A DNA stretch of 64,000 bases, from NCBI RefSeq assembly GCF_013416775.1, contig NZ_SZVI01000013.1, positions 124,001-188,000 of the forward strand, written 5' to 3'. This DNA comes from Rhodoferax sp. BLA1. Its GTDB lineage: Bacteria; Pseudomonadota; Gammaproteobacteria; Burkholderiales; Burkholderiaceae_C. Within the stretch, counting starts at the first letter, position 1. Each line of letters starts with the position of its first letter. This document shows positions 1 to 64,000 of the stretch, in pieces. A program made the position numbers and the translations under genes. The notes under the pieces are model-generated. The model was not told the origin of the DNA and did no database searches. It saw only the letters and a list, made by a program, of their open reading frames with translations.

Positions 1-420
1 GTCTTTCTCCAGCGCCACCACGTCCACCGACGTGTCGCTCAAAGCTTGCAACAGTTGCGCGTGTTCGGTTTTGTCCTGGGCCGGGCTGTGCAACAGCTTG
101 TGCGCCACTTTCTCAAAGCCCTCAAAACACAGGAACAGGCCACCCGCCATCAGCAGCGGGGTGATGGCCCAAGGCGCTACTACACTGAGCAGCAGCGCAC
201 CAGGCACCAGAATCGCCTTGTTGATGAACGAACCCTTGGCCACCGCCCACACCACCGGCAACTCGCGCTCAGCCTTGACACCGGTGACCTGCTGGGCGTT
301 GAGCGCCAGATCGTCCCCTAGCACACCGGCGGTCTTTTTTGCTGCCACCTTGGTCAACAAAGCCACGTCGTCCAGCACGGTGGCGATGTCATCCAACAAT
401 ACAAGCAGGCTGCTGGCCAT
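1..420 (-). CDS. DUF808 / YedI-family inner membrane protein (C-terminus outside window)
   Basis: The gene starts with ATG at 420 and runs off the left edge, so only the first 140 codons are visible. The reading begins [20 protein letters not shown], followed by [20 protein letters not shown] and a QQVTGV segment, which is the hallmark N-terminus of the DUF808 (E. coli YedI) family. A hydrophobic stretch around residues 72-98 ([20 protein letters not shown] and on) is a likely membrane hairpin. The biochemical function of this family is not established. It is divergent from the condensing-enzyme gene at 546, with about 125 bp between the two starts. Confidence 0.85.
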
Positions 421-545
421 TCGGAACCCTCCAAAGTCACGGATTGTCGTTGATGGTATACAACAGCACGGTGCGCCGCAGGTTCGATAATGGCGAGTGG
501 CACCCGCGCCACCCAGACTTGCGCTCCCTTTCAGAAAGACACTTC

Positions 546-1664
546 ATGCACCGCGTTTGTATCAGCAGCACCGGGCTTTATGTGCCCCCCCACATCATCA
601 GCAACGCCGAACTGGTGGACACCTTCAACCGATATGCCGATCTGCATAACATTGAACACGCTGCTGACATAGCAGCAGGCAAGCTAGCAGCGGTGCCGTA
701 CTCCAGCGTGGAGTTCATTGAAAAGGCGTCTGGCATCCAGCAGCGTTATGTGGTGGAGAAGTCGGGTGTGCTGGACCCCACGCGCATGCGCCCTCGCCTC
801 ACCCCTCGGCCAGACAACGAAATCTCCCTGATGGCCGAGATCAGTGTGGCTGCCGCACAAGACGCCTTGCAACGCGCTGGCAAAACCGCCGCCGATGTCG
901 ATGGGGTGATCTGCGCCGCCGCCAACATGCAGCGTGCCTACCCGGCGATGGCGGTGGAAATCCAGCACGCGCTGGGCATCACCGGTTTTGGGTTCGATAT
1001 GAACGTGGCTTGCTCCTCGGCCACCTTTGGCATCGAGATGGCGGTCAACGCGGTGCGCAGCGGCTCGGCACGTGCGGTGCTGGTGGTTAACCCCGAAATC
1101 ACCTCACCCCACCTGGCCTGGAAAGACCGCGATTGCCATTTCATCTTTGGCGACGTCTGCACCGCGATCCTGATCGAGCGGCAAGATACCGCCCCGGCAG
1201 GAGCGTTTGAGGTGCTGGGCACCAAGCTGGTCACCTCGTTCTCGAACAACATCCGCAACAACGCCGGGTTCATGTCGCGCTGTGAGGACCGCAACCCCGA
1301 AGACCGCGACCAGCTGTTCTACCAGGAAGGCCGCAAGGTGTTCAAGGAAGTCTGCCCGATGGCCGCGGAGCACATCAGCAGCCACCTGGCCACGCTGGAC
1401 TTGGCCCCCAGCGGTGTGCGTCGCTTCTGGTTACACCAGGCCAATCTGGCGATGAACCAGCTGATCGGCCGCCGACTGCTTGGCCGTGATGCCACCGCAG
1501 ATGATGCACCGGTGATCTTGAACGAGTTTGCCAACACCGCCTCAGCCGGTTCCATCATCGCTTTCCACCGCCACCACGATGACATCGCTGTCGGTGAGGT
1601 GGGCGTGATCTGCTCGTTTGGCGCCGGTTACTCGATTGGCAGCGTGGTGCTGCGCCGCCTCTGA
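546..1664 (+). CDS. beta-ketoacyl-ACP synthase III-like condensing enzyme (PA3286-type)
   Basis: A 372-residue protein of the KASIII (FabH-like) thiolase fold. The nucleophile Cys156 lies in DMNVACSSATFG, the catalytic His in FWLHQANLAMN and the Asn in NEFANTASAGS, so the Cys-His-Asn triad is complete. KASIII enzymes condense an acyl-CoA primer with malonyl-ACP to start fatty acid synthesis. Its length and long N-terminal region resemble, from memory, the Pseudomonas PA3286 enzyme that shunts octanoyl-CoA into synthesis; substrate is inference. I chose the ATG at 546 because the family alignment begins there (MHRVCISSTGLYVP); an upstream in-frame ATG at 339 would add 69 residues unlike the family. 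It converges with the acetyltransferase, three bases away. Confidence 0.88.
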   Translation: MHRVCISSTGLYVPPHIISNAELVDTFNRYADLHNIEHAADIAAGKLAAVPYSSVEFIEKASGIQQRYVVEKSGVLDPTRMRPRLTPRPDNEISLMAEISVAAAQDALQRAGKTAADVDGVICAAANMQRAYPAMAVEIQHALGITGFGFDMNVACSSATFGIEMAVNAVRSGSARAVLVVNPEITSPHLAWKDRDCHFIFGDVCTAILIERQDTAPAGAFEVLGTKLVTSFSNNIRNNAGFMSRCEDRNPEDRDQLFYQEGRKVFKEVCPMAAEHISSHLATLDLAPSGVRRFWLHQANLAMNQLIGRRLLGRDATADDAPVILNEFANTASAGSIIAFHRHHDDIAVGEVGVICSFGAGYSIGSVVLRRL

Positions 1665-1667
1665 GTT

Positions 1668-2198
1668 TTACTTCAGGTCGCGCTTGAAGCGGATCTCTTC
1701 AATCCGCGTCAGGCCCACCAGCACGGTTTTGATGCTGGTCATCTCGCGCTTGTAGCCGGCCATGTCAAAGAAGCGTAGCGCGCGCTCATAACCCAACGGC
1801 ACCCAGGCGGTGACCTTGGTGCAGCCTTCGTCAATCAACGCGTCACGTGCGGCGTCCCACAACGCCAGGCCCACGCCCTGCCCCCAGTGGCTCGGGCGGG
1901 CGTACATGGACCAGATCTCTCCCATGGTGGCCGGGGTTTTAGGGTCGCGTGAGCGGTCAAACCCGACAAAACCCACCACCTCACCTTCGGCTACCGCCAC
2001 CAACACCTGCGGGTCGGCAAACTCGATGGCTTCGCGCCAGTAGGCCTGGCTCTTTTTCAGGGAATCAAACTCCGGCATGGCTTCACCGGGAAACTGCGCC
2101 TTGAACGCGGCCTGGGCGGCAGCGGCCTGGATTTCGGCAATCACTTTGGCGTCGCGCTCTTTGGCGGGACGGACTTCAACTTCAATAGGTTCAGACAT
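1668..2198 (-). CDS. GNAT-family N-acetyltransferase
   Basis: A 176-residue protein. The acetyl-CoA loop is represented by PSHWGQGVGLALWDAARDAL, a variant of the Q/R-x-x-G-x-G/A motif, preceded by the beta-strand GEIWSMYARP and followed by VTAWVPLGYERALRFFDMAG, all in GNAT order. GNAT enzymes transfer acetyl groups to amines; the substrate cannot be read from the sequence. I start at the ATG at 2198 (MSEPIEVEVRPA) because the extra ten residues from an upstream ATG at 2228 (MPGKCPAFFC) are not part of the fold. It stands alone on the minus strand, tail to tail with the condensing enzyme gene. Confidence 0.82.
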   Translation of the reverse strand: MSEPIEVEVRPAKERDAKVIAEIQAAAAQAAFKAQFPGEAMPEFDSLKKSQAYWREAIEFADPQVLVAVAEGEVVGFVGFDRSRDPKTPATMGEIWSMYARPSHWGQGVGLALWDAARDALIDEGCTKVTAWVPLGYERALRFFDMAGYKREMTSIKTVLVGLTRIEEIRFKRDLK

Positions 2199-2323
2199 GC
2201 AAAAAAAGGCCGGGCATTTACCCGGCAAAGTTTCAAAAAGGAGCTGGATTGTCGCTGCTTGCGCACAAGCTGGCGGCAGAGCCCCTTGGCAGCCTGCACT
2301 TGTGAACCCGGTTGCTACAACTC

Positions 2324-2366
2324 AGATAGCTTCTGGACCAGTTAGAACAAGGGCTACAGGCCAAAA
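2324..2366. repeat. Dispersed intergenic repeat, copy 1
   Basis: Contains AGATAGCTTCT, about 18 variable bases, then AACAAGGGCTACAGGCCAAA. The same order (ATAGCT, spacer, AAGGGCTA-AGGC-AAAA) recurs at 3751, 22493, 29551, 38331, 45048, 46594, 52536 and 55611. It lies between the divergent ends of the acetyltransferase and the hypothetical gene. Confidence 0.6.
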
Positions 2367-2397
2367 TAACCCATAAATCCTGTCACCGATCCGGAGC

Positions 2398-2958
2398 TCA
2401 GGCCCACAGCTTCCACCAGCGGGCTTTGGGCTGCAGGTCAAGCAATTCGTCAAACGGCGTGTTGTCCAGCACCGGGTTGGACTCGTCGTGGCGAAAGCCG
2501 GTGAGCTCTTGGGCCAGCATCAGCGGCACATCCATGTGGAAGTGGCCTTCCAGGTTCTCACTGTCCTCGGGCTCCACGGTGACCAGCAAGTCATGGAACC
2601 GCTGCGGCACCCTACCCTGGCAAGACATGTTCTCGGGGTCAAGGTCTCCCTGGTGTTCAACACGCCAGATCAACTGGCCGTCTTGCCACAGCGCGGTCGA
2701 CGCGTAGTTGACATGTTCTTCCAACGCGCAGGCCACCAAGCGGCAACCCGCTGACAGCGTCGACAAGCTTGGCGACAAACCAATACGGTGGTCACACCGA
2801 CCAGCCATCACCAAGAACCAGTCTGCCAACAAGCCATGGCTGGCGATGCCCTTGAACGGGTAACTGCAAGTGTTGCCGGTGTGTTTGAGGCCCAGACGTG
2901 ACAAAGCGTCTTCGGCAGAAAGTCCTTGCACCGCAACCCAGCTTAAAGAAACACCCAT
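2398..2958 (-). CDS. Conserved-looking hypothetical protein
   Basis: A 186-residue protein starting MGVSLSWVAVQGLSAEDALS. I do not recognise a named domain. There is no signal peptide or membrane segment; the protein is acidic with several Trp residues (it ends KARWWKLWA) and looks cytoplasmic. I prefer the ATG at 2958; a longer reading to 3063 adds 35 residues that overlap the neighbouring hydrolase gene and look like non-coding sequence. It lies 10 bp downstream of the alpha/beta hydrolase on the same strand and could be co-transcribed with it. Reading-frame length and codon use support a real gene. Confidence 0.65.
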   Translation of the reverse strand: MGVSLSWVAVQGLSAEDALSRLGLKHTGNTCSYPFKGIASHGLLADWFLVMAGRCDHRIGLSPSLSTLSAGCRLVACALEEHVNYASTALWQDGQLIWRVEHQGDLDPENMSCQGRVPQRFHDLLVTVEPEDSENLEGHFHMDVPLMLAQELTGFRHDESNPVLDNTPFDELLDLQPKARWWKLWA

Positions 2959-2968
2959 GGTGTATGGC

Positions 2969-3703
2969 TCAGGTTGGGGATCTGTGACTACCCTGCTGGC
3001 ACAGCGCGGCGATGGCGGTGTAAGCGTCTTCACGGGCCTGTGGCTCGCGTGCATAGTGCTCACTGAGTTGGTGGCTAGCCCGGTGGATGATGTGGTGCTG
3101 GCTGCTGGCGCTCTTGCTGGCGCAGGTCAAGTAGGTGTGCGGGATCTCGGGCGGCACCACGCAGTCTTCTTCTGCCGATATCACCAGTAGGTGGCCGGTG
3201 TAATCGGCCACCAGATCAAACGCATCTGAATCCACCCAACTGTCGGGTGTGCGCAGGATCTGGCTGAACTGCGGCCCAAACGGCACCTGGTAGGCCTGGG
3301 TGGCATAAGCCGCCGGAATGGCCAGACACAGGCGCGGCACACCCAACTGGGCAGCGGCCTTGACCGCCACATAAGCACCCATACTGAAACCCACCAGCGC
3401 CAGCGACTCGGGCGCCAGCCCTTGCGATTGAACAATGGTGATCACCTGCAACACCCGCTCCTCCAGCGTGGTGCCCAGCTGGGCGCCCCCGGTGCGGCCA
3501 TGACCCACCGCGTCAAAAGCGATGGTCTCGATGTGGCGGGCATGTAAAAAGCGACGCAGTTCGCCAAAACCCTCAGCGGCGGAAGTTCCACCACCATGCA
3601 GCACCAGCGCCGTCTGCGTGGCGCCGGATGGCGTGTACCGGCTGCCACGCAGCAGCGAGCCTTGGAACGGCACTTCGAAATCGACAGCCTCCCCGCTCAG
3701 CAT
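2969..3703 (-). CDS. alpha/beta hydrolase
   Basis: About 244 residues with the alpha/beta-hydrolase fold. The oxyanion segment ALVLHGGGTS comes first, then FDAVGHGRTGG, then the nucleophile elbow GFSMGA; the acid is likely in VISAEEDCVVPPE and the histidine in HRASHQLSEHYA. Substrate unknown; carboxylesterase or thioesterase activity is the safe class call. The start is uncertain: no convincing ribosome binding site precedes the ATG at 3703, and a GTG (3730) or TTG (3736) further upstream is in frame. Its 5-prime side abuts a dispersed repeat. Confidence 0.8.
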   Translation of the reverse strand: MLSGEAVDFEVPFQGSLLRGSRYTPSGATQTALVLHGGGTSAAEGFGELRRFLHARHIETIAFDAVGHGRTGGAQLGTTLEERVLQVITIVQSQGLAPESLALVGFSMGAYVAVKAAAQLGVPRLCLAIPAAYATQAYQVPFGPQFSQILRTPDSWVDSDAFDLVADYTGHLLVISAEEDCVVPPEIPHTYLTCASKSASSQHHIIHRASHQLSEHYAREPQAREDAYTAIAALCQQGSHRSPT

Positions 3704-3750
3704 GGCGGGTTTTGGTTTAAACGGCGACACAGGCAAGCGGTGGCGCCTGC

Positions 3751-3817
3751 AAAAATACTATCTAAAACATAGCTCATGGTGCTGATTGGATAAGGGCTAC
3801 AGGCAAAAATACGATCT
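3751..3817. repeat. Dispersed intergenic repeat, copy 2
   Basis: Carries ACATAGCTCATGG, a short spacer, then GGATAAGGGCTACAGGCAAA and flanking A/T-rich AAAAATAC segments on both sides. It sits directly upstream of the alpha/beta hydrolase start. Compare the other copies listed under position 2324. Confidence 0.65.
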
Positions 3818-3869
3818 ATTGATCTTGCCCCGACTTTACATGGACCAGGGTGCCCGGCAGAACTGCCCA

Positions 3870-4484
3870 TCACTGCTCGCTGGTCGCCAGCCTGGCGCCC
3901 AAGGCGGCAAACACCGCCGCAAAGCTGTAACGCAGCCAGCGCTGCACACGCTGCGATTCAATGACGATCTTTCGGAATGCATGTGCAACAACGCCATAGG
4001 CTACAAAAACGCCAAACGTCATGGCCATGAACACGGCGCTGAGCACCAGCATCTGCACCAGGGGCGCTGGCCCTGTGGCTTGCACAAATTGCGGTAAAAA
4101 AGCCAGGAAGAAAATTGTCAACTTCGGATTCAAAATGTTCAGCAAAAAGGCCTTGGTCACCAAGCCACTGGCCGATGTTTTTGACATGCTTCCATCCACC
4201 GCAAAAGCCGATTTGTCCCGCCAGGTGGCGTAGGCCACATACAGCAGGTAAACGACACCGGCGTACTTCAACACCTGGAACGCTAGCGCACTGGTGTGCA
4301 TCACCGCCGCCAGGCCAAGAATGGTGGCCAACAGGTGCGGCACGATCCCGGCGGTGCACCCCAAAGCCGCATACACGCTGGCCTTGCGCCCTTGGACTAG
4401 GCCGGTGGATACCGTGTAAACCACACCGGTGCCGGGGATCAGCACAACGATCAGCGAGGTGATCAGGAATTCAAGGGAGATCAT
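3870..4484 (-). CDS. LysE/RhtB-family amino-acid exporter
   Basis: A 204-residue hydrophobic protein with about six predicted transmembrane segments. It opens MISLEFLITSLIVVLIPGTG, the family signature PGP/PGTG after the first helix, followed by GRKASVYAALGCTAGIVPH. The second half has NPKLTIFFLAFLPQFVQ, also characteristic. LysE/RhtB proteins export amino acids such as lysine, threonine or homoserine by proton exchange in the inner membrane; the substrate here is unknown. It is a single gene on the minus strand, with a broken histidine kinase starting on the other strand just beyond its 5-prime end. Confidence 0.88.
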   Translation of the reverse strand: MISLEFLITSLIVVLIPGTGVVYTVSTGLVQGRKASVYAALGCTAGIVPHLLATILGLAAVMHTSALAFQVLKYAGVVYLLYVAYATWRDKSAFAVDGSMSKTSASGLVTKAFLLNILNPKLTIFFLAFLPQFVQATGPAPLVQMLVLSAVFMAMTFGVFVAYGVVAHAFRKIVIESQRVQRWLRYSFAAVFAALGARLATSEQ

Positions 4485-4504
4485 GCTTGAGTGCCTCAGG
4501 TTAA

Positions 4505-6326
4505 AAAAACAAGGTCACACTGAACTGCTCGGCTGCGGCCAGGCTTGGGCATAACCATGCGTACCTGGAATGGTTCGGGCGCGAACCTGCTGCCATGCTC
4601 GGCGTGAGCATGCAGGATTTGTTGGGTGAACAAGTGTTCGCTTTGAACGAACCCTATATCCGAGCTGCGCTGCGCGGCGAGTTGCAGCACTTCGAGCGCA
4701 CCTTGACCAAAGCCGATGGATCAATTGGGTATGCACTGGCAAGTTACATACCGGATGTTTTTGAAGGGAAAGTGCGCGGTTTTCACGTGCTTGTGACCGA
4801 TGTTTCAGATATCAAACAGGCAGAGTTGAGGATGGCGAGTTTGAATCGGGAACTCGAAATAAAGCGCCAGGAAGCAGAACGTGCTACACAGGCCAAAAGT
4901 GAGTTTCTCTCCAACATGAGTCATGAGATTCGCACGCCCATGAATGGTGTGCTCGGTCTGGCTTACCTTCTGTCCAAGGCAGAACTGCCGAACGAGGCGA
5001 CCCAACTGGTGCGCAAGCTCCAGAGCTCGGGGCTAACGCTGCAGCGTATCCTGGATGACATACTGGATTACGCCAAAATCGAAGCCTCGGGTATGACACT
5101 GGAGATGGCCGAATTTGACCTTCTGGACATGATCAACAACGTCTCGGTCATGATGGAGGCATCGGCTGCAGCCAAGAACCTGGAGCTGGCCATTTCGCCC
5201 CCGCTGTTTGGCATGAACCATTTGATCGGGGACCAAGTCCGCTTGAGTCAGGTCGTCATGAATCTGGTGGTGAATGCCATCAAGTTCACAAAAAGCGGAT
5301 TTGTTGCGTTCCGCATTTCATGCCTCAAAAAGGATGATGCTGAAATCACTCTCCATTTTGAAGTGGAGGATTCGGGTATTGGTGTGAGCCAAGAGCAAAT
5401 AGACAAGCTTTTTGTCCCGTTTCAGCAGGCCGACGTATCCACCACGCGCCAATTTGGCGGCACCGGGCTGGGTTTGTCGATCAGCAAACGCCTGCTGGAG
5501 ATGATGGGCAGTACCTTGCAGGTGCAAAGTGAACTTGGGCAAGGGAGCCGGTTTTACTTTGATGTGACATTCAAACGGGGGACAACAAGAGATGCGTTGA
5601 CCATTGAACTCAGAGGCCTGAGTGTCGTGATTGCCGATGACAGCGAGGTCTCCCGCGATGCGCTGCGGGCCACAGCCTAGAGCCTGGGCTGGAAACCCTA
5701 TGTGGTGGCGGACGGTGCGGCAGCAGTGAAACTTGTGACGCAGCAGGCACAGCGCCCGACGACAGAACTGGTCATTGTTCTGGACTGGCAAATGCCTGAA
5801 ATGGATGGTCTGGCAGCCGCACGTGTGATTCACGAACACATGTCCGGTACACAGGGCCCCATCATTGTGGTTGCAACGGCCTTCTCTCGTGAGGAGCTGA
5901 TCGCGCACCCGGATATCCGTTTTACCGATGCGGTGCTGACAAAGCCCGTGACAGCGTCTGTGTTGTTTGACGCTGTCGCGACCGCCTACAAGAAGAAAAT
6001 AGGCATGACAACGGTCCTATCACCCGCAACTGCCCGGCGCCTGAACGGTCTGCGCATGCTGGTGGTGGACGATAGTGAAGTCAACCGTGAAGTAGCCTCG
6101 CAGATTTTTGAAGGTGAAGGCGCCCATGTTGCTCTGGCAGAAGATGGCCAGCAGGCCTTTAACTGGCTGATGCAACACGCCATGGAGGTGGACGTGGTGT
6201 TGATGGAAAGCCCAGTTACGCAAAGTCAGTGAGGCTGTCGAGTGTTTTGATTTCCACACCGCTGAAAATGAACTTCGTGTTTTGGCAAAAACACTGCAGA
6301 TCGAATGGGAGCAGAAAGATGACTAG
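4505..6326 (+). pseudogene. Decayed hybrid sensor histidine kinase (PAS-HisKA-HATPase-REC-REC-HPt remnant)
   Basis: Three independent lesions are visible. The 5-prime end is missing: the PAS domain starts mid-fold (NHAYLEWFGREPAAMLG) with an in-frame stop just upstream at 4502. An in-frame amber TAG at 5678-5680 cuts the first receiver domain after DALRATA, with the same frame resuming as SLGWKPYVVADG. The second receiver stops at its phospho-acceptor (VVLMESPVTQSQ); beyond it, in another frame (6219-6326), lies what looks like the tail of an HPt domain (RKVSEAVECFDFHTAENEL), implying an internal deletion with frameshift. HisKA (KSEFLSNMSHEIRTPMNG) and the HATPase N and G boxes are intact, so a truncated kinase from ATG 4595 is conceivable. 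The old stop overlaps the next gene start by 8 bp, typical of a co-translated kinase-regulator pair. Confidence 0.85.
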
Positions 6327-7326
6327 TGGCCCAATCCTGATCGTTGATGATGAACCACAAAATTTGGCCGTATTGCGGCAAATTCTGTCGCCGCAATACA
6401 AGCTGATCTTTGCGACCAATGGGATGGATGCCTTGGCAGCGGTGGCCAAGTTCAAACCCTGCCTGATTTTGTTGGATGTCAACCTGCCCGGTATGTCAGG
6501 TTACGAGGTATGTGAAACCTTGCAAAAAGATTCGACGAATACACACATGCCGGTGATTTTTGTGACAGCCTTGTCCGAAGTGGGGCAAGAGTCCAAAGGG
6601 TTTGCGGTGGGGGCAGTTGACTATATTGTTAAACCGGTCAACCCTGACATTGTGCGAGCCCGTGTGAAAACACAGCTGTCACTGGTTCGCACGGCTAAGC
6701 TTGAAAAAAGCTACCGCGATGCCATTGCCATGCTGGGCGAGGCGGGACACTACAGCGATGCAGACACAGCGGAGCACGTGTGGCGTATGTCGGCCTATGC
6801 CGGGGCCATTGCACAAGGCGTGGGGCTGCCAGACGACGAATGCAGACTCATTGAAGATGCTGCACCTCTGCACGACACCGGGAAAATTGGTGTCCCTAGC
6901 GCCATTCTGCGCAAGCCCGGCCCGCTTGATGAGGCCGAGTGGGCTGTGATGAAGACCCATCCCTACATCGGGTGGAAGATTCTGAGCCGCAGTGATGCCC
7001 ACGTGTTTCAGGTATCTGCAGAGATCGCCTTGGGGCACCACGAAAAATGGGATGGCAGCGGCTATCCTCGCCACATCAAGGGTGAATCCATCCCTCTGGT
7101 GGCCCGCATTGTGGCTGTTGCCGACGTGTTTGATGCTTTAAGCACCAAGCGCCCCTACAAGGAGGCTTGGCCTTATGAAAAGTGTCTGGCTCTGATTCGT
7201 GACAGTTCGGGCCAACACTTTGATCCCAAGATCGTCCAGGTCTTCCTGGATATCCAGCCTCGAATTCTGGACATCAAGGCCAAGTGGGACCATATCGCTG
7301 CAACATCACAACAGTGCGTTGTTTAG
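6319..7326 (+). CDS. Response regulator with HD-GYP domain, cyclic-di-GMP phosphodiesterase
   Basis: A 335-residue protein. The receiver occupies residues 1-120 with acidic residues in ILIVDDEPQ and phospho-acceptor Asp53 in LLDVNLPGMSG. The output is an HD-GYP domain: metal-binding HD pair at 185-186 (LHDTGKIG) and the full HHEKWDGSGYP motif near residues 240-250. These enzymes hydrolyse cyclic di-GMP, lowering it and so affecting motility and biofilm state. I choose the ATG at 6319, preceded by GGGAGC; it overlaps the stop of the upstream kinase. That kinase is broken, so this regulator may be orphaned or served by another kinase. All catalytic residues appear intact. Confidence 0.9.
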   Translation: MTSGPILIVDDEPQNLAVLRQILSPQYKLIFATNGMDALAAVAKFKPCLILLDVNLPGMSGYEVCETLQKDSTNTHMPVIFVTALSEVGQESKGFAVGAVDYIVKPVNPDIVRARVKTQLSLVRTAKLEKSYRDAIAMLGEAGHYSDADTAEHVWRMSAYAGAIAQGVGLPDDECRLIEDAAPLHDTGKIGVPSAILRKPGPLDEAEWAVMKTHPYIGWKILSRSDAHVFQVSAEIALGHHEKWDGSGYPRHIKGESIPLVARIVAVADVFDALSTKRPYKEAWPYEKCLALIRDSSGQHFDPKIVQVFLDIQPRILDIKAKWDHIAATSQQCVV

Positions 7327-7334
7327 ACTGTTCG

Positions 7335-7633
7335 TGGAGGGCCAAAGGATGTCAGACACGGTTGCCCTTGTCATCAATCACTTTCTCACCGTCTTCCTTG
7401 GTAAACGCGCCTTGCTGCGGGTTGGGCAGGATGTCCAGCACCACTTCGCTGGGGCGGCACAGCCGGGTTCCCAAAGGTGTCACAACCACCGGGCGGTTGA
7501 TCAAGATCGGATGCGCCAGCATGAAGTCCATCAGTTGCGCATCGGCCCACTGGGGGTCGGCCAGGCCTAACTCGTCGTAGGGCGTGCCTTTTTCTCGCAG
7601 CAGTGCACGGGTGGTGATCCCCATGGCAGAAAT
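7335..7633 (-). pseudogene. Truncated second copy of the arsC 3-prime end
   Basis: This ~299-bp segment is nearly identical to 13367-13665 (constant offset 6,032 bp, roughly a dozen or fewer mismatches by eye). It encodes the last two thirds of glutaredoxin-type ArsC, from [19 protein letters not shown] to the C-terminal DDKGNRV, plus the first bases of arsH. The 5-prime third with the catalytic Cys is absent and is replaced by unrelated sequence, so it cannot be functional. Its left edge lies 9 bp past the stop of the HD-GYP gene. Confidence 0.92.
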
Positions 7634-7636
7634 TTT

Positions 7637-7857
7637 GCAAATGGTTGCCGACGCGTTGGTGGCCGCCGGGGGGCCGGGGCGTTGACCATATGGATGGACT
7701 GGGTCTGGCTTGACCCAGTGGTGAGTCTGCTCATCGCCGCGATCATTCTTTGGGGCACCTGGGACTTGTTCAAACAGAGTCTGCACTTGCTGTTTGACGG
7801 TGTGCCTGACAGCGTGGACACGCTGGAGGTACGCAAACTCTTGCTGGCCCTAGCCGT
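7637..7857 (+). pseudogene. Fragment of a cation diffusion facilitator (CzcD/ZitB-type) transporter
   Basis: Two frames encode adjoining pieces of a CDF protein: MVADALVAAG up to about 7675, then after a frame change WMDWVWLDPVVSLLIAAIIL and GTWDLFKQSLHLLFDGVPDS. This corresponds to the region of transmembrane helices 5-6 and the start of the cytoplasmic domain. Neither the N-terminal half nor the C-terminal cytoplasmic domain is present and the frame is broken. CDF proteins export Zn, Co or Cd, so this is a remnant of a metal-resistance gene. Confidence 0.75.
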
Positions 7858-8144
7858 GCTGCACATTGGCCTGACCGCAGTAGCAGGTGTCGACCACCAG
7901 CATGTTCACCTGCCCCAGCACCTTGAGGCAGGGCACCCGCTTTTTGGAGACGGTCAGCGCGGCATCTTCAGATCCACGCATGCAGCTCGTTTTGTAACCC
8001 ACTGTAACGCCAGTCAGACGTGCAACACGGTGATGCAAATCTGCCCTTTTGGCGCAACACCGCGTTGACACAAGCGCGCTCAAATTGGACTCAGAGATGC
8101 AGACAAGACATGCACCCCAACTTGTTCACCTGAAGGAGTCCATC
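7858..8144. other. Gene debris and leader without a recognised gene
   Basis: No convincing coding sequence. A short Cys-containing minus-strand frame (8083-7850) has no start context or family I recognise. The last 15 bp hold a clear ribosome binding site (GAAGGAG at 8132-8138) for the gene at 8145. Confidence 0.5.
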
Positions 8145-8540
8145 ATGACAACCTCAATCGCTTTCAAAACCATCGCGATCGCCACCACATTGGCCGCGGC
8201 ATTATCTGCATCGGTACTGGCCCAAAATGGACCCGCCGCCGCGCCAGGAACAGGCATGAGCATGGGGCCTGGTACAGGCCAAATGGGTACCGGCACACGG
8301 GGTATGCGTGGCATGCGCTTTGACAGGACCAATACCCCTGGCTGGACGCTGATGACCGCAGAGGAACGCACGACCCATCAAACCATGATGCGTGCGGTCA
8401 AGACCTATGACGAATGCAAGGCCTTGCAGACTGAACAACACGCCGCCATGGAAGCCCGCGCCAAAGATAAAGGGATCACACTCAAAACCTCACGGAAAAA
8501 CGCTTGTGATGTCATGAAAACGCGTGGGTTCATCAAATAA
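8145..8540 (+). CDS. Small secreted Gly/Met-rich protein
   Basis: A 131-residue protein with a signal peptide (TTSIAFKTIAIATTLAAALS, likely cleaved after SVLAQ). Next comes a Gly/Met/Pro-rich tract (residues about 30-60, GTGMSMGPGTGQMGTG and more), then a charged conserved-looking domain with WTLMTAEERTTHQTMM, TYDECKALQ and KNACDVMKTRGF. The two Cys residues of the mature part could form one disulfide. The Met-rich tract may bind soft metals, but this is only inference. The start is set by GAAGGAG at 8132-8138. It lies 73 bp upstream of the ABC transporter set and may be expressed with it. Confidence 0.75.
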   Translation: MTTSIAFKTIAIATTLAAALSASVLAQNGPAAAPGTGMSMGPGTGQMGTGTRGMRGMRFDRTNTPGWTLMTAEERTTHQTMMRAVKTYDECKALQTEQHAAMEARAKDKGITLKTSRKNACDVMKTRGFIK

Positions 8541-8613
8541 GCCGGGATGGGTCTGAAGCCCAGCCCCCCACATGAAAGCACACCGCCGTGAAGCTCATGC
8601 AAGAAAGCACAAC

Positions 8614-9300
8614 ATGTCATTAATACAAGCCATCAACATCACCAAGAGCTACCGCATGGGCGACCAAGACGTGGCAGCCCTGAGGGGCATCAGTTTTGAG
8701 ATTGGCGAGGGTGCCTTTGCCGCATTTGTCGGCCCGTCGGGCAGTGGCAAATCCACTTTGCTGAACCTGCTCGGCTGCCTGGACCATCCCAGCAGCGGCA
8801 CGTTGCGGGTGCATGGCACCGACATCAGCACTTTGTCGCGTAGCGCCGCGGCCACCTTCCGGGGTGAACACCTGGGTTTTGTGTTTCAGGACTTCAACCT
8901 GGTGCCGGTGCTCAGTGCTTATGAAAACATCGAATACCCGTTGCTAATGGTGCGCGGCTGGAGTGAGGCCAAGCGCCGCGAGCGGGTCAACACCATGATC
9001 GCTGCAGTGGGCATGACCGAACAAGCCCACAAGCGGCCTGACCAGCTCTCAGGCGGGCAAAAGCAGCGGGTGGCAGTGGCCCGCGCCCTGGTGGGCGAGC
9101 CCAAACTCGTGTTGGCCGACGAACCCACGGCCAACCTCGACCATGACACCGCCTACAAGGTGCTCAACCTGATGAAGACCATGCGCGACAACTTTGGCAC
9201 CAGTTTCATCTTTTCCACCCACGACCCCAAAATCATGCATGAAGCCGAGCAGACCTTCACGCTGGAAGATGGTCGCCTGACCCAAGGAGCCGCAGCATGA
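8614..9300 (+). CDS. ABC transporter ATP-binding protein, LolD/MacB-like
   Basis: A 228-residue ATPase with Walker A (GPSGSGKST), Q-loop ([20 protein letters not shown]), signature LSGGQKQR, Walker B ([12 protein letters not shown]) and the switch His (STHDPK). The [20 protein letters not shown] pattern is typical of the LolD/MacB/FtsE branch, which drives mechanotransmission or extraction of substrates from the inner membrane rather than classic transport. I use the ATG at 8614; an ATG at 8572 would add 14 unlikely residues. Its stop overlaps the permease start by 4 bp (ATGA), indicating translational coupling in an operon with the next three genes. Confidence 0.9.
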
Positions 9301-10541
9301 CCTCAACCCTGAAACTGGCGCTGCGCAACTTGCTGCGCTACCAGCGCCGCACCTTGCTGACCGCCCTGCTGATCATGCTCGGCGTGGTGGCGCTGCTGCT
9401 GTTTGTGGCGGCTGCTGGATCGTTCAAACAGACCATGGTCGGGTCGATCACCGACAGCATGCTGGGCCATCTGCAAGTGCACCGCAAAGGCTACACCGCC
9501 TCCATGGACAACCTGCCGCTGACCATGAGCCTGCAGCCCAAGGCGGTGGGTTCGATAGAAGAGATTCTCAAAGCTGATCCAGCCGTGCTGGCCTACTCCA
9601 AGCGCGTCAAGCTGGGTGCCATGTTCAGCAACTTTGCCGAAAACAGCAATATCCGTCTCAACGGTATTGATGCCGCTGCCGAAGACGCCGCTGTGCCCGC
9701 CTTGCGCCAGCGCATCAGCGATGGCAACAAGACCGGGCTACTGGTGGAACCAGGCAAAGTGCTGGTCCCTGAGTTGCTGGCCCGTGGCATGAAGGTCAAG
9801 GTGGGTGACTCGGTGGTGCTGGTGGCCACCAACGCCTCGGGTTCAGTGAATGGCAAGACCTTTGTCGTGGGCGGCATTCTGGAGGGCATTACCGGCCCGG
9901 GTGGACGCGATGGTTATATCGACATCAAGGATGCCCGTGAACTGCTGCGTATGGACAAAGAAGAAGTGATGGAAGTGGCGGTGCGACTCAAAGACATCAG
10001 CACCCTGTCCGTCGCGCAGAAACGCCTGAATACGGCCCTGGACACCATTCGCAACAAGGAAGACAAACCCGCCACCGAATTACACACCTGGGCGGAGCTG
10101 TCACCGTTTGCCAATATCGTCAAGATGATCGACTTGATGACCTTCTTTATCCGCATCATGCTGGTAGCGATTGTGCTGGTGAGTGTGATGAACGTGATGC
10201 TGATGGCGGTGTATGAGCGCATTCGTGAAATCGGCACACTGGCCGCCATTGGCACCCAGCCGCGCAAACTGATGGCCATCTTTTTGAGCGAAGGTCTGCT
10301 GCTGGGTCTGGCCGGTGCACTGGCGGGTGTGGCCCTGAGTTACGCGGTGGTGGTCGCCCTCAATCTCTGGCCGGTGGTGTTCAGCTTTGGCCGTGAGCAG
10401 ATCACCCTGCATCCCACGCTGGTTGGCGTGGAGGTCTTGAGCGTGCTCGGATTGGCGGTGCTGGTGTCGGGTTTGGCAAGTCTGCAGCCAGCTTGGCGGG
10501 CTGCCCGCATGGACCCGATTCAGGCACTGCGTCATGTCTGA
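9297..10541 (+). CDS. FtsX/MacB-type ABC permease
   Basis: A 414-residue permease with the four-helix FtsX layout: TM1 near residues 20-42 (TLLTALLIMLGVVALLLFVA), a large periplasmic domain (about 45-270), then three C-terminal helices (FFIRIMLVAIVLVSVMNVML; IFLSEGLLLGLAGALAGVAL; VEVLSVLGLAVLVSGLASLQ). The cytoplasmic EIGTLAAIGTQPR coupling motif and the end PAWRAARMDPIQALRHV are family signatures. It forms the membrane part of the transporter with the ATPase at 8614. Only one permease is encoded, so a homodimer is expected, unlike the LolC/LolE pair. Confidence 0.9.
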   Translation: MTSTLKLALRNLLRYQRRTLLTALLIMLGVVALLLFVAAAGSFKQTMVGSITDSMLGHLQVHRKGYTASMDNLPLTMSLQPKAVGSIEEILKADPAVLAYSKRVKLGAMFSNFAENSNIRLNGIDAAAEDAAVPALRQRISDGNKTGLLVEPGKVLVPELLARGMKVKVGDSVVLVATNASGSVNGKTFVVGGILEGITGPGGRDGYIDIKDARELLRMDKEEVMEVAVRLKDISTLSVAQKRLNTALDTIRNKEDKPATELHTWAELSPFANIVKMIDLMTFFIRIMLVAIVLVSVMNVMLMAVYERIREIGTLAAIGTQPRKLMAIFLSEGLLLGLAGALAGVALSYAVVVALNLWPVVFSFGREQITLHPTLVGVEVLSVLGLAVLVSGLASLQPAWRAARMDPIQALRHV

Positions 10542-10581
10542 CACTTTGGATAAATGACACCATTTGCGAAACCCCAACATC

Positions 10582-11316
10582 ATGAAACTGCTCAAAACTT
10601 TTATCCTGACCGCGCTGTGCGCCCCCTTGCTGGCTTTTGCCGTGGACGGCGTAGCCATCCTCAAAAAACTTGACCGCAACCTGGAGCCCGAGTCGTACGA
10701 GAGTTACCGCAAGCTGATCAACATCGAGCCCAACGGCAACAAAAAAGAATTTGTGCTGTATTCAGTCAAAAAAGGCAAAGACCAGACGGCCAGCCTGTTC
10801 CTGCAACCCAGCAGCGACAAGGGGCGCAGCACCTTGCGCCAGGGTGACAACATGTGGATGTACCTGCCCAATGTGGGCAAACCCATGCGCATCACCAGCC
10901 TGCAGTCGGTGACCGGTGGTGTGTTCAACAACGCCGACATCATGCGGCTGGACTATGCGCAGGAGTACGACGTGAGTTCGGTGGATGAAACCGACCAGCT
11001 CTACACTCTGAACCTCAAAGCCAAAACCGGCGAAGTGGCCTATGACAAACTGAAGATGACGGTGGACAAAAAGCTCATCCTGCCCATCGACATTGAAGCC
11101 TATGCCAGCAGTGGCATGCTGCTGAAAACCCTGCATTTCAAAGACATCAAGGACTTTGGCGGCGGCATCAAGCGCCCAGCCACGATCGAGACCGACAGCC
11201 CGCTTTACAAAGACTACAAATCGGTGATGCTGTACTCGGGTTTAAAGAAGCGTGACTTTGCCGACGAGGTATTCACCCAGGGCTTCATGTCCCGGTTAGA
11301 AGAGTTACGCAAGTGA
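10582..11316 (+). CDS. LolA-like outer-membrane lipoprotein-sorting protein
   Basis: A 244-residue exported protein with signal peptide MKLLKTFILTALCAPLLAFA. The mature part carries KDQTASLFLQPSSDKGRS, MWMYLPNVGKPMRI and SVTGGVFNNADIMRLD, features of the LolA/LppX-like half-barrel family that binds lipids or acylated proteins in the periplasm. Its position between an FtsX-type ABC transporter and an outer-membrane barrel suggests it ferries a hydrophobic cargo between membranes; cargo unknown. I use the ATG at 10582 rather than a TTG at 10564. It overlaps the next gene by 4 bp. Confidence 0.82.
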   Translation: MKLLKTFILTALCAPLLAFAVDGVAILKKLDRNLEPESYESYRKLINIEPNGNKKEFVLYSVKKGKDQTASLFLQPSSDKGRSTLRQGDNMWMYLPNVGKPMRITSLQSVTGGVFNNADIMRLDYAQEYDVSSVDETDQLYTLNLKAKTGEVAYDKLKMTVDKKLILPIDIEAYASSGMLLKTLHFKDIKDFGGGIKRPATIETDSPLYKDYKSVMLYSGLKKRDFADEVFTQGFMSRLEELRK

Positions 11317-12638
11317 ATGCGTCGCGTGGCAACCGGTGCAAGCTGGCGGGTGTGTTGCTGGCTTTGACCGGATTGTTGTCCAGCCCGGCCTGGAGCCAGT
11401 CAGCCAGCGCCCAAGAGTTCAGTTTTGACGCCTCAGAGTTTGAGAAAAAAACCTTTGAGTTTTCTGGCTACCTGGAACAAAAGGAGGAACTGCTCCAGCT
11501 GCGCGGTGACAGCGCGGCGTTTAAGCTGGCCTACCCTGGCGAGCCAGCGCGCGCTGAGCTGCTGCGCAGCACCAGCACGTTGGAGCTCAGTGGCAAGCTC
11601 AACCTGGGCGACTTTGTGCTGGATGCACGCACCCAGGGCAGTTGGGCCAACGATGCCCTGGTCAGCACCCCCAAAGACCTGGCTGTGATGGAAGGGGGCC
11701 TGCGCTGGAGCGCCAGCCCCGGTTTGACGTTCGATATCGGCAAACGCGTGCAGCGCTGGGGCAAAGGTTATGCCTGGAGCCCGGTTGCGATGGTCGAACG
11801 GCCCAAGGACGCCAATGACCCGGCCACCTCGCGCGAGGGTTTTGTCATGGCCAGCGGCGAATGGACCAAAACCCTGAGCGGCCCCATCTCGACCATCAGC
11901 TTCACCGGCCTGCTGTTGCCCACCGACGGCAACTTAAACAGCGACTTTGGCAAGTCCAATGACCTGAACCCTGCGGCCAAGCTCTACCTGCTGGCCTGGG
12001 ACACGGATGTGGACCTGATGTGGCGTGCCAAGGGTGCCCGCCCCGAGAGCTTTGGCGTAGATTTTTCGCGCAACCTCAGCCCAGCGCTGGAAATCCATGG
12101 CGAATGGGCGCGCACGCTGGGAGCCACACGCACCACGGTGAGTGCCAGGGGTGCAACCAGCAGCCAGCAGGTCGATGTGGACTCTTTTTTGGTGGGGCTG
12201 CGCTACCTGACAGCCGGTGAGGTGACCTGGATTGCCGAGTACTACCGAAACGGTGCCGGTTACGAGCACCCAGAGATGCAAACGTATTTCCAGTTTCTGG
12301 ATGCCGCTCTGGCTGCCAATGCACCCGCAGCGATGCTCAGCAAGGCGCGCAGCGTGGCCCAATCCGGTTATGGCCGCCCCAACCCGGCGCGCGACTATCT
12401 GTATGTGAAAGCCAGTGTCAGCGAGCCTTTTGGTTGGGTCTATGGTGCCGCGTCCATCACCACCATGATCAATTTGAATGACCACAGCTACCAAATCACG
12501 CCAGAACTCAGCTACACCGGCTTTGCCAACTGGGAACTCCGCGCACGGCTGATGCAGCTGAGTGGCCAGGCACAGACAGAGTTCAAAGAAAAAACCTCTA
12601 GCGCACGTCTGGAGGTCTATGCACGCTATTATTTTTGA
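11313..12638 (+). CDS. Predicted outer-membrane beta-barrel protein
   Basis: A 441-residue protein with a signal peptide (hydrophobic core LAGVLLALTGLLSSPAWSQS) and alternating polar/hydrophobic strands, ending with the aromatic C-terminal signature ARYYF recognised by the BAM machinery. Internal segments such as GLTFDIGKRVQRWGKGYAWS and VTWIAEYYRNGAGYEH resemble porin-like or DUF1302-type barrels, but I cannot name a family with certainty. It starts with GTG at 11313 inside the stop codon of the LolA-like gene, so it is translationally coupled and the last gene of the operon. It probably provides the outer-membrane end of the four-component system. Confidence 0.8.
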   Translation: MNASRGNRCKLAGVLLALTGLLSSPAWSQSASAQEFSFDASEFEKKTFEFSGYLEQKEELLQLRGDSAAFKLAYPGEPARAELLRSTSTLELSGKLNLGDFVLDARTQGSWANDALVSTPKDLAVMEGGLRWSASPGLTFDIGKRVQRWGKGYAWSPVAMVERPKDANDPATSREGFVMASGEWTKTLSGPISTISFTGLLLPTDGNLNSDFGKSNDLNPAAKLYLLAWDTDVDLMWRAKGARPESFGVDFSRNLSPALEIHGEWARTLGATRTTVSARGATSSQQVDVDSFLVGLRYLTAGEVTWIAEYYRNGAGYEHPEMQTYFQFLDAALAANAPAAMLSKARSVAQSGYGRPNPARDYLYVKASVSEPFGWVYGAASITTMINLNDHSYQITPELSYTGFANWELRARLMQLSGQAQTEFKEKTSSARLEVYARYYF

Positions 12639-12810
12639 TAGATTTGGGTGAGCGGATAAAAAAACACAACGAACCCTACGCCGCTTTTAAGTGCTCTACT
12701 TTCTGACGTTGTCATGAAGCAAGGTCAGGTCAGAGTATTGGGTGTCCACAATGATGTCGTAGCGAATGGATAGCCTTGTGGGAGGGCCGGTCAGCTTGAG
12801 CCACCCGTGT

Positions 12811-13391
12811 CTACATGACCCTCTGAGTGACCCGCTTGGACAATTCCTCTGCCATTTCCTTGCGCTCGCTGTAGCGATCCACCAGGTACGGCGACACATC
12901 GTGTGTCAGCAGTGTGAACTTGACCAGCTCTTCTATCACGTCCACCACGCGATCAAAGAAGGCGGACGGCTTCATGCGGCCCGCTTCGTCAAATTCAGCA
13001 CAGGCTTTGGCCACAGAGCTTTGGTTGAGGATGGTGACCATGCGCATCTGGTTGACCGCATTAAATGACTGCGAACCGCCGCTCACTTCCATCACTGCTA
13101 GCGTCTTGCCTTGGGTTGGCCGCACGGCACCTTGGGGTGGCTTTCAGGGGCACCATCAGGTTGTGGAAGGCCTGCGGGTTCAAAGACCCTGACCTCGGCG
13201 CCCATGGTCTGCAGCAACCGGGCTGCTTCCAAGGTCAGGAGCTTGCTGTAGGAACGCTCCCGCAACGACCCATAGAGCATCAAAATCCGTGGCGGATGCG
13301 TGGATACCTTGGCTGGCTGCAATGACGCTTGACCTGGAATCTGGAAAGACGATGCTTCCAGGTTGTTGGAGGGCCAAAGGATGTCAGACAC
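12811..13391 (-). pseudogene. arsH: arsH, broken by internal deletion and frameshift
   Basis: The N-terminal piece reads [20 protein letters not shown] up to ESHPKVP, and the C-terminal piece resumes in a different frame as [20 protein letters not shown] through [18 protein letters not shown]. Between them the middle of ArsH (roughly 45 residues, including the part that normally precedes the second flavin-binding loop) is missing; the junction is near 13125-13135. A second small loss is visible where family members read FNAVNQLRVLGRWMRM and this copy reads FNAVNQMRM. ArsH is an NADPH-dependent flavoprotein that oxidises trivalent organoarsenicals. The likely original start is a GTG at 13391 overlapping the arsC stop. 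Confidence 0.88.
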
Positions 13392-13803
13392 GGTTGCCCT
13401 TGTCATCAATCACTTTCTCACCGTCTTCCTTGGTAAACGCGCCTTGCTGCGGGTTGGGCAGGATGTCCAGCACCACTTCGCTGGGGCGGCACAGCCGGAT
13501 TCCCAAAGGTGTCACAACCACCGGGCGATTGATCAAGATTGGATGCGCCACCATGAAGTCCACCAGTTGCGCATCGGTCCACTGGGGGTCGGCCAGGCCT
13601 AACTCGTCGTAGGGCGTGCCTTTTTCTCGCAGCAGTGCACGGGTGGTGATCCCCATGGCAAAAATCAAGGCCTGCAGCGTGGCCTTGTCAGGCGGGGTTT
13701 TCAGGTACTCGATAACTTCGGGCTCCACGCCAGAATTGCGGATCAAGGACAGGGTGTTGCGGGAGGTACCGCAGGCAGGATTGTGGTAGATGGTGATAGT
13801 CAT
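13384..13803 (-). CDS. arsC: Arsenate reductase, glutaredoxin-dependent type
   Basis: A 139-residue ArsC of the R773/ArsC-SPX family. The catalytic Cys11 lies in [13 protein letters not shown]. The substrate-binding arginines are in [21 protein letters not shown] and [15 protein letters not shown]. It reduces arsenate to arsenite using glutathione and glutaredoxin. The start at 13803 has AAGGA upstream; the end overlaps the arsH start. It is the second arsenate reductase of the operon, 2 bp after acr3. Its last two thirds are duplicated at 7335-7633. Confidence 0.95.
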
Positions 13804-13805
13804 CG

Positions 13806-14891
13806 TCAATTCCTTTGCAAGGCGGAGCCACGTTCGTACCACCCCTTAGAGCGGTTCACAATATTCACCACCAGCAGCATCACCGGCACCTCAATCAACA
13901 CGCCCACCACGGTGGCCAGCGCGGCGCCGGAGTTGAAGCCAAACAGGCTGATGGCTGCGGCCACGGCCAGCTCGAAGAAGTTGCTGGCGCCAATCAAGGC
14001 TGACGGGCAAGCAATGGCGTGTTTTTCACCCACCGCACGGTTCAACCAATAGGCCAGGCCGGAGTTGAACACCACCTGGATCAGGATCGGCACGGCCAGC
14101 AGGGCAATGATGAGTGGCTGCTTCAGAATCGCCTCGCCCTGGAACGCAAACAGCAGCACCAATGTGGCCAGCAGTGCGGCAATAGACCACGGGCCTATCT
14201 TTTCCATGGTGGCGTCAAAAGCGGCCTGGCCTTTTTTGAGCAAAACCTTGCGCAGCCCCTGCGCCAGCAGCACCGGGATCACGATGTACAGCGCCACCGA
14301 GATCAGCAGCGTGTCCCAGGGCACGGTAATGCTGGACAGGCCCAGCAAAAAAGCCACCAACGGGGCAAAAGCCACCACCATGATGCTGTCGTTAAGCGCC
14401 ACCTGGCTCAGGGTAAACAACGGGTCACCCCCGGTGAGGCGGCTCCAGACAAACACCATGGCAGTACAGGGCGCAGCGGCCAGCAGAATCAGCCCGGCCA
14501 CATAACTGTCGATCTGGTCGGGCGGCAGCCACGGCGCAAACAGCGTGCGGATGAACAACCAGGCCAGAAACGCCATGCTGAACGGTTTGACCAGCCAGTT
14601 GACAAAGAGCGTGACACCAATGCCTTTGAGGTGCTGGCGCACCTCGTGCAGGGCTGAGAAGTCCACCTTGAGCAGCATCGGGATGATCATCACCCAGATC
14701 AGAGCGCCCACCGGCAGGTTGACCTGCGCCACTTCCATTCGGCCAATGGCCTGGAACAGCCCCGGAAAGAGCTGGCCCAGTCCAATGCCGACCACGATAC
14801 ACAAGGCCACCCAGACCGAGAGAAAACGCTCGAACACACTCATGGACGCACCGGCGGCGCGTTTGCCAGTCACTTCACATTGCGCACTCAC
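13806..14891 (-). CDS. acr3: ACR3-family arsenite efflux permease
   Basis: A 361-residue, roughly ten-helix inner-membrane protein. It contains the ACR3 signature LLAAAPCTAMVFVWSRLTGG, in which the Cys is essential in characterised members, plus LPVGALIWVMIIPMLLKVDF and ALIGASNFFELAVAAAISLF. ACR3 pumps arsenite out of the cell and is unrelated in sequence to E. coli ArsB. Here it sits with arsA, so an ATP-energised ArsA-ACR3 pump is plausible. It follows the LMW-type arsC by 4 bp in the minus-strand operon. Confidence 0.95.
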   Translation of the reverse strand: MSAQCEVTGKRAAGASMSVFERFLSVWVALCIVVGIGLGQLFPGLFQAIGRMEVAQVNLPVGALIWVMIIPMLLKVDFSALHEVRQHLKGIGVTLFVNWLVKPFSMAFLAWLFIRTLFAPWLPPDQIDSYVAGLILLAAAPCTAMVFVWSRLTGGDPLFTLSQVALNDSIMVVAFAPLVAFLLGLSSITVPWDTLLISVALYIVIPVLLAQGLRKVLLKKGQAAFDATMEKIGPWSIAALLATLVLLFAFQGEAILKQPLIIALLAVPILIQVVFNSGLAYWLNRAVGEKHAIACPSALIGASNFFELAVAAAISLFGFNSGAALATVVGVLIEVPVMLLVVNIVNRSKGWYERGSALQRN

Positions 14892-14895
14892 GAGC

Positions 14896-15396
14896 TTATT
14901 CCTTGCTCAGCTCACGCGCGGAGCTTTGCAGCATGGTTTTCTCCAGCTTGGCGATCGGCAGGCTGATGAGCAACTCCAGCCGACGCTTGAGCAGGTGCAG
15001 GGTCTGGCGGAAGGCTTCGAGCTTTTGCGCGTCGCTGCCGTCACCGGCGGACGGGTCGGGGTAACCCCAGTGAGCAGTGGCAGGCTGGCCGGGCCAGTAG
15101 GGGCAGACCTCGCCAGCGGCGTTGTCACAGACGGTGATCACCAAATCCATGTGCGGCGCATCGGGCTTACCAAATTCGTCCCAGCTTTTGCTGGACAGGC
15201 CGTCGGTGTTGATACCTGCCTGGCGCAACACCTGCAGGCCCAAGGGGTTGGGCTGCTGGTTCTCACGCGGGCTGCTGCCAGCTGAGAAACCCTTGAAACG
15301 GCCGCGGCCAATGTGGTTCAGGATGGCTTCGGCCAGGATGCTGCGGGCAGAGTTGTGGGTGCACAAAAACAGGACGTTCAGGGCTTTGTCGGACAT
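14896..15396 (-). CDS. arsC: Arsenate reductase, low-molecular-weight phosphatase type
   Basis: A 166-residue protein with the P-loop CX5R signature LFLCTHNSARS (Cys12, Arg18) and the DEFGKPDAPHMDLVITVCDN region with the aspartate and second Cys of the LMW-PTP/thioredoxin-linked arsenate reductases. It reduces arsenate to arsenite by a Cys relay. It is mechanistically distinct from the glutaredoxin type encoded two genes downstream. I chose the ATG at 15396 (MSDKALNVLF) over an upstream one at 15423. It is separated from arsA by about 20 bp. Confidence 0.93.
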   Translation of the reverse strand: MSDKALNVLFLCTHNSARSILAEAILNHIGRGRFKGFSAGSSPRENQQPNPLGLQVLRQAGINTDGLSSKSWDEFGKPDAPHMDLVITVCDNAAGEVCPYWPGQPATAHWGYPDPSAGDGSDAQKLEAFRQTLHLLKRRLELLISLPIAKLEKTMLQSSARELSKE

Positions 15397-15415
15397 ATCA
15401 AATTCCAGAGGTGGG

Positions 15416-17191
15416 TTAAACAAATTCGGTGAAGTTAGCAGCCATGTGTGACAGTCGTTCTACACCCACCGGCTCTTCTGTGAGGAGCGGCACCAGCGCA
15501 TAGCGGCTGGCATGGTGCATGGCCACGGCTTCAATCTCACGCAGTTCGTTGTGGGCCCGCTGGCGCAACAAGGGTGAGCTGACCTGGGCTGCGGCCACGC
15601 TGTTGTTGATGACCCAGGCCCAGGGCTCAATCCCGGCTCGGCGCAGGTCGGCCTGCAAGTTGGCGGCTTCCAGCACCGGTGTGGTCTCGGCCAGGGTCAC
15701 GATCAGCACCTTGGTTTGTGTTGGGTCTTGCAGCTGCATCATCGGGGTGGTGAAGTGGCCTTGGCTGCCCATTTGGCGCACCACATCGCGGTGGTAGGCG
15801 CCAGTGGCGTCCAGCAGCAGCAGAGTGTGGCCGGTGGGCGCGGTATCCATCACCACAAACTTTTTGCCCGCCTCACGGATCACGCGCGAGAAGGCCTGGA
15901 ACACCGCAATTTCTTCGGTGCACGGAGAGCGCAGGTCTTCTTCGAGCACCGCGCGGCCAGCGGCATCAAGCTTGGCGCCTTTGCTGGCGAGCACCTGGAC
16001 GCGGTAGGCCTCGGTGACCTCATGTGGGTCGATGCGACTCACGGTCAGATGTTCCAGCGTGCCGTGCAAGGTGTCCATCAGGTGGGCAGCGGGGTCCGAG
16101 GTGGTCAGGTGCACTGGGTAACCGCGTTGGGCCAGCGCCACCGCCACCGCAGCGGCGAGCGTGGTTTTGCCAACACCGCCCTTGCCCATCAGCATCACCA
16201 GGCCATGGCCTTCAACCGCGATGTCATCCACCAAAGACGACAGATTGGGCGCGTTGAAAGCGGGCGCCTGGGGTAACACAGCCTGTGGAACGGGCCCTGC
16301 GGCGTCGGGAGTTCCCAGCAGTTGGCGCAAGGCAGGCAGGCCAACCAGGTTGAAGGCTTTGAGGCCAATCTGGTCGACTGGCAAGTGGCGCAAGGCCTCA
16401 GGCAGCTTGGCCAGCGCCGCCTGCTCGCGGTTCACAATGGCTTGGGCCAGCGGGTCGTGGCTGGCTTGTGCTGCCGGAAACACACCGTTGATCACCAGGT
16501 ACTGTTTGGTGAGGCCAATACCCGCCAGCTCGTCGTGGGTGCGCGCCGCTTCTTTTAATGTAGCTAACTGCGCCCGTGCCACAAGGACAAAACGGGTTTT
16601 TGATGCATCAGCCAGGGCATCGACAGCGGCCTTGTACTGGGTGCGCTGTTTTTCCAGCCCGGCCAAGGGTCCCAGGCATGAGGCGTCACCTTTGCCCGCT
16701 TCCAGAAAACCGCTCCAGGCGCCGGGCAGCTGCAACATCCGGATGGTGTGACCGGTGGGCGCGGTGTCAAACACGATGTGGTCAAAAACCTGGGTGAGCA
16801 CGCTGCTGACCAGCAAGCCGGTGAACTCGTCAAACGCGGCAATCTCGGTGGTGCAGGCGCCTGAGAGCTGTTCTTCAATACCTTTGACGATAGCCTCAGG
16901 CAACACACCACGCACCGGTCCCACAATGCGGTCGCGGTAAGCTTGGGCAGCAGCTTGCGGGTCGATTTCCAGGGCGCTCAAGTTGGGCACCTCAGCCACG
17001 GTCGTGATCTGGTTGCCGATGGTGATGCCAAACACCTGGCCCACGTTGGACGCCGGGTCGGTGCTGACCAGCAGCACCCGCTGGCCTGCTGCGGCCAGTT
17101 CAATGGCGGTGGCGCAGGCGATAGAGGTTTTGCCCACACCGCCCTTGCCGGTGAAGAACAAGAAGCGCGGGGGGTGGTCGAGGAATTGCAT
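15416..17191 (-). CDS. arsA: ArsA arsenite-activated ATPase, double-domain
   Basis: A 591-residue protein with two homologous ATPase halves. Deviant Walker A motifs are GKGGVGKTS (residues about 15-23) and GKGGVGKTT (about 336-344); each half has the DTAPTGHT signature. The three metalloid-binding cysteines of ArsA are present: Cys113 (LSGACTTEI), Cys172 (DASCLGP) and Cys424 (RSPCTEEI), the first two at exactly the E. coli plasmid R773 numbers. ArsA couples ATP hydrolysis to arsenite efflux through the membrane pump. It lies 6 bp after arsD, the metallochaperone that feeds it. Confidence 0.97.
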   Translation of the reverse strand: MQFLDHPPRFLFFTGKGGVGKTSIACATAIELAAAGQRVLLVSTDPASNVGQVFGITIGNQITTVAEVPNLSALEIDPQAAAQAYRDRIVGPVRGVLPEAIVKGIEEQLSGACTTEIAAFDEFTGLLVSSVLTQVFDHIVFDTAPTGHTIRMLQLPGAWSGFLEAGKGDASCLGPLAGLEKQRTQYKAAVDALADASKTRFVLVARAQLATLKEAARTHDELAGIGLTKQYLVINGVFPAAQASHDPLAQAIVNREQAALAKLPEALRHLPVDQIGLKAFNLVGLPALRQLLGTPDAAGPVPQAVLPQAPAFNAPNLSSLVDDIAVEGHGLVMLMGKGGVGKTTLAAAVAVALAQRGYPVHLTTSDPAAHLMDTLHGTLEHLTVSRIDPHEVTEAYRVQVLASKGAKLDAAGRAVLEEDLRSPCTEEIAVFQAFSRVIREAGKKFVVMDTAPTGHTLLLLDATGAYHRDVVRQMGSQGHFTTPMMQLQDPTQTKVLIVTLAETTPVLEAANLQADLRRAGIEPWAWVINNSVAAAQVSSPLLRQRAHNELREIEAVAMHHASRYALVPLLTEEPVGVERLSHMAANFTEFV

Positions 17192-17197
17192 AACTGT

Positions 17198-17581
17198 TCA
17201 GCAGCAGGCGCCGCCCGAGCAACAGCCACCCGTCTTGACCGCAGCTGGCTCAGCAACGGCAGCCACCGCAGTCGGGGCCGGGTTGCCGAGCCAACGGACC
17301 AAATCAGCACGATCGGGGTAACGCCCAGCAAACGCCACCTCACCGTCGACCAGGGTGATGGGCAAAGCAGCCTCACCCGAGCGCTCCAGCAAACCCTTGA
17401 CTGCGGCGTTGTCGGCAAACGCCATGGGCTGCTGGGCCAGGTTAAAGCGCTCGATGAACAAGCCTTGTTGTTTGGCCCAGTCCACATCGGCAGAAAAGTT
17501 GACCAGAGCCTGGTCCACATCGGTGCCACATACGCCGCTGCTGCAACACAGGGCGGGGTCAAAAACTTGTACTTGGGTCAT
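17198..17581 (-). CDS. arsD: ArsD arsenic metallochaperone
   Basis: A 127-residue protein. The N-terminal DPALCCSSGVCGTDVD carries the vicinal Cys pair and third Cys that bind As(III), and the C-terminus ends GGCCSGGACC with two further vicinal pairs, as in the longer ArsD proteins. ArsD hands arsenite to ArsA and has weak repressor activity in some species. The ATG at 17581 is chosen because the family starts there (MTQVQVFDPA). It sits between arsR and arsA in the expected arsRDA order. Confidence 0.95.
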   Translation of the reverse strand: MTQVQVFDPALCCSSGVCGTDVDQALVNFSADVDWAKQQGLFIERFNLAQQPMAFADNAAVKGLLERSGEAALPITLVDGEVAFAGRYPDRADLVRWLGNPAPTAVAAVAEPAAVKTGGCCSGGACC

Positions 17582-17594
17582 GTTGGTGTGTCCT

Positions 17595-17942
17595 TCAGGG
17601 TTGGGGCAAAACATGGGGGGCGGTGATGGGGGTGCAGAGTTCCTCGCACAACTCCGGGTGGCCCGCGCAGCACTCGGCGGTCAGGTAAGCAATCAGGTCG
17701 TGCATCAGGCCCATGTTGGCGCGGTAGCGCTGAAAGCGCCCTTCTTGCACCACGTTCACCAGTTGCGCATGGGTCAGCGCCTTGAGGTGAAACGACAGGT
17801 TGGTGGGCGGGGTGTTCAGCGCCGCACCAATCTCGCCAGCGACCAGGCCGATTGGCCCGGCCTTGACCAGCAAACGGTAGGCATCCAGACGCACGCCAGA
17901 TGACAGCGACTCAAAAACGGTGATGGCCAGTGATGTATCCAT
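17595..17942 (-). CDS. arsR: ArsR/SmtB-family repressor of the ars operon
   Basis: A 115-residue winged-helix regulator. The DNA-recognition region is around residues 35-60 (VAGEIGAALNTPPTNLSFHL). No ELCVCDL-type metal site is present; instead the C-terminal part has LTAECCAGHPELCEELC, a Cys cluster that likely binds As(III), as in type 2 or 3 ArsR proteins. Metalloid binding releases it from DNA. It is the first gene of the operon and begins 4 bp from a long palindrome at 17946-17977. Confidence 0.93.
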   Translation of the reverse strand: MDTSLAITVFESLSSGVRLDAYRLLVKAGPIGLVAGEIGAALNTPPTNLSFHLKALTHAQLVNVVQEGRFQRYRANMGLMHDLIAYLTAECCAGHPELCEELCTPITAPHVLPQP

Positions 17943-17945
17943 GAC

Positions 17946-17977
17946 TTCAATAATACAACAATTGTTGAACTATTGAA
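17946..17977. promoter_or_regulatory. Palindromic operator next to arsR
   Basis: A 32-bp inverted repeat centred at 17961/17962, with inner core CAACAATTGTTG and outer arms TTCAATA / TATTGAA; 14 of 16 base pairs match by eye. It lies immediately 5-prime of the arsR start on the minus strand, as expected for an autoregulatory ArsR operator. Confidence 0.75.
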
Positions 17978-18160
17978 ATTACAAACCATCCCACCACCAA
18001 CTCAAGATCAAAACTTGGCCACAGCCGAGTGAAGCCCCAACAAGTCATCAGGGACAATACGACTTTGTAATTATTTTTTAACTCGGCTGGTGATGGTGTT
18101 CGTGTTGTTGTCCTGTGGGATCGGCCCGGTCATTGTTCCGGGCCTGAAGCAACGCACAAG

Positions 18161-18934
18161 ATGATCACCGAACTCTATTTCCTGCTGCCACTGACCTTTG
18201 TGGCCGCCATGCTCAACGCGGCAATTGGCGGCGGTGGTCTGGTGCTGATTCCGGGCATGCTCACGCTGTTCCCCGCAGCCGCGCCCGCCACCTTGTTTGC
18301 CACCGAAAAATGTGCCTCGGTGGCTGGTATGGCTACTGCCGCCACCCAGTACGCCCGGCGCATCAAGCTGCCCTGGGGCCTGCTGCTGTTAACGGCGTCC
18401 ACCGCCTTTTGTGGCGCCCACTTTGGCGCCCGCGCCATTGCCACCCTGCCCAGCACCTGGATCAAACCGTTTGTAGTGGTGCTGCTGGTGGTGATGCTGC
18501 TCTACACCTGGTTCCGGCCGGACTTTGGCAAACAGGACGCAGACATCCCGGTCACGCGCAACGACAAGGTGCGTGGTGTGTTGATTGGCACCGCCATCGG
18601 TTTTTATGAAGGCTTTTTTGGCCCCGGCGCGGGCAGTTTCCTGATCTTCTTGTTTGTGCGGGTTTTCCACTTTGACTTCATGCGCGCCACGGCCTGTGCC
18701 AAGGTGGTCAACATGGCAACCAATCTGGGCGCACTGGCGTTTTTCATTCCGAACGGGTTTGTCAGCTTCAAGCTGGCCATCCCGATGGCGGTGGCCATGA
18801 TTGCGGGCTCGTTTGCTGGCAGCCACTTGGCCATGAAAGGCGGCAACCTTTGGCTGCGCCGGATTTTCCTGGTGCTGGTGATTGGTTTGCTGGCCAAACT
18901 GGTCACAGACCTGCTGCGCACCCAGTTTCTGTGA
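18161..18934 (+). CDS. TSUP (TauE/SafE) family membrane transporter
   Basis: A 257-residue protein with about eight hydrophobic segments. The N-terminal NAAIGGGGLVLIPGMLTLFP and the mid-protein GFYEGFFGPGAGSFLIFLFV are the two glycine-rich repeats typical of the family. TSUP proteins are thought to export sulfite, sulfonates or other organic anions; substrate unknown here. It is divergent from arsR, so it might be controlled from the shared region, but nothing proves a role in arsenic handling. Upstream (17980-18160) I see no other gene. Confidence 0.85.
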   Translation: MITELYFLLPLTFVAAMLNAAIGGGGLVLIPGMLTLFPAAAPATLFATEKCASVAGMATAATQYARRIKLPWGLLLLTASTAFCGAHFGARAIATLPSTWIKPFVVVLLVVMLLYTWFRPDFGKQDADIPVTRNDKVRGVLIGTAIGFYEGFFGPGAGSFLIFLFVRVFHFDFMRATACAKVVNMATNLGALAFFIPNGFVSFKLAIPMAVAMIAGSFAGSHLAMKGGNLWLRRIFLVLVIGLLAKLVTDLLRTQFL

Positions 18935-19097
18935 GCACCACTGCTTGCACCCGAGTGCCGCGCAAATGCTGAACATCGCCCCGTCTTGTGGGGGATGCGG
19001 GCTTGGACCCATGGGTTTGAGGGTCGATACCGGGTGACATAATTCCTTGGGCGGACCCACCACGAGGCTGTTTCACATCTACCAATCAAGGGGTTTC

Positions 19098-19730
19098 ATG
19101 AAGCTTTACCAGTTTCCAGTCAGTCACTACAGCGCCAAGGTCCACATCACACTGCTTGAAAAAGGGCTGAAGTTCGAGGCCCCCGAACTGAGCTGGGCCT
19201 ACCTGAAATCACCGGAATTTCTGGCCATCAACCCGATGGGCAAGGTGCCTTTTTTGCAGGATGGGGATTTTGGCATTGGCGAGTCAGAGGTGATTGTTGA
19301 GTACCTCGAAGAGCGTTACCCACAACCCGCCATGTTGCCAGCCGGCATGGAGGCCCGCGCACGTTGCCGCTGGTTGTCGCGTTTTCACGATATGTACCTG
19401 GGCCCCCAGCTGAGCACCTTGTACTTTGCACTGTCTGATGGTCGCGCCGCCCAGCCCGGGTTTCAGGTCGAGGTGGATCGTTTGCACCAGCTGATCGCCA
19501 TTTTGGAGGGGCAAATTGCGCCCGCGCCGTTTTTTCTGGGTCAACAGTTCACGCTGGCCGATGCGTCTTACGCGGTGTCTTACCTCTACATTGGCAAACT
19601 CTCCAGCGCCCACGGCAAGCCGGTGGCGACCTCGGCCATGCCGCGCCTGGCCGCGTGGTTTGATGCGGTCAAGTCGCGCCCCTCTGTCGCCCCGGTGCTG
19701 GCGGCCACCGAGGCCGCTTTGGCCCAGTGA
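19098..19730 (+). CDS. Glutathione S-transferase family protein
   Basis: A 210-residue protein with the N-terminal thioredoxin fold MKLYQFPVSHYSAKVHITLL, cis-Pro segment GKVPFLQDGDFGIGESEVIV (ES pair for glutathione binding) and a C-terminal all-helical domain with FTLADASYAVSYLY. It conjugates glutathione to electrophiles or performs related redox chemistry; substrate unknown. The ATG at 19098 is used; a longer frame from 19047 adds 17 residues before the fold. Confidence 0.88.
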   Translation: MKLYQFPVSHYSAKVHITLLEKGLKFEAPELSWAYLKSPEFLAINPMGKVPFLQDGDFGIGESEVIVEYLEERYPQPAMLPAGMEARARCRWLSRFHDMYLGPQLSTLYFALSDGRAAQPGFQVEVDRLHQLIAILEGQIAPAPFFLGQQFTLADASYAVSYLYIGKLSSAHGKPVATSAMPRLAAWFDAVKSRPSVAPVLAATEAALAQ

Positions 19731-19768
19731 GGCCACACTGGCACAGTCGCAGACTCTGACTCCAGACG

Positions 19769-21688
19769 ATGGCCGCCCTCCTGCCCTACAGTGCACTTGA
19801 CAGCTTTCACTGGTCAGACACCCCCATGTGGGTGTTTGACATGCTGCACCAGCGCATGTTGTGGGCCAACCCGGCCGGAGTGGCGTTCTGGAAAGCCGAT
19901 TCACTCGAAGAGTTTCTGGCCCGGGATTTTGCTGACCTGTCAGAGGCGACCGTCACGCGCAACCAGGTGGTGATGGCCGAACATGCCGCGGGCCGTACCG
20001 CGCGGGCGCAGTGGACGGTTTACCCCAAGGGTCATCCGGTGACCTTTAACGCACACAGCATCGGCGTTGAACTTGCCGACGGCAGCGTCGCCATCCTGTA
20101 CGAAGCCCATTCGCCCTCCCTGAGTCTGGACCCGGCGGTGCTGCGTGGTGTGGAGGCCATGCAACACACCTCGGTGCTGATTGCGCTGTTCAGCCGCAGC
20201 GGAAGCGCAGTGATGCGTAATCCGGCGGCTGTGCGGGCCTTCGGCGCGGTGGACCCCGGCGCCGAGCAGGACGATTTTCAGGCCATGTTCGCCGAACCGG
20301 AGACCGCGCAAACCATTCACAAGCAGCTGAACCAGGGCAAGAGCTACAGCTGCGAAATCCAGCTGGCGACCTTGAACGGCATCCGCTGGTATGGCATGGA
20401 TGCGCGTTTGGTGCCCGACCCGGTGACCGGCGCGCCCCTGATCCTGATCAATGCCCGCGACATCAATGAACTCAAAACGATGCAGGTTGAGCTGCAACGT
20501 GCCACGCAGGCGGCCCTGGCGGCCAACGTGGCCAAGTCCCAGTTCCTGGCCAACATGTCGCATGAGATACGCACCCCCATGAACGGCGTCATGGGCATGA
20601 CACGGCTGCTGATGGAGACCCCACTCAGCGCCGAGCAGCAGGACTATGCACGTGACATTGCCCAGTCGGGTGAATCGCTGTTGGCCATCATCAACGATAT
20701 CCTGGACTTGTCGAAGATCGAGGCCGGACACATGACCTTTGAACAACATCCGTTCAAGGTGACTGAGATGGTGGATGCGGTGCTCTCGGTCCTCAAAGAA
20801 CGGGCGCGCGAAAAAGGCATCGATCTGGCGGTTGACATCACACCAGCGGCCCATGTGACCTTTGTGGGTGACAGCCTGCGTATCCACCAGGTGCTGCTCA
20901 ATCTGGCCGGCAACGCGGTCAAGTTCACAGAAGAGGGGGAAGTCCGTCTGAGTGTCTCGCGACTGGACCATGGCCTGCGTTTTGAAATCAGTGACACCGG
21001 CATTGGCATTGCGCCCTCTGAGCGTGGTCGGTTGTTCTCGAACTTCAGCCAGATTGACGCGTCTACCTCTCGCAAATATGGCGGCACTGGTCTGGGCCTG
21101 GTGATCTGCAAACGCCTGGTCGAGGGCATGCAGGGCCGTATTGGCTTGGCAGAGGACCGACCCGCAGGCAGTTTGTTCTGGTTTGAACTACCGCTTCTGC
21201 CCCAGTCAACCACACCCACAGAGGTCAGCTTGACGCAAGACAAAGCAGCACCCTTTCAAGCGTCAACACCACCAGCCACCAAACACACTGGCGCTACAAG
21301 CCCTGCAACTGCCCCCGCCCGCAGCGGGCGCATCTTGTTGGTCGAAGACAACAAAATCAACCAGAAGCTGGTGTTGACGCTGCTTCAACGCATGGGTTAC
21401 ACGGTTGACCTGGCTGAAAACGGCCTTCAGGGTGTGACAGCCGCTGACAAACAGCCCTACGCCCTGATCCTGATGGACATGCAGATGCCGGAAATGGATG
21501 GCCTGGAAGCGACCCGTCACATCCGCCGTGGCAACGGTGTCAACAGCCAAAGCCCCATCGTTGCCCTGACCGCCAACGCCATGCTGGCCGACCAGAACGC
21601 CTGCCGCGAAGCGGGCATGAACGATTTCCTGACCAAACCCTTCAACAGCGCAACGCTGGTCGCCTGTTTGGAACGCTGGATCATCTAA
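19769..21688 (+). CDS. Hybrid sensor histidine kinase with PAS domains and receiver
   Basis: A 639-residue soluble protein without membrane segments. Two PAS-like domains (about 15-115 and 125-235) precede HisKA with the phospho-acceptor His265 (FLANMSHEIRTPMNG), a HATPase with N box (HQVLLNLAGNAVKFTEEGEV), G1 (DTGIGI) and G2 (GGTGLGLVICK), and a C-terminal receiver (about 515-639; LLVEDNKIN and LILMDMQMPEMDG). It presumably senses a cytoplasmic signal and phosphorelays through its own receiver; no HPt domain is visible, so a separate partner is needed. It lies 38 bp after the GST gene on the same strand. Confidence 0.93.
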   Translation: MAALLPYSALDSFHWSDTPMWVFDMLHQRMLWANPAGVAFWKADSLEEFLARDFADLSEATVTRNQVVMAEHAAGRTARAQWTVYPKGHPVTFNAHSIGVELADGSVAILYEAHSPSLSLDPAVLRGVEAMQHTSVLIALFSRSGSAVMRNPAAVRAFGAVDPGAEQDDFQAMFAEPETAQTIHKQLNQGKSYSCEIQLATLNGIRWYGMDARLVPDPVTGAPLILINARDINELKTMQVELQRATQAALAANVAKSQFLANMSHEIRTPMNGVMGMTRLLMETPLSAEQQDYARDIAQSGESLLAIINDILDLSKIEAGHMTFEQHPFKVTEMVDAVLSVLKERAREKGIDLAVDITPAAHVTFVGDSLRIHQVLLNLAGNAVKFTEEGEVRLSVSRLDHGLRFEISDTGIGIAPSERGRLFSNFSQIDASTSRKYGGTGLGLVICKRLVEGMQGRIGLAEDRPAGSLFWFELPLLPQSTTPTEVSLTQDKAAPFQASTPPATKHTGATSPATAPARSGRILLVEDNKINQKLVLTLLQRMGYTVDLAENGLQGVTAADKQPYALILMDMQMPEMDGLEATRHIRRGNGVNSQSPIVALTANAMLADQNACREAGMNDFLTKPFNSATLVACLERWII

Positions 21689-21732
21689 CTGGCCCGGAAA
21701 GACCAGGCCTCCAGCAAGCGACTTACTCTGGC

Positions 21733-22488
21733 TCAGCCACGGCCCACAAAGGGCATGTTGGTGGCCATCACGGTGTGGAACAACACATTGGCGCCCACAG
21801 GTAAATTGGCCATGTACAACACCGATTGGCCAGCGATGGCCACATCCATCACCGGCTCCACCGCAGTCTGGCCATTGGCCTGCAAAATGCCCGCCTGCAT
21901 GCGCTGGGCCATCTCGGTGGCGGCGTTGCCGATGTCGATCTGACCCACGGCAATGTTGTACTTGCGCCCATCGAGCGCAGCGGACTTGGTCAGCCCACTC
22001 ACCGCATGTTTGGTGGCGCTGTAGGCCACCGAGTTGGGCCGCGGTGTGGTCGCGGCGATCGAGCCGTTGTTGATGATGCGCCCACCCTGAGGGGTTTGCG
22101 CCTTCATCACCCGAAAGGCCTGGCGAAGGCACAAAAACATGCCGGTCAGATTTACATCCACCACGCCCTGCCACTGGTCCAGCGTCAGGTCTTCCAGCAA
22201 CACCGCCGGGGCGCTGATCCCGGCGTTGTTGAACAACACATCCACCCGGCCAAACTGGCGCACCGTGGTGTCAAACAGGGCCAGCACCGAGGCTTCATCC
22301 GTCACATCCGTCGGTACCACCAGACAACGCTCTGGCGCGCCACCCTGCTGTGCCACCTCAGCCAGCAGCGGCTCACGCCGCCCCGCCAGCACCACGCGGT
22401 AACCGTCTTGCAACAAAGCCAATGCTGCCGCCCGGCCAATGCCGGAGCCGGCACCCGTGACCACAGCCACTCTAAAATTCTCAGTCAT
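21733..22488 (-). CDS. Short-chain dehydrogenase/reductase
   Basis: A 251-residue classical SDR. Coenzyme-binding TGAGSGIG is at the N-terminus, NNAG at about residue 90, and the catalytic Ser and Tyr-x-x-x-Lys in IINNGSIAA and YSATKHAV. It catalyses NAD(P)-dependent oxidation or reduction of an unknown alcohol or ketone. The ATG at 22488 begins [14 protein letters not shown]; the frame is open further upstream into rnr, but those residues are not SDR. It converges with the kinase gene and follows rnr on the same strand after a repeat. Confidence 0.9.
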
Positions 22489-22492
22489 AACA

Positions 22493-22542
22493 TTTATATA
22501 GCGAACAATGCTTGATGGATAAGGGCTAGCGCCTATTTTTGC
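22493..22542. repeat. Dispersed repeat, copy 3, forming the 3-prime end of rnr
   Basis: Contains TATATAGCGAACAATG, GATGGATAAGGGCTAGCGCC and TATTTTTGC. The TAG stop of rnr (22526-22528 on the minus strand) is the CTAG of this repeat, and the last few rnr codons (R-K-N-R-R) are read from its A-rich arm. Confidence 0.75.
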
Positions 22543-24787
22543 GACTTTTATCCCTAGACTTGCCAGCCACCGGCGCACGCCGCGTCGTTTTGGCCGCCGC
22601 AGAAGGCTTGGGTGAACGCGCCAAGGGTTCCGAAATTTTGCGGCTGCGTCGGCCTGTGGGCGCGCCATCCAGGTCCGACTCAAATACAGCGCGCTCGTTG
22701 CTCTCACCCTTGTCCTTGAGTGCGCGCGCCACCAGCGCCTCACCTTCCTGCACCAGACGGAAATCAATCCGCCGTCCGTCCAGATCCACCCGGCTGACCT
22801 GCACACGAACACGGGTTCCGAGTGCATAACGCAAACCGGTGCGTTCACCGCGCAACTCCTGGCGTGCCTCGTCAAAGCGGTAGTACTCACCACCGAGTTC
22901 GGTGATGTGCACCAGGCCTTCGACATACATCGCATCCAGCGTGATGAACAGGCCAAAACTCGTCACCGAGCTGACCACACCCGAGAACTCCTCACCCAGG
23001 TGCTCACGCATGTACTTGCACTTGAGCCAGGCCTCCACATCGCGGCTGGCTTCGTCGGCACGGCGCTCGTTGGCGCTGCAATGCAGGCCCGCAGACTGCC
23101 AGGCGAGCATGTCGGCGCTGAGTTTGCGCGGTTTCTGACCAGGTTCAGCCACCTTGGAAGCCAGGTTTTTCTCCAGCCGTTTGGACAGCTTGGCGTGGGC
23201 TTCACCCGGTGTTGGCAACACGGGCAAGACGTATTTGGTCTTGGCCAGAATCGCCTTGATGACGCGGTGCACCAACAGATCGGGGTAACGCCGGATCGGG
23301 CTGGTGAAGTGGGTATAGGCCTCAAACGCCAGACCAAAGTGGCCGCTGTTGACGGGTGTGTAAATCGCCTGCTGCATCGAGCGCAACAACATCGAATGGA
23401 TCTGCGCAGCATCGGGCCGGTCTTTGGTGGCGTTGGCAATCGCCTGGAACTCACCAGGCGACGGATCGTCGCTGATGGTCAGGCCGACACCGGTCACCTT
23501 CAGGTAGTTGCGCAACACCTCTTTTTTCTCGGGTGTCGGGCCTTCGTGCACACGGAACAGGCCGGCTTGTTTGCCCTGCGCAATGAAGTCAGCGCTGCAG
23601 ACGTTGGCGGCCAACATCGCCTCTTCGATCAGCTTGTGGGCGTCATTGCGGGTGCGCGGCACAATTTTTTCGATGCGGCCCACTTCGTCACAGACGATCT
23701 GAGTTTCCACCGTCTCGAAGTCCACCGCACCACGGCGCACGCGCGACTTGAGCAAGGCACGGTACACATCATGCAGATGGATCAGGTCATCAATCCGGTC
23801 CTTGCGTTTGAGCGCTTCCGGGCCACGGGTGTTGGCCAGAATCGCTGCCACCTCGTTGTAGGTGAAACGCGCGTGGCTCCACATCACGGCCGGGTAAAAC
23901 TGGTAGGCAGTGACCTCGCCATCTTCGGAGACCACCATGTCGCAAACCATACACAGGCGTTCCACCTCAGGGTTGAGGGAACACAGGCCATTGGAGAGTT
24001 TCTCGGGCAGCATCGGAATGACTCGGCGCGGGAAATACACGCTGGTGGCACGGTCGTAGGCATCTATGTCGATGGCCGACCCGTTTTCCACATAATGGCT
24101 CACGTCGGCAATCGCCACCAGCAAGCGCCAACCGGGGGTGGCCGCCCTGCCCTTGCCGATCTTGGTGGGTTCGCAGTAGACGGCATCGTCAAAGTCACGG
24201 GCGTCTTCGCCGTCGATGGTGACCAGCGGCACATCGGTCAGATCAACCCGCTTGAGCTTGTCCTGCGGTCGCACCTTGTCGGGCAAGGCACGGGCCAGCG
24301 CCATACAAGCCTCGGAAAACTCATGTGGCACGCTGTACTTGCGCACAGCGATCTCGATCTCCATGCCGGGGTCGTCAATTTCCCCCAACACTTCTTTCAC
24401 GCGTCCAACTGGCTGGCCGAACAGTGCGGGCGGCTCGGTGAGTTCCACCACCACCACCTGACCAGCGCGTGCGGCACCGGTGGCGGCCTTGGGGATCATG
24501 ATGTCCTGGCCGTAACGTTTGTCCTCGGGGGCGACGATCCAGATGCCGCTCTCATGCAACAAGCGGCCAATGATGACCTGGTTGCTGCGTTCAACAATCT
24601 CGACCACCCGACCCTCAGGGCGACCTTTGCGGTCACTGCGCACGATGCGAACCTTGACACGGTCCTTGTGCAGCACCGCACGCATCTCGTTGGGCGGCAG
24701 ATAGATGTCAGCCTCTCCATCGTCACGGGTCACAAAACCATGGCCATCACGATGACCTTGAACAATTCCTTCAACTTCTTCCAGCAA
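22526..24787 (-). CDS. rnr: Ribonuclease R (start codon uncertain)
   Basis: A ~753-residue 3-to-5-prime exoribonuclease of the RNase II/R family. Cold-shock-like domains come first ([20 protein letters not shown]), then the RNB catalytic domain with [10 protein letters not shown], where the metal-binding aspartates lie, and the S1 domain ([20 protein letters not shown]), ending in a basic tail. It degrades structured RNA and assists in tmRNA-linked decay. The usual N-terminal winged-helix domain is not visible. No ATG lies between the tRNA-Leu at 24837 and the first conserved residues; the only common-type candidate I can place is a TTG at 24787 without a good ribosome binding site. An SD-like AGGAAAGAGAG lies further up, near 24822-24832. 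The 3-prime end lies inside a dispersed repeat. Confidence 0.93.
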
Positions 24788-24836
24788 TGCGCTGGTTTGC
24801 TTAATATTTTTGATATACTTCTCTCTTTCCTGAAAT

Positions 24837-24921
<85 letters not shown>

Positions 24922-24975
24922 AATGTAAATGAAATCTGGTTGATTTCGATGACACCAACCAGATGTTTTGAACTG

Positions 24976-25004
24976 AAAGCCGCTGTTAAACCAGCGGCTT
25001 TTTT
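24976..25004 (+). terminator. Intrinsic terminator after tRNA-Leu
   Basis: Stem AAGCCGCTG / CAGCGGCTT with a 6-nt loop, followed by a T run. It is oriented for tRNA-Leu on the plus strand; no T run follows it on the minus strand, so it does not serve rimO. Confidence 0.85.
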
Positions 25005-25033
25005 GTTGTTGGAATAAATGCCAGCAATTGGCA

Positions 25034-26428
25034 TCAAATGGGCTGCGCCAGCAGATCGTGGCCTTGTGCACCCACAATACGTGCACGCGTGAATTCACCG
25101 ACCTTGAGCATCTTGCTGATTTTTTCGGGCGGCAACAATTTCACCAGACCGTCAATCTCAGGGGCGTCGGCGTAAGAGCGACCCAGACCACCCTTTTTAC
25201 CCAGACCCGGCGCGTGGTCAACCAGCACCTGCATGGTGGCACCGATTCGGCGCTGCAATTTGGCGGCGGACACCTCTTCGGCCACAGCCATGAACGCGGC
25301 GCGACGTTCCTCACGCACAGACTCGGGCAACATACCCGGCAAATCATTGGCCGTTGCTCCTGCAACCGGGCTGTAGGCAAAACAACCGGCCCGATCGATA
25401 TTGGCTTCACGCATGAAGTCCAGCAGATGGGCAAACTCTTCTTCAGTCTCACCAGGGAACCCAGCGATGAAGGTGCTGCGGATCACGATGTCAGGGCACA
25501 CCTCGCGCCAACGCTGGATACGCTCCAGATTTCTCTCACCACTGGCCGGGCGTTTCATGCGTTTGAGTACATCGGGGTGGCTGTGTTGGAACGGCACATC
25601 CAGATACGGCAACACCAGCCCAGAGGCCATCAGCGGCAGGATCGCATCCACACTCGGGTACGGGTACACATAATGCAAACGCAACCAGGCACCGTAACGC
25701 TGCGCCATTTCACCGAGCGCCTGCACCAGTTCCAGCAAACGCGTCTTGATCGGTGTGCCGTTCCAGAACCCGGTCCGGTAACTCACATCGACACCATAAG
25801 CCGAGGTGTCCTGACTGATCACCAGAAGCTCTTTCACACCACCTTCAAACAAGGCTTGCGCTTCTTTGAGCACATCACCAATCGGACGCGACACCAGGTC
25901 ACCTCGCATGGACGGAATGATGCAGAAGCTGCAACGGTGGTTGCAGCCTTCACTGATCTTGATATAGGCATAGTGGCGCGGCGTCAGTTTGATGCCCGCG
26001 ACCCCAAAGCCATTGGGCACCAGATCCAAAAATGGGTCATGGGGTTTAGGCAGATGTTCATGCACCGCATCCATCACCTGCTGGGTCGCCTGCGGGCCGG
26101 TCACCGCCAACACACTGGGGTGCATCTGGCGCACCAGATTGTCACCACCCTCACCTGCCTTGGCACCCAGGCAACCGGTCACGATCACCTTACCATTTTC
26201 GGCCAGCGCCTCACCAATGGTGTTCAGGCTTTCCTTGACTGCGTCATCGATGAAGCCACAGGTGTTGACGATCACCAGATCAGCACCCTGAAAGGTTTTG
26301 ACGGTCTGGTAACCCTCGGCATTGAGTTGCGTCAGGATCAGTTCGGAGTCGGTCAGGGCCTTGGCGCAGCCCAGGCTGACAAACCCTACTTTGGGCGCTT
26401 GGGCGGCTTGTGAAATAACACTATTCAT
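25034..26428 (-). CDS. rimO: Ribosomal protein S12 methylthiotransferase RimO
   Basis: A 464-residue radical-SAM enzyme. The N-terminal MTTase domain begins [16 protein letters not shown], with cysteines at LGCAK, VNTCGF and TGCLG for the auxiliary cluster. The radical-SAM cluster CX3CX2C is in [16 protein letters not shown], and a C-terminal TRAM domain follows ([20 protein letters not shown]). It methylthiolates an aspartate of ribosomal protein S12; [12 protein letters not shown] and the CIIPSMRG stretch favour RimO over MiaB. The ATG at 26428 is used; a TTG six bases upstream is less likely. It is 25 bp downstream of phaR. Confidence 0.96.
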
Positions 26429-26452
26429 GCACAACTTTGTTGAAATTCGGGA

Positions 26453-26986
26453 TTAACTTTTTAGACCAAAAACACCGAGCATCTGCTCTGTCTGCTTTTG
26501 CATCTGCTCCTGCATCTGGGCCAGGATGTTCTTGGATTGCTCCAGACTACCACCCATCATGGCTTGTAACGCCGGAGGCTGCAACGTCACAAACTGTGAC
26601 CACATCTCAGGCGTGAAACCTTTGGACTGCTCGGCAAAGCGCGTTTGCACGTCCATGAGCGACTGGATATTTTTTTCCAGATAACCACCCAGCATGCCTT
26701 GCATCGCATGGCCATAAAACCGGATCAGACTCTCAAGCACCGGTGCGGTGAACATCGGCGAACCACTGGCTTCCTCTTCCAGAATGATCTGTAAAAGAAT
26801 GCTGCGGGTGATGTTGTCACCGGTCTTGACATCGATCACTTCAAAAGGCTCACGTTTCATCACAAGCGCTTTAACCTCCGCCAAGGTGATATAGCTGGAG
26901 GTGATGGTGTCGTAGAGCCGCCGGTTGGGGTATTTCTTGATGATGCGCTGCTGGCCCTGCGCCGGTGATTGGGTGGCGTTATTCAT
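26453..26986 (-). CDS. phaR: Polyhydroxyalkanoate synthesis regulator PhaR
   Basis: A 177-residue protein. The N-terminal PHB/PHA accumulation regulator DNA-binding domain is unmistakable (IIKKYPNRRLYDTITSSYIT), followed by the accumulation-regulator repeats with EVIDVKTGDNITRSILLQII and LESLIRFYGHAMQGMLGGYL. The C-terminus is Gln/Met-rich (NILAQMQEQMQKQTEQ), suited to coiled-coil or granule association. PhaR represses phasin genes and itself, and is titrated by PHA granules, so the organism probably stores polyhydroxyalkanoates. No phaC or phaP is in this window. A palindrome lies about 110 bp upstream. Confidence 0.96.
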   Translation of the reverse strand: MNNATQSPAQGQQRIIKKYPNRRLYDTITSSYITLAEVKALVMKREPFEVIDVKTGDNITRSILLQIILEEEASGSPMFTAPVLESLIRFYGHAMQGMLGGYLEKNIQSLMDVQTRFAEQSKGFTPEMWSQFVTLQPPALQAMMGGSLEQSKNILAQMQEQMQKQTEQMLGVFGLKS

Positions 26987-27097
26987 ATGTCATCCAGAGG
27001 TCCATCATGAGCGCGTTGTAATCATTTCCAATTGAGTCCGATTGTAGAAACCGGTTCAAACTGGACTTGCCAAGAATTGCCCTTGTGGGCGTGCCAA

Positions 27098-27126
27098 GAC
27101 CCATCTTGCCATAGCAAGGGTGGGTC
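27098..27126. promoter_or_regulatory. Interrupted palindrome upstream of phaR
   Basis: Outer arms GACCCA / TGGGTC and inner arms CTTGC / GCAAG around CATA, 112 bp upstream of the phaR start. TTGC-N-GCAA type sequences have been linked to PhaR binding, so an autoregulatory operator is possible; a simple hairpin is the alternative. Confidence 0.4.
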
Positions 27127-27209
27127 AAGCATAAAAAGAAACAAGGAATAAAACAGGACTTTGTCTACAAGGTTTTTGCGATCTGAATCTGGCAATATTC
27201 AGAAAACCT

Positions 27210-27286
27210 TGGTAGGCGCGATTGGACTCGAACCAACGACCCCCACCATGTCAAGGTGGTGCTCTAACCAGCTGAGCTACGCGCCT
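27210..27286 (-). tRNA. tRNA-Val (anticodon GAC)
   Basis: A 77-nt tRNA with acceptor AGGCGCG / CGCGCCT, anticodon stem CCACC / GGTGG around TTGACAT (anticodon GAC), T-loop GTTCGAGTC and an encoded CCA. Downstream (27167-27209) a long imperfect hairpin (AAGGTTTT / AAAACCTT outer arms) lacks a T run. It is transcribed toward phaR. Confidence 0.97.
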
Positions 27287-27374
27287 GGGTATTCAGGAAA
27301 AACCCAAGTATAGCGTGAATATTCAGCCACTCAGACACACACCCGATCTTTTTGCGCAAAAACTTGTTTGATAA

Positions 27375-27402
27375 TTGACGTTTACGTCAACGTCAATACT
27401 AT
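27375..27402 (+). promoter_or_regulatory. Promoter with overlapping operator upstream of the SDR gene
   Basis: A -35 TTGACG (27375-27380), 16-bp spacer and -10 TACTAT (27397-27402). The -35 and spacer form the near-palindrome TTGACGTTTACGTCAA, followed by a further ACGTCAA half-site. Such ACGT-containing sites overlapping the promoter resemble those of MerR-type LiuR regulators of branched-chain and fatty-acid catabolism. Confidence 0.6.
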
Positions 27403-27417
27403 TATCTGGAGGTACAC

Positions 27418-28176
<759 letters not shown>

Positions 28177-28205
28177 GCCTGCGGGGCGGTTTCTACAATC
28201 GCCCC

Positions 28206-30071
28206 ATGTCCATCCCCCAAAGCTTTGTTCAGGAACTGCTGGCCCGCGCCGACGTAGTGGAAATCGTCGGCCGTTATGTGCCACTCAAGAAGGGTGGCGC
28301 CAATTTCATGGGCTTGTGCCCCTTTCATAGCGAAAAGTCGCCTTCTTTCTCAGTCAGCCCAACCAAGCAGTTCTACCACTGCTTTGGTTGCGGCAAAACC
28401 GGCAACGCCATCGGCTTCCTGATGGAGCACGCGGGCATGAGTTTTGTGGAAGCCGTACAAGACCTGGCCCAACAATTTGGCATGCAGGTGCCCGAAGACG
28501 ACACCAGCCCACAGGACCGCGCCCGCGCCGCCGAGCAGCGCCAAAAACAGCACACTTTAAACGATGTGCTCGAAAAAGCCTGCAAGGCCTATCAAAAACA
28601 CCTCAAGGCCTCACCCCGTGCGGTGAGTTATTTCAAAGGCCGTGGTCTATCGGGCACCGTGGCCAAACAATTTGGCCTGGGGTATGCCCCCGAGGGCTGG
28701 CGCAGCCTGGCCAGTGTGTTCCCGAGCTACGACGACCCGCTGCTGGTGGAAAGTGGCTTGGTGATCCTCAACGAAGAAGACGGCGCCGAGGCCAAACGTT
28801 ACGACCGTTTTCGCGACCGGGTCATGTTCCCGATTCGCAACATCAAAGGTGAATGCATCGGTTTTGGCGGACGGGTGCTGGGTGACGACAAACCCAAGTA
28901 CCTCAACTCACCGGAAACCCCGGTGTTCAGCAAAGGCCGCGAACTCTACGGCCTGTTTGAAGCCCGCGCTGCGCTGCGGGAACACGGCTACGCCTTGGTC
29001 ACCGAGGGTTACATGGACGTGGTGGCGCTGGCGCAGCTCGGCTTTCCCAACGCGGTGGCGACACTGGGCACCGCCTGCACCCCCGAGCATGTGCACAAAC
29101 TGTTTCGTTTCACCGAGTCGGTAGTCTTCAGTTTTGACGGCGACAGCGCGGGCCGCCGCGCCGCACGCAAGGCGCTAGACGCGGCCCTGCCGCTGGCAAC
29201 CGATGTGCGCAGTGTCAAGTTCCTGTTTTTGCCGCCGGAGCACGACCCCGACAGCTTCATCCGCGCCCACGGCAAGGAAGCCTTTGCGCGTTATGTCAGC
29301 GAAGCGGTGCCACTGAGCCGCTTTTTGCTCGACGCCGCGCGTGATGGCTGCGACCTGCACACCGCCGAAGGCCGCTCGCATTTATCGAGCAACGCCAAAC
29401 CGCTGTGGGAACTGTTGCCCGCTGGCGCCCTGAAGCAGCAGCTGTTGTCTGAAATCGCCGATCTGGTGCAACTCTCCAGCCGAGAACTGACCGAGGTCTG
29501 GTATCCAGCACAAGCCAAGCCCAAACGGGTGCGCAAGGAAAACTATCAAAGTGATAGTGATTACCGCAGCAAGGACGAGGGCTACAGCCCAAAATCTTAT
29601 AAATCCAAAAACAGTCCTCGCCCCACCCCCAGCAACAGCCGCTTGCCGGCCAGCCGGGCCGACCATGCCGCACGTATCCTGCTCGACAACATGGCCGCAC
29701 TGGAGGCCCTGTCGGTCGAAGACCATGGCCTGCTGTGCGGCCTGGAACCCCCCTACGGACCACTGTTTGCCTGGCTGGAAGCGCAGTTCCATGAACACGG
29801 CCCCCAACCCTGGGTGGCGTTGCGCGAGGGCCTACAAGGTCACGAGAGTGAAGCCTTTGCCATCAAACTGATGAGCAGCCACGAACTGGGTGTGGATGAG
29901 GATGCCGCCGAAGCCGCCAGCGAGTTGCGCCGCCTGCTCAACCTTATGCTGATCGACCAGCTCATGGCGGCAGAAACCCAGGCGCTGGAAGAGGCCAAAA
30001 CAGACCCTTCAGCGCTGCAACGCTACCGTGAACTGCAGGACCGTCGCAAGGCCTTGAAACCCGCCACCTAG
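28206..30071 (+). CDS. dnaG: DNA primase DnaG
   Basis: A 621-residue replication primase. The CHC2 zinc finger is Cys38-x2-His41, Cys59-x2-Cys62. The catalytic core has YLNSPETPVFSKGRELYGLF and the TOPRIM motifs VTEGYMDVVAL and FSFDGDSAGRRAA. The C-terminal part (from about residue 480) is the helicase-binding domain. Between core and C-terminal domain lies a flexible Ser/Lys/Tyr-rich linker (about 445-475) that looks as if it was created by an in-frame copy of the dispersed repeat at 29551-29606. It lies upstream of rpoD, as in many proteobacteria where both belong to the macromolecular-synthesis operon. Confidence 0.97.
   Translation: MSIPQSFVQELLARADVVEIVGRYVPLKKGGANFMGLCPFHSEKSPSFSVSPTKQFYHCFGCGKTGNAIGFLMEHAGMSFVEAVQDLAQQFGMQVPEDDTSPQDRARAAEQRQKQHTLNDVLEKACKAYQKHLKASPRAVSYFKGRGLSGTVAKQFGLGYAPEGWRSLASVFPSYDDPLLVESGLVILNEEDGAEAKRYDRFRDRVMFPIRNIKGECIGFGGRVLGDDKPKYLNSPETPVFSKGRELYGLFEARAALREHGYALVTEGYMDVVALAQLGFPNAVATLGTACTPEHVHKLFRFTESVVFSFDGDSAGRRAARKALDAALPLATDVRSVKFLFLPPEHDPDSFIRAHGKEAFARYVSEAVPLSRFLLDAARDGCDLHTAEGRSHLSSNAKPLWELLPAGALKQQLLSEIADLVQLSSRELTEVWYPAQAKPKRVRKENYQSDSDYRSKDEGYSPKSYKSKNSPRPTPSNSRLPASRADHAARILLDNMAALEALSVEDHGLLCGLEPPYGPLFAWLEAQFHEHGPQPWVALREGLQGHESEAFAIKLMSSHELGVDEDAAEAASELRRLLNLMLIDQLMAAETQALEEAKTDPSALQRYRELQDRRKALKPAT
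29551..29606. repeat. Dispersed repeat, copy 4, in frame inside dnaG
   Basis: The sequence has TGATAGTGATTACC, about 10 bases, then GGACGAGGGCTACAGCCCAA and AATCTTATAA, in the same order as the intergenic copies at 2324 and 3751. It encodes the linker residues SDSDYRSKDEGYSPKSYKSK. Divergence from the intergenic copies includes loss of the stop-forming bases. Confidence 0.55.
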
Positions 30072-30105
30072 GCACCATCTGGGACGCTCAAGCTCGCAAA
30101 AAAGG

Positions 30106-30111
30106 TATAAT
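30106..30111 (+). promoter_or_regulatory. Candidate -10 box upstream of rpoD
   Basis: A perfect TATAAT in the 259-bp gap between dnaG and rpoD, 220 bp before the rpoD start. The -35 region at a 16-17 bp spacing (GACGCT) is weak. Apart from this I see no gene in the gap. Confidence 0.45.
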
Positions 30112-30330
30112 CCGCTGTTTTTCGCCCAGGCAAGCGCGACAGCAGCACCTCCGGACCCGGCCAACACGATGCATTTGAGCGCATCCGGCCACCTTGCCGC
30201 AAGGACTGCACACCAAATGTTCGCCCACCCGTCTTGCCGGACCCTGCCCGTTTTTGCGATGTTTTTCCAAAACGCTGGTCTGCCCGCAGCGCTCCACATG
30301 CTTCGTTTGTCGTCGTTTTGAGGTTCATAC

Positions 30331-32643
30331 ATGCCTGCTTCCAAGTCAAAGACTTCCGCCGCCCCCGCAGCCAAGACCAGCGCTGTCAAAAAAACAGCCA
30401 GCAAACCTACTGAACCGAAAGTGCCCCTCGTGCCCGCATCCAAATCCAAAGTCAAAGCCGCTGTTGAAGAAGTCCAGGTCGAAGCCGTTGCTGAGCCTGT
30501 TGTGAAGAAAAAGGCCGCAAAAACGGTCAAGAAGTCCGCAGACGCCGGTACCGGCGCCAAACGCGGGCGCAAGCCCAAGGCCGGCAAAGAAGCGGGCGAT
30601 GTTGATGACCTGGACATGTCCGACATCGAGGACGATCTGGCCGGTGAGCCCGTGGCCGAAACCACCGAGGCCACCGAGACCACCGAAAAGGTCAAACCAC
30701 TGCGCATGAAAATCAGCAAGGCCAAAGAACGTGCCTTGATGAAAGAGTTCGGTCTGGACGAAACCGTGTTGTCCGAGGAAGACCTGGCCAAACGCCGCTT
30801 GCGTTTGAAAGCCCTGATCAAACTCGGCAAGACCCGTGGTTATTTGACCCACGGCGAAATTTCCGACCACTTGCCCGACAAGCTGGTCGATGCCGAAACG
30901 CTTGAAGTTGTGATCTCGATGCTCAACGACATGGGTGTCGCGGTGTACGAACACACACCTGATGCAGAAACCCTGCTCTTGAACCAGAACGGCCCAACCG
31001 CCGCCACCGAAGAAGAAGCAGAGGAAGAAGCCGAAGCCGCTTTGAGCACGGTGGACAGCGAATTTGGCCGCACCACCGACCCGGTGCGCATGTACATGCG
31101 CGAAATGGGCACGGTCGAGTTGCTGACCCGCGAAGGCGAAATCGAAATCGCCAAACGCATCGAAGGTGGCTTGATGGCAATGATGGAGGCGATTTCCGCC
31201 TCCCCCGCCACCATCGACGTGATCTTGCAACTGGGTGAAGACATTCGCAGCGACAAGGTGGTCATCACCACCATCGTCGATGGTTTCACCAACCCGAACG
31301 AGGCCGACGACTATGTGGCCGAAGAAGACTTTGACGAGTTCGACGCCGACGATGATGACGACGGCAAAGGTGGCTCCAAGGCGTTGACCAAAAAACTCGA
31401 AGAGCTGAAAAAAGAAGCCATGAGCCGCTTCGACCGGATGCGTGCCCACTTCGAGCAGATCCACGTGATCTACGACAAAGAAGGTTACGGCAGCGCCAAC
31501 TACCAAAAAACCCAGCGCGCCCTGTCCGACGAGTTGATGTCGATCCGCTTCACCGCCAAGACCATCGAAAAACTCTGCGACATGGTGCGCGGCCAGGTCG
31601 ACGACGTGCGCAAGAAAGAGCGCGAACTGCGCCGCATCATCGTCGACAAATGTGGTTACCCGCAGCCCCAGTTCATTGCCGAATTCAGTGGCCGTGACAA
31701 ACACCACAACAAGGTGGCCAGCCATTTGCTTGACCTGAAATGGATCGAAAAACAAGCGGCTGCGGGCAAGCCCTGGAGCGCCACCATGGGCCGCAACATC
31801 CCGCCGGTGCAGGAGTTGCAACAACGCCTGATCGACCTGCAATCCAAAGTGGTGGTGCCACTGGACCAGCTCAAAGACATCAACAAACGCATGAACGAAG
31901 GCGAATACGCCTCCCGTGCGGCCAAGAAAGAGATGATCGAGGCCAACTTGCGCCTGGTGATCTCGATTGCCAAGAAGTACACCAATCGCGGCCTGCAGTT
32001 CCTCGACCTGATCCAGGAAGGCAACATCGGTCTGATGAAGGCGGTCGACAAGTTCGAATACCGTCGCGGCTACAAGTTCTCGACCTACGCCACCTGGTGG
32101 ATTCGCCAGGCCATCACCCGCAGCATTGCGGACCAGGCGCGCACCATCCGGATTCCGGTGCACATGATCGAAACCATCAACAAGATGAACCGTATCAGCC
32201 GCCAGCATCTGCAGGAGTTTGGTTACGAGCCCGACGCATCCGTGTTGGCCGAGCGCATGGAGATCCCGGAAGACAAGATCCGCAAGATCATGAAAATCGC
32301 TAAAGAGCCGATTTCCATGGAAACGCCCATCGGTGACGATGACGACAGCCACCTGGGTGACTTCATCGAGGACGGCGCTAACACCGCCCCGATGGAAGCC
32401 GCCATGCAGGCCGGCCTGCGCGACGTGGTCAAGGACATCCTCGACAGCCTGACCCCGCGCGAAGCCAAGGTGCTGCGCATGCGTTTTGGTATCGAAATGA
32501 CCAACGACCACACCCTCGAAGAAGTGGGCAAGCAGTTTGACGTGACCCGTGAACGCATCCGCCAGATCGAAGCCAAGGCCTTGCGCAAACTCAAACACCC
32601 GAGCCGCTCCGACAAGCTGCGCAGCTTCACTGACAACCTGTAA
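30331..32643 (+). CDS. rpoD: RNA polymerase primary sigma factor RpoD (sigma-70)
   Basis: A 770-residue primary sigma factor. A Lys/Ala-rich extension (about residues 1-110, with acidic [16 protein letters not shown] at its end) precedes region 1.1 ([20 protein letters not shown]), and an acidic non-conserved region includes [14 protein letters not shown]. Regions 2.1-2.4 are textbook ([20 protein letters not shown] and [20 protein letters not shown]), and region 4 ends with the helix-turn-helix [20 protein letters not shown]. It directs RNA polymerase to housekeeping promoters. The ATG at 30331 follows a GAGG ribosome binding site. A bidirectional hairpin terminator follows at 32668. Confidence 0.98.
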
Positions 32644-32667
32644 ACACCGACCCAGCGTTTACATGCA

Positions 32668-32715
32668 AAAAGCGCCTCAAGCCCTTATAAAACCGGCGTG
32701 AGGCGCTATTTTTTT
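32668..32715. terminator. Bidirectional intrinsic terminator between rpoD and tag
   Basis: Stem AGCGCCTCA (32671-32679) / TGAGGCGCT (32699-32707) with a T run on the plus side (32709-32715) and an A run on the other, so it can serve both convergent genes. The loop carries AGCCCTTATAAA, shared with the dispersed repeat. A similar copy lies at 33473-33539. Confidence 0.85.
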
Positions 32716-32720
32716 GATAC

Positions 32721-33329
32721 CTAACAAACCGAGGGACGCTGGAACTTCGTCCGGGCCAGATCGACCTGAGCGCGAATGACACACGCCTGTGCATGGTCGT
32801 TGATCAAGCCCACGGCCTGCATGAAGGCATACACGGTCGTTGGCCCGACGAATTTCCAGCCGCGTTTTTTCAGATCTTTGGACAGGGCGACCGAAGCCAC
32901 TGAGGAGGATGCCGATTGGAACGGTGCGGCGTGCGGTGCCTCATAAGACCACACATAGGTGGCCAGCGAACCTTCCTGCGCGATCAGCGCCTGGGCGCAG
33001 CGCGCGTTGTAGATCACCGCCTCGATCTTGCCACGATGGCGCACGATGCCTGCATCAGCCAGCAGGCGCTCGACATCTTTCTCATCAAAGCGCGCCACCG
33101 CATCAATGTCAAAACGCTTAAACGCAGCACGAAAATTTTCGCGCTTGGCAAGGATAGTGCGCCAACTCAGACCCGACTGGAAGGCTTCCAGGCTCAGTTT
33201 CTCGAACAGATGCCGGTCATCGGCCACCGGGAAGCCCCACTCGGTGTCGTGGTAGTGCTGGTACTCTGGCGTTGCCAAACACCAGCGGCAGCGCGCTTGA
33301 CCATCGTCTGCGGGCAAGGTCGTACTCAT
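32721..33329 (-). CDS. tag: DNA-3-methyladenine glycosylase I
   Basis: A 202-residue Tag protein. It begins with RCRWCLATPEYQHYHDTEWG, where the N-terminal zinc Cys and His lie, and ends with NDHAQACVIR, carrying the other zinc ligands. The core LSLEAFQSGLSWRTILAKRE is diagnostic; the Glu of LEAFQ and the aromatic residues line the base pocket. It removes 3-methyladenine from alkylated DNA. The ATG at 33329 is supported by GAAGGAG about 9 bases upstream; a TTG two codons earlier is too close to that site. Confidence 0.96.
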   Translation of the reverse strand: MSTTLPADDGQARCRWCLATPEYQHYHDTEWGFPVADDRHLFEKLSLEAFQSGLSWRTILAKRENFRAAFKRFDIDAVARFDEKDVERLLADAGIVRHRGKIEAVIYNARCAQALIAQEGSLATYVWSYEAPHAAPFQSASSSVASVALSKDLKKRGWKFVGPTTVYAFMQAVGLINDHAQACVIRAQVDLARTKFQRPSVC

Positions 33330-33472
33330 CGGCAAGACTCCTTCTGGTACACAAGAAAGTCGGGCAACTCAGCCCAGCAGGACATGCCGCCACTCATCCA
33401 CACGCGCCGCCGTGATCTTAAGGATAGCCGCATGCACCATACCTTGCGAGACAGACCTATGAATTGCCAGCA

Positions 33473-33539
33473 GTTACATAAGAAAAGCGCCTCAGACCCT
33501 CATATGACGGGCGTAAGGCGCTATTTTTTTGATATCTAT
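33473..33539. repeat. Orphan second copy of the rpoD terminator region
   Basis: About 66 bp resembling 32658-32725 (roughly 80 percent by eye): AGCGCCT / AGGCGCT stem and T run at 33524-33530, with the flanking TTACAT also shared. It lies in the gene-free stretch 33330-33707 between tag and tRNA-Pro, where no gene ends on the plus strand. The rest of that stretch shows only the tRNA terminator at 33663. Confidence 0.7.
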
Positions 33540-33662
33540 CTCTCCCCCCCCACGGACAGCGGGTGAACCATGGCCACTAAGGATAGGTATAAGAAGCTGG
33601 GTGTAAGCGGTTCTTTGACAGGAAACTGCCGACCTGCAGGATTGAAGTGATGCGACCCACAA

Positions 33663-33699
33663 AGAAAAAGGACTTAGCTCATTTCTAAGCTAAGTCCTT
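33663..33699 (-). terminator. Intrinsic terminator after tRNA-Pro
   Basis: A perfect 12-bp stem AAGGACTTAGCT / AGCTAAGTCCTT with an 8-nt loop, followed on the minus strand by a T run. It starts 8 bp beyond the CCA end of tRNA-Pro. Confidence 0.9.
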
Positions 33700-33707
33700 G
33701 ATTTTAT

Positions 33708-33784
33708 TGGTCGGTGTGAAAGGATTCGAACCTTCGACCCCTTGCACCCCATGCAAGTGCGCTACCAGGCTGCGCCACACACCG
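33708..33784 (-). tRNA. tRNA-Pro (anticodon GGG)
   Basis: A 77-nt tRNA with acceptor CGGTGTG / CACACCG, anticodon stem CTTGC / GCAAG around ATGGGGT (anticodon GGG, reading CCC), T-loop GTTCGAATC and an encoded CCA. It follows the merR-ihfA-pheT gene group on the same strand. Confidence 0.97.
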
Positions 33785-33812
33785 AAGCCAATAATTATAA
33801 CGCTTGTCTGGC

Positions 33813-34268
33813 CTATTCTTGGAAATCGAGAGACAGAAGCTCTCGAATTTCACCAAGTTCCCTGCGCAAGTGTTGCCAAGCTCCCGAGACAGGCTCATCT
33901 TCTTGAAGAAGCGCCGTATCTTCAAAGTCCCCAAATTGTGAGTTGCTGACCTCAATGACTTCCACACCGTCCAGCAAGACCTCGCCATGGCGCGACTTAT
34001 CGCGCTCATGCTGGAGCAGCTCCTGCATTTTGTTGCGTGCACCACTGATGGTGAAACCCTGGTCATAGAGCAAGTCACGGATGCGACGGATCATCAGCAC
34101 CTCGTGGTGCTGGTAGTAGCGCCGATTGCCACGGCGCTTCATCGGGCGCAACTGCGTGAACTCCTGCTCCCAATAGCGAAGCACATGCGGTTTGACGCCG
34201 CACAAATCGCCTACTTCACCGATGGTGAAGTAGCGCTTGGCGGGGATGGCTGGGAGAGAATTCTCCAT
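33813..34268 (-). CDS. MerR-family transcriptional regulator (CueR-unlike, ihfA-linked type)
   Basis: A 151-residue protein. The N-terminal winged helix-turn-helix reads YFTIGEVGDLCGVKPHVLRY followed by WEQEFTQLRPMKRRGNRRYY, the MerR fold. The remainder is a coiled-coil (MIRRIRDLLYDQGFTISGAR) without the Cys residues of metal sensors. Small MerR proteins of this type occur next to ihfA in many proteobacteria; ligand and targets are unknown. The gene starts about 95 bp after ihfA. ATG at 34268 fits the family start (MENSLPAIPAKRYF). Confidence 0.9.
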   Translation of the reverse strand: MENSLPAIPAKRYFTIGEVGDLCGVKPHVLRYWEQEFTQLRPMKRRGNRRYYQHHEVLMIRRIRDLLYDQGFTISGARNKMQELLQHERDKSRHGEVLLDGVEVIEVSNSQFGDFEDTALLQEDEPVSGAWQHLRRELGEIRELLSLDFQE

Positions 34269-34362
34269 TGAAATCAATGAAATAGCTGCAAAAGCTTGCA
34301 GGTTACTCTAAGTCAATGGTGCCTGTAAAGCAGGCTGTGTATCAATTTGTGAGACTGTTGGC

Positions 34363-34704
34363 TCAGGGCACAAAACGTGACGACGAAAAACCTTGCTCCT
34401 GGATCTGTTCCTTGAGCTTGTGGCTGGCATGGAAGGTGACCACACGCCGCGCCTCAATCGGAATCGCCTCACCCGTGCGCGGGTTGCGCCCGGGCCGAGG
34501 CGCCTTGGTGCGGATCTGGAAATTGCCAAAACCGGTGATCTTGACGTCATCACCGTCCACCAGGCTTTGTGCCACCAGGTCAAAAAACGCGTCGATCATG
34601 TCCTTGGATTCGCGCTTGTTCAGGCCGATTTGCTCAAACAGCAACTCCGCCAACTGGGCTTTGGTCAAAGCAGGCGTTTCCAGAGATTCAACGGTGATGT
34701 CCAT
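34363..34704 (-). CDS. ihfA: Integration host factor subunit alpha
   Basis: A 113-residue HU/IHF-family protein. LTKAQLAELLFEQIGLNKRE opens the helical body, and the DNA-intercalating beta-arm is GFGNFQIRTKAPRPGRNPRT with the conserved Pro in RPGRNP. With IhfB it bends DNA by about 160 degrees and acts in replication, recombination and sigma-54 promoters. A 13-residue N-terminal extension relative to E. coli IhfA is seen. It is 40 bp downstream of pheT, the conserved order. Confidence 0.96.
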   Translation of the reverse strand: MDITVESLETPALTKAQLAELLFEQIGLNKRESKDMIDAFFDLVAQSLVDGDDVKITGFGNFQIRTKAPRPGRNPRTGEAIPIEARRVVTFHASHKLKEQIQEQGFSSSRFVP

Positions 34705-34743
34705 GAGGTTCTTTTCTTTTGTAAGGCGCTATTTTGCATCCAC

Positions 34744-37176
34744 TCAGGTGCGTTGACGGGCACCCAGGCGCTCCGCCAGGGTCGCAACCACCGCCGCCAC
34801 GGCGGTCTCGATCTGCGCCTCGGTCAACGCAACTTCGTCCGTGGTGTTGAGGGTCAGGCGCACCGCCATGCTTTTCTCGGCACTGGACATGTCATTGGCA
34901 CCCGAGGTCTTGGGACGGTAGATGTCAAACAGTAAGGCATCACGCAACACCCCACCCACAGGCGCGGCCCAGATGGCTGCCATCAGCGCGTCGTGAGTGA
35001 CACATTCGCTAACCAGCACCGCAATATCACGCTCGACCGCCTGGAACTTCGGCACTGCCTTGAAGCGAGGCACCTCGCGGGACAACACCGCCGCCAGGTC
35101 CACCTCGAACAATATGGGGGCCTGGTTCAGGTCATACGCCTGGCGCCATTTGGGATGCAGTTCACCCACAAAACCCACATCCATGCCGTTGAGCACCACC
35201 TTGGCGCAACGCCCCGGGTGCAGTGCCGGATGCTCGGCCGCCACAAACGTGGCACACGCCGGAGCCAGCAAAGCCTCCAGATCACCCTTAACGTCAAAGA
35301 AGTCCACGGCACGCTCTTTGACACCCCACTCGGGTGCGTCACAAGCGCCCACGGCCAGACCGGCCAGCCGCATCGGCTGGTCAAAACCCTGCACTGTGGT
35401 GTCAGAGCTGGTCACCGAGGCATCACGCAAAAACACGCGACCGATCTCAAAAACACGCACACGCTGCGCCTTGCGGTCCTGGTTGAACTTCAAAACCTGT
35501 AGCAAAGAACCCAGCAAGGACGAGCGCATGACACTCATTTGGCTTGCAATCGGGTTGAGCAACTTGATCGGATTCGGGTTGCCCGCCAGCTCGTGTTCCC
35601 AGCGCTCTTCGACAAAGCTGAAGTTGATGGTTTCCTGGTAACCCAGTGCCGCCACCGCTCGGCGCACTGCAAAGTCACCACGCCGGGCCTCGGTGCGGAC
35701 TTTGGCGGTGATCGGTGCCTGTGGTGGTGTGGCCGGCAGGTTGTCATAACCCACCACACGCGCGACTTCCTCGATCAGGTCTTCCTCGATCTGGATGTCG
35801 AACCGGTAGGACGGTGCGGTCACCGACAACACGCCGTCGCCCTCCACCACCGGCAAACCCAGTCCTGCGAGCGCCTTGGCGCATTGCGCCTGACTCAAAG
35901 GCATACCCAGCACCTTGATCGCACGCGCCACACGCAGCGTCACCACAGAGGGCTGCGGCATGGCCACACGTTGGTCATCCATCGGACCGCAACGGGTATC
36001 GGGTGTGCCGCAGATCTCGACGATCAACTGTGTGATGCGTTCGATATGCTCTACCGTCAGCTCGGGGTCCACTCCCCGCTCAAAACGGTGACCAGCATCG
36101 GTGGAAAAGTTGAAGTGGCGCGAACGCCCGGCAATCGCCCGAGGCCACCAGAAAGCGGCTTCCACGTAGACGTTTTGGGTGTCGTCTGAGACGGCGGTGG
36201 CGTCACCACCCATGATGCCAGCCAGCGACTCCACCTGCTGGGCATCGGCAATGACACCCACATGGGCGTCGACGGTCACGGTGTTGCCATTGAGCAGCTT
36301 GAGCTGTTCACCGGGCTGACCCCAGCGCACCTCCAACCCACCGTGGATCTTGTCCAGGTCAAAAATATGCGAGGGCCGACCCAACTCAAACATCACATAG
36401 TTGGAGATGTCGACCAAGGCCGTCACACTGCGCTGACCGCAGCGTGCCAGACGGTCCACCATCCAGGCTGGGGTGCTCGCCTTGGGGTTGACACCGCGGA
36501 TGATGCGACCCGAAAAACGGCCACACAAATCCGGCGCACTGACCTTGACCGGCAACAAATCGCTGGCCGTCACTGGGGCGACCGGAAACACGGGCGTCTT
36601 CAAGGGCGTGCCGGTCAAGGCCGACAGTTCACGTGCCACACCGTAGACGCTGAGGCAATGTGCTAGGTTCGGTGTGAGCTTGAGGGTGAACAGCGTGTCG
36701 TCCAGATTCAGGTGTTCACGGATGTTCTGCCCCACGGGTGCATCAGCGGACAGCTCCAGCAGGCCACCGTGGTCTTCGGACAGCTTCAGTTCACGCGCCG
36801 AGCACAACATGCCAAAACTCTCAACCCCGCGCAGCTTGCCCACCTTGATCAGGAACGGCTTGCCATCCTCGCCGGGCGGCAACTCGGCACCGACCAGAGC
36901 ACAGGGCACCTTGATGCCCACTCGGGCATTGGGCGCACCACAGACAATGGTCAGCAGCTCCGGCTGGCCCACATCCACCTGGCAGACGCGCAGACGGTCC
37001 GCATTGGGGTGCTGTGCCGCAGCCTTGATCTCACCGACCACAATGTGTTGAAACGGGGGTGCCACAGGGCTGAGCTCTTCCACTTCCAGCCCCGCCATCG
37101 TCAGCGTGTTGGCCAGTTGCTCGGTGGTCAGAGGTGGGTTGCAGAATTCGCGCAGCCAGGATTCAGGAAATTGCAT
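34744..37176 (-). CDS. pheT: Phenylalanyl-tRNA synthetase beta subunit
   Basis: An 810-residue PheT, slightly longer than the ~795 of E. coli. It has the N-terminal tRNA-binding domain (IVVGEIKAAAQHPNADRLRV), the B3/B4 editing domain (FGMLCSARELKLSEDHGGLL and the RFSGRIIRG region), B5, the catalytic-like core with NFSFVEERWEHELAGNPN, and the C-terminal FDX-ACB domain (FKAVPKFQAVERDIAVLVSE). With PheS it forms the alpha2-beta2 enzyme that charges tRNA-Phe. It lies 55 bp downstream of pheS. Confidence 0.97.
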   Translation of the reverse strand: MQFPESWLREFCNPPLTTEQLANTLTMAGLEVEELSPVAPPFQHIVVGEIKAAAQHPNADRLRVCQVDVGQPELLTIVCGAPNARVGIKVPCALVGAELPPGEDGKPFLIKVGKLRGVESFGMLCSARELKLSEDHGGLLELSADAPVGQNIREHLNLDDTLFTLKLTPNLAHCLSVYGVARELSALTGTPLKTPVFPVAPVTASDLLPVKVSAPDLCGRFSGRIIRGVNPKASTPAWMVDRLARCGQRSVTALVDISNYVMFELGRPSHIFDLDKIHGGLEVRWGQPGEQLKLLNGNTVTVDAHVGVIADAQQVESLAGIMGGDATAVSDDTQNVYVEAAFWWPRAIAGRSRHFNFSTDAGHRFERGVDPELTVEHIERITQLIVEICGTPDTRCGPMDDQRVAMPQPSVVTLRVARAIKVLGMPLSQAQCAKALAGLGLPVVEGDGVLSVTAPSYRFDIQIEEDLIEEVARVVGYDNLPATPPQAPITAKVRTEARRGDFAVRRAVAALGYQETINFSFVEERWEHELAGNPNPIKLLNPIASQMSVMRSSLLGSLLQVLKFNQDRKAQRVRVFEIGRVFLRDASVTSSDTTVQGFDQPMRLAGLAVGACDAPEWGVKERAVDFFDVKGDLEALLAPACATFVAAEHPALHPGRCAKVVLNGMDVGFVGELHPKWRQAYDLNQAPILFEVDLAAVLSREVPRFKAVPKFQAVERDIAVLVSECVTHDALMAAIWAAPVGGVLRDALLFDIYRPKTSGANDMSSAEKSMAVRLTLNTTDEVALTEAQIETAVAAVVATLAERLGARQRT

Positions 37177-37231
37177 AGTCGTTTTATCGGGTCAGACACA
37201 TGGGACGGAGACAGATCGAACAGATCAGGGC

Positions 37232-38308
37232 TTATCGGAATTGCGACAAAAAGCGGATGTCACCGTCAAAAAACAGGCGCAAATCGTTCACACCGTAACG
37301 CAGCATGGTCAGCCGGTCCGGCCCCATGCCAAAGGCAAATCCGATGTAACGCTCGGGGTCTAGCCCCATGTTGCGGATCACATTGGGGTGCACTTGGCCA
37401 CTGCCAGCCACTTCGAGCCAGCGCCCGGCCAACGGGCCGCTGGGGAACTGGATGTCGATCTCGGCGCTGGGTTCGGTGAACGGGAAAAAACTCGGACGGA
37501 AGCGCAGCACCAGGTCCTTGTTCTCGAAAAAGGTGCGGCAGAAGTCGGTGAACACGTACTTCAAATCCTTGAAGCTCACCGCCTCACCCACCCACAGGCC
37601 TTCACACTGGTGGAACATCGGTGAATGGGTGGCATCACTGTCGACACGGTAGGTGCGGCCCGGGGCGATGACACGAATCTCAGGCATCGCGCCTGAAAAA
37701 AGCCCGGGTGTCGGGTTACCCCCCTCAGCAGCCAGACGGTGTTTTTTGACGTGTTGTACCGCGTGACGGATCTGCATCGGACTGGTATGGGTGCGCAGCA
37801 GATTGGGGGCCGTCTCCGAACCACCTTCGACATAAAAGGTGTCGTGCATCGAACGTGCGGGGTGGTCTTCGGGCGTGTTGAGCGCGGTGAAATTGAACCA
37901 GTCGGATTCAATCTCGGGACCTTGCGCCACTTCAAAACCCATGGAACCAAAGATCGCTTCGATGCGCTCCAGCGTGAGCGACACGGGGTGCAAACCACCC
38001 TGCCCGCGTTGGCGGCCGGGCAGGCTCACATCCAGCGCCTCGGCTTGCAACTGGGCCTGCAACTCGGCATCGGCCAACGCCTGACGGCGGGCGTTCAAAG
38101 CCGCTTCGATGGCCTGTTTGGCCAGATTGATGGCCGCACCCTGGGTCTTTTTCTCATCAACGGACAACGTTGCCATGCCCTTCATCATCTCGGTGATGCG
38201 CCCGGATTTGCCCAGGTACTGGGCCTTGGTGTTTTCCAGATCGGCCGGGGTGTGGGCCAGTTCGAAAGCAGCGCGGGCCGCTTCGACAACGGTAGTCAAG
38301 TCGTTCAT
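37232..38308 (-). CDS. pheS: Phenylalanyl-tRNA synthetase alpha subunit
   Basis: A 358-residue class II synthetase subunit. An N-terminal coiled-coil precedes motif 1 ([20 protein letters not shown]), motif 2 ([19 protein letters not shown]) and motif 3 ([20 protein letters not shown]). The phenylalanine pocket residues lie in [13 protein letters not shown]-like sequence, here [14 protein letters not shown]. It activates phenylalanine for tRNA-Phe. A dispersed repeat sits between rplT and this start, inside what is normally one operon. Confidence 0.97.
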
Positions 38309-38330
38309 AAGAGGTCAAATTCTGTGATCA

Positions 38331-38404
38331 AGGAAAAAGGGCTAGTGCTTTTTCAAGCTCTAGCCCTTATCTCTGTTACTTAGTTAGCTATTCTTTAAAT
38401 AGCA
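38331..38404. repeat. Dispersed repeat, copy 5, between rplT and pheS
   Basis: Stem AAGGGCTAG (38337-38345) / CTAGCCCTT (38360-38368) and a second stem GCTATT / AATAGC near 38387-38404. It lies between rplT and pheS, so transcription of pheST must pass through it or start within it. Confidence 0.75.
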
Positions 38405-38416
38405 AACAGTCGGCAC

Positions 38417-38776
38417 TCAGGCTGCCAGCTTGGCCTTGACTTGGGCCACGATACCAGCAAACGCTGCCATGTCATGGACGGCGATATCGCTCAGCACCTT
38501 GCGGTCGATCTCGATAGAAGCCTTCTTCAGACCGTTGGCGAACTGGCTGTAGGTCATGCCACACTGACGAGCAGCGGCATTGATACGGGCAATCCACAAC
38601 TGACGGAAGACACGTTTTTTGGTACGACGGTCACGGTAGGCATATTGCCCAGCTTTCATGACCGCTTCTTTGGCGACCCGGAACACATTACCACGACGAC
38701 CGCGGAAGCCTTTTGCAAGGGCCAGAACTTTTTTGTGGCGGGCGTGAGCCGTTACACCACGTTTGACGCGAGGCAT
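38417..38776 (-). CDS. rplT: 50S ribosomal protein L20
   Basis: A 119-residue L20, [20 protein letters not shown] with the characteristic [20 protein letters not shown] and [10 protein letters not shown]-like segment (here [20 protein letters not shown]). It binds 23S rRNA early in 50S assembly and in other bacteria represses its own operon. It follows rpmI by 25 bp in the infC-rpmI-rplT order. Confidence 0.98.
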
Positions 38777-38801
38777 TGAATTACTCCTTGTTCGTCGTTA
38801 A

Positions 38802-39005
38802 TCAAAGACCACGGCAGGGCAGCATCTGTGCCATGCGACCCATATCGGTCTCATGAACAGCAGTTGCACCACGCAAATGGCGTTTATTTTTGGTGGTCTT
38901 CTTGGTCAGAATGTGACGTTTGAAGGCTTGACCGCGCTTGACGGTGCCACCTGGACGGACGCGGAAGCGTTTCTTCGCCGCGCTCTTGGTCTTCATCTTG
39001 GGCAT
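38802..39005 (-). CDS. rpmI: 50S ribosomal protein L35
   Basis: A 67-residue basic protein starting [20 protein letters not shown] and containing [18 protein letters not shown], the L35 signature. Two ATG codons compete: 39011 and 39005. The GGAGC lies directly against the first and 7 bases from the second, so 39005 is preferred. It is the second gene of the infC operon. The 220-bp gap to infC shows no other gene. Confidence 0.97.
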
Positions 39006-39225
39006 TTTCATGCTCCTTTTTACATTGTGCTCGTGAGGCGTCTGCACACTCTGTGCAGCCTTGTTGGCCCCGAGCCACTTGGTTCAGCAGTCGACTTGCA
39101 TCAACCACTGTTTTGACAATGAACCTGAGCTCACTGCCTTCAAAACAAACTCAAAACATCACTTGCATGACGACTTGACCCTGTTTTAAATCCTGCTTGG
39201 CACCCACTAGAGACACCGAACCTCT

Positions 39226-39819
39226 TCAAACTGCAACTGCAGCACTGTCAGCAGCCACCGGCTTAGCAACCTGCTTTTTGCGACCCGGCGCAATCATCAT
39301 GATCATCTGGCGGCCTTCAAGTTTGGGGAACTGCTCCACCAAAATCAAGTCACCCAACTCGTCGCGAATCCGATTCAACAAAGCCATGCCCAACTCTTGG
39401 TGGGTGATTTCACGACCACGAAAACGCAACGTGATCTTGCATTTGTCACCTTCGGCCAAGAAACGCTTGATGTTGCGCATCTTGATGTTGTAGTCACCAT
39501 CATCGGTACCGGGGCGAAACTTGATCTCTTTGATTTCGATCACTGTCTGCTTGGCCTTGGCCTCAGCAGCCTTCTTCTGCTCCTGGTACTTGAACTTGCC
39601 GTAATCCATCAGACGGCAGACCGGCGGTGTGGCCGTGGCCGCAATCTCCACCAAATCCACGTCCAGATCGCCGGCCATGCGCAACGCCTCCATCAGGCTG
39701 ACGACACCAAGCGGCTCGTTGTCCACACCAGAAAGGCGAACTTCTGGCACCATGATTTCCCGATTCAATCGGTGTTTGCGTTCTTCGCGTTGACGGCGAT
39801 CACGAAATTCGGTAGCGAT
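39226..39819 (-). CDS. infC: Translation initiation factor IF-3, with ATC start codon
   Basis: A 197-residue IF-3. The N-domain contains [20 protein letters not shown] and the C-domain [20 protein letters not shown] and [22 protein letters not shown]-3 binds the 30S subunit and rejects non-canonical start codons. No ATG or GTG fits the conserved N-terminus; reading back from RLNREIM gives [20 protein letters not shown] with ATC at 39817-39819, preceded by AAGGATT at a good distance. Rare AUU/AUC starts are how infC autoregulates, because IF-3 discriminates against them. It follows thrS by about 100 bp. Confidence 0.96.
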
Positions 39820-39918
39820 GGCTTAATCCTTCACAATAACTGCTACTACATCAGTAGCGATAACCGCACAACACACGCCGATGAACTGGCTTTTATGGCC
39901 TGCAACTTAAGTGTTCGC

Positions 39919-41832
39919 TTAAGCGTTCGATTTATGAGCGATGTCAGCTGACAATTTCTGAGAGAAATCTTCCAGAGACATCACTCCAAGGTCTTGACCA
40001 CCTCGGGCGCGCACCGCGACGGCACCAGACGCCATCTCTTTGTCGCCAATAACGACCAGATACGGCACTTTTTGCATCGAATGCTCCCGTATTTTATACG
40101 TGATTTTCTCGTTGCGGAGGTCTGACTGGACCCTAAACCCTTGATTTTGCAGCGTTTTGACCACGTTTTGGGCGTATTCTGCCTGCGCATCGGTGATGTT
40201 GAGCACCATCACCTGGGTCGGCGCCAGCCAGGTTGGCAAGGCGCCGGCGGTTTCTTCGATCATGATGCCAATGAAACGCTCCAGACTGCCGACGATGGCG
40301 CGATGCAGCATCACCGGGCGATGGCGGGCACCGTCTTCACCAACATACTCCGCATCCAGACGCTCGGTCATGAAGAAGTCAACCTGGATCGTGCCACATT
40401 GCCATTGGCGACCAATGGCGTCCTTGAGGGTGTACTCGATCTTGGGACCGTAAAACGCCCCTTCTCCGGGTGTGATTTCAAATTCACAGCCCGAGGCACG
40501 CAGACTCTCCATCAAGGCGTGTTCTGCCTTGTCCCAGCTCTCATCCGAGCCAATGCGTTTCTCAGGCCGGGTGGCGATCTTGTAGATGATGTTCTTGAAG
40601 CCAAAGTCCGCATACACCTTCTGCAACAGCGCGGTGTAGTCCGAGCATTCTTTGAGGATCTGGTCTTCGGTGCAGAAGATGTGGCCATCGTCCTGGGTGA
40701 AGCCGCGCACACGCATGATGCCGTGCAGACCACCAGTGGGTTCGTTGCGGTGGCACTGACCGAATTCGCCGTAGCGCAGCGGCAGGTCGCGGTAACTCTT
40801 GATGCCTTGTTTGAAAATCAGGATGTGGCCCGGGCAGTTCATCGGCTTGAGGGCGTACTCGCGCTTTTCACTCTCGGTGGTGAACATGTTGTCACGGTAC
40901 TTGTCCCAGTGCCCGGTTTTTTCCCACAACGACTTGTCCAGCAGCTGCGGACCTTTGACTTCCTTGTAGCCGTTGTCGCGATAGACCTGGCGCATGTACT
41001 GCTCCACCACCTGCCACACCGCCCAGCCATTGGGGTGCCAGAACACCACGCCGGGTGCGTGGTCGTCGATATGGAACAGATCAAGCTGCTGACCGAGTTT
41101 GCGGTGGTCGCGCTTTTCGGCTTCTTCGAGCATGGTCAGGTGTGCGGCCAGGTCTTCCTTGCTGGCCCAGGCGGTGCCGTAGATGCGCTGCAGCATCTCG
41201 TTCTTGTGGTCACCACGCCAGTAGGCACCGGCCACTTTCATGAGTTTGAAGTGTTTGAGCTTGCCGGTGCTGGGCACGTGCGGGCCGCGGCACAGGTCTT
41301 CAAACGTACCTTCGCGGTACAGGCTCACGTCTTCGTTGGACGGAATGCTGGCGATGATTTCGGCCTTGTAATGCTCACCCAGGCCCTTGAAGTAGGCCAC
41401 CGCCTCATCACGTGGCAACACACGGCGGGTCACCGGTTCGTCCTTGCTGGCGAGCTCGGTCATGCGTTTCTCGATCAAGGCCAGGTCGTCAGGCGTGAAG
41501 GGCCGCTCAAACGAGAAATCGTAGAAAAAGCCGTTTTCAATCACCGGGCCAATCGTGACCTGGGCTTGCGGGAACAACTGTTTGACGGCATAGGCCAGCA
41601 AGTGCGCGGTGGAGTGGCGGATCACCTCCAGGCCATCGGCGTCTTTGGCGGTGATGATTGCCAGCTTGGCATCGGCGTCGATCAGGTAGCTGGTGTCAAC
41701 GACCTTGCCGTTGACCTTGCCAGCCAGTGCCGCTTTGGCCAAGCCAGCGCCGATGGAGGCAGCGACATCGGCCACGGTCACTGCGGCGGGGTAGTCACGT
41801 TGTGAACCGTCAGGAAGCGTAATTTGAACCAT
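39919..41832 (-). CDS. thrS: Threonyl-tRNA synthetase
   Basis: A 637-residue class II synthetase. Domains: TGS ([20 protein letters not shown]), the editing SAD domain with [15 protein letters not shown] (HxxxH zinc-like motif), the catalytic core ([20 protein letters not shown], zinc Cys) and a C-terminal anticodon-binding domain ([20 protein letters not shown]). It charges tRNA-Thr and edits mischarged Ser. The ATG at 41832 is used; 25 upstream in-frame residues belong to the leader. A hairpin with a T run lies 30 bp upstream. Confidence 0.98.
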
Positions 41833-41857
41833 GATGATTGAGGGGTTTGAAATGAAC

Positions 41858-41886
41858 AAAAAAAAACGCGGATCAGTCCGCGTTTT
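41858..41886 (-). terminator. Leader terminator/attenuator just upstream of thrS
   Basis: A perfect 10-bp stem AAAACGCGGA / TCCGCGTTTT with a 4-nt loop, followed on the minus strand by more T residues. It ends about 25 bp before the thrS start. As aceA has its own terminator at 42045, this one most likely acts inside the thrS leader as a transcription attenuator. A smaller hairpin (CGTGC / GCACG) precedes it. Confidence 0.65.
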
Positions 41887-42044
41887 ACTATTATCTTGAG
41901 AGCACACCGTGCATAAGGCACGCGGGCTACGGCCTTATTCTTTGAATACCTTTGCCGTTGTCGTTCGCGGTGTCATAACCAGATGCCTTTCTCGCTCTTG
42001 TCAATGTGTGATGCGCACATTTTAGCCGCAGTCGAACACCTCAT

Positions 42045-42079
42045 AAAAAAGGGCTGGTGGCTCTTGCGGGCCACCAGCC
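42045..42079 (-). terminator. Intrinsic terminator after aceA
   Basis: A 10-bp stem GGCTGGTGGC / GCCACCAGCC with an 8-nt loop, followed on the minus strand by a T run (42045-42050). It lies 33 bp past the aceA stop. A TTGACA -35-like box for thrS follows at 41999-42004. Confidence 0.85.
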
Positions 42080-42111
42080 TTTTCACCCCTCCTCGGGTTC
42101 TTCTAGGTTGT

Positions 42112-43440
42112 TCAGTGAAACTGTGCTTCTTCGGTGGAACCGGACAAGGCCTTGACGCTGCTGGAGCCGCCCTGGATCACGGTGGTCACGTCATCGAAGT
42201 AACCAGCGCCGACTTCCTGCTGGTGCGAAACAAAGGTGTAACCCTTGTCGCGTGCGGCAAATTCCTGCTCCTGCACCATCTCGGTGTAATGCTTCATGCC
42301 TTCGCCACGGGCGTAAGCGTGGGCAAACTGGAAAGTGTTGAACCAGTTGATGTGGATACCGGCCAGCGTGATGAACTGGTACTTGTAACCCAGCGCCGCC
42401 AGGTCTTCCTGGAACGAGGCAATCTGTTTGTCGTCCAGGTTTTTCTTCCAGTTGAAAGACGGTGAGCAGTTGTACGACAGCAGTTTGCCGGGGCAGGCGC
42501 CCTGCACCGCCTGGGCAAATTCGCGGGCAAAACCAATGTCTGGCACACCGGTTTCGCACCACACCAAATCGGCATAGGGTGCATAAGCGATACCACGGCT
42601 GATGGCCTGCTCCAGACCGTTTTTGACGCGGTAGAAACCTTCTGGCGTGCGTTCACCGGTCAGGAAGGGTTTGTCATTGGCATCGTGGTCGCTGGTGATC
42701 AAGTTGGCGGCTTCGGCATCGGTGCGGGCCAGCACGATGGTCGAGACCCCCATCACGTCAGCGGCAAAACGGGCTGCAATCAGTTTTTCGCAGGCTTCCT
42801 GCGTGGGCACCAGCACCTTGCCACCCATGTGGCCACACTTCTTGACGGCGGCCAACTGGTCTTCAAAGTGAACACCGGCGGCGCCGGAGGCAATCATGTT
42901 CTTCATCAGCTCAAACGCATTGAGCACACCACCAAAACCGGCCTCGGCATCGGCCACGATCGGCAGGAAGTAGTCGATGAACTCGGGAGAGCCCGGCTCG
43001 ATGCCACGGCTCCACTGGATTTCGTCGGCACGTTTGAAGGTGTTGTTGATCCGGCGCACCATGGTTGGCACCGAGTCGTAGGCGTAGAGCGACTGGTCGG
43101 GGTACATGGTCTCGGAGGTATTGCCGTCGGCGGCCACCTGCCAGCCCGACAGATACACCGCTTCCAGACCCGCCTTGGCCTGTTGCATGGCCTGGCCGGC
43201 GGTGATCGCGCCAAAGGCGTTCACATAACCCTTTTTGGCGCCACCATTGACCTTGGCCCACAATTTCTCGGCGCCATGTTTGGCCAATGTGTACTCGGGT
43301 TGCAGGCTGCCGCGCAGGCGGACCACGTCTGCAGCGCTGTAGCCACGTTTGACACCTTTCCAGCGGGGGTTGGTTGCCCAGTCTTTTTCGAGGGCGGCGA
43401 TTTGCTCTGCACGGCTGGGGGCCGAGGTGGATTGAGACAT
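42112..43440 (-). CDS. aceA: Isocitrate lyase
   Basis: A 442-residue protein. The catalytic signature [15 protein letters not shown] (Cys202) and [10 protein letters not shown] are diagnostic of isocitrate lyase rather than methylisocitrate lyase; [20 protein letters not shown] and [16 protein letters not shown] confirm the longer ICL form. It splits isocitrate into glyoxylate and succinate for growth on acetate, fatty acids or PHA-derived acetyl-CoA. Malate synthase is not in the window. Two palindromes lie upstream at 43515-43561, and a terminator follows at 42045. Confidence 0.97.
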
Positions 43441-43514
43441 AAAAACACTCCTGAGTTGTGAAAACTGGGGCCATCACACATGTGGATCAGGTGCCTGGCA
43501 TGGAGTGAATTTTA

Positions 43515-43561
43515 GGTCTTGTATAAGACTTGTGTTTAATCTTATGTCTTATATAAGACAT
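43515..43561. promoter_or_regulatory. Tandem palindromic operators upstream of aceA
   Basis: Site 1 is GTCTTGTATAAGAC (43516-43529, one mismatch pair) and site 2 the perfect ATGTCTTATATAAGACAT (43544-43561). Their centres are 30 bp apart, close to three helical turns, so one regulator could bind both on one face of the helix. GntR-type regulators of the methylcitrate and glyoxylate pathways use sites of similar form, but the regulator is not in this window. Confidence 0.75.
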
Positions 43562-43699
43562 TTATTTTTACAATACAAATCAATGAGTTGCAGAGATATT
43601 TCTCAATGCAAAATGAAATTTTTCAACCGGAGTGATTTTTTTGGATCAACCGACCCCGTGATATCTCACAATGCAAAAGCAATTTTCTGTATTATGAAA

Positions 43700-45031
43700 T
43701 TAGAACTGATCGACGTACTGTTGCAGCTCCCAGTCGCTCACGCTGGCCGCATAGGCTAACCATTCCTCGGTCTTGAGGGTGAGGAACTGCTGGCAAAAGG
43801 CCTCTCCCAGCGCCTGGGTCAGCGTGGTGTCCCGTGCCAGTGCCTGCAAGGCCGCTCCCAGATCCACAGGCAAGCGCTCGGGCATCACAGCGCCCGAGGC
43901 AAAACGCTCGTAAAGATCTTCATTGCAGGCGGTCGGCACCGGCAGGGCACTGTCGATGCCATCCAACCCGGCCGCCAGTGTGGCCGCAATGGCGGCGTAA
44001 ACGTTGCACGAGGGGTCGGGCAGACGCCACTCCAGTCGACCGGCCACGGTACGGACCAGGCAAGTGCGGTTGTTGTCCCCAAACGCTTTCCAGACCGGTG
44101 ACCAGGTCGTGCCCGAGACGCTGTGGCTCAAGGCCAGACGTTTGTAGCTGTTGACCGTGGGTGCACAGAGGGCCGTCAAGGCATCCGCATGTTGCAGCAA
44201 GCCCGCCACAAAACCATAACCCTGGGCGCTGAGCTGCAACGCGTCGGTGCTGTCCGTGAACACCGCCCTGCCCTGTTCGTCGGTGATGCTCAGGTGAAAG
44301 TGCAGCCCACTGCCCGGCGCACCAGCAAAGGGCTTGGGCATACAGCTGAAGATGCAGCCATGTTGCTCGGCGATGGCATGGGCCGTCAGCTTGAACAGCA
44401 TAAAACGATCCGCCGCGGCCAGCGCGTCATCAAAGCTGTAATTGATCTCATACTGGCCGCAAGCGTCTTCATGGTCGATCTGCTGCAGCTCGAACCCGAG
44501 CTGGATCAGCGCCACACGCATGTCGTCCAGAAAACCCTGGTTGCGGTGGATCGACTTCAAGTCATACGAGGGTTTGTCGAGCCTGTCGTTTCCGTCCGCT
44601 GGCAACCAGCGCCCGTCAGCGCCCTTTTTCAGCAGGAAAAATTCGGGTTCGATCCCCACCCACAAGGTCCAGCCACGTTCTTTCAATCGTGCCAATTGGC
44701 TTTTGAGCAGCTGGCGAGAATCGGTGTCCAAGGGTAAACCGCCCGCATAACCGTCACACACCGCATGAGCTACCCCCGGCATGAACGACAAGGGGCGCAG
44801 GCTCTCGGGCTGAACGCGGCCGTAATACTCGCTGCGCGCGCCATAGCGCCCGAGACCGGTGCCCCAGATGCTGGGCCCGGCAAAACCAGCGCCCGTCTCG
44901 ACCCACTCGCGCAGGTTGTGCAGTGGCACCAGTTTGCCCTTGGCCACACCGTGGATGTCACAGAACTGGGTCAGGATGGAGTGGATGCCGCGTGCTTGCA
45001 GATCGGCGATGAGTGTCTCGTAGTTGTTCAT
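43700..45031 (-). CDS. GlnT / gamma-glutamylmethylamide synthetase-like ligase
   Basis: A 443-residue member of the glutamine synthetase superfamily. ILTQFCDIHGVAKGKLVPLH and GAGFAGPSIWGTGLG open the protein, then the metal-binding GIEPEFFLLKKG and IDHEDACGQYEINYSF, PGSGLHFHLSI and NNRTCLVRTVAGRLEWRLPD. This arrangement and the closing SDWELQQYVDQF resemble gamma-glutamylmethylamide synthetases and the GlnT group rather than GlnA or PuuA. Such enzymes join glutamate to an amine with ATP. As last gene of the polyamine cluster, 80 bp after the aldehyde dehydrogenase, an alkylamine or diamine acceptor is plausible. Confidence 0.85.
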   Translation of the reverse strand: MNNYETLIADLQARGIHSILTQFCDIHGVAKGKLVPLHNLREWVETGAGFAGPSIWGTGLGRYGARSEYYGRVQPESLRPLSFMPGVAHAVCDGYAGGLPLDTDSRQLLKSQLARLKERGWTLWVGIEPEFFLLKKGADGRWLPADGNDRLDKPSYDLKSIHRNQGFLDDMRVALIQLGFELQQIDHEDACGQYEINYSFDDALAAADRFMLFKLTAHAIAEQHGCIFSCMPKPFAGAPGSGLHFHLSITDEQGRAVFTDSTDALQLSAQGYGFVAGLLQHADALTALCAPTVNSYKRLALSHSVSGTTWSPVWKAFGDNNRTCLVRTVAGRLEWRLPDPSCNVYAAIAATLAAGLDGIDSALPVPTACNEDLYERFASGAVMPERLPVDLGAALQALARDTTLTQALGEAFCQQFLTLKTEEWLAYAASVSDWELQQYVDQF

Positions 45032-45047
45032 GGTCTTTTCGCCTTCA

Positions 45048-45089
45048 AGCCCTTATTTAAAAAGGGCTAAGAGCTACGCTAAATGTAGC
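45048..45089. repeat. Dispersed repeat, copy 6
   Basis: Stem AGCCCTT (45048-45054) / AAGGGCT (45062-45068) and a second stem GCTAC / GTAGC (45073-45089). It lies between the aldehyde dehydrogenase stop and the GlnT-like start on the minus strand. Confidence 0.75.
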
Positions 45090-45110
45090 AATACACTGGC
45101 AGGCTGCCAG

Positions 45111-46580
45111 TCACACCGGGCTGTCGATGCGAATCCAGGTGGTCTTGAGTTCGGTGTATTTATCAAACGCGTGCAGTGATTTGTCGCGCCCGACACCACT
45201 TTGTTTGAAACCACCAAATGGCACGGTGATGTCGTCCTCGTCATACTGGTTGACGTGTACGGTGCCCGCCTTGAGCGCGCGCGCCACACCATGCGCCTTG
45301 TTGATGTCGCGCGTCCAGACAGCCGCCTGCAAACCATACACGCTGGCGTTGGCTTGGCGCACCACCTCGGCCGCGTCGGTGAAGGACAACACCGAGAGCA
45401 CCGGGCCAAAAATCTCTTCGCGGCAAATGGTCATACCCGGATTGACCCCGGCAAAGATCGTGGGCTGCACATAACAGCCGCCGGTCTCGCTCAGCGCCTG
45501 TTCACCGCCGAACAACAAGCTAGCACCTTCCTTTTTGCCACTGTCCACATAACGCAGCACGGTCTCCATCTGGGTTTTGTCAACGATGGCGCCCATGATG
45601 GTGTCGGGGTTCAGAGGGTTCGCCGGCAAATACTTGGGTGCCAGCGCCAACGCTTTTTCAAGGAACTTGTCCTGGATGCTGGCTTCCACAAACAGGCGCG
45701 AGGGTGCGTTGCAGCTTTCACCCTGGTTGAAGAAGATGCTGCCCACTGCCGCTTCCACCGCTTTGTCCAAATCCGGGCAGTCGGCAAACACGATGTTGGG
45801 CGACTTGCCGCCGAGCTCGGTCCAAGCGCGTTTGAGGTTGCTTTGCCCGGCCATCACATGGATCTGTTTACCCACGCGGGTCGAACCGGTGAAACCGATG
45901 CAGTCCACTTCCATGTGCAAAGCCAATGGCGACCCGGCCTCTGGGCCATAACCGGGGACCACGTTGAACACACCGGGCGGAATGCCGGCTTCGAGCGCGA
46001 GTTCGGCCAAGCGCAACGCGGTCAGCGGTGATTTTTCACTGGGTTTGAGCACCACCGAGTTGCCTGCCGCCAACGCCGGAGCGATCTTCCAGGCGGCCAT
46101 GATCATCGGGTAGTTCCAGGGCACGATCACCCCCACCACCCCCATCGGTTCGCGCTGGATCAGCGCCAGCGCGCAACTGGCGGTGGGCGCAATCTCGTCA
46201 TAGATCTTGTCGACCGCCTCGCCATACCAGCGAAGGCAGTTGGCCGCGCTGTTGACGTCGACCGCACGGGCGTATTTGATGGGTTTGCCCATGTCCAGGG
46301 TTTCCATCAAGGCCAGTTCTTCGGCATGGGCCAGCAACTGGTCGGCAAACTTGATCATCACGCGTTTGCGCGCTGCGGGTGCCAAGCCACACCAGCGTTT
46401 GTCCTCAAACGCGGCGCGTGCTGCGGCGACCGCCGCATCCACATCAGCCTGGCCACAACGTGCCACTGTCGTGAGGCGACGGCCGTCCACGGGTGACAGG
46501 CAGTCAAAGGTCTGGCCATCCAGTGCCTCGACCCGTTTGCCGTTGATCAAAGCGCGGCCGTCATAAGAGCTGATTGACAT
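45111..46580 (-). CDS. Aldehyde dehydrogenase, PuuC-like
   Basis: A 489-residue NAD(P)-dependent aldehyde dehydrogenase. The general base lies in AWTELGGKSPNIV and the catalytic Cys in FFNQGESCNAPSRLFVEASI; cofactor binding uses VIVPWNYPMIMAAWKIAPAL and FTGSTRVGKQI. The ending YTELKTTWIRIDSP is typical of the PuuC/gamma-glutamyl-gamma-aminobutyraldehyde or 4-aminobutyraldehyde group. In this context it would oxidise the aldehyde produced by the PuuB-like oxidase or the aminotransferase. It follows potI by 60 bp, with a dispersed repeat in between. Confidence 0.88.
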   Translation of the reverse strand: MSISSYDGRALINGKRVEALDGQTFDCLSPVDGRRLTTVARCGQADVDAAVAAARAAFEDKRWCGLAPAARKRVMIKFADQLLAHAEELALMETLDMGKPIKYARAVDVNSAANCLRWYGEAVDKIYDEIAPTASCALALIQREPMGVVGVIVPWNYPMIMAAWKIAPALAAGNSVVLKPSEKSPLTALRLAELALEAGIPPGVFNVVPGYGPEAGSPLALHMEVDCIGFTGSTRVGKQIHVMAGQSNLKRAWTELGGKSPNIVFADCPDLDKAVEAAVGSIFFNQGESCNAPSRLFVEASIQDKFLEKALALAPKYLPANPLNPDTIMGAIVDKTQMETVLRYVDSGKKEGASLLFGGEQALSETGGCYVQPTIFAGVNPGMTICREEIFGPVLSVLSFTDAAEVVRQANASVYGLQAAVWTRDINKAHGVARALKAGTVHVNQYDEDDITVPFGGFKQSGVGRDKSLHAFDKYTELKTTWIRIDSPV

Positions 46581-46593
46581 TTTGATACCTCAA

Positions 46594-46640
46594 AATAAAT
46601 AGCATTCAGCCCAATTTGGAAAAGGGCTAGAGGCCAAAAA
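46594..46640. repeat. Dispersed repeat, copy 7, ending at the potI stop
   Basis: AAATAGCATTCAGCCC, spacer, then AAAAGGGCTAGAGGCCAAAA. The potI stop codon (46641-46643) directly abuts the repeat. Confidence 0.8.
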
Positions 46641-47501
46641 CTACTGACCCTGCAGGGCCACCAGCTCAGCCCGCGTGGCGGCGGCAATTTCGCGTTCACG
46701 TTTGCGCGTCTGGCGCGCCACCCAGACACTGTAGGCGATCACCACCACCGTCACCGACACAATCAGCAAGGTGGCTGCTGCGTAAATGGTCGGGTTGATG
46801 CCGCGCCGGGCGTAGCCAAAAATCACCTGCGGCAAGGTGTTGACCCCCGGGCCGGACAAGAACTCTGAAATCACCACATCGTCAAACGACAAGGTAAAGG
46901 CCAGCAGGAACGCAGCCAAAATGGCCTGCAGGATGTTGGGCATGGTGACCAGAAAAAACACCTGGAACGGCTTGGCACCCAGGTCCATGGCGGCCTCTTC
47001 AATCGAGCGGTTCATCTCGAGCAGGCGCGACTGGATCACCACCATGCCATAGGCCATGCCCAGCAGCGTGTGGCCCAGCACAATCGTCAACATGCCACGC
47101 TGTGGCCAGCCAAAGGCGTTCTGGATGCCTACCATCAGCAGCAACAAGGACAGGCCAATCACCACCTCGGGCATCACCAACGGCGCATTCACCATGCCGG
47201 AAAACAGGGTGCGACCCCGGAAACGGCGGTAACGCACCAGCACAAAAGCGGCAAAAGTGGCCATCACCGCAGATGCCAGCCCGGAGGCGGTCGCCACCTG
47301 AACCGACAACCAGAAGCCTTCCACAATCTTGGTGTCTTCGGTCAGCGCCTGGTACCAGCGCAGCGAGAAACCTGTGAAATTGGCGTCCTGGCGGGTGCTG
47401 TTGAAGGAAAACACCACCATGAACATCAAGGGCAGGTACAAAAACAGGAAGACCAGCGCCATCCAAAACTTGCCGATGTACTTTGCAAGAAACTGATTCA
47501 T
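46641..47501 (-). CDS. potI: Polyamine ABC transporter permease PotI
   Basis: A 286-residue permease with six hydrophobic segments starting WMALVFLFLYLPLMFMVVFS. The binding-protein-dependent EAA loop reads RSIEEAAMDLGAKPFQVFFL followed by VTMPNILQAILAAF. FSFNSTRQDANFTGFSLRWY is typical of PotC/PotI. It forms the inner-membrane channel with PotH. I use the ATG at 47501. An unusual 232-bp gap with a hairpin element separates it from potH, which in most bacteria is directly adjacent. Confidence 0.93.
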   Translation of the reverse strand: MNQFLAKYIGKFWMALVFLFLYLPLMFMVVFSFNSTRQDANFTGFSLRWYQALTEDTKIVEGFWLSVQVATASGLASAVMATFAAFVLVRYRRFRGRTLFSGMVNAPLVMPEVVIGLSLLLLMVGIQNAFGWPQRGMLTIVLGHTLLGMAYGMVVIQSRLLEMNRSIEEAAMDLGAKPFQVFFLVTMPNILQAILAAFLLAFTLSFDDVVISEFLSGPGVNTLPQVIFGYARRGINPTIYAAATLLIVSVTVVVIAYSVWVARQTRKREREIAAATRAELVALQGQ

Positions 47502-47606
47502 TTGGAAGCCCTCAAAATGGCAACTGCATCCATGCACTGACGACCATAGCCCCCTGCCATCCCATTCGAGAAACAGGCATCAGCAGCGACTAGCGGCGTG
47601 TGTTGG

Positions 47607-47680
47607 GTGCCTGACGTAGCGAAATAAAGGAGGAGGCTTGGGGGAACCCCAAGCCGGGGGACATTCGCGGAGTTAGGCAC
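47607..47680. repeat. Nested-hairpin element between potH and potI
   Basis: Outer arms GTGCCT (47607-47612) / AGGCAC (47675-47680), then GCGAA / TTCGC, and a central 9-bp perfect stem GGCTTGGGG (47635-47643) / CCCCAAGCC (47647-47655) with a GAA loop. There is no T run. The symmetry suggests a REP-like mobile unit or a structured RNA segment. Confidence 0.65.
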
Positions 47681-47733
47681 ACAGCGCACGTAGCGGGTTA
47701 AAACTGAAGAGACAAAACGGCTCAGGAAGGGTG

Positions 47734-48636
47734 TCACTTCTCGTCCCCGGTGTAGTGGTAATAGATGGCCAAGGGAATCACGATCAGGCCAATCATCACC
47801 ACCGCCAGCGCCGAGGCGCGGGGCCAGTTGTTGCTGGTGAACATCTCGTCCCACACCACCCGGCCAATCATGATGTTCTCCGGCCCACCCAGCAGCGACG
47901 GGATCACAAACTCACCCACACAAGGAATAAACACCAGCATGAACCCGGCAATGATGCCCGCCTTGGAGAGCGGCACGGTCACCAGCCAGAAGGCCTTGAA
48001 AGGCGACGCCCCCAGATCGTGGGCAGCCTCCAGCAGCCGGAAGTCCATCTTCACCAGGTTGGCATACAGCGGCAGCACCATGAATGGCAGGTAGACATAG
48101 GTCATGCCGACCAGCATCGAGACATTGGTGTAGAGCATCTGGATCGGCTCGGAGATGATCCCCAACGCCATCAGCAGTTGGTTGAGCACACCCTGGTCCG
48201 CCAAAATCCCTTTCCAGGCGTAAACCCGCAACAAAAACGAGGTCCAGAACGGCAGCATCACCATCATCAGCAAGGCCGGGCGCAGCTTGGCGTCTGATCT
48301 GGCGATGAAATAGGAAAACGGGTAACCAATCACCAGGCACAACACGGCCGTACACAAGGCATACCAGATCGAGCGCAGATAGGCCTCGATATAAATCGTC
48401 TGGAACACCTGCCCACCGTCAGCCGAGCGAAAAATCGACCAATAGTTCTCATATTTGAGATGCAGCAGACCAGATTCCTGGTCCCAGATCGGTTTGAACG
48501 GCGAGATGTCGTTGCCCATGTCCACAAAACTGATGTAGAGCAGGATCAGGAACGGCAGCATAAAAAACACCAGCAGCCAGACATAGGGCACGCTGATGAC
48601 AAAACGGCGGCCGGGCATCGGAATCGTGAGAGCCAT
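47734..48636 (-). CDS. potH: Polyamine ABC transporter permease PotH
   Basis: A 300-residue permease with six transmembrane segments, beginning FVISVPYVWLLVFFMLPFLI. The EAA motif reads LLEAAHDLGASPFKAFWLVT. The periplasmic-side segment after TM1 (ISPFKPIWDQESGLLHLKYE) matches the PotB/PotH group. It pairs with PotI in the inner membrane and contacts PotG. The gene is 12 bp downstream of potG. Confidence 0.93.
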   Translation of the reverse strand: MALTIPMPGRRFVISVPYVWLLVFFMLPFLILLYISFVDMGNDISPFKPIWDQESGLLHLKYENYWSIFRSADGGQVFQTIYIEAYLRSIWYALCTAVLCLVIGYPFSYFIARSDAKLRPALLMMVMLPFWTSFLLRVYAWKGILADQGVLNQLLMALGIISEPIQMLYTNVSMLVGMTYVYLPFMVLPLYANLVKMDFRLLEAAHDLGASPFKAFWLVTVPLSKAGIIAGFMLVFIPCVGEFVIPSLLGGPENIMIGRVVWDEMFTSNNWPRASALAVVMIGLIVIPLAIYYHYTGDEK

Positions 48637-48648
48637 GACAACCTCCCT

Positions 48649-49752
48649 TCAGTTGCGCAAGATCAGGGCGTCGGTGTCATCCCACCAGAAAAACACATCG
48701 TCTTCCCAGGTGATGTCCAGCAGCTCCAGGTGGGAGCCATTGGGCTCGGTGATCTTGATCTTGTGCCCCTGGGGCGTGACCACGATGTAGGTGTTGTAGG
48801 CACCAAAATAGGCAATTTCCTTGACCCGCCCCCGAAACAGGTTACGGCTCAGCCCCGCAGGCGCTTGTTTGCCAATGCTGACCTTCTCGGGCCGCACCGC
48901 CACCGCCACCGGCATGCCCACGGTGCCGCTGATGCTGTGACCCACGTGGATTTCACCAATGGGGGTTTCGGCCGCGCAGTGGTCGGTCTCATCCACACTG
49001 AGCTTGCCGTCCAGCAGGTTCACGCTGCCGATGAAGTCCGCCACAAAACGGTTGCGCGGGTACTCGTAAATCTCCTGCGGTGAGCCGACCTGCAGCACCC
49101 GGCCTTTGCTCATGACAGCAATTCGGCCGGCCATGGTCATCGCCTCTTCCTGGTCGTGGGTCACCATGACACAGGTCACACCGACCTTCTCGATGATGTT
49201 GACCAATTCAAACTGGGTCTGTTCGCGCAGTTTCTTGTCTAAGGCACCCAGTGGTTCGTCGAGCAGCAAGACCTTGGGCTTTTTGGCCAGGCTGCGTGCC
49301 AGCGCCACCCGCTGCTGCTGCCCGCCCGAGAGCTGGTGTGGCTTGCGCTTGGCATAGGGCGCGAGCTGCACCAGGTCCAGCATTTCACCCACACGTTGTT
49401 TGATGTCCTCTTTGGCCAGGCCCTCGCGTTTGAGGCCAAACGCGATGTTTTCCCAGATGTCCAGATGCGGAAACAGCGCATACGACTGGAACATCATGTT
49501 GAACGGTCGTTCATACGGCGCCAGCGACGCCACATCTTTGCCACCGAGCAGAATCCGGCCGGAGGTGGGTTTCTCAAAACCCGCCAGCATACGCAGCAAG
49601 GTGGACTTGCCGCAGCCCGAGCTGCCCAACAGCGCAAAAATCTCGCCCTGTTTGATGGAGAGGTTGACCTCGTCCACCGCCAGCGCCTCATCAAAACGCT
49701 TGACCAGTTGCTCGGTCACCAGGTAATTGTCTTTGGACCCGCCAGTTGCCAT
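48649..49752 (-). CDS. potG: Polyamine ABC transporter ATPase PotG
   Basis: A 367-residue ATPase with Walker A (GSSGCGKST), signature LSGGQQQR, Walker B (VLLLDEPLGALD) and switch His (VTHDQEEAMTMAG). The C-terminal TOBE domain (about 280-360) fits the PotA/PotG subfamily, as does FALLGSSGCGKSTLLRMLAG and FVADFIGSVNLL. It powers putrescine or spermidine import. It lies about 97 bp after potF with a weak partial repeat between, and 12 bp before potH. Confidence 0.95.
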   Translation of the reverse strand: MATGGSKDNYLVTEQLVKRFDEALAVDEVNLSIKQGEIFALLGSSGCGKSTLLRMLAGFEKPTSGRILLGGKDVASLAPYERPFNMMFQSYALFPHLDIWENIAFGLKREGLAKEDIKQRVGEMLDLVQLAPYAKRKPHQLSGGQQQRVALARSLAKKPKVLLLDEPLGALDKKLREQTQFELVNIIEKVGVTCVMVTHDQEEAMTMAGRIAVMSKGRVLQVGSPQEIYEYPRNRFVADFIGSVNLLDGKLSVDETDHCAAETPIGEIHVGHSISGTVGMPVAVAVRPEKVSIGKQAPAGLSRNLFRGRVKEIAYFGAYNTYIVVTPQGHKIKITEPNGSHLELLDITWEDDVFFWWDDTDALILRN

Positions 49753-49849
49753 GTTTAAACCTTTGTGATGCCTGCCTTGCGGCCATTAAAAAGGGCTGCC
49801 TATACCCAACAGTACAAACAGCCCCGAGAGACTCGCAAGAAACAGGTGT

Positions 49850-51010
49850 TTATTTGCCTTTTTTGAAGCTGTTGTACACCGTGGACATGGCTTCGCGGGC
49901 TTCGTTGGTGAAGCTGCTGGGCGGAATCATCTTGGGCATATAGTCAGCCGCCACAAATATCGACGGGTTGCCTGCAATTTCAGGCTTGATTTTGTCTTTG
50001 GCCGCCAAATTGCCACTGTTGTAGGTCATCTCATTGGCCATGGCCGCGCCGTTTTCAGGGCGCAGGAAGAAGTCAATGAAGGCCATCGCGTTCTGGGGAT
50101 GTTTGGCATCTTTGGTGATGGCCATGGTGTCAGCAAACATCAACGCACCCATGCTGGGCAACAAAGCAACAATTTCATCCTTGGAGCCGTTTTCCTTGGC
50201 ACGTGCCGCAGCGATGTTGATGTCACCACCCCAGCCAATCACGACGCAAGCCTTGCCACCGGAGATGTCGTCGATCATGGTCGAGCTGAACAGGCGCACA
50301 TCCTTGCGCACCTTGGCCAGCATCTCGGCGGCCAGCTTGTAGTCAGACGGGTCGTTGGAATACGGGTCTTTGCCAATGTAGTGCAGAGCCACCGGAATGA
50401 TCTCGGTGGGTGAATCCAAGTATGCAATGCCGCAAGACTTGAGCTTGCTGCTGTACTCGGGTTTAAACACCAGGTCCCAGGTGTTTTCAGGCATCGGGGT
50501 CTTGCCCAGGGCTTTTTCCACCTTGGTTTTGTTGATACCCACGGTGGTGAAGCTCCAGGCCCAGGGCACCAGGTGTTTGTTGTCGGGGTCAGCCTTGGTC
50601 AACACCGACATCACAGCCGGGTCCAGGTTGGCCAGATTCGGGATCTTGGCCTTGTCCAGCGGCTGTAACAAACCACCTTCAATTTGGGGTTTGGCAAACA
50701 CCGAGCCAGGCACCACGATGTCGTAACCGGTGTTGCCAGCCACCAGCTTGGCGTGCAAGGCTTCATTGGTCTCAAAGGTGTCGTAGTTGACCTTGATGCC
50801 GGTTTCTTTCTCAAAAGCTGCCAACATACCTTCAGGGATGTAGTCTGGCCAGTTGTAGATGTTGAGCACCTTTTCCTCAGCGGGCTCCGGGGCGGGTGCA
50901 CTGGCCACAGGCGCAGGCGTCGTCACGGGTGCCGGCGGCTCCTCTTTTTTGCCACAAGCGGCCAACACCAGCGCCGACAGCGCGAAGGTCACCAGGTACT
51001 TTTTCATCAT
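49850..51010 (-). CDS. potF: Polyamine-binding lipoprotein PotF/PotD-like
   Basis: A 386-residue extracytoplasmic binding protein. The signal peptide ends with the lipobox LAAC, so it should be a membrane-anchored lipoprotein rather than a soluble protein as in E. coli. A Pro/Ala-rich linker follows (PPAPVTTPAPVASAPAPEPA), then KVLNIYNWPDYIPEGMLAAF, the strongly conserved PotF/PotD start, and NYDTFETNEALHAKLVAGNT. It captures putrescine or spermidine for PotGHI. GGAG eight bases upstream supports ATG 51010. It follows the aminotransferase by 91 bp. Confidence 0.93.
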   Translation of the reverse strand: MMKKYLVTFALSALVLAACGKKEEPPAPVTTPAPVASAPAPEPAEEKVLNIYNWPDYIPEGMLAAFEKETGIKVNYDTFETNEALHAKLVAGNTGYDIVVPGSVFAKPQIEGGLLQPLDKAKIPNLANLDPAVMSVLTKADPDNKHLVPWAWSFTTVGINKTKVEKALGKTPMPENTWDLVFKPEYSSKLKSCGIAYLDSPTEIIPVALHYIGKDPYSNDPSDYKLAAEMLAKVRKDVRLFSSTMIDDISGGKACVVIGWGGDINIAAARAKENGSKDEIVALLPSMGALMFADTMAITKDAKHPQNAMAFIDFFLRPENGAAMANEMTYNSGNLAAKDKIKPEIAGNPSIFVAADYMPKMIPPSSFTNEAREAMSTVYNSFKKGK

Positions 51011-51101
51011 GAACAACACTCCAAAGAGAAGAAGGAAGTTAAGGGAAGCGTGAGTTTATAGCTAGCAAAAAGCACACCAACACCCAATGCACCAAAAACA
51101 C

Positions 51102-52511
51102 TCAAATTAATCCTTTTTGGTGCAAGTCCTGCTGGGTCAGGTCCAGCGCCTGCTGGATCAGGCGCAGCAGTTCGTCGATGTCGGCGTGGGTCATGGTCAA
51201 AGGCGGTGCAATGATCATGCGGTCACCCACGGCACGCATGATCAGCCCGTTGCGGAAACAATGGCCACGGCAAATCATGCCGACCGCGTCATCGGGGTTA
51301 AAACGCGCCTTGGTCTGTTTGTTCTTGACCAGCACCAGGCCGGCCACAAAACCGCAGGTTTCGGCATCTCCCACCAGCAGGTGATCCTTGAGCGCCAGGA
51401 ATCGCTTGGCAAAGTAGTCCCCCATCTCACCACGCACCCGTTGCGGCAGCTGCTCTGCCTCCATGATGTCCAGGTTGGCCAGAGCCACCGCACAAGCCAC
51501 CGGGTGGCCGCTGTAGGTGTAGCCGTGGTTGAACTCACCGCCCTGCTCAATCAGCACCTTGGCCACACGGTTCCCCACCATCACCCCACCCAGCGGGATG
51601 TAACCGCTGGTCACCGCCTTGGCAAAGGTCACCAGATCAGGCTTGTAGCCAAAACGCTCGTAGGCAAACCAGTGACCCAAACGGCCAAAGGCGCAGATCA
51701 CCTCGTCGCTGATCAGCAAGATGCCGTATTTGTCGACGATGCGCTGGATTTCGGGCCAATAGGTGGCAGGCGGGATGATCACCCCACCGGCGCCCTGGAT
51801 CGGCTCGGCAATAAAAGCCGCCACCTTGTCGGGGCCCACTTCCAGAATCTTGTCTTCAAGCCAACCCGCAGCCCGCACACCAAACGCGTCAGCACTTTCA
51901 CCAGGCTGGCCGTCTTCAAAAAAGTAAGGCTGACCAATGTGGGTGATGTTCGGGATCGGCAAGTCACCCTGCGCGTGCATGCCACTCATGCCACCGAGTG
52001 AAGCCCCGGCCATGGTGCTGCCGTGGTAGGCGTTGTGGCGGCTGATGATGACCTTGCGCTGCGGCTGATCCAACAAATCCCAATAACGGCGCACCATGCG
52101 CACATTGGAGTCATTGCTCTCAGAGCCGCTGCTTGAGAAAAACACATGTTCAAAACTGCGGTCGCCCACCTTGGGCGCCAGCGCGGCGAGCCGGGTGGCG
52201 AGCTTGACCGCCGGCACATTGGTGGTTTGGAAAAAGCTGTTGTAAAACGGCAGGGTCATCATCTGCTCATAAGCGGCCTCGGCCAGTGCCTTGCGGCCAT
52301 AACCGACGTTGACACACCACAGACCACTCATGGCATCCAGCAGTTTCTCACCTTCGGAATCCCAGATGTAAATGCCGTCGCTGCGGGTGATCACACGCGC
52401 ACCACGGGTGGCCAGATCACCATGGTCGGTGAACGGGTGGATGAAGTGGGCGCTGTCGAGCGCCTGGATCTCGCGGGTGCCCAACTGCTCAGCGGTGTGG
52501 CTTGTGTTCAT
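51102..52511 (-). CDS. Class III omega-aminotransferase, SpuC-like (putrescine/polyamine:pyruvate)
   Basis: A 469-residue PLP enzyme of subgroup III. Signatures are GSESNDSNVRMVRRYW, HNAYHGSTMAGASLGGMSGM, the LISDEVICAFGRLGHWFAYE region with the PLP Asp and VTFAKAVTSGYIPLGGVMVG with the Schiff-base Lys. The start HFIHPFTDHGDLATRGARVI is shared with SpuC-type putrescine-pyruvate transaminases. It would convert putrescine or cadaverine to the amino-aldehyde, bypassing gamma-glutamylation. It sits between puuA and potF. Confidence 0.9.
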   Translation of the reverse strand: MNTSHTAEQLGTREIQALDSAHFIHPFTDHGDLATRGARVITRSDGIYIWDSEGEKLLDAMSGLWCVNVGYGRKALAEAAYEQMMTLPFYNSFFQTTNVPAVKLATRLAALAPKVGDRSFEHVFFSSSGSESNDSNVRMVRRYWDLLDQPQRKVIISRHNAYHGSTMAGASLGGMSGMHAQGDLPIPNITHIGQPYFFEDGQPGESADAFGVRAAGWLEDKILEVGPDKVAAFIAEPIQGAGGVIIPPATYWPEIQRIVDKYGILLISDEVICAFGRLGHWFAYERFGYKPDLVTFAKAVTSGYIPLGGVMVGNRVAKVLIEQGGEFNHGYTYSGHPVACAVALANLDIMEAEQLPQRVRGEMGDYFAKRFLALKDHLLVGDAETCGFVAGLVLVKNKQTKARFNPDDAVGMICRGHCFRNGLIMRAVGDRMIIAPPLTMTHADIDELLRLIQQALDLTQQDLHQKGLI

Positions 52512-52535
52512 GGTTCACATCCTTATGAAAAAATG

Positions 52536-52583
52536 GGTTCTAGCCCTTTTATATCAAGGGCATACAGCTATACATGCAATAGC
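52536..52583. repeat. Dispersed repeat, copy 8, forming the 3-prime end of puuA
   Basis: CTAGCCCTTTTATATCAAGG, then GCATACAGCTATACATGCAA and TAGC. The puuA stop TAG (52568-52570) is part of the AGCTAT arm, so the last codons of puuA lie in the repeat. Confidence 0.75.
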
Positions 52584-53935
52584 AAATGTTCACGCTCCCA
52601 GGGTGAGATCACTTTCATGAACTCCTCAAACTCCAACTCTTTGATCTCGGAGTAGACGGTGATGAACTCCTTGCCCAGCACCTCGTGCAGGTCGGACTCG
52701 CGGCGCAACCAGTCCAACGCTTCGCCCAAACTGCGCGGCAAGGCATAGGGTGACAAATAGGCGTCACCTCTCATCTCAGCCTTGGGTTTGATCTTGTTCT
52801 TGAGGCCCAGGTAACCGCAGGCCAGGGTCATCGCCAGCGCCACATAGGGATTGGCGTCGGCACCAATCACCCGGTTTTCAACGCGACGCGCGGCGGGCGA
52901 CGAGATCGGGGAGCGGATACCCACGGTGCGGTTGTCATACCCCCACTCGATGTTGATCGGAGCCGCAGTGTTGCGCGACAGGCGGCGGTAGCTGTTGACA
53001 TACGGTGCCACCAACACCATCGCCGCCGGGATGTAGCGCTGCAGCCCGCCGATGTAATGCATGAAGGCCTCCGACGGTGTGCCGTCGGGATTGCTGAAGA
53101 TGTTTTTACCAGTGTCCTTGTTCAGAATGCTCTGGTGCACATGCATCGCGCTGCCGGGCTCACCGGCAATCGGCTTGGCCATGAAGGTGGCGTACATGTC
53201 ATGGCGCAGGGCCGACTCACGCACCGTGCGTTTGAACAAAAACACCTCGTCGGCCAGGCCCAGCGGCTCGGCATGGAAGAAGTTGATCTCCATCTGGCCC
53301 GCGCCAATTTCGTGGATCAAGGTGTCCACATTGAGCTCCATCTTGTCGGAGTAGTCGTAGATTTCTTCGAACAGAGGGTCGAACTCGTTGACTGCGTCGA
53401 TGCTGTAGGCCTGGCGCGAGGTCTCGGCGCGGCCACTGCGGCCAATCGGCGGGCGCAGCAAGGTGTTGGGGTCGGTGTTGCGGGCGGTCAGGTAGAACTC
53501 GAGTTCGGGCGCCACGATCGGCTGCAGGCCTTCTGCCGCAAACAGATCACACACCCGGCGCAACACGCTGCGTGGCGCAAACGGCACCAGGTTGCCATGG
53601 TTGTCAAAACAGTCGTGGATGACCTGCGCGGTCGGGTCGGTCGCCCAGGGCACGATGCGCACGGTGCTCGGGTCGGGGCGCAGCTGCATGTCTTTGTCGG
53701 TGGGGTCGATCACGTCGTAATACGGGCCGCTCTCAGGGAACTCGCCGGTCACCCCCATCGCCACCACCGACTGCGGCAGGCGCATGCCACGGTCTTCGGT
53801 GAACTTGCCACGCGGCAGGATCTTGCCACGCGCGACACCGGTCAAGTCAGGCACCAGGCATTCCACCTCGGTCACCCGACGTTCGTTCAGCCATTGCTCC
53901 AAATCATTGAAATTCATCGATTTTTTGTCAGTCAT
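52568..53935 (-). CDS. puuA: Glutamate-putrescine ligase
   Basis: A 455-residue glutamine-synthetase-superfamily enzyme of the PuuA group. It begins with VECLVPDLTGVARGKILPRG and has ELEFYLTARNTDPN, IHEIGAGQMEINFFHAEPLG, GSAMHVHQSIL and the arginine-rich NRTVGIRSPISSPAARRVEN. It joins glutamate to putrescine with ATP, the first step of the gamma-glutamylated pathway. It is the promoter-proximal gene of the polyamine cluster, divergent from the MocR regulator across a palindromic operator. The extreme C-terminus is formed by the dispersed repeat. Confidence 0.92.
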   Translation of the reverse strand: MTDKKSMNFNDLEQWLNERRVTEVECLVPDLTGVARGKILPRGKFTEDRGMRLPQSVVAMGVTGEFPESGPYYDVIDPTDKDMQLRPDPSTVRIVPWATDPTAQVIHDCFDNHGNLVPFAPRSVLRRVCDLFAAEGLQPIVAPELEFYLTARNTDPNTLLRPPIGRSGRAETSRQAYSIDAVNEFDPLFEEIYDYSDKMELNVDTLIHEIGAGQMEINFFHAEPLGLADEVFLFKRTVRESALRHDMYATFMAKPIAGEPGSAMHVHQSILNKDTGKNIFSNPDGTPSEAFMHYIGGLQRYIPAAMVLVAPYVNSYRRLSRNTAAPINIEWGYDNRTVGIRSPISSPAARRVENRVIGADANPYVALAMTLACGYLGLKNKIKPKAEMRGDAYLSPYALPRSLGEALDWLRRESDLHEVLGKEFITVYSEIKELEFEEFMKVISPWEREHLLLHV

Positions 53936-54036
53936 GGAACTCTCCTGAATCAGTCTGTACTCGGTTGAACACAGTCTTCTGGCACATTGTGGGGGCTGAA
54001 TTGGCTCAAAATCAGGGCCATTTGATTCAAATCAAA

Positions 54037-54060
54037 GGTACCACTTGCTAAAGTGGTACC
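54037..54060. promoter_or_regulatory. Perfect palindrome in the puuA-mocR divergent promoter
   Basis: Arms GGTACCACTT and AAGTGGTACC separated by GCTA, 10 of 10 pairs matching. It lies 47 bp upstream of the regulator start and about 100 bp upstream of puuA, a good position for an operator acting on both. Confidence 0.8.
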
Positions 54061-54107
54061 CACGACCCCTAACCCACTGTAACCCGGCTTTGACCCGCCA
54101 ACGCCCC

Positions 54108-55583
54108 ATGTTGTCCGAATTCCTGCTGAGCGAACTCAGCCGCCTGAACCCGCAAGACCGGCTGCCATTACACCGGCAGTTGTACGAGGCGCTGCGCCGC
54201 GCCATTCTGGAGAACAAGCTCAGCCCGGAGGAGCGCCTACCCTCCAGCCGCAACCTGGTGCAGGACCTGGGCCTGTCGCGCAACACCGTGGTCGCGGCCC
54301 TGAACCAGCTCACGGTCGAGGGGTATCTGGTCAGCCGCGTGGGCAGTGGCACCTTTGTCAGCGCCAAGGTGCCGCAGCGCCAGCGTCGGCCCCTGCGCCA
54401 GAGCAGCCACCCGGCACAACAGCTGTCACACCGCGGCCAGGCGCTGGGCAAACACTTTTGCGCCAGCGAGCTGGAGATCCAGCCCTTCACCCCGGGCATT
54501 GCCGACTTCAGCGCGTTCCCGGTGGCGCTGTGGCAGCGCCTGCAGAACAAACACTGGCGCATGACCTACCCCGACATGCTGGACTACAGCAGCAGCGGTG
54601 GTTACGCCCCGCTGCGCCGTGCGGTGGCCGACTATCTGCACATGTTTCGCAGTGTGGCGCTCGATCTGGACCAGGTCATCATCACCAGCGGCACCCAGGA
54701 GTCGCTGGAGCTGTGCGCGCAACTGCTGGCTGACCAGGGTGACACCGTCTGGCTGGAAGACCCGGCCTACTGGGGCGCGGGCAAAGCCTTCATGGCCACC
54801 GGGCTCAAAATTCACCCGGTGCCGGTCGACGAACAAGGCATTGCGCCCCAGGCAAGCGACCGCCACGCCCCCCCCAGACTGATGTACGTGACCCCCTCAC
54901 ACCAGTACCCGACCGGTGCGGTGATGTCGCTGGAGCGGCGCCACCAGATCCTGTCGCTGGCCAATGAACACCAGGCCTGGGTGCTGGAGGACGACTACGA
55001 CAGCGAGTTCCGTTTCAGCGGGCCACCTATTGCCTCGCTGGCCGGGCTCGACACCCAGGGCCGGGTGCTGTACCTGGGCTCGTTTTCCAAGGTGCTGTAC
55101 CCGGGCCTCAAGCTGGCGTATGTGGTGGTGCCCAAGGGGCTGGCGGCGGCGTTCAAGGCTGCCCACTACGACCTGAACCGCCCGGGCCAGATGCCGGTGC
55201 AGGCGGCATTGGCCGAGTTCATCGACATGGGCCACTTTGCAGCTTGCCTGCGCAAAGCACGCCAGAGTTACGCCCAGCGCCGCCACTGCCTGCTCGAAGC
55301 CTTGCAGCCCTGCCTGGGCCCCAACGCGCGCATCACCGGAGCCGAACAGGGCTTGCACCTGTGTGTGCGCCTGCCCGACCACCTGGATGACCAGGCGCTG
55401 GCCCGGCAACTTGGCAAGCTCGGTCTGGTGGTGCGACCCCTGTCGGCCTACTGCCTCAAACGCCGCGACCTGCGGGGACTGGTGATTGGTTATGGCTACG
55501 CACCGCTGGCGCAGATCCAACGGTTTGGGCCGGTGCTGGCGCAGGTCGTACAGCATGCTCTGGCCCACCGGCTCACAGCTTGA
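54108..55583 (+). CDS. MocR-family (GntR + aminotransferase fold) transcriptional regulator
   Basis: A 491-residue fusion. Residues about 15-85 form a GntR winged helix (RLPSSRNLVQDLGLSRNTVV, then ALNQLTVEGYLVSRVGSGTF); residues 120-490 are a class I aminotransferase-like domain that binds PLP, with SGTQESLELCAQLLADQGDT and the Lys in YLGSFSKVLYPGLKLAYVVV. MocR proteins such as GabR and PdxR sense PLP adducts of amines or amino acids. Divergence from puuA indicates control of the polyamine genes. The ATG at 54108 fits the domain start; one at 54045 would place translation over the operator. Confidence 0.9.
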   Translation: MLSEFLLSELSRLNPQDRLPLHRQLYEALRRAILENKLSPEERLPSSRNLVQDLGLSRNTVVAALNQLTVEGYLVSRVGSGTFVSAKVPQRQRRPLRQSSHPAQQLSHRGQALGKHFCASELEIQPFTPGIADFSAFPVALWQRLQNKHWRMTYPDMLDYSSSGGYAPLRRAVADYLHMFRSVALDLDQVIITSGTQESLELCAQLLADQGDTVWLEDPAYWGAGKAFMATGLKIHPVPVDEQGIAPQASDRHAPPRLMYVTPSHQYPTGAVMSLERRHQILSLANEHQAWVLEDDYDSEFRFSGPPIASLAGLDTQGRVLYLGSFSKVLYPGLKLAYVVVPKGLAAAFKAAHYDLNRPGQMPVQAALAEFIDMGHFAACLRKARQSYAQRRHCLLEALQPCLGPNARITGAEQGLHLCVRLPDHLDDQALARQLGKLGLVVRPLSAYCLKRRDLRGLVIGYGYAPLAQIQRFGPVLAQVVQHALAHRLTA

Positions 55584-55610
55584 GTGCCTGCGCTGCCTGT
55601 AAGATCACTT

Positions 55611-55660
55611 TATTTTTGATAGCTATCAGCCCTTATCAAACAAAGGCCAGAGCACAAAAA
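55611..55660. repeat. Dispersed repeat, copy 9, between convergent mocR and the oxidase
   Basis: TATTTTTGATAGCTATCAGC, CCTTATCAAACAAAGGCCAG and AGCACAAAAA. This is the most complete copy, with the palindrome GATAGCTATC, and may act as terminator for both convergent genes. Confidence 0.8.
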
Positions 55661-55662
55661 CA

Positions 55663-56967
55663 TCAGAAAGCGTCGCGCAAGCGGTGGTACAGCGTGCCCA
55701 GCACCAGGCTGGGGGTGCGCAACAGCGGGCCACCCGGGAACGGCAGGTGACGCAGCTTGGCAAACACATCAAAGGACTCGGCCTGTCCGGCCACGGTCTG
55801 CGCCACCAGTTGTCCGGCCAGACCGGTCAGCGCCACACCGTGGCCGCTGAAACCCTGCAGGTAATACAGGTTGTCACCGAGGCGGCCAAAGTCAGGCGCG
55901 CGGTTCATGCTGATGTCCACAAACCCGCCCCAGACATACTCAATGGGCGCGGTTTTGAGCTGCGGAAAAATCTGCCCCAGGCGCTGCGTCATGGTCTCAT
56001 TCAGGTTGGCAGGCGTGCGCGTGGTGTAGCTCACGCGCCCACCAAACAACATGCGGTGGTCGGCGCTGAAGCGGTAGTAGTCCAAAATGAAATTGTTGTC
56101 ACACACCGCGGCGTCGCTCGGAATCAGCTGGCGGCACAGATCCGCGCCCAATGGGGCTGTGCCAATGATGTAGGTGCCCACCGGCATGATGCGTGCGTTC
56201 AACTCCGGCGCCACCTCCGGGCCAAATTCGGGCAAGGCATAGTTGCCCGCCAGCACACCAAAACGTGCCGTGACGCTGCCCTGGGCTGTGTGTGCCGTGA
56301 GTGTCTTGCCACGCTGCAAGCGCAGCACCGCGCTGTGTTCACAGATCCGCACCCCCAGGCTTTGGGCGGCTTGTGCCAGACCCAGGCCGTATTTGAGCGG
56401 GTGTACATGGCCCGACACCGACTCGAACGCGCAGGCCGCATAACGTGGGCTCTGGATAAAACGCTGCACATCGGCGCCAGTGGCCACCTCGCTGGCAAAA
56501 CCATAGTCTGTGGCCATGGCAGCGGCGTCCGCTTCAAGCGCGCGGGCCTTGCGCGGGCAGTCCGCCACATGCAAATAGCCTTTGACCAAATCACAGTCGA
56601 TGCCAAAGTCGCGCACCCGCTCGTCCACCAGGCGCACCGCGTCCAGCGACATGTCCCAGGCCCGGCGCGCCAGATCGGGGCCGAGCTGTTGTTCGAACAC
56701 CTCCTGCCCACTGGCGTAACCCACAATCACCTGCCCGCCGTTGCGCCCGGAGGCACCGCTGCAGATCCGGTCAGCCTCCAGTACCACCACCGAATACCCC
56801 CGGCGCGCGAACTCGATGGCGGCCGACAGACCGGCAAACCCTGCCCCCACCACCAGCACATCCACCGACAGACTCTCATTGAGCGCAGGCTGGACTGCGG
56901 GCCGCGTGACGCTGGCTTCGTAATAACTGTTCTGGTTCAGCTGGGTATCCGAATTGAGCAACGCCAT
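55663..56967 (-). CDS. FAD-dependent amine oxidoreductase, PuuB-like
   Basis: A 434-residue DAO-family flavoprotein. The dinucleotide fold is VDVLVVGAGFAGLSAAIEFA with downstream VVLEADRICSGASGRNGGQV, the motif shared by PuuB and OrdL. The C-terminal part has YVWGGFVDISMNRAPDFGRL and YLQGFSGHGVALTGLAGQLV. PuuB oxidises gamma-glutamylputrescine to the aldehyde. It is translated from the gene 9 bp downstream of the agmatinase-family gene. It converges with the mocR gene across a dispersed repeat. Confidence 0.9.
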   Translation of the reverse strand: MALLNSDTQLNQNSYYEASVTRPAVQPALNESLSVDVLVVGAGFAGLSAAIEFARRGYSVVVLEADRICSGASGRNGGQVIVGYASGQEVFEQQLGPDLARRAWDMSLDAVRLVDERVRDFGIDCDLVKGYLHVADCPRKARALEADAAAMATDYGFASEVATGADVQRFIQSPRYAACAFESVSGHVHPLKYGLGLAQAAQSLGVRICEHSAVLRLQRGKTLTAHTAQGSVTARFGVLAGNYALPEFGPEVAPELNARIMPVGTYIIGTAPLGADLCRQLIPSDAAVCDNNFILDYYRFSADHRMLFGGRVSYTTRTPANLNETMTQRLGQIFPQLKTAPIEYVWGGFVDISMNRAPDFGRLGDNLYYLQGFSGHGVALTGLAGQLVAQTVAGQAESFDVFAKLRHLPFPGGPLLRTPSLVLGTLYHRLRDAF

Positions 56968-56976
56968 GTCGTCCTC

Positions 56977-57897
56977 CTATACAACACGTTTGGCCACCTG
57001 GCCACACAGATAGGTCCAGACGAAGCTGGCCGCTGCGGTGCTGGTGAGTTCGGCGTGGTCGTAGGCCGGAGCCACCTCCACACAGTCCATGCCCACCATG
57101 CTGAGCGTGCTGAGTTCTTCGAGCAGCGTCAGCACCTGCGAGCTGGTCATTCCACCGGGCTCCGGCGTGCCAGTGCCGGGCGCAAACGCCGGGTCCAGGC
57201 AGTCGATGTCGAGTGTCAGGTAACACGGGCGATTCCCGATGCGCTCGCGGATCTGCGCCACCACTGGCGCAAGCCCCGCACCGTCCAACCCGCGCAGGCT
57301 GCGTGCGTCAAAAATCAGCCCGCCCTGGTCTTGCACATACTCACGCGCTGCACGTTCACCACTGGAGCGCAGGCCAATCTGGACCGTGTGTTGCGGGCTG
57401 ACCAGGCCTTCCTGGATCGCCTCATAGGTCCAAGTGCCGTGGCCCGAGGGTTCACCAAAGTGGTCAACCCAGGTGTCGCAGTGGGCATCAAAATGCACCA
57501 GCGCCAGCGCACCAAACTGGGCGTGCGCGGCGCGCAACAGCGGCAAAGTCACCGAATGGTCACCGCCCAGAAACACGCAGTGGTGCTGCGCCATCAGCGC
57601 GGCCGCCTGCGCCTGGATCTGCTGGCGCACCTCCACCAGCGGTGAGGCGTTGGGCAGGGCCATGTCGTAGCCGTCCCCCAGGAACCCCAGCGGTGTCACA
57701 TTGAAGTACGGGTGGATGCCGTCACACAACATCAGGCTGGCGCTGCGAATCGCTTGCGGGCCAAAACGAGCACCGGGCCGGTTGGTCACCGCGCCGTCAA
57801 AAGGCACACCCACCAGCGCAAAAGGCTGCGCCGCCAGTTCGGGGGCCGCGAGAAAACGGCTGGTCTGGGCCGCGTAGGCAAAACGGATAGCAGTCAT
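56977..57897 (-). CDS. Agmatinase-family ureohydrolase
   Basis: A 306-residue ureohydrolase with all manganese ligand motifs: GGDHSVTLP, LVHFDAHCDTW and LTLDIDCLDPAFAPGTGTPE. The N-terminal GVPFDGAVTNRPGARFGPQA is typical of SpeB-like agmatinases and guanidinobutyrases. It would release urea from agmatine to give putrescine, or from 4-guanidinobutyrate to give GABA; the neighbouring putrescine genes favour the former but do not decide it. A 15-bp palindrome lies 100 bp upstream. Confidence 0.92.
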   Translation of the reverse strand: MTAIRFAYAAQTSRFLAAPELAAQPFALVGVPFDGAVTNRPGARFGPQAIRSASLMLCDGIHPYFNVTPLGFLGDGYDMALPNASPLVEVRQQIQAQAAALMAQHHCVFLGGDHSVTLPLLRAAHAQFGALALVHFDAHCDTWVDHFGEPSGHGTWTYEAIQEGLVSPQHTVQIGLRSSGERAAREYVQDQGGLIFDARSLRGLDGAGLAPVVAQIRERIGNRPCYLTLDIDCLDPAFAPGTGTPEPGGMTSSQVLTLLEELSTLSMVGMDCVEVAPAYDHAELTSTAAASFVWTYLCGQVAKRVV

Positions 57898-57996
57898 GGG
57901 TGGGTCCTTGCAACAAAAAATTTCTGGCGGATCTCAGGCAGAAACAAGCGCCTTGTGCGTGGCACCGTAGTGTCGGCAATTCAGAAGCAGCCGAAG

Positions 57997-58011
57997 GTGC
58001 CAATTTGGCAC
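57997..58011. promoter_or_regulatory. Palindrome upstream of the agmatinase gene
   Basis: GTGCCAATTTGGCAC, a perfect 7-bp inverted repeat around a central T, 100 bp upstream of the start at 57897. A possible operator for the agmatinase-oxidase pair. It does not match the mocR palindrome. Confidence 0.4.
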
Positions 58012-58054
58012 GCCAGTGGCAATCCACTGGGCCATGCTGTAGCCCGATTCAGCC

Positions 58055-58579
58055 CTAAGACAACACAAGCGAAGCCGCTTGTTCAGACAACACTTTGCTG
58101 AGCACCACGCTGCGGTACACCTTGCCCGTCCACTGGACCGAACTCACCGGCAGATAACCCAGGCTGGTGTAAAGCTTGATCAGGTGGGTGGCCTGCTCAG
58201 CGGTGTCCATCGCCAGTTCGCAAAAACCCTGCTCGGTGGCCCACTGTTCACAGACTTGCAACAAGGCCCGCCCAATGCCCTGCCCCTGCAGGCCGGGGGC
58301 CACCGCAAACTGGTGCACGGCCGCTACGCCCGGCCGGGTGAAATAGTCACACTCGTTGGTGGCATAGGTTGGCTTGACCACCACCGTGCCCACCAGTTGG
58401 CCATCCAGCTCGGCCACATAACACTGGCCGCCTGCGATGCGCTCGGCGGTCACTTCAGGGCTCTGGTCCACCGATGTGTAGTTCAGGCCCATCGCACCCA
58501 AACGGGCGTAGGCGGCGTGTAACAGCTCGGTGAGTTCCAGCAGCGAATCGCTGGTTTGCAGCTTGCGGATCGAATACAT
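58055..58579 (-). CDS. GNAT-family N-acetyltransferase
   Basis: A 174-residue GNAT protein. The acetyl-CoA motif is VAAVHQFAVAPGLQGQGIGR followed by ALLQVCEQWATEQGF; the C-terminal LIKLYTSLGYLPVSSVQW is the typical last strand-helix pair. The substrate is unknown. The ATG at 58579 (MYSIRKLQTSDSLLEL) fits the fold; the longer open frame to 58708 does not resemble a GNAT. It may be part of a run of three minus-strand genes ending at 58055. Confidence 0.85.
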   Translation of the reverse strand: MYSIRKLQTSDSLLELTELLHAAYARLGAMGLNYTSVDQSPEVTAERIAGGQCYVAELDGQLVGTVVVKPTYATNECDYFTRPGVAAVHQFAVAPGLQGQGIGRALLQVCEQWATEQGFCELAMDTAEQATHLIKLYTSLGYLPVSSVQWTGKVYRSVVLSKVLSEQAASLVLS

Positions 58580-58643
58580 GGCAAAACAAAAAGAGGATTG
58601 AGAAAAAAGCCCTTGGCCCAGTGCCCAAAGCACCGGTGTCTGG

Positions 58644-59162
58644 TCACAGGGTGGGTGTTGCCAGCCGTGTTTTTTGCCACTTTCTGAGCTTGGCGCGGGC
58701 GCTGTCATAGGGGGCGATGGTGTTGACCTGAAGCCATTTCACCACCGGCCACTTGGCACCCGCCCACTGGCGTTGCCCGACACTGAACAAAAAAGTGTCA
58801 CTGCTGGCAGCGATGAAGGCACGCAAGTCCGATGCCAGGGCATCGAATTGCGCCAACAACTGCGCCGCAGAAACATCCCGCGACCGCAGGTAAAAGGACT
58901 GGGCCAGAGCCCCCAACTGGTTCCACTTAAAACCTGGCGCGGGCATCTCGACCGGTTGGCCCGCCTGCTCAAGCGCCTCCCACTGCAACACAAGCCGACC
59001 CCAACCAATCTGGTAGGCGATGAGCTCACACAGGCTCATCCCGCCTTCGAGTTGCGGCGCACGGCTCAGTTCATCGGGCACGCGGGTGATCTCTTCGCGC
59101 AGCTTGTTGTACGCCGTGTCAAAACGGCTCAGAAGTTCTTGTTGGCTGGTGGGCAAAGGCAT
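58644..59162 (-). CDS. ClbS/DfsB-family four-helix-bundle protein
   Basis: A 172-residue protein. MPLPTSQQELLSRFDTAYNK, EGGMSLCELIAYQIGWGRLV and APGFKWNQLGALAQSFYLRS align with the DfsB/ClbS (formerly DUF1706) family. ClbS of E. coli is a cyclopropane hydrolase that protects from colibactin; most relatives have no assigned function, and no colibactin-like genes are here. It lies 9 bp downstream of an acetyltransferase gene on the same strand. Confidence 0.82.
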   Translation of the reverse strand: MPLPTSQQELLSRFDTAYNKLREEITRVPDELSRAPQLEGGMSLCELIAYQIGWGRLVLQWEALEQAGQPVEMPAPGFKWNQLGALAQSFYLRSRDVSAAQLLAQFDALASDLRAFIAASSDTFLFSVGQRQWAGAKWPVVKWLQVNTIAPYDSARAKLRKWQKTRLATPTL

Positions 59163-59171
59163 AACAAACCG

Positions 59172-59603
59172 TCAGTCAGGAAAAACATGCCCGCGCTCAA
59201 TGGCCTGCGCCGGGTTCTCAAACACCGCCATGGCGGTGCGCATACGAAGAAATCCGAATTTTTGATAAAACCCCTCTTTGCCGGGCACCGCGTACAGCAG
59301 GATCTTCTTGTGGCCAGCTGAGAGGCCCATCAGGCGCTGGACCACCTCTTTGCCCAGGCCCAAACCCTGGTGCGAGGGTAACAGTGCCACATCACAGATG
59401 TAGCTGGTGTCCACACCGTCGGCCAAGGCCCGCCCGGCCGCCACCAGCTTGCCATCCTCATAAGCGAAACAGTGGTAACGGCTGTTGGTAAAAACGATTT
59501 CCAGATCCCTGGCGTTTTTATTGCCCAGCGGGGCCACGCGGTACAGGTTTTCCAGTTCCTGCCAGTCCAGGGCGGCGAGGGACTCAGACCAAACAATTGC
59601 CAC
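59172..59603 (-). CDS. GNAT-family N-acetyltransferase (GTG start)
   Basis: A 143-residue GNAT protein with YICDVALLPSHQGLGLGKEV (acetyl-CoA loop Q-x-x-G-x-G) and LYAVPGKEGFYQKFGFLRMR, a pattern common in small aminoglycoside- or polyamine-type acetyltransferase homologues. The substrate is unknown. I choose the GTG at 59603 because GGAG stands five bases before it; an ATG at 59663 would add 20 poorly supported residues. The stop is close to the ClbS-like start, implying one transcript. Confidence 0.8.
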   Translation of the reverse strand: MAIVWSESLAALDWQELENLYRVAPLGNKNARDLEIVFTNSRYHCFAYEDGKLVAAGRALADGVDTSYICDVALLPSHQGLGLGKEVVQRLMGLSAGHKKILLYAVPGKEGFYQKFGFLRMRTAMAVFENPAQAIERGHVFPD

Positions 59604-59689
59604 AAATACTCCTGTTGATGGGGGACGGACGGGTTGAACGGACTTGGCCAGCGGATGGTTCATCGGTTTGTTAAAACCGGCTGCCGGCC

Positions 59690-60121
59690 CTATCCCAAAT
59701 GGGTATGCCGCTCTGATTTTGGCTCGGTTTCCATCGCTGCCAAGCCGTGCAGGATGCCGCAACTCGCCACCGCCTGCTCCGACTGGCAGCGCTGGCGCAA
59801 ATCGGTGAGTTGTTGTTTGAGCTGGCAGAGTTCACGGATGCGCTCTTCCACATGGGCCATGTGCTCGTCAAACACCGCGTTGACCGCACCACAGTCTTGC
59901 GCCGGGTGGTCCACCAGGCTCAGCAAGGCATGGATTTCCTCGTGGCTCATGCTCAGGGCACGGCAGTTGCGGATAAAACGCAGGCGCTCCAGATGCTGTG
60001 GCCCGTAGACCCGGAAATTGCCCGAGGTGCGGCCTGGCTCGGGCAACAGCCCTTCTTTCTCGTAATAACGCACGGTCTCGACCGTGCATTGCGCCACCTG
60101 CGCCAATTCACCTATTTTCAT
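59690..60121 (-). CDS. cadR: MerR-family heavy-metal regulator CadR/PbrR type
   Basis: A 143-residue MerR regulator. The winged helix is MKIGELAQVAQCTVETVRYY. Metal-sensing cysteines are Cys77 (PAQDCGAVNAVF), Cys112 and Cys121 (RCQSEQAVASCGIL), the CadR/PbrR arrangement, and the tail ends with HTHLG. With Cd, Pb or Zn bound it twists the promoter and activates efflux genes. It is divergent from the P-type ATPase, across a MerR-type promoter at 60144. Confidence 0.92.
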   Translation of the reverse strand: MKIGELAQVAQCTVETVRYYEKEGLLPEPGRTSGNFRVYGPQHLERLRFIRNCRALSMSHEEIHALLSLVDHPAQDCGAVNAVFDEHMAHVEERIRELCQLKQQLTDLRQRCQSEQAVASCGILHGLAAMETEPKSERHTHLG

Positions 60122-60143
60122 GATGGGCACTCCAAAGAATCAC

Positions 60144-60174
60144 TTGACTCTATAGTAACTTCAGCTTGCCTAAT
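60144..60174 (+). promoter_or_regulatory. MerR-type promoter of the P-type ATPase gene
   Basis: A -35 TTGACT (60144-60149) and -10 CCTAAT (60169-60174) with a 19-bp spacer, longer than the normal 17. The spacer starts CTATAGTAACTT, typical of CadR/PbrR operators (ACTCTATAGTAACT). Confidence 0.75.
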
Positions 60175-60200
60175 ACAGGACAACACTCTTGAAAGCCTGT

Positions 60201-62492
60201 ATGCCGCCGCTGGACACACCCCATTCACACAACCACAAACATGGTCACGATCACACCCATGATCAAGGACATCATCACCATGGCGAATCCAATGACCATG
60301 GATGCGGCAGCGGCGGGGCCTGTTGTGGTGGTGCGCACGCCAGCCAAACACCTTTGATACCGATTGCCGCCAGCCAAACATTGGCAGATGGCCAACTGGT
60401 GCAGACGCCCATCCGTATCCTGCAAATGGACTGCCCCACCGAAGAAGCCCTGCTGCAGAAAAAACTCGGTGGACTCGCCGGGGTCAGCCACCTGGACTTC
60501 AACCTGATGCAGCGTGTCTTGACCGTCACCCACGCACCTTCCGCCATCGAACCCATTCTGGACGCGGTGCGCTCCCTGGGCTTCACACCCGATCTGGCCA
60601 GTAGCGCAACAGCGCAGGAGGAACCCGCACCAGAGCCGAGTAAACCCTGGTGGCCGCTGGCCCTGGGTGGCTTGGCCGCTTTGGGCTCCGAAGCCCTGCA
60701 TTGGTCAGGCGCACCCCCCTGGCTGGTGGCGACGCTGGCCCTGGTGGCAGTGTTGGCCAGTGGTCTCAGCACGTACAAGAAGGGCTGGATTGCGGTGCGC
60801 AATGGCAACCTCAACATCAACGCCCTGATGAGCATCGCTGTCACCGGCGCGCTGCTGATTGGCCAGTGGCCCGAGGCCGCGATGGTGATGGTGCTCTTCA
60901 CCTTCGCCGAGCTGATCGAAGCCAAGTCGCTGGACCGGGCACGCCACGCCATCCGTGGCCTAATGCAGCTCACGCCTGAGCGCGCCACGGTGTTGCAAGC
61001 TGACGGCAACTGGCTGGAGGTCGAGGCCAAGTCGGTGCCCGTGGGCGCCCAGGTGCGCATCAAACCCGGTGAACACATTGCACTGGACGGGCGCATCCTC
61101 AGCGGGCGCTCCAGCATCAACCAGGCACCGATCACCGGCGAGAGCCTGCCGGTAGACAAAACGGTGGGGGACGAGGTGTTTGCCGGCACGCTCAACACCT
61201 CGGGTTCGTTTGACTACAGCGTGACCGCCGCCGCCAATGACAGCACCTTGGCCCGCATCATCCATGCGGTGGAAGCCGCCCAAGGCGCCCGGGCGCCGAC
61301 CCAGCGTTTTGTGGACCAGTTCGCCCGCATTTACACCCCGGTGGTGTTTGCCTTGGCACTGCTGGTGGCCGTCTTACCACCTTTGCTAACCGGCGCAGAC
61401 TGGCTGGACTGGGTCTACAAGGCGCTGGTCTTGCTGGTGATCGCCTGCCCCTGTGCGCTGGTGATCTCCACCCCGGTGACCATCGTCAGTGGTCTGGCAG
61501 CGGCGGCACGCAAGGGCATCCTGGTCAAAGGCGGTGTGTACCTGGAACAGGGGCGCAAGCTGACCTGGCTAGCCCTCGACAAAACCGGCACCCTGACCCA
61601 TGGCAAGCCAATACAGACCGATTTTGTGGTGCTCAACGGGTATGACGAGACCCATGTGCGCAGCCTGGCCGCCAGCCTGGCCCAACGCTCTGACCACCCA
61701 GTGTCACGCGCCTTGTGGGAGGCGGCGCAGCGTGACGGTGTGGCCCTGCGCGAGGTGAGCCACTTCGAAGCCCTGCCGGGACGCGGCACCCAAGGTGTCA
61801 TCAACGGCAAGCTCTACCACCTGGGCAACCACCGACTGATCCACGAACAGGGGCGCTGCTCTGACGCGCTGGAGGCCCGGCTGTCGGCTCTGGAAGAACA
61901 GGGCAAAACCGTCATCCTGCTCACCGATGAGCAGCAGGTGCATGGCCTGTTTGCGGTGGCCGACAGCCTCAAGGACAGCAGCCGCGAGGCTATTGCCGAG
62001 TTGCATGCGCTGGGCATCCAAACCCTGATGCTGACCGGTGACAACGCCCACACCGCACGGGCCATTGCGGCGCAAGCTGGCATCACTGAGGCACGCGGTG
62101 ACCTGCTGCCCGAGGACAAACGCCAGGCCATTGAACAACTGATCGGCCAGGGTGGTCTGGTCGGTATGGTGGGGGATGGCATCAACGATGCACCGGCGCT
62201 GGCACGCGCCGACATTGGTTTTGCCATGGGTGCGGCGGGCACCGGCACCGCGATCGAGACCGCCGACGTGGCCCTGATGGACGACGACCTGCGCAAACTG
62301 CCGCGTTTTGTGCGCCTGTCGCGCGACACCCACAACCTGCTGGTGCAGAACATCGTGCTGGCGCTGGGCATCAAGCTGGTGTTTCTGGTGCTGACGCTGA
62401 GTGGCAACGGCAGCATGTGGATGGCGGTGTTTGCCGATGTGGGTGCCAGCCTGCTGGTGGTGGGCAACGGGTTGCGACTGTTGCGCAAATGA
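60201..62492 (+). CDS. cadA: Heavy-metal P1B-type ATPase (Cd/Zn/Pb exporter)
   Basis: A 763-residue P-type ATPase. A His-rich N-terminus (HSHNHKHGHDHTHDQGHHHH) and a Cys cluster (GCGSGGACCGG) precede an HMA-like domain with MDCPTEE rather than CxxC. The membrane metal site is IACPCALVIS (CPC), the phosphorylation loop DKTGTLTHG, the HP motif (RSDHPVSRAL) and the hinge MVGDGINDAPALARADIGFA. It exports soft divalent cations. The start is uncertain: ATG at 60201 is used, but a TTG at 60189 has AGGA eight bases upstream. It is activated from the CadR promoter. Confidence 0.94.
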   Translation: MPPLDTPHSHNHKHGHDHTHDQGHHHHGESNDHGCGSGGACCGGAHASQTPLIPIAASQTLADGQLVQTPIRILQMDCPTEEALLQKKLGGLAGVSHLDFNLMQRVLTVTHAPSAIEPILDAVRSLGFTPDLASSATAQEEPAPEPSKPWWPLALGGLAALGSEALHWSGAPPWLVATLALVAVLASGLSTYKKGWIAVRNGNLNINALMSIAVTGALLIGQWPEAAMVMVLFTFAELIEAKSLDRARHAIRGLMQLTPERATVLQADGNWLEVEAKSVPVGAQVRIKPGEHIALDGRILSGRSSINQAPITGESLPVDKTVGDEVFAGTLNTSGSFDYSVTAAANDSTLARIIHAVEAAQGARAPTQRFVDQFARIYTPVVFALALLVAVLPPLLTGADWLDWVYKALVLLVIACPCALVISTPVTIVSGLAAAARKGILVKGGVYLEQGRKLTWLALDKTGTLTHGKPIQTDFVVLNGYDETHVRSLAASLAQRSDHPVSRALWEAAQRDGVALREVSHFEALPGRGTQGVINGKLYHLGNHRLIHEQGRCSDALEARLSALEEQGKTVILLTDEQQVHGLFAVADSLKDSSREAIAELHALGIQTLMLTGDNAHTARAIAAQAGITEARGDLLPEDKRQAIEQLIGQGGLVGMVGDGINDAPALARADIGFAMGAAGTGTAIETADVALMDDDLRKLPRFVRLSRDTHNLLVQNIVLALGIKLVFLVLTLSGNGSMWMAVFADVGASLLVVGNGLRLLRK

Positions 62493-62564
62493 CGCAGAGG
62501 CTTGAGCCTGCTCAGTGCCGCTGCGGCCTTCCTCCTGCGCCAAACAAGCGGTCAGCGACCGGAT

Positions 62565-63536
62565 TTAGCTTGCCCCAAAGACCTGTTTGAGCGCACGTGC
62601 GGCCGCTTGATGGGCTTGGCGTGCCTCGGGAATGGCGCGACCCATTTTCACGAACTCGTGCACCACACCGCGGTACAGCTCCAGGTCCACCGCCACACCG
62701 GCAGCGCGCAGGCGGTCGGCGTAGAGCAGGCCCTCATCCACCAGCGGATCACATTCGGCCAGACACACCCAGGCTGGCGCCACACCCGCCACATCGTCGG
62801 CCAGCAGCGGCGCAAAACGCCAGTCGTCGCGGTCGGCCGCGCTACGCAGGAACAGTTTGAAAAAGTAGTCGATATGGGCCTTCTCCAGCAGGAAACCCTG
62901 GCCAAAAGTCTTGTGTGAGGGCATCTCCTGCCGCGCCGAACAGCCCGGGTAAATCAGCAACTGCAGCGCCAGCGGCAAACCCGCATCCCGCGCCTGCAGC
63001 GCACACACCGCAGCCAGCGTGCCACCGGCACTGTCACCGCCCACGGCGATGCGCCAGGTGTCCAGGCCGACCTCCGCGCCCTGCTGAAACACCCATTGCA
63101 CCGCGTCCCAGGCGTCATCAAAGGCGACCGGAAAAAGAAACTCGGGCGCCAGCCGATACCCCACCGACAACACCGCACACTGCGCCAAATGGCTCAAGCT
63201 ACGGCACAGGCTGTCGTGGGTGGCGATGCTGCCCACCACAAAACCACCGCCATGAAAAAACACCAGCACCGGCAGCGGCGCGCCTTCAGCCTGAGCGGGC
63301 GCGTACAAACGCACGGGCAGCTCATACCCATCACGCGTGGGCACCGTGAAGCTCTCCACACGGGGCAGCTTGACCGGGCTGATCTCCAACACGTTGGCAC
63401 CCACTTCATAAGCCAGACGCGCCTGGGCCGGGCTCAGCGCATGCAAGGGCAACTTGCTGGCGCGGGCCATGCGGTCCAGCACACCATGCATGGTGGGGGT
63501 CAGCAAACTGCGGGGATTTCGGTGGTGGTGGGGCAT
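62565..63536 (-). CDS. HSL-family alpha/beta hydrolase (carboxylesterase)
   Basis: A 323-residue esterase of the hormone-sensitive-lipase family. The oxyanion-hole motif is VFFHGGGFVVGS, the nucleophile elbow VGGDSAGGTLAAV, the acid in AECDPLVDEG and the His in YRGVVHEFVKMG, giving the full triad. It hydrolyses short acyl esters; natural substrate unknown. The ATG at 63536 is used, as the longer frame runs through the upstream intergenic region. It converges with the P-type ATPase gene, 72 bp away. Confidence 0.88.
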   Translation of the reverse strand: MPHHHRNPRSLLTPTMHGVLDRMARASKLPLHALSPAQARLAYEVGANVLEISPVKLPRVESFTVPTRDGYELPVRLYAPAQAEGAPLPVLVFFHGGGFVVGSIATHDSLCRSLSHLAQCAVLSVGYRLAPEFLFPVAFDDAWDAVQWVFQQGAEVGLDTWRIAVGGDSAGGTLAAVCALQARDAGLPLALQLLIYPGCSARQEMPSHKTFGQGFLLEKAHIDYFFKLFLRSAADRDDWRFAPLLADDVAGVAPAWVCLAECDPLVDEGLLYADRLRAAGVAVDLELYRGVVHEFVKMGRAIPEARQAHQAAARALKQVFGAS

Positions 63537-63737
63537 GGAATCAGGCGCGTAGCAAAGCAATGGGGCGCGATTGTCCTGCCAAAGTGGCAAGGTGTTGGTG
63601 GGCCGCCTGGCGTGGTACGGTGATGGCCAGGGAAGCCAACCACCACCTCGCCAACACCAGCTTAGACACATATCCATATAAGCACATCACCACAATGTCG
63701 TTTGATACATATCGGTTCACCCGTACAGTACGCGCCT

Positions 63738-64000
63738 ATGCACGACATCGCGTTTATTTTGGCGGGTTTTTTGGTAGGCACCGTGGTCGGTTTGACCGGG
63801 GTGGGCGGTGGCTCTTTGATGACGCCGATCCTGATTTTTGCCTTTGGTGTCAAGCCCTACATGGCGGTGGGCACCGACCTGCTGTTTGCCGCGTTCACCA
63901 AGATGGGCGGCACAGTCAAGACGGCGCGTTCCGGCCTGGTGCCCTGGCGTGTGGTGGTACACCTGTCGGCGGGCAGCATCCCGGCGGCGCTGGCCACCCT
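63738..64000 (+). CDS. TSUP (TauE/SafE) family transporter, 3-prime end outside window
   Basis: The first 87 codons are visible: MHDIAFILAGFLVGTVVGLT, GVGGGSLMTPILIFAFGVKP and YMAVGTDLLFAAFTKMGGT. The glycine-rich GLTGVGGGSLMTPIL and AVGTDLLFAA are family signatures. It is a membrane transporter for sulfite, sulfonates or similar anions; the rest is not seen. It is the second TSUP protein in this window and only distantly like the one at 18161. About 200 bp separate it from the divergent esterase. Confidence 0.85.
   Translation, partial: MHDIAFILAGFLVGTVVGLTGVGGGSLMTPILIFAFGVKPYMAVGTDLLFAAFTKMGGTVKTARSGLVPWRVVVHLSAGSIPAALAT

Follow-up and report, generated by a model that had tools for sequence, protein, structure and literature searches.

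A long palindrome-like motif dispersed through genes and gaps of a Rhodoferax genome, possibly a DNA recognition sequence

The window, the whole 64,000-nucleotide stretch of Rhodoferax sp. BLA1 DNA that was analysed, carries repeated copies of a long palindrome-like motif in genes and in the gaps between them. The original prediction had named nine copies of a dispersed palindromic repeat here, and a 68-column matrix gave each of the nine sites a score of more than 20 bits; a weaker piece that the prediction placed at 49790 did not exceed that value. Five further copies (16545, 32657, 33472, 35484 and 41884) were found with the same matrix. The matrix was trained iteratively on matches in this genome (G000), with self-inclusion, and the scores of weak copies are therefore inflated. 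Rfam, at gathering score, returned only three tRNAs from the window and no match to the repeat. The copies are as follows.

2311..2378, plus strand: motif copy, intergenic; score 53.8
3754..3821, plus strand: motif copy, intergenic; score 49.6
16545..16612, plus strand: weak motif copy in ORF 15416-17191 (minus); score 26.5; missed by the original prediction
22483..22550, plus strand: motif copy overlapping gene ends; score 45.1; identical in G004
29539..29606, plus strand: motif copy in ORF 28206-30071 (plus); score 40.7; 3 differences in G004
32657..32724, minus strand: motif copy; score 46.4; missed
33472..33539, minus strand: motif copy near tRNA 33711-33784; score 34.8; missed
35484..35551, plus strand: weak motif copy in ORF 34744-37176 (minus); score 27.8; missed
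38339..38406, minus strand: motif copy with an attached terminator-like hairpin; score 40.4
41884..41951, plus strand: motif copy; score 30.3; missed
45025..45092, minus strand: motif copy; score 56.1
46584..46651, plus strand: motif copy; score 50.7
52519..52586, minus strand: motif copy; score 62.0
55604..55671, plus strand: motif copy; score 50.2

These sites were compared with relatives, on partial sequence for G003, G004, G005 and G010. At 35484 (C5:159484) the ortholog in the motif-poor relative G003 aligned ungapped, with 22 of 23 residues the same. The 38339 site also matched in G003 (score 37.0), probably the only match there, and at 41884 G003 had no match and a shorter gap. Six of the seven changes between the 46584 copy and the closest relative, G004, fell in columns 30-39 (stem and loop). 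The 52519 site was occupied in G004, G005, G010, G022, G002 and G020, with no match in G003, G021 or G007 (G011 lacked anchors). The 45025 site had the form AAGCGCT in G010 and G022, and the 55604 site a mixed GG form in G005.

The motif is dispersed through the genome. The G000 sample held 138 copies in 614,474 bases, or one per about 4.5 kb, a higher density than the one per about 7 kb first proposed. Copy number exceeded chance: with a first-pass matrix made from 32 copies, 90 matches of at least 12 bits were found in 400 kb, both strands being searched and each palindromic site counted twice, and three Markov resamplings and the reversed sequence gave none. Across the whole genome, 115 matches to a 17-mer were found when up to 2 mismatches were allowed, and 0 in the control. 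With the final matrix, G003, used as an outside control, gave 1 match above 20 bits in 536,900 bases. Because the copies align gap-free across about 62-68 columns, beyond the palindrome, the repeat withstood the refutation that the original prediction had proposed for it, namely alignment at the short palindrome alone. That prediction also placed copies nearly always in gaps. The majority do lie outside genes (86 intergenic), but "nearly always" was too strong, as 51 of 138 were inside genes called with our own ORF caller (52 by a slightly different rule). These coding copies occurred in both orientations, and 41 of the 51 shared one reading frame. Intergenic copies were enriched in convergent gaps (27 of 86, such gaps making up 8,702 of 65,628 intergenic bases) and scarce in divergent gaps (4 of 86). 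A Pfam survey of 10 host proteins (MurJ, a DUF3418 helicase, SpoU, an EF-Tu-type GTPase, DUF934, a UvrD-type protein, ComEC, a weak patatin match, Tex and a radical SAM protein) gave no shared pathway.

The consensus of about 62 bp reads GCTAT-N2-AAATT-N-ATAGCT-N4-GCCCTT-N7-AAGGGCTAGAGGC-N2-ATTT. It was alike in intergenic and coding copies, its columns were nearly independent, and its information was spread over about 62 columns, amounting to 54.9 bits in intergenic and 48.5 bits in coding copies of G000 and to 63.2 and 56.1 bits in those of G010. Constraint was column-specific and strong at the AGC, AGG and TTT columns. In the comparison with G004, none of 111 cells in the AGC columns had changed, whereas the rate at 27,091 fourfold sites was 16.7%; in loop columns 35-36, 24 of 74 cells had changed. 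Among 35 copies, TAG had T in 29 and A and G in all 35; the base just before it was A in 29 copies and G in the other 6. Many intergenic copies can form a 9-bp stem directly after stop codons. A search for covariation in the stem gave nothing convincing, with a weak signal at columns 26-44.

The consensus shifts genome-wide between relatives as a "dialect", the stem pair moving from GC through GG to CG. Exact CG, GG and GC patterns, of which the self-complementary CG and GC may count twice, numbered 326, 15 and 0 in G000; 321, 10 and 2 in G004; 90, 91 and 2 in G005; 1, 29 and 91 in G010; and 1, 26 and 85 in G023. At orthologous sites with CG in G000, G010 had GC at 7, GG at 7, GA at 1 and CG at 1, and variable-column identity was 0.535 for orthologs and 0.334 for paralogs. 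For cross-species use, the matrix training also took in copies with two stem columns swapped. The GG mismatch was frequent in G005 and G020. G005 was apparently caught half-way in the GC, GG, CG change. Occurrence was patchy: an exact 13-mer was present in 26 of 150 family genomes, and in 12 of 24 genomes the three stem patterns combined gave no more than five matches. A 97/97 branch of a midpoint-rooted PurL tree of 14 genomes had the five motif-rich genomes all on the same side; the placement of G003 beside the motif-rich genomes depends on that root.

Copies kept fixed chromosomal positions. All 36 anchored G000 sites were shared with G004, with no gain or loss among them or in a separate comparison (20 of 20); 72 of 108 elements had no anchors in G004, and 37 or 36 aligned by the rule used. 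Against the sampled parts of G004, G005 and G010, no element overlapped a clean insertion of 30-130 bases that was present in one genome and absent from the other. Near-identical copies were likewise absent from the G000 sample of 138, where the best pair reached 0.79 over 68 columns (32657 and 33472, the closest paralogues, at 0.794); the best pair among 85 copies from the partial G010 genome reached 0.84. Nearest-paralogue identity was slightly above all 300 column-shuffled sets (0.659 vs 0.629 in G000), and this excess recurred in G010 and G004. In another genus (G049), 6 of 12 copies shared CTTGATGG, which could mean copying. Two G004 segments unaligned to G000 held 5 copies, against about 8.6 expected, and new DNA was therefore not clearly motif-free. 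Spacing was even in G000 (CV 0.74, P=0.0003); because this was not repeated in G004 (CV 0.88, P=0.29) or G010 (CV 1.20), even spacing was dropped as support for uptake.

Most copies within genes seem to have originated in place. An ortholog was available in the sampled G003 sequence for 17 of the 51 coding copies, and nine of these aligned without a gap up to 10 residues to each side; five of the nine scored above 40 and four below 30 (range 23.8-54.8). At informative columns where these nine differed, the consensus base was in G000 at 130, in G003 at 21 and in neither at 44, a count biased by picking the copies in G000, yet G003 has only its single match. The eight gapped copies showed net changes of -7, +4, +8, +8, +7, +17, -3 and -3 residues; only in C5:393246 (+17) did the gap span nearly the whole motif, the one insertion-like case among the 17. 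Compared with solved homologs, MutL 110-131 and Dxr 76-97 were gap-free and PurL 287-309 was 7 residues longer. Judged from these alignments, coding copies seem mostly to have arisen by base substitution of existing sequence, and the motif therefore resembles a genome-wide recognition tag more than jumping DNA. In intergenic regions, copy-bearing gaps were a median 53 bp longer than in G003 (n=11) vs 0 (n=70; P=0.0009); length-matched control gaps gave +2.5 (n=20) and the reverse control, G003 minus G000, +8.5 (n=20). Because intergenic copies bring about 53 extra bases, they may, besides substitution, have gained length by insertion.

We tentatively favour, as a credible possibility, a DNA-level recognition motif spreading by substitution, like an uptake sequence. 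A sequence-specific DNA-binding protein would read the double-stranded motif in either orientation, and the motif would be kept at fixed chromosomal places and, in genes, built by base substitution. By analogy, the most likely reader would be the DNA-uptake machinery of natural transformation. Motif number would rise because fragments with a better motif would be taken up and recombined more often, as for the Haemophilus USS and Neisseria DUS. ComEC (PF03772) does not discriminate, since 23 of the 24 genomes have it, among them motif-poor ones.

The original prediction suggested instead a REP-like family mobilised by a transposase, to be checked by a linked RAYT. G000 has one Y1 transposase-family match (PF01797, RAYT/TIRYT-type), whose protein carries an HxH (H60, H62) and tyrosines 113 and 120 that are invariant in 13 aligned sequences. 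A motif copy overlaps the 3' end of this gene in G000; among 14 fetched loci the overlap was clear in seven (G000, G004, G010, G013, G019, G020, G023) and weak in three. Of 80 named Y1 loci, 13 had a match starting 120 bases before to 400 after the stop, 21 had the exact tail GCTAT-N8-ATNYGTCMC, and 76 kept at least one of five upstream genes. Since Y1 occupies a single syntenic locus, the linked copy probably goes back to one ancestral event, and it was dropped as proof of mobilisation. The gene ends are of the GGGGTCAGA/GGGGACA type, a TIR type described as TIR-associated in excerpts of PMC3733652. As for the Y1 unit itself, its GGGGTCAGATTCCAATT end was rejected as the dispersed repeat: with as many as 3 mismatches allowed, the 17-mer had 0 matches in 400 kb. 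The long Y1 gene was present in 22 of 23 same-genus relatives (G008 had only a shorter IS200-like match), genomes without the repeat included, yet half of the 24 genomes are nearly free of the stem patterns, which speaks against mobilisation by Y1.

A broader version of that explanation, in which REP-type non-autonomous palindromes were moved as single-strand DNA by the Y1 protein and are now largely immobile, their copies kept or homogenised, appears unlikely to us but is the strongest competitor. The high copy number, the imperfect palindrome and the TAG-containing foot before the stem fit it, as do the Y1 gene with its adjoining copy, the extra length of copy-bearing gaps, the inserted look of C5:393246 and the sequence shared in G049. 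Convergent-gap enrichment with divergent scarcity matches REPs in the available text of PMC3733652, where coding REPs and REP-supplied stop codons are also reported. Of the original prediction, the genome-wide, REP-like family of dispersed palindromes stands; active mobilisation is not supported: near-identical copies were absent from the sample, the 36 anchored sites did not differ from G004, and among the 17 testable coding copies no more than one was insertion-like. With 86 intergenic copies for 558 genes, a simple ratio, a copy beside any one gene is unremarkable, and the TIR-type ends, the occurrence of Y1 where the repeat is absent and its single syntenic locus also weigh against this account.

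Rather improbable is that the motif binds a protein organising the chromosome or acting on DNA topology (a nucleoid-associated protein, or gyrase-like wrapping) and has been selected in place at numerous positions. The long dyad-like layout with AAA/TTT blocks on both sides, the use of both orientations in genes and gaps alike, the nearly independent columns, the strong AGC, AGG and TTT constraint and the density agree with it; the unrepeated even spacing does not, patchy occurrence is odd for a core organiser, and dialect shifts would demand a changing core protein. An RNA-level element, either a transcription terminator or an mRNA-stabilising hairpin, is very improbable. Many intergenic copies with a possible 9-bp stem do lie just past stop codons, and copies in codirectional gaps of G004 were biased (6 same, 17 opposite). 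The corresponding counts were, however, 30 and 25 in G000 and 20 and 17 in G010, and over a third of copies lay inside genes in both orientations, results that do not support a one-way terminator. Moreover, stem pairing was not maintained by covariation, GG mismatches are common in G005 and G020, and the consensus has no T-run after the stem.

The motif shares features with several known systems. Uptake sequences, in excerpts of PMC1939737, originate by point mutation, occur in ORFs and have AT blocks; they are not palindromes, and their length is 10-16 bp, or 29 bp once the AT blocks are counted. Their dialects vary by clade and share a small invariant core (PMC3630211, excerpt). Like DUS (Neisseriaceae) and USS (Pasteurellaceae), our motif has very many ORF copies, over-representation in gaps and clade dialects, here with AGC as the invariant core (PMC1939737, PMC3630211, excerpts). 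As in USS, AT blocks stand beside a core, and for coding copies (9 of 17 ungapped) origin by substitution is shared as well. Unlike these 10-29 bp sequences, it is about 62 bp long, palindrome-like and of 48-63 bits, with no short core of their kind. No report of uptake sequences in Comamonadaceae appeared by title among the matches listed. REP/REPIN elements with RAYT share the high-copy palindromes, TAG-containing foot, location at gene 3' ends and sometimes in genes, and Y1 gene. Their tag, GTAG (or CGTC), ends a 20-40 bp palindrome; the element here is longer, its foot mostly ATAG, genes are mostly without insertion, and the Y1 gene has ends of TIR type and is also present where the repeat is missing. 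Near-identical copies were not found in the sample; in Pseudomonas fluorescens, exact copies of three 16-mers number 1,053 (PMC3116915, excerpt). Rickettsia palindromic elements also code in frame inside conserved proteins, as in-frame insertions (PMC3733652, excerpt), whereas 16 of our 17 testable coding copies, all but C5:393246, brought no motif-size lengthening. The cyanobacterial HIP1 is likewise a genome-wide over-represented palindrome, but is the 8-base GCGATCGC (PMC4390886), while this motif is long and clade-variable. MITEs in Polaromonas JS666 have been reported (Mattes 2008, cited in an excerpt of PMC10969869). The available text of the R. ferrireducens paper PMC2755013 uses "palindromic" for CRISPR alone, and five 12-16-base strings gave no literature match on these bacteria by title among the matches listed.

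More speculatively still, the motif might be a new kind of genome-wide mark: 62 bp and 50-60 bits, palindrome-like, spelled out one letter at a time in existing genes and gaps at about 1,000 sites, held through near-saturating divergence and re-spelled in concert, via a mismatched intermediate, as its reader changes. If the recognition-motif reading is right, repeats that resemble REPs and would be classed as mobile DNA can instead have grown in place as motifs, through selection or biased recombination, and the coding copies known from other "REPs" (PMC3733652, excerpt) could be looked at again for in-place origin. The reader protein and the drive would become directly testable, and the dialect change would be a natural record of a genome-wide recognition code being rewritten. 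A free-living Burkholderiales lineage would then have a much longer relative of uptake sequences.

In the 4.46-Mb genome of Rhodoferax sp. BLA1 (15 contigs), a 17-base piece of the repeat, with up to two mismatches allowed, matched 115 times, against 0 in the reversed control. Ungapped alignment across 68 columns was obtained for 32 copies, and a position matrix found 91 non-redundant copies in 400 kb and none in Markov-resampled or reversed sequence. With a cut of 20 bits, the final matrix detected 138 copies in 614,474 sampled bases and one in 536,900 bases of G003, a relative nearly without the motif. Extrapolation from the sampled density suggests about 1,000 copies per genome. All nine sites named in the original prediction of a dispersed palindromic repeat were recovered by the matrix, together with five further copies within the window, which spans C5:124001-188000.

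The consensus, which was the same in coding and intergenic copies, runs GCTAT, an AAA/TTT block, ATAGC and GCCCTT; after a loop of seven bases come AAGGGCTAGAGGC and another TTT/AAA block. The stem GCCCTT/AAGGGC is evident in the consensus. Stem pairs showed no compensating change among copies, pairing not being kept, and columns were nearly independent (mutual information of at most about 0.2 bits in the strongest pairs among those listed). Among 86 intergenic copies in BLA1, convergent gaps were favoured (27) and divergent gaps avoided (4). Codirectional gaps showed no orientation bias in BLA1 (30 vs 25); the corresponding counts were 20 vs 17 in the relative G010 and 6 vs 17 in G004, the closest relative. 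One reading-frame register held 41 of 51 coding copies in BLA1 and 25 of 32 in G010, a bias expected in part because the consensus has stop codons in other frames. The copy at 38339 (window 38331-38406) was fused to a hairpin resembling a terminator, and motif-poor G003 (L153) keeps this hairpin too.

The origin of coding copies was assessed against orthologs in G003, present in the sampled sequence for 17 of the 51. Nine aligned without gaps: five of these scored above 40 in BLA1, and all scored below 0 in G003. The other eight contained gaps that amounted to net changes of -7, +4, +8, +8, +7, +17, -3 and -3 residues; at C5:393246 (+17), nearly the whole motif was missing from G003, which could reflect insertion or deletion. 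MutL protein was 82% the same over the motif, with DNA scores of 45.0 in BLA1 vs -11.4 in G003, and its motif segment was gap-free against solved MutL, a two-residue gap following just after. The Dxr segment, a weaker copy (score 28.2), was also gap-free against a solved homolog, and PurL was 7 residues longer than its solved homolog, not 22. These alignments indicate that in these genes the motif is spelled into existing codons and, as our central result, that coding copies are mostly not insertions. PurL sequences from other genomes of the genus (L129, L132, L134-L137) carried different in-frame extra segments, which probably represent further repeat families; KINWGQIPIN...NNWNLTPI and RIKSGVSAPGIHGLRVEPAMT are examples.

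G004 differed from BLA1 by 16.7% at 27,091 fourfold sites. Across 37 elements aligned between them, AGC columns 18-20 showed 0 changes in 111 cells, and loop columns 35 and 36 had changed in 11 and 13 elements, respectively; choosing elements in BLA1 biases these figures toward conservation on its branch. G010 was more distant (45% fourfold difference, 6,064 sites): from 108 elements, 84 lacked anchors and a further two were set aside, leaving 22 usable sites, of which 20 were occupied in G010 too. Occupied orthologous sites and column-specific rates of change indicate that copies are inherited in place, with constraint on particular columns. G004 also held a 21-kb segment (C1 ~115742-136795; stretch coordinates 65743-86796) not in the aligned BLA1 region, with two motif copies.

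Dialects emerged when the central stem pair was typed by exact pattern matching in 24 genomes. BLA1 and G004 carried CG; G005 was mixed (CG 90, GG 91, with CG possibly counted twice); G010, G023, G022 and G002 had GC plus some GG, G013 GC and GG alike, and G020, G008 and G011 mostly GG. Twelve genomes had at most five matches, all three patterns summed. Stem-pair states at orthologous sites differed in line with these dialects, and in a midpoint-rooted PurL tree of 14 genomes a 97/97 branch had the five motif-rich genomes all to one side. Elsewhere in the family, the exact 13-mer occurred in 26 of 150 genomes; one of these, G049, had 12 copies in 60 kb with the architecture seen in BLA1. Six of the 12 shared CTTGATGG in the loop, possibly through copying or because the dialect there includes the loop. 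For the AAGCGCT dialect (the form seen at the 45025 site in G010 and G022), a 50-base consensus matched 1,749 plasmid records, lying inside a DUF1010 ORF at ~85-88% over 41 bases in 7 of 10 among the matches listed. In the one record examined (L324, plasmid NZ_MZ513635.1), the match at 1501-1541 lay in a class 1 integron, flanked by dfrA12 and aadA2, and may be a sign that this cassette came from Comamonadaceae.

Conserved gene pairs with a copy were separated by a median of 53 bases more than in G003 (n = 11), vs 0 without a copy (n = 70; P = 0.0009); length-matched pairs differed by a median of +2.5 bases (n = 20). Insertion and gap growth making room both fit the 53-base excess. All-pairs identity gave no sign of recent copying among the 138 sampled copies. 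The best pair (0.794) comprised window neighbours 815 bases apart, 32657-32724 and 33472-33539, adjoining a tRNA and possibly a local duplication. Nearest-neighbour identity was 0.659 vs 0.629 in column-shuffled sets, a small excess above 300 of 300 sets. These copies are far from the exact ones reported for REP families in PMC3116915. PF01797, the Y1 transposase family, matched once in BLA1 and once or more in all 23 same-genus relatives compared, repeat-free genomes included; the sole match in G008 was shorter and IS200-like. The Y1 protein (234 residues, NHFH motif) is a candidate mobiliser of the repeat. A motif copy overlapped the gene's 3' end clearly in 7 and weakly in 3 of 14 fetched loci; G003, a truncated locus and both other-family loci lacked it. 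In 76 of 80 loci the gene retains one or more of five upstream neighbours, so this link probably reflects a single ancestral association. At its own ends the gene has motifs of the GGGGTCAGA/GGGGACA type, which section 16 of PMC3733652 describes for TIR-associated enzymes. The long Y1 gene (L111 4678-5382; 80 loci, L187-L266), with its neighbourhood kept across Comamonadaceae and a conserved 3' tail, TGTCCC...TCTGACCCC, looks domesticated.

Uptake sequences, as described in PMC1939737 and PMC3630211, show in-place substitution, clade dialects, constraint that varies by column, and occurrence within genes as well as gaps in either orientation; the repeat here has these features, in-place substitution being seen in its coding copies. 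Its length and palindromic form differ from those of known uptake sequences, and so the repeat may instead help to organise the chromosome, or may have begun as a REP family whose copies were later homogenised in place. The best supported reading is a motif recognised at the DNA level and subject to selection or to biased recombination and, by analogy, its reader would most likely be DNA uptake.
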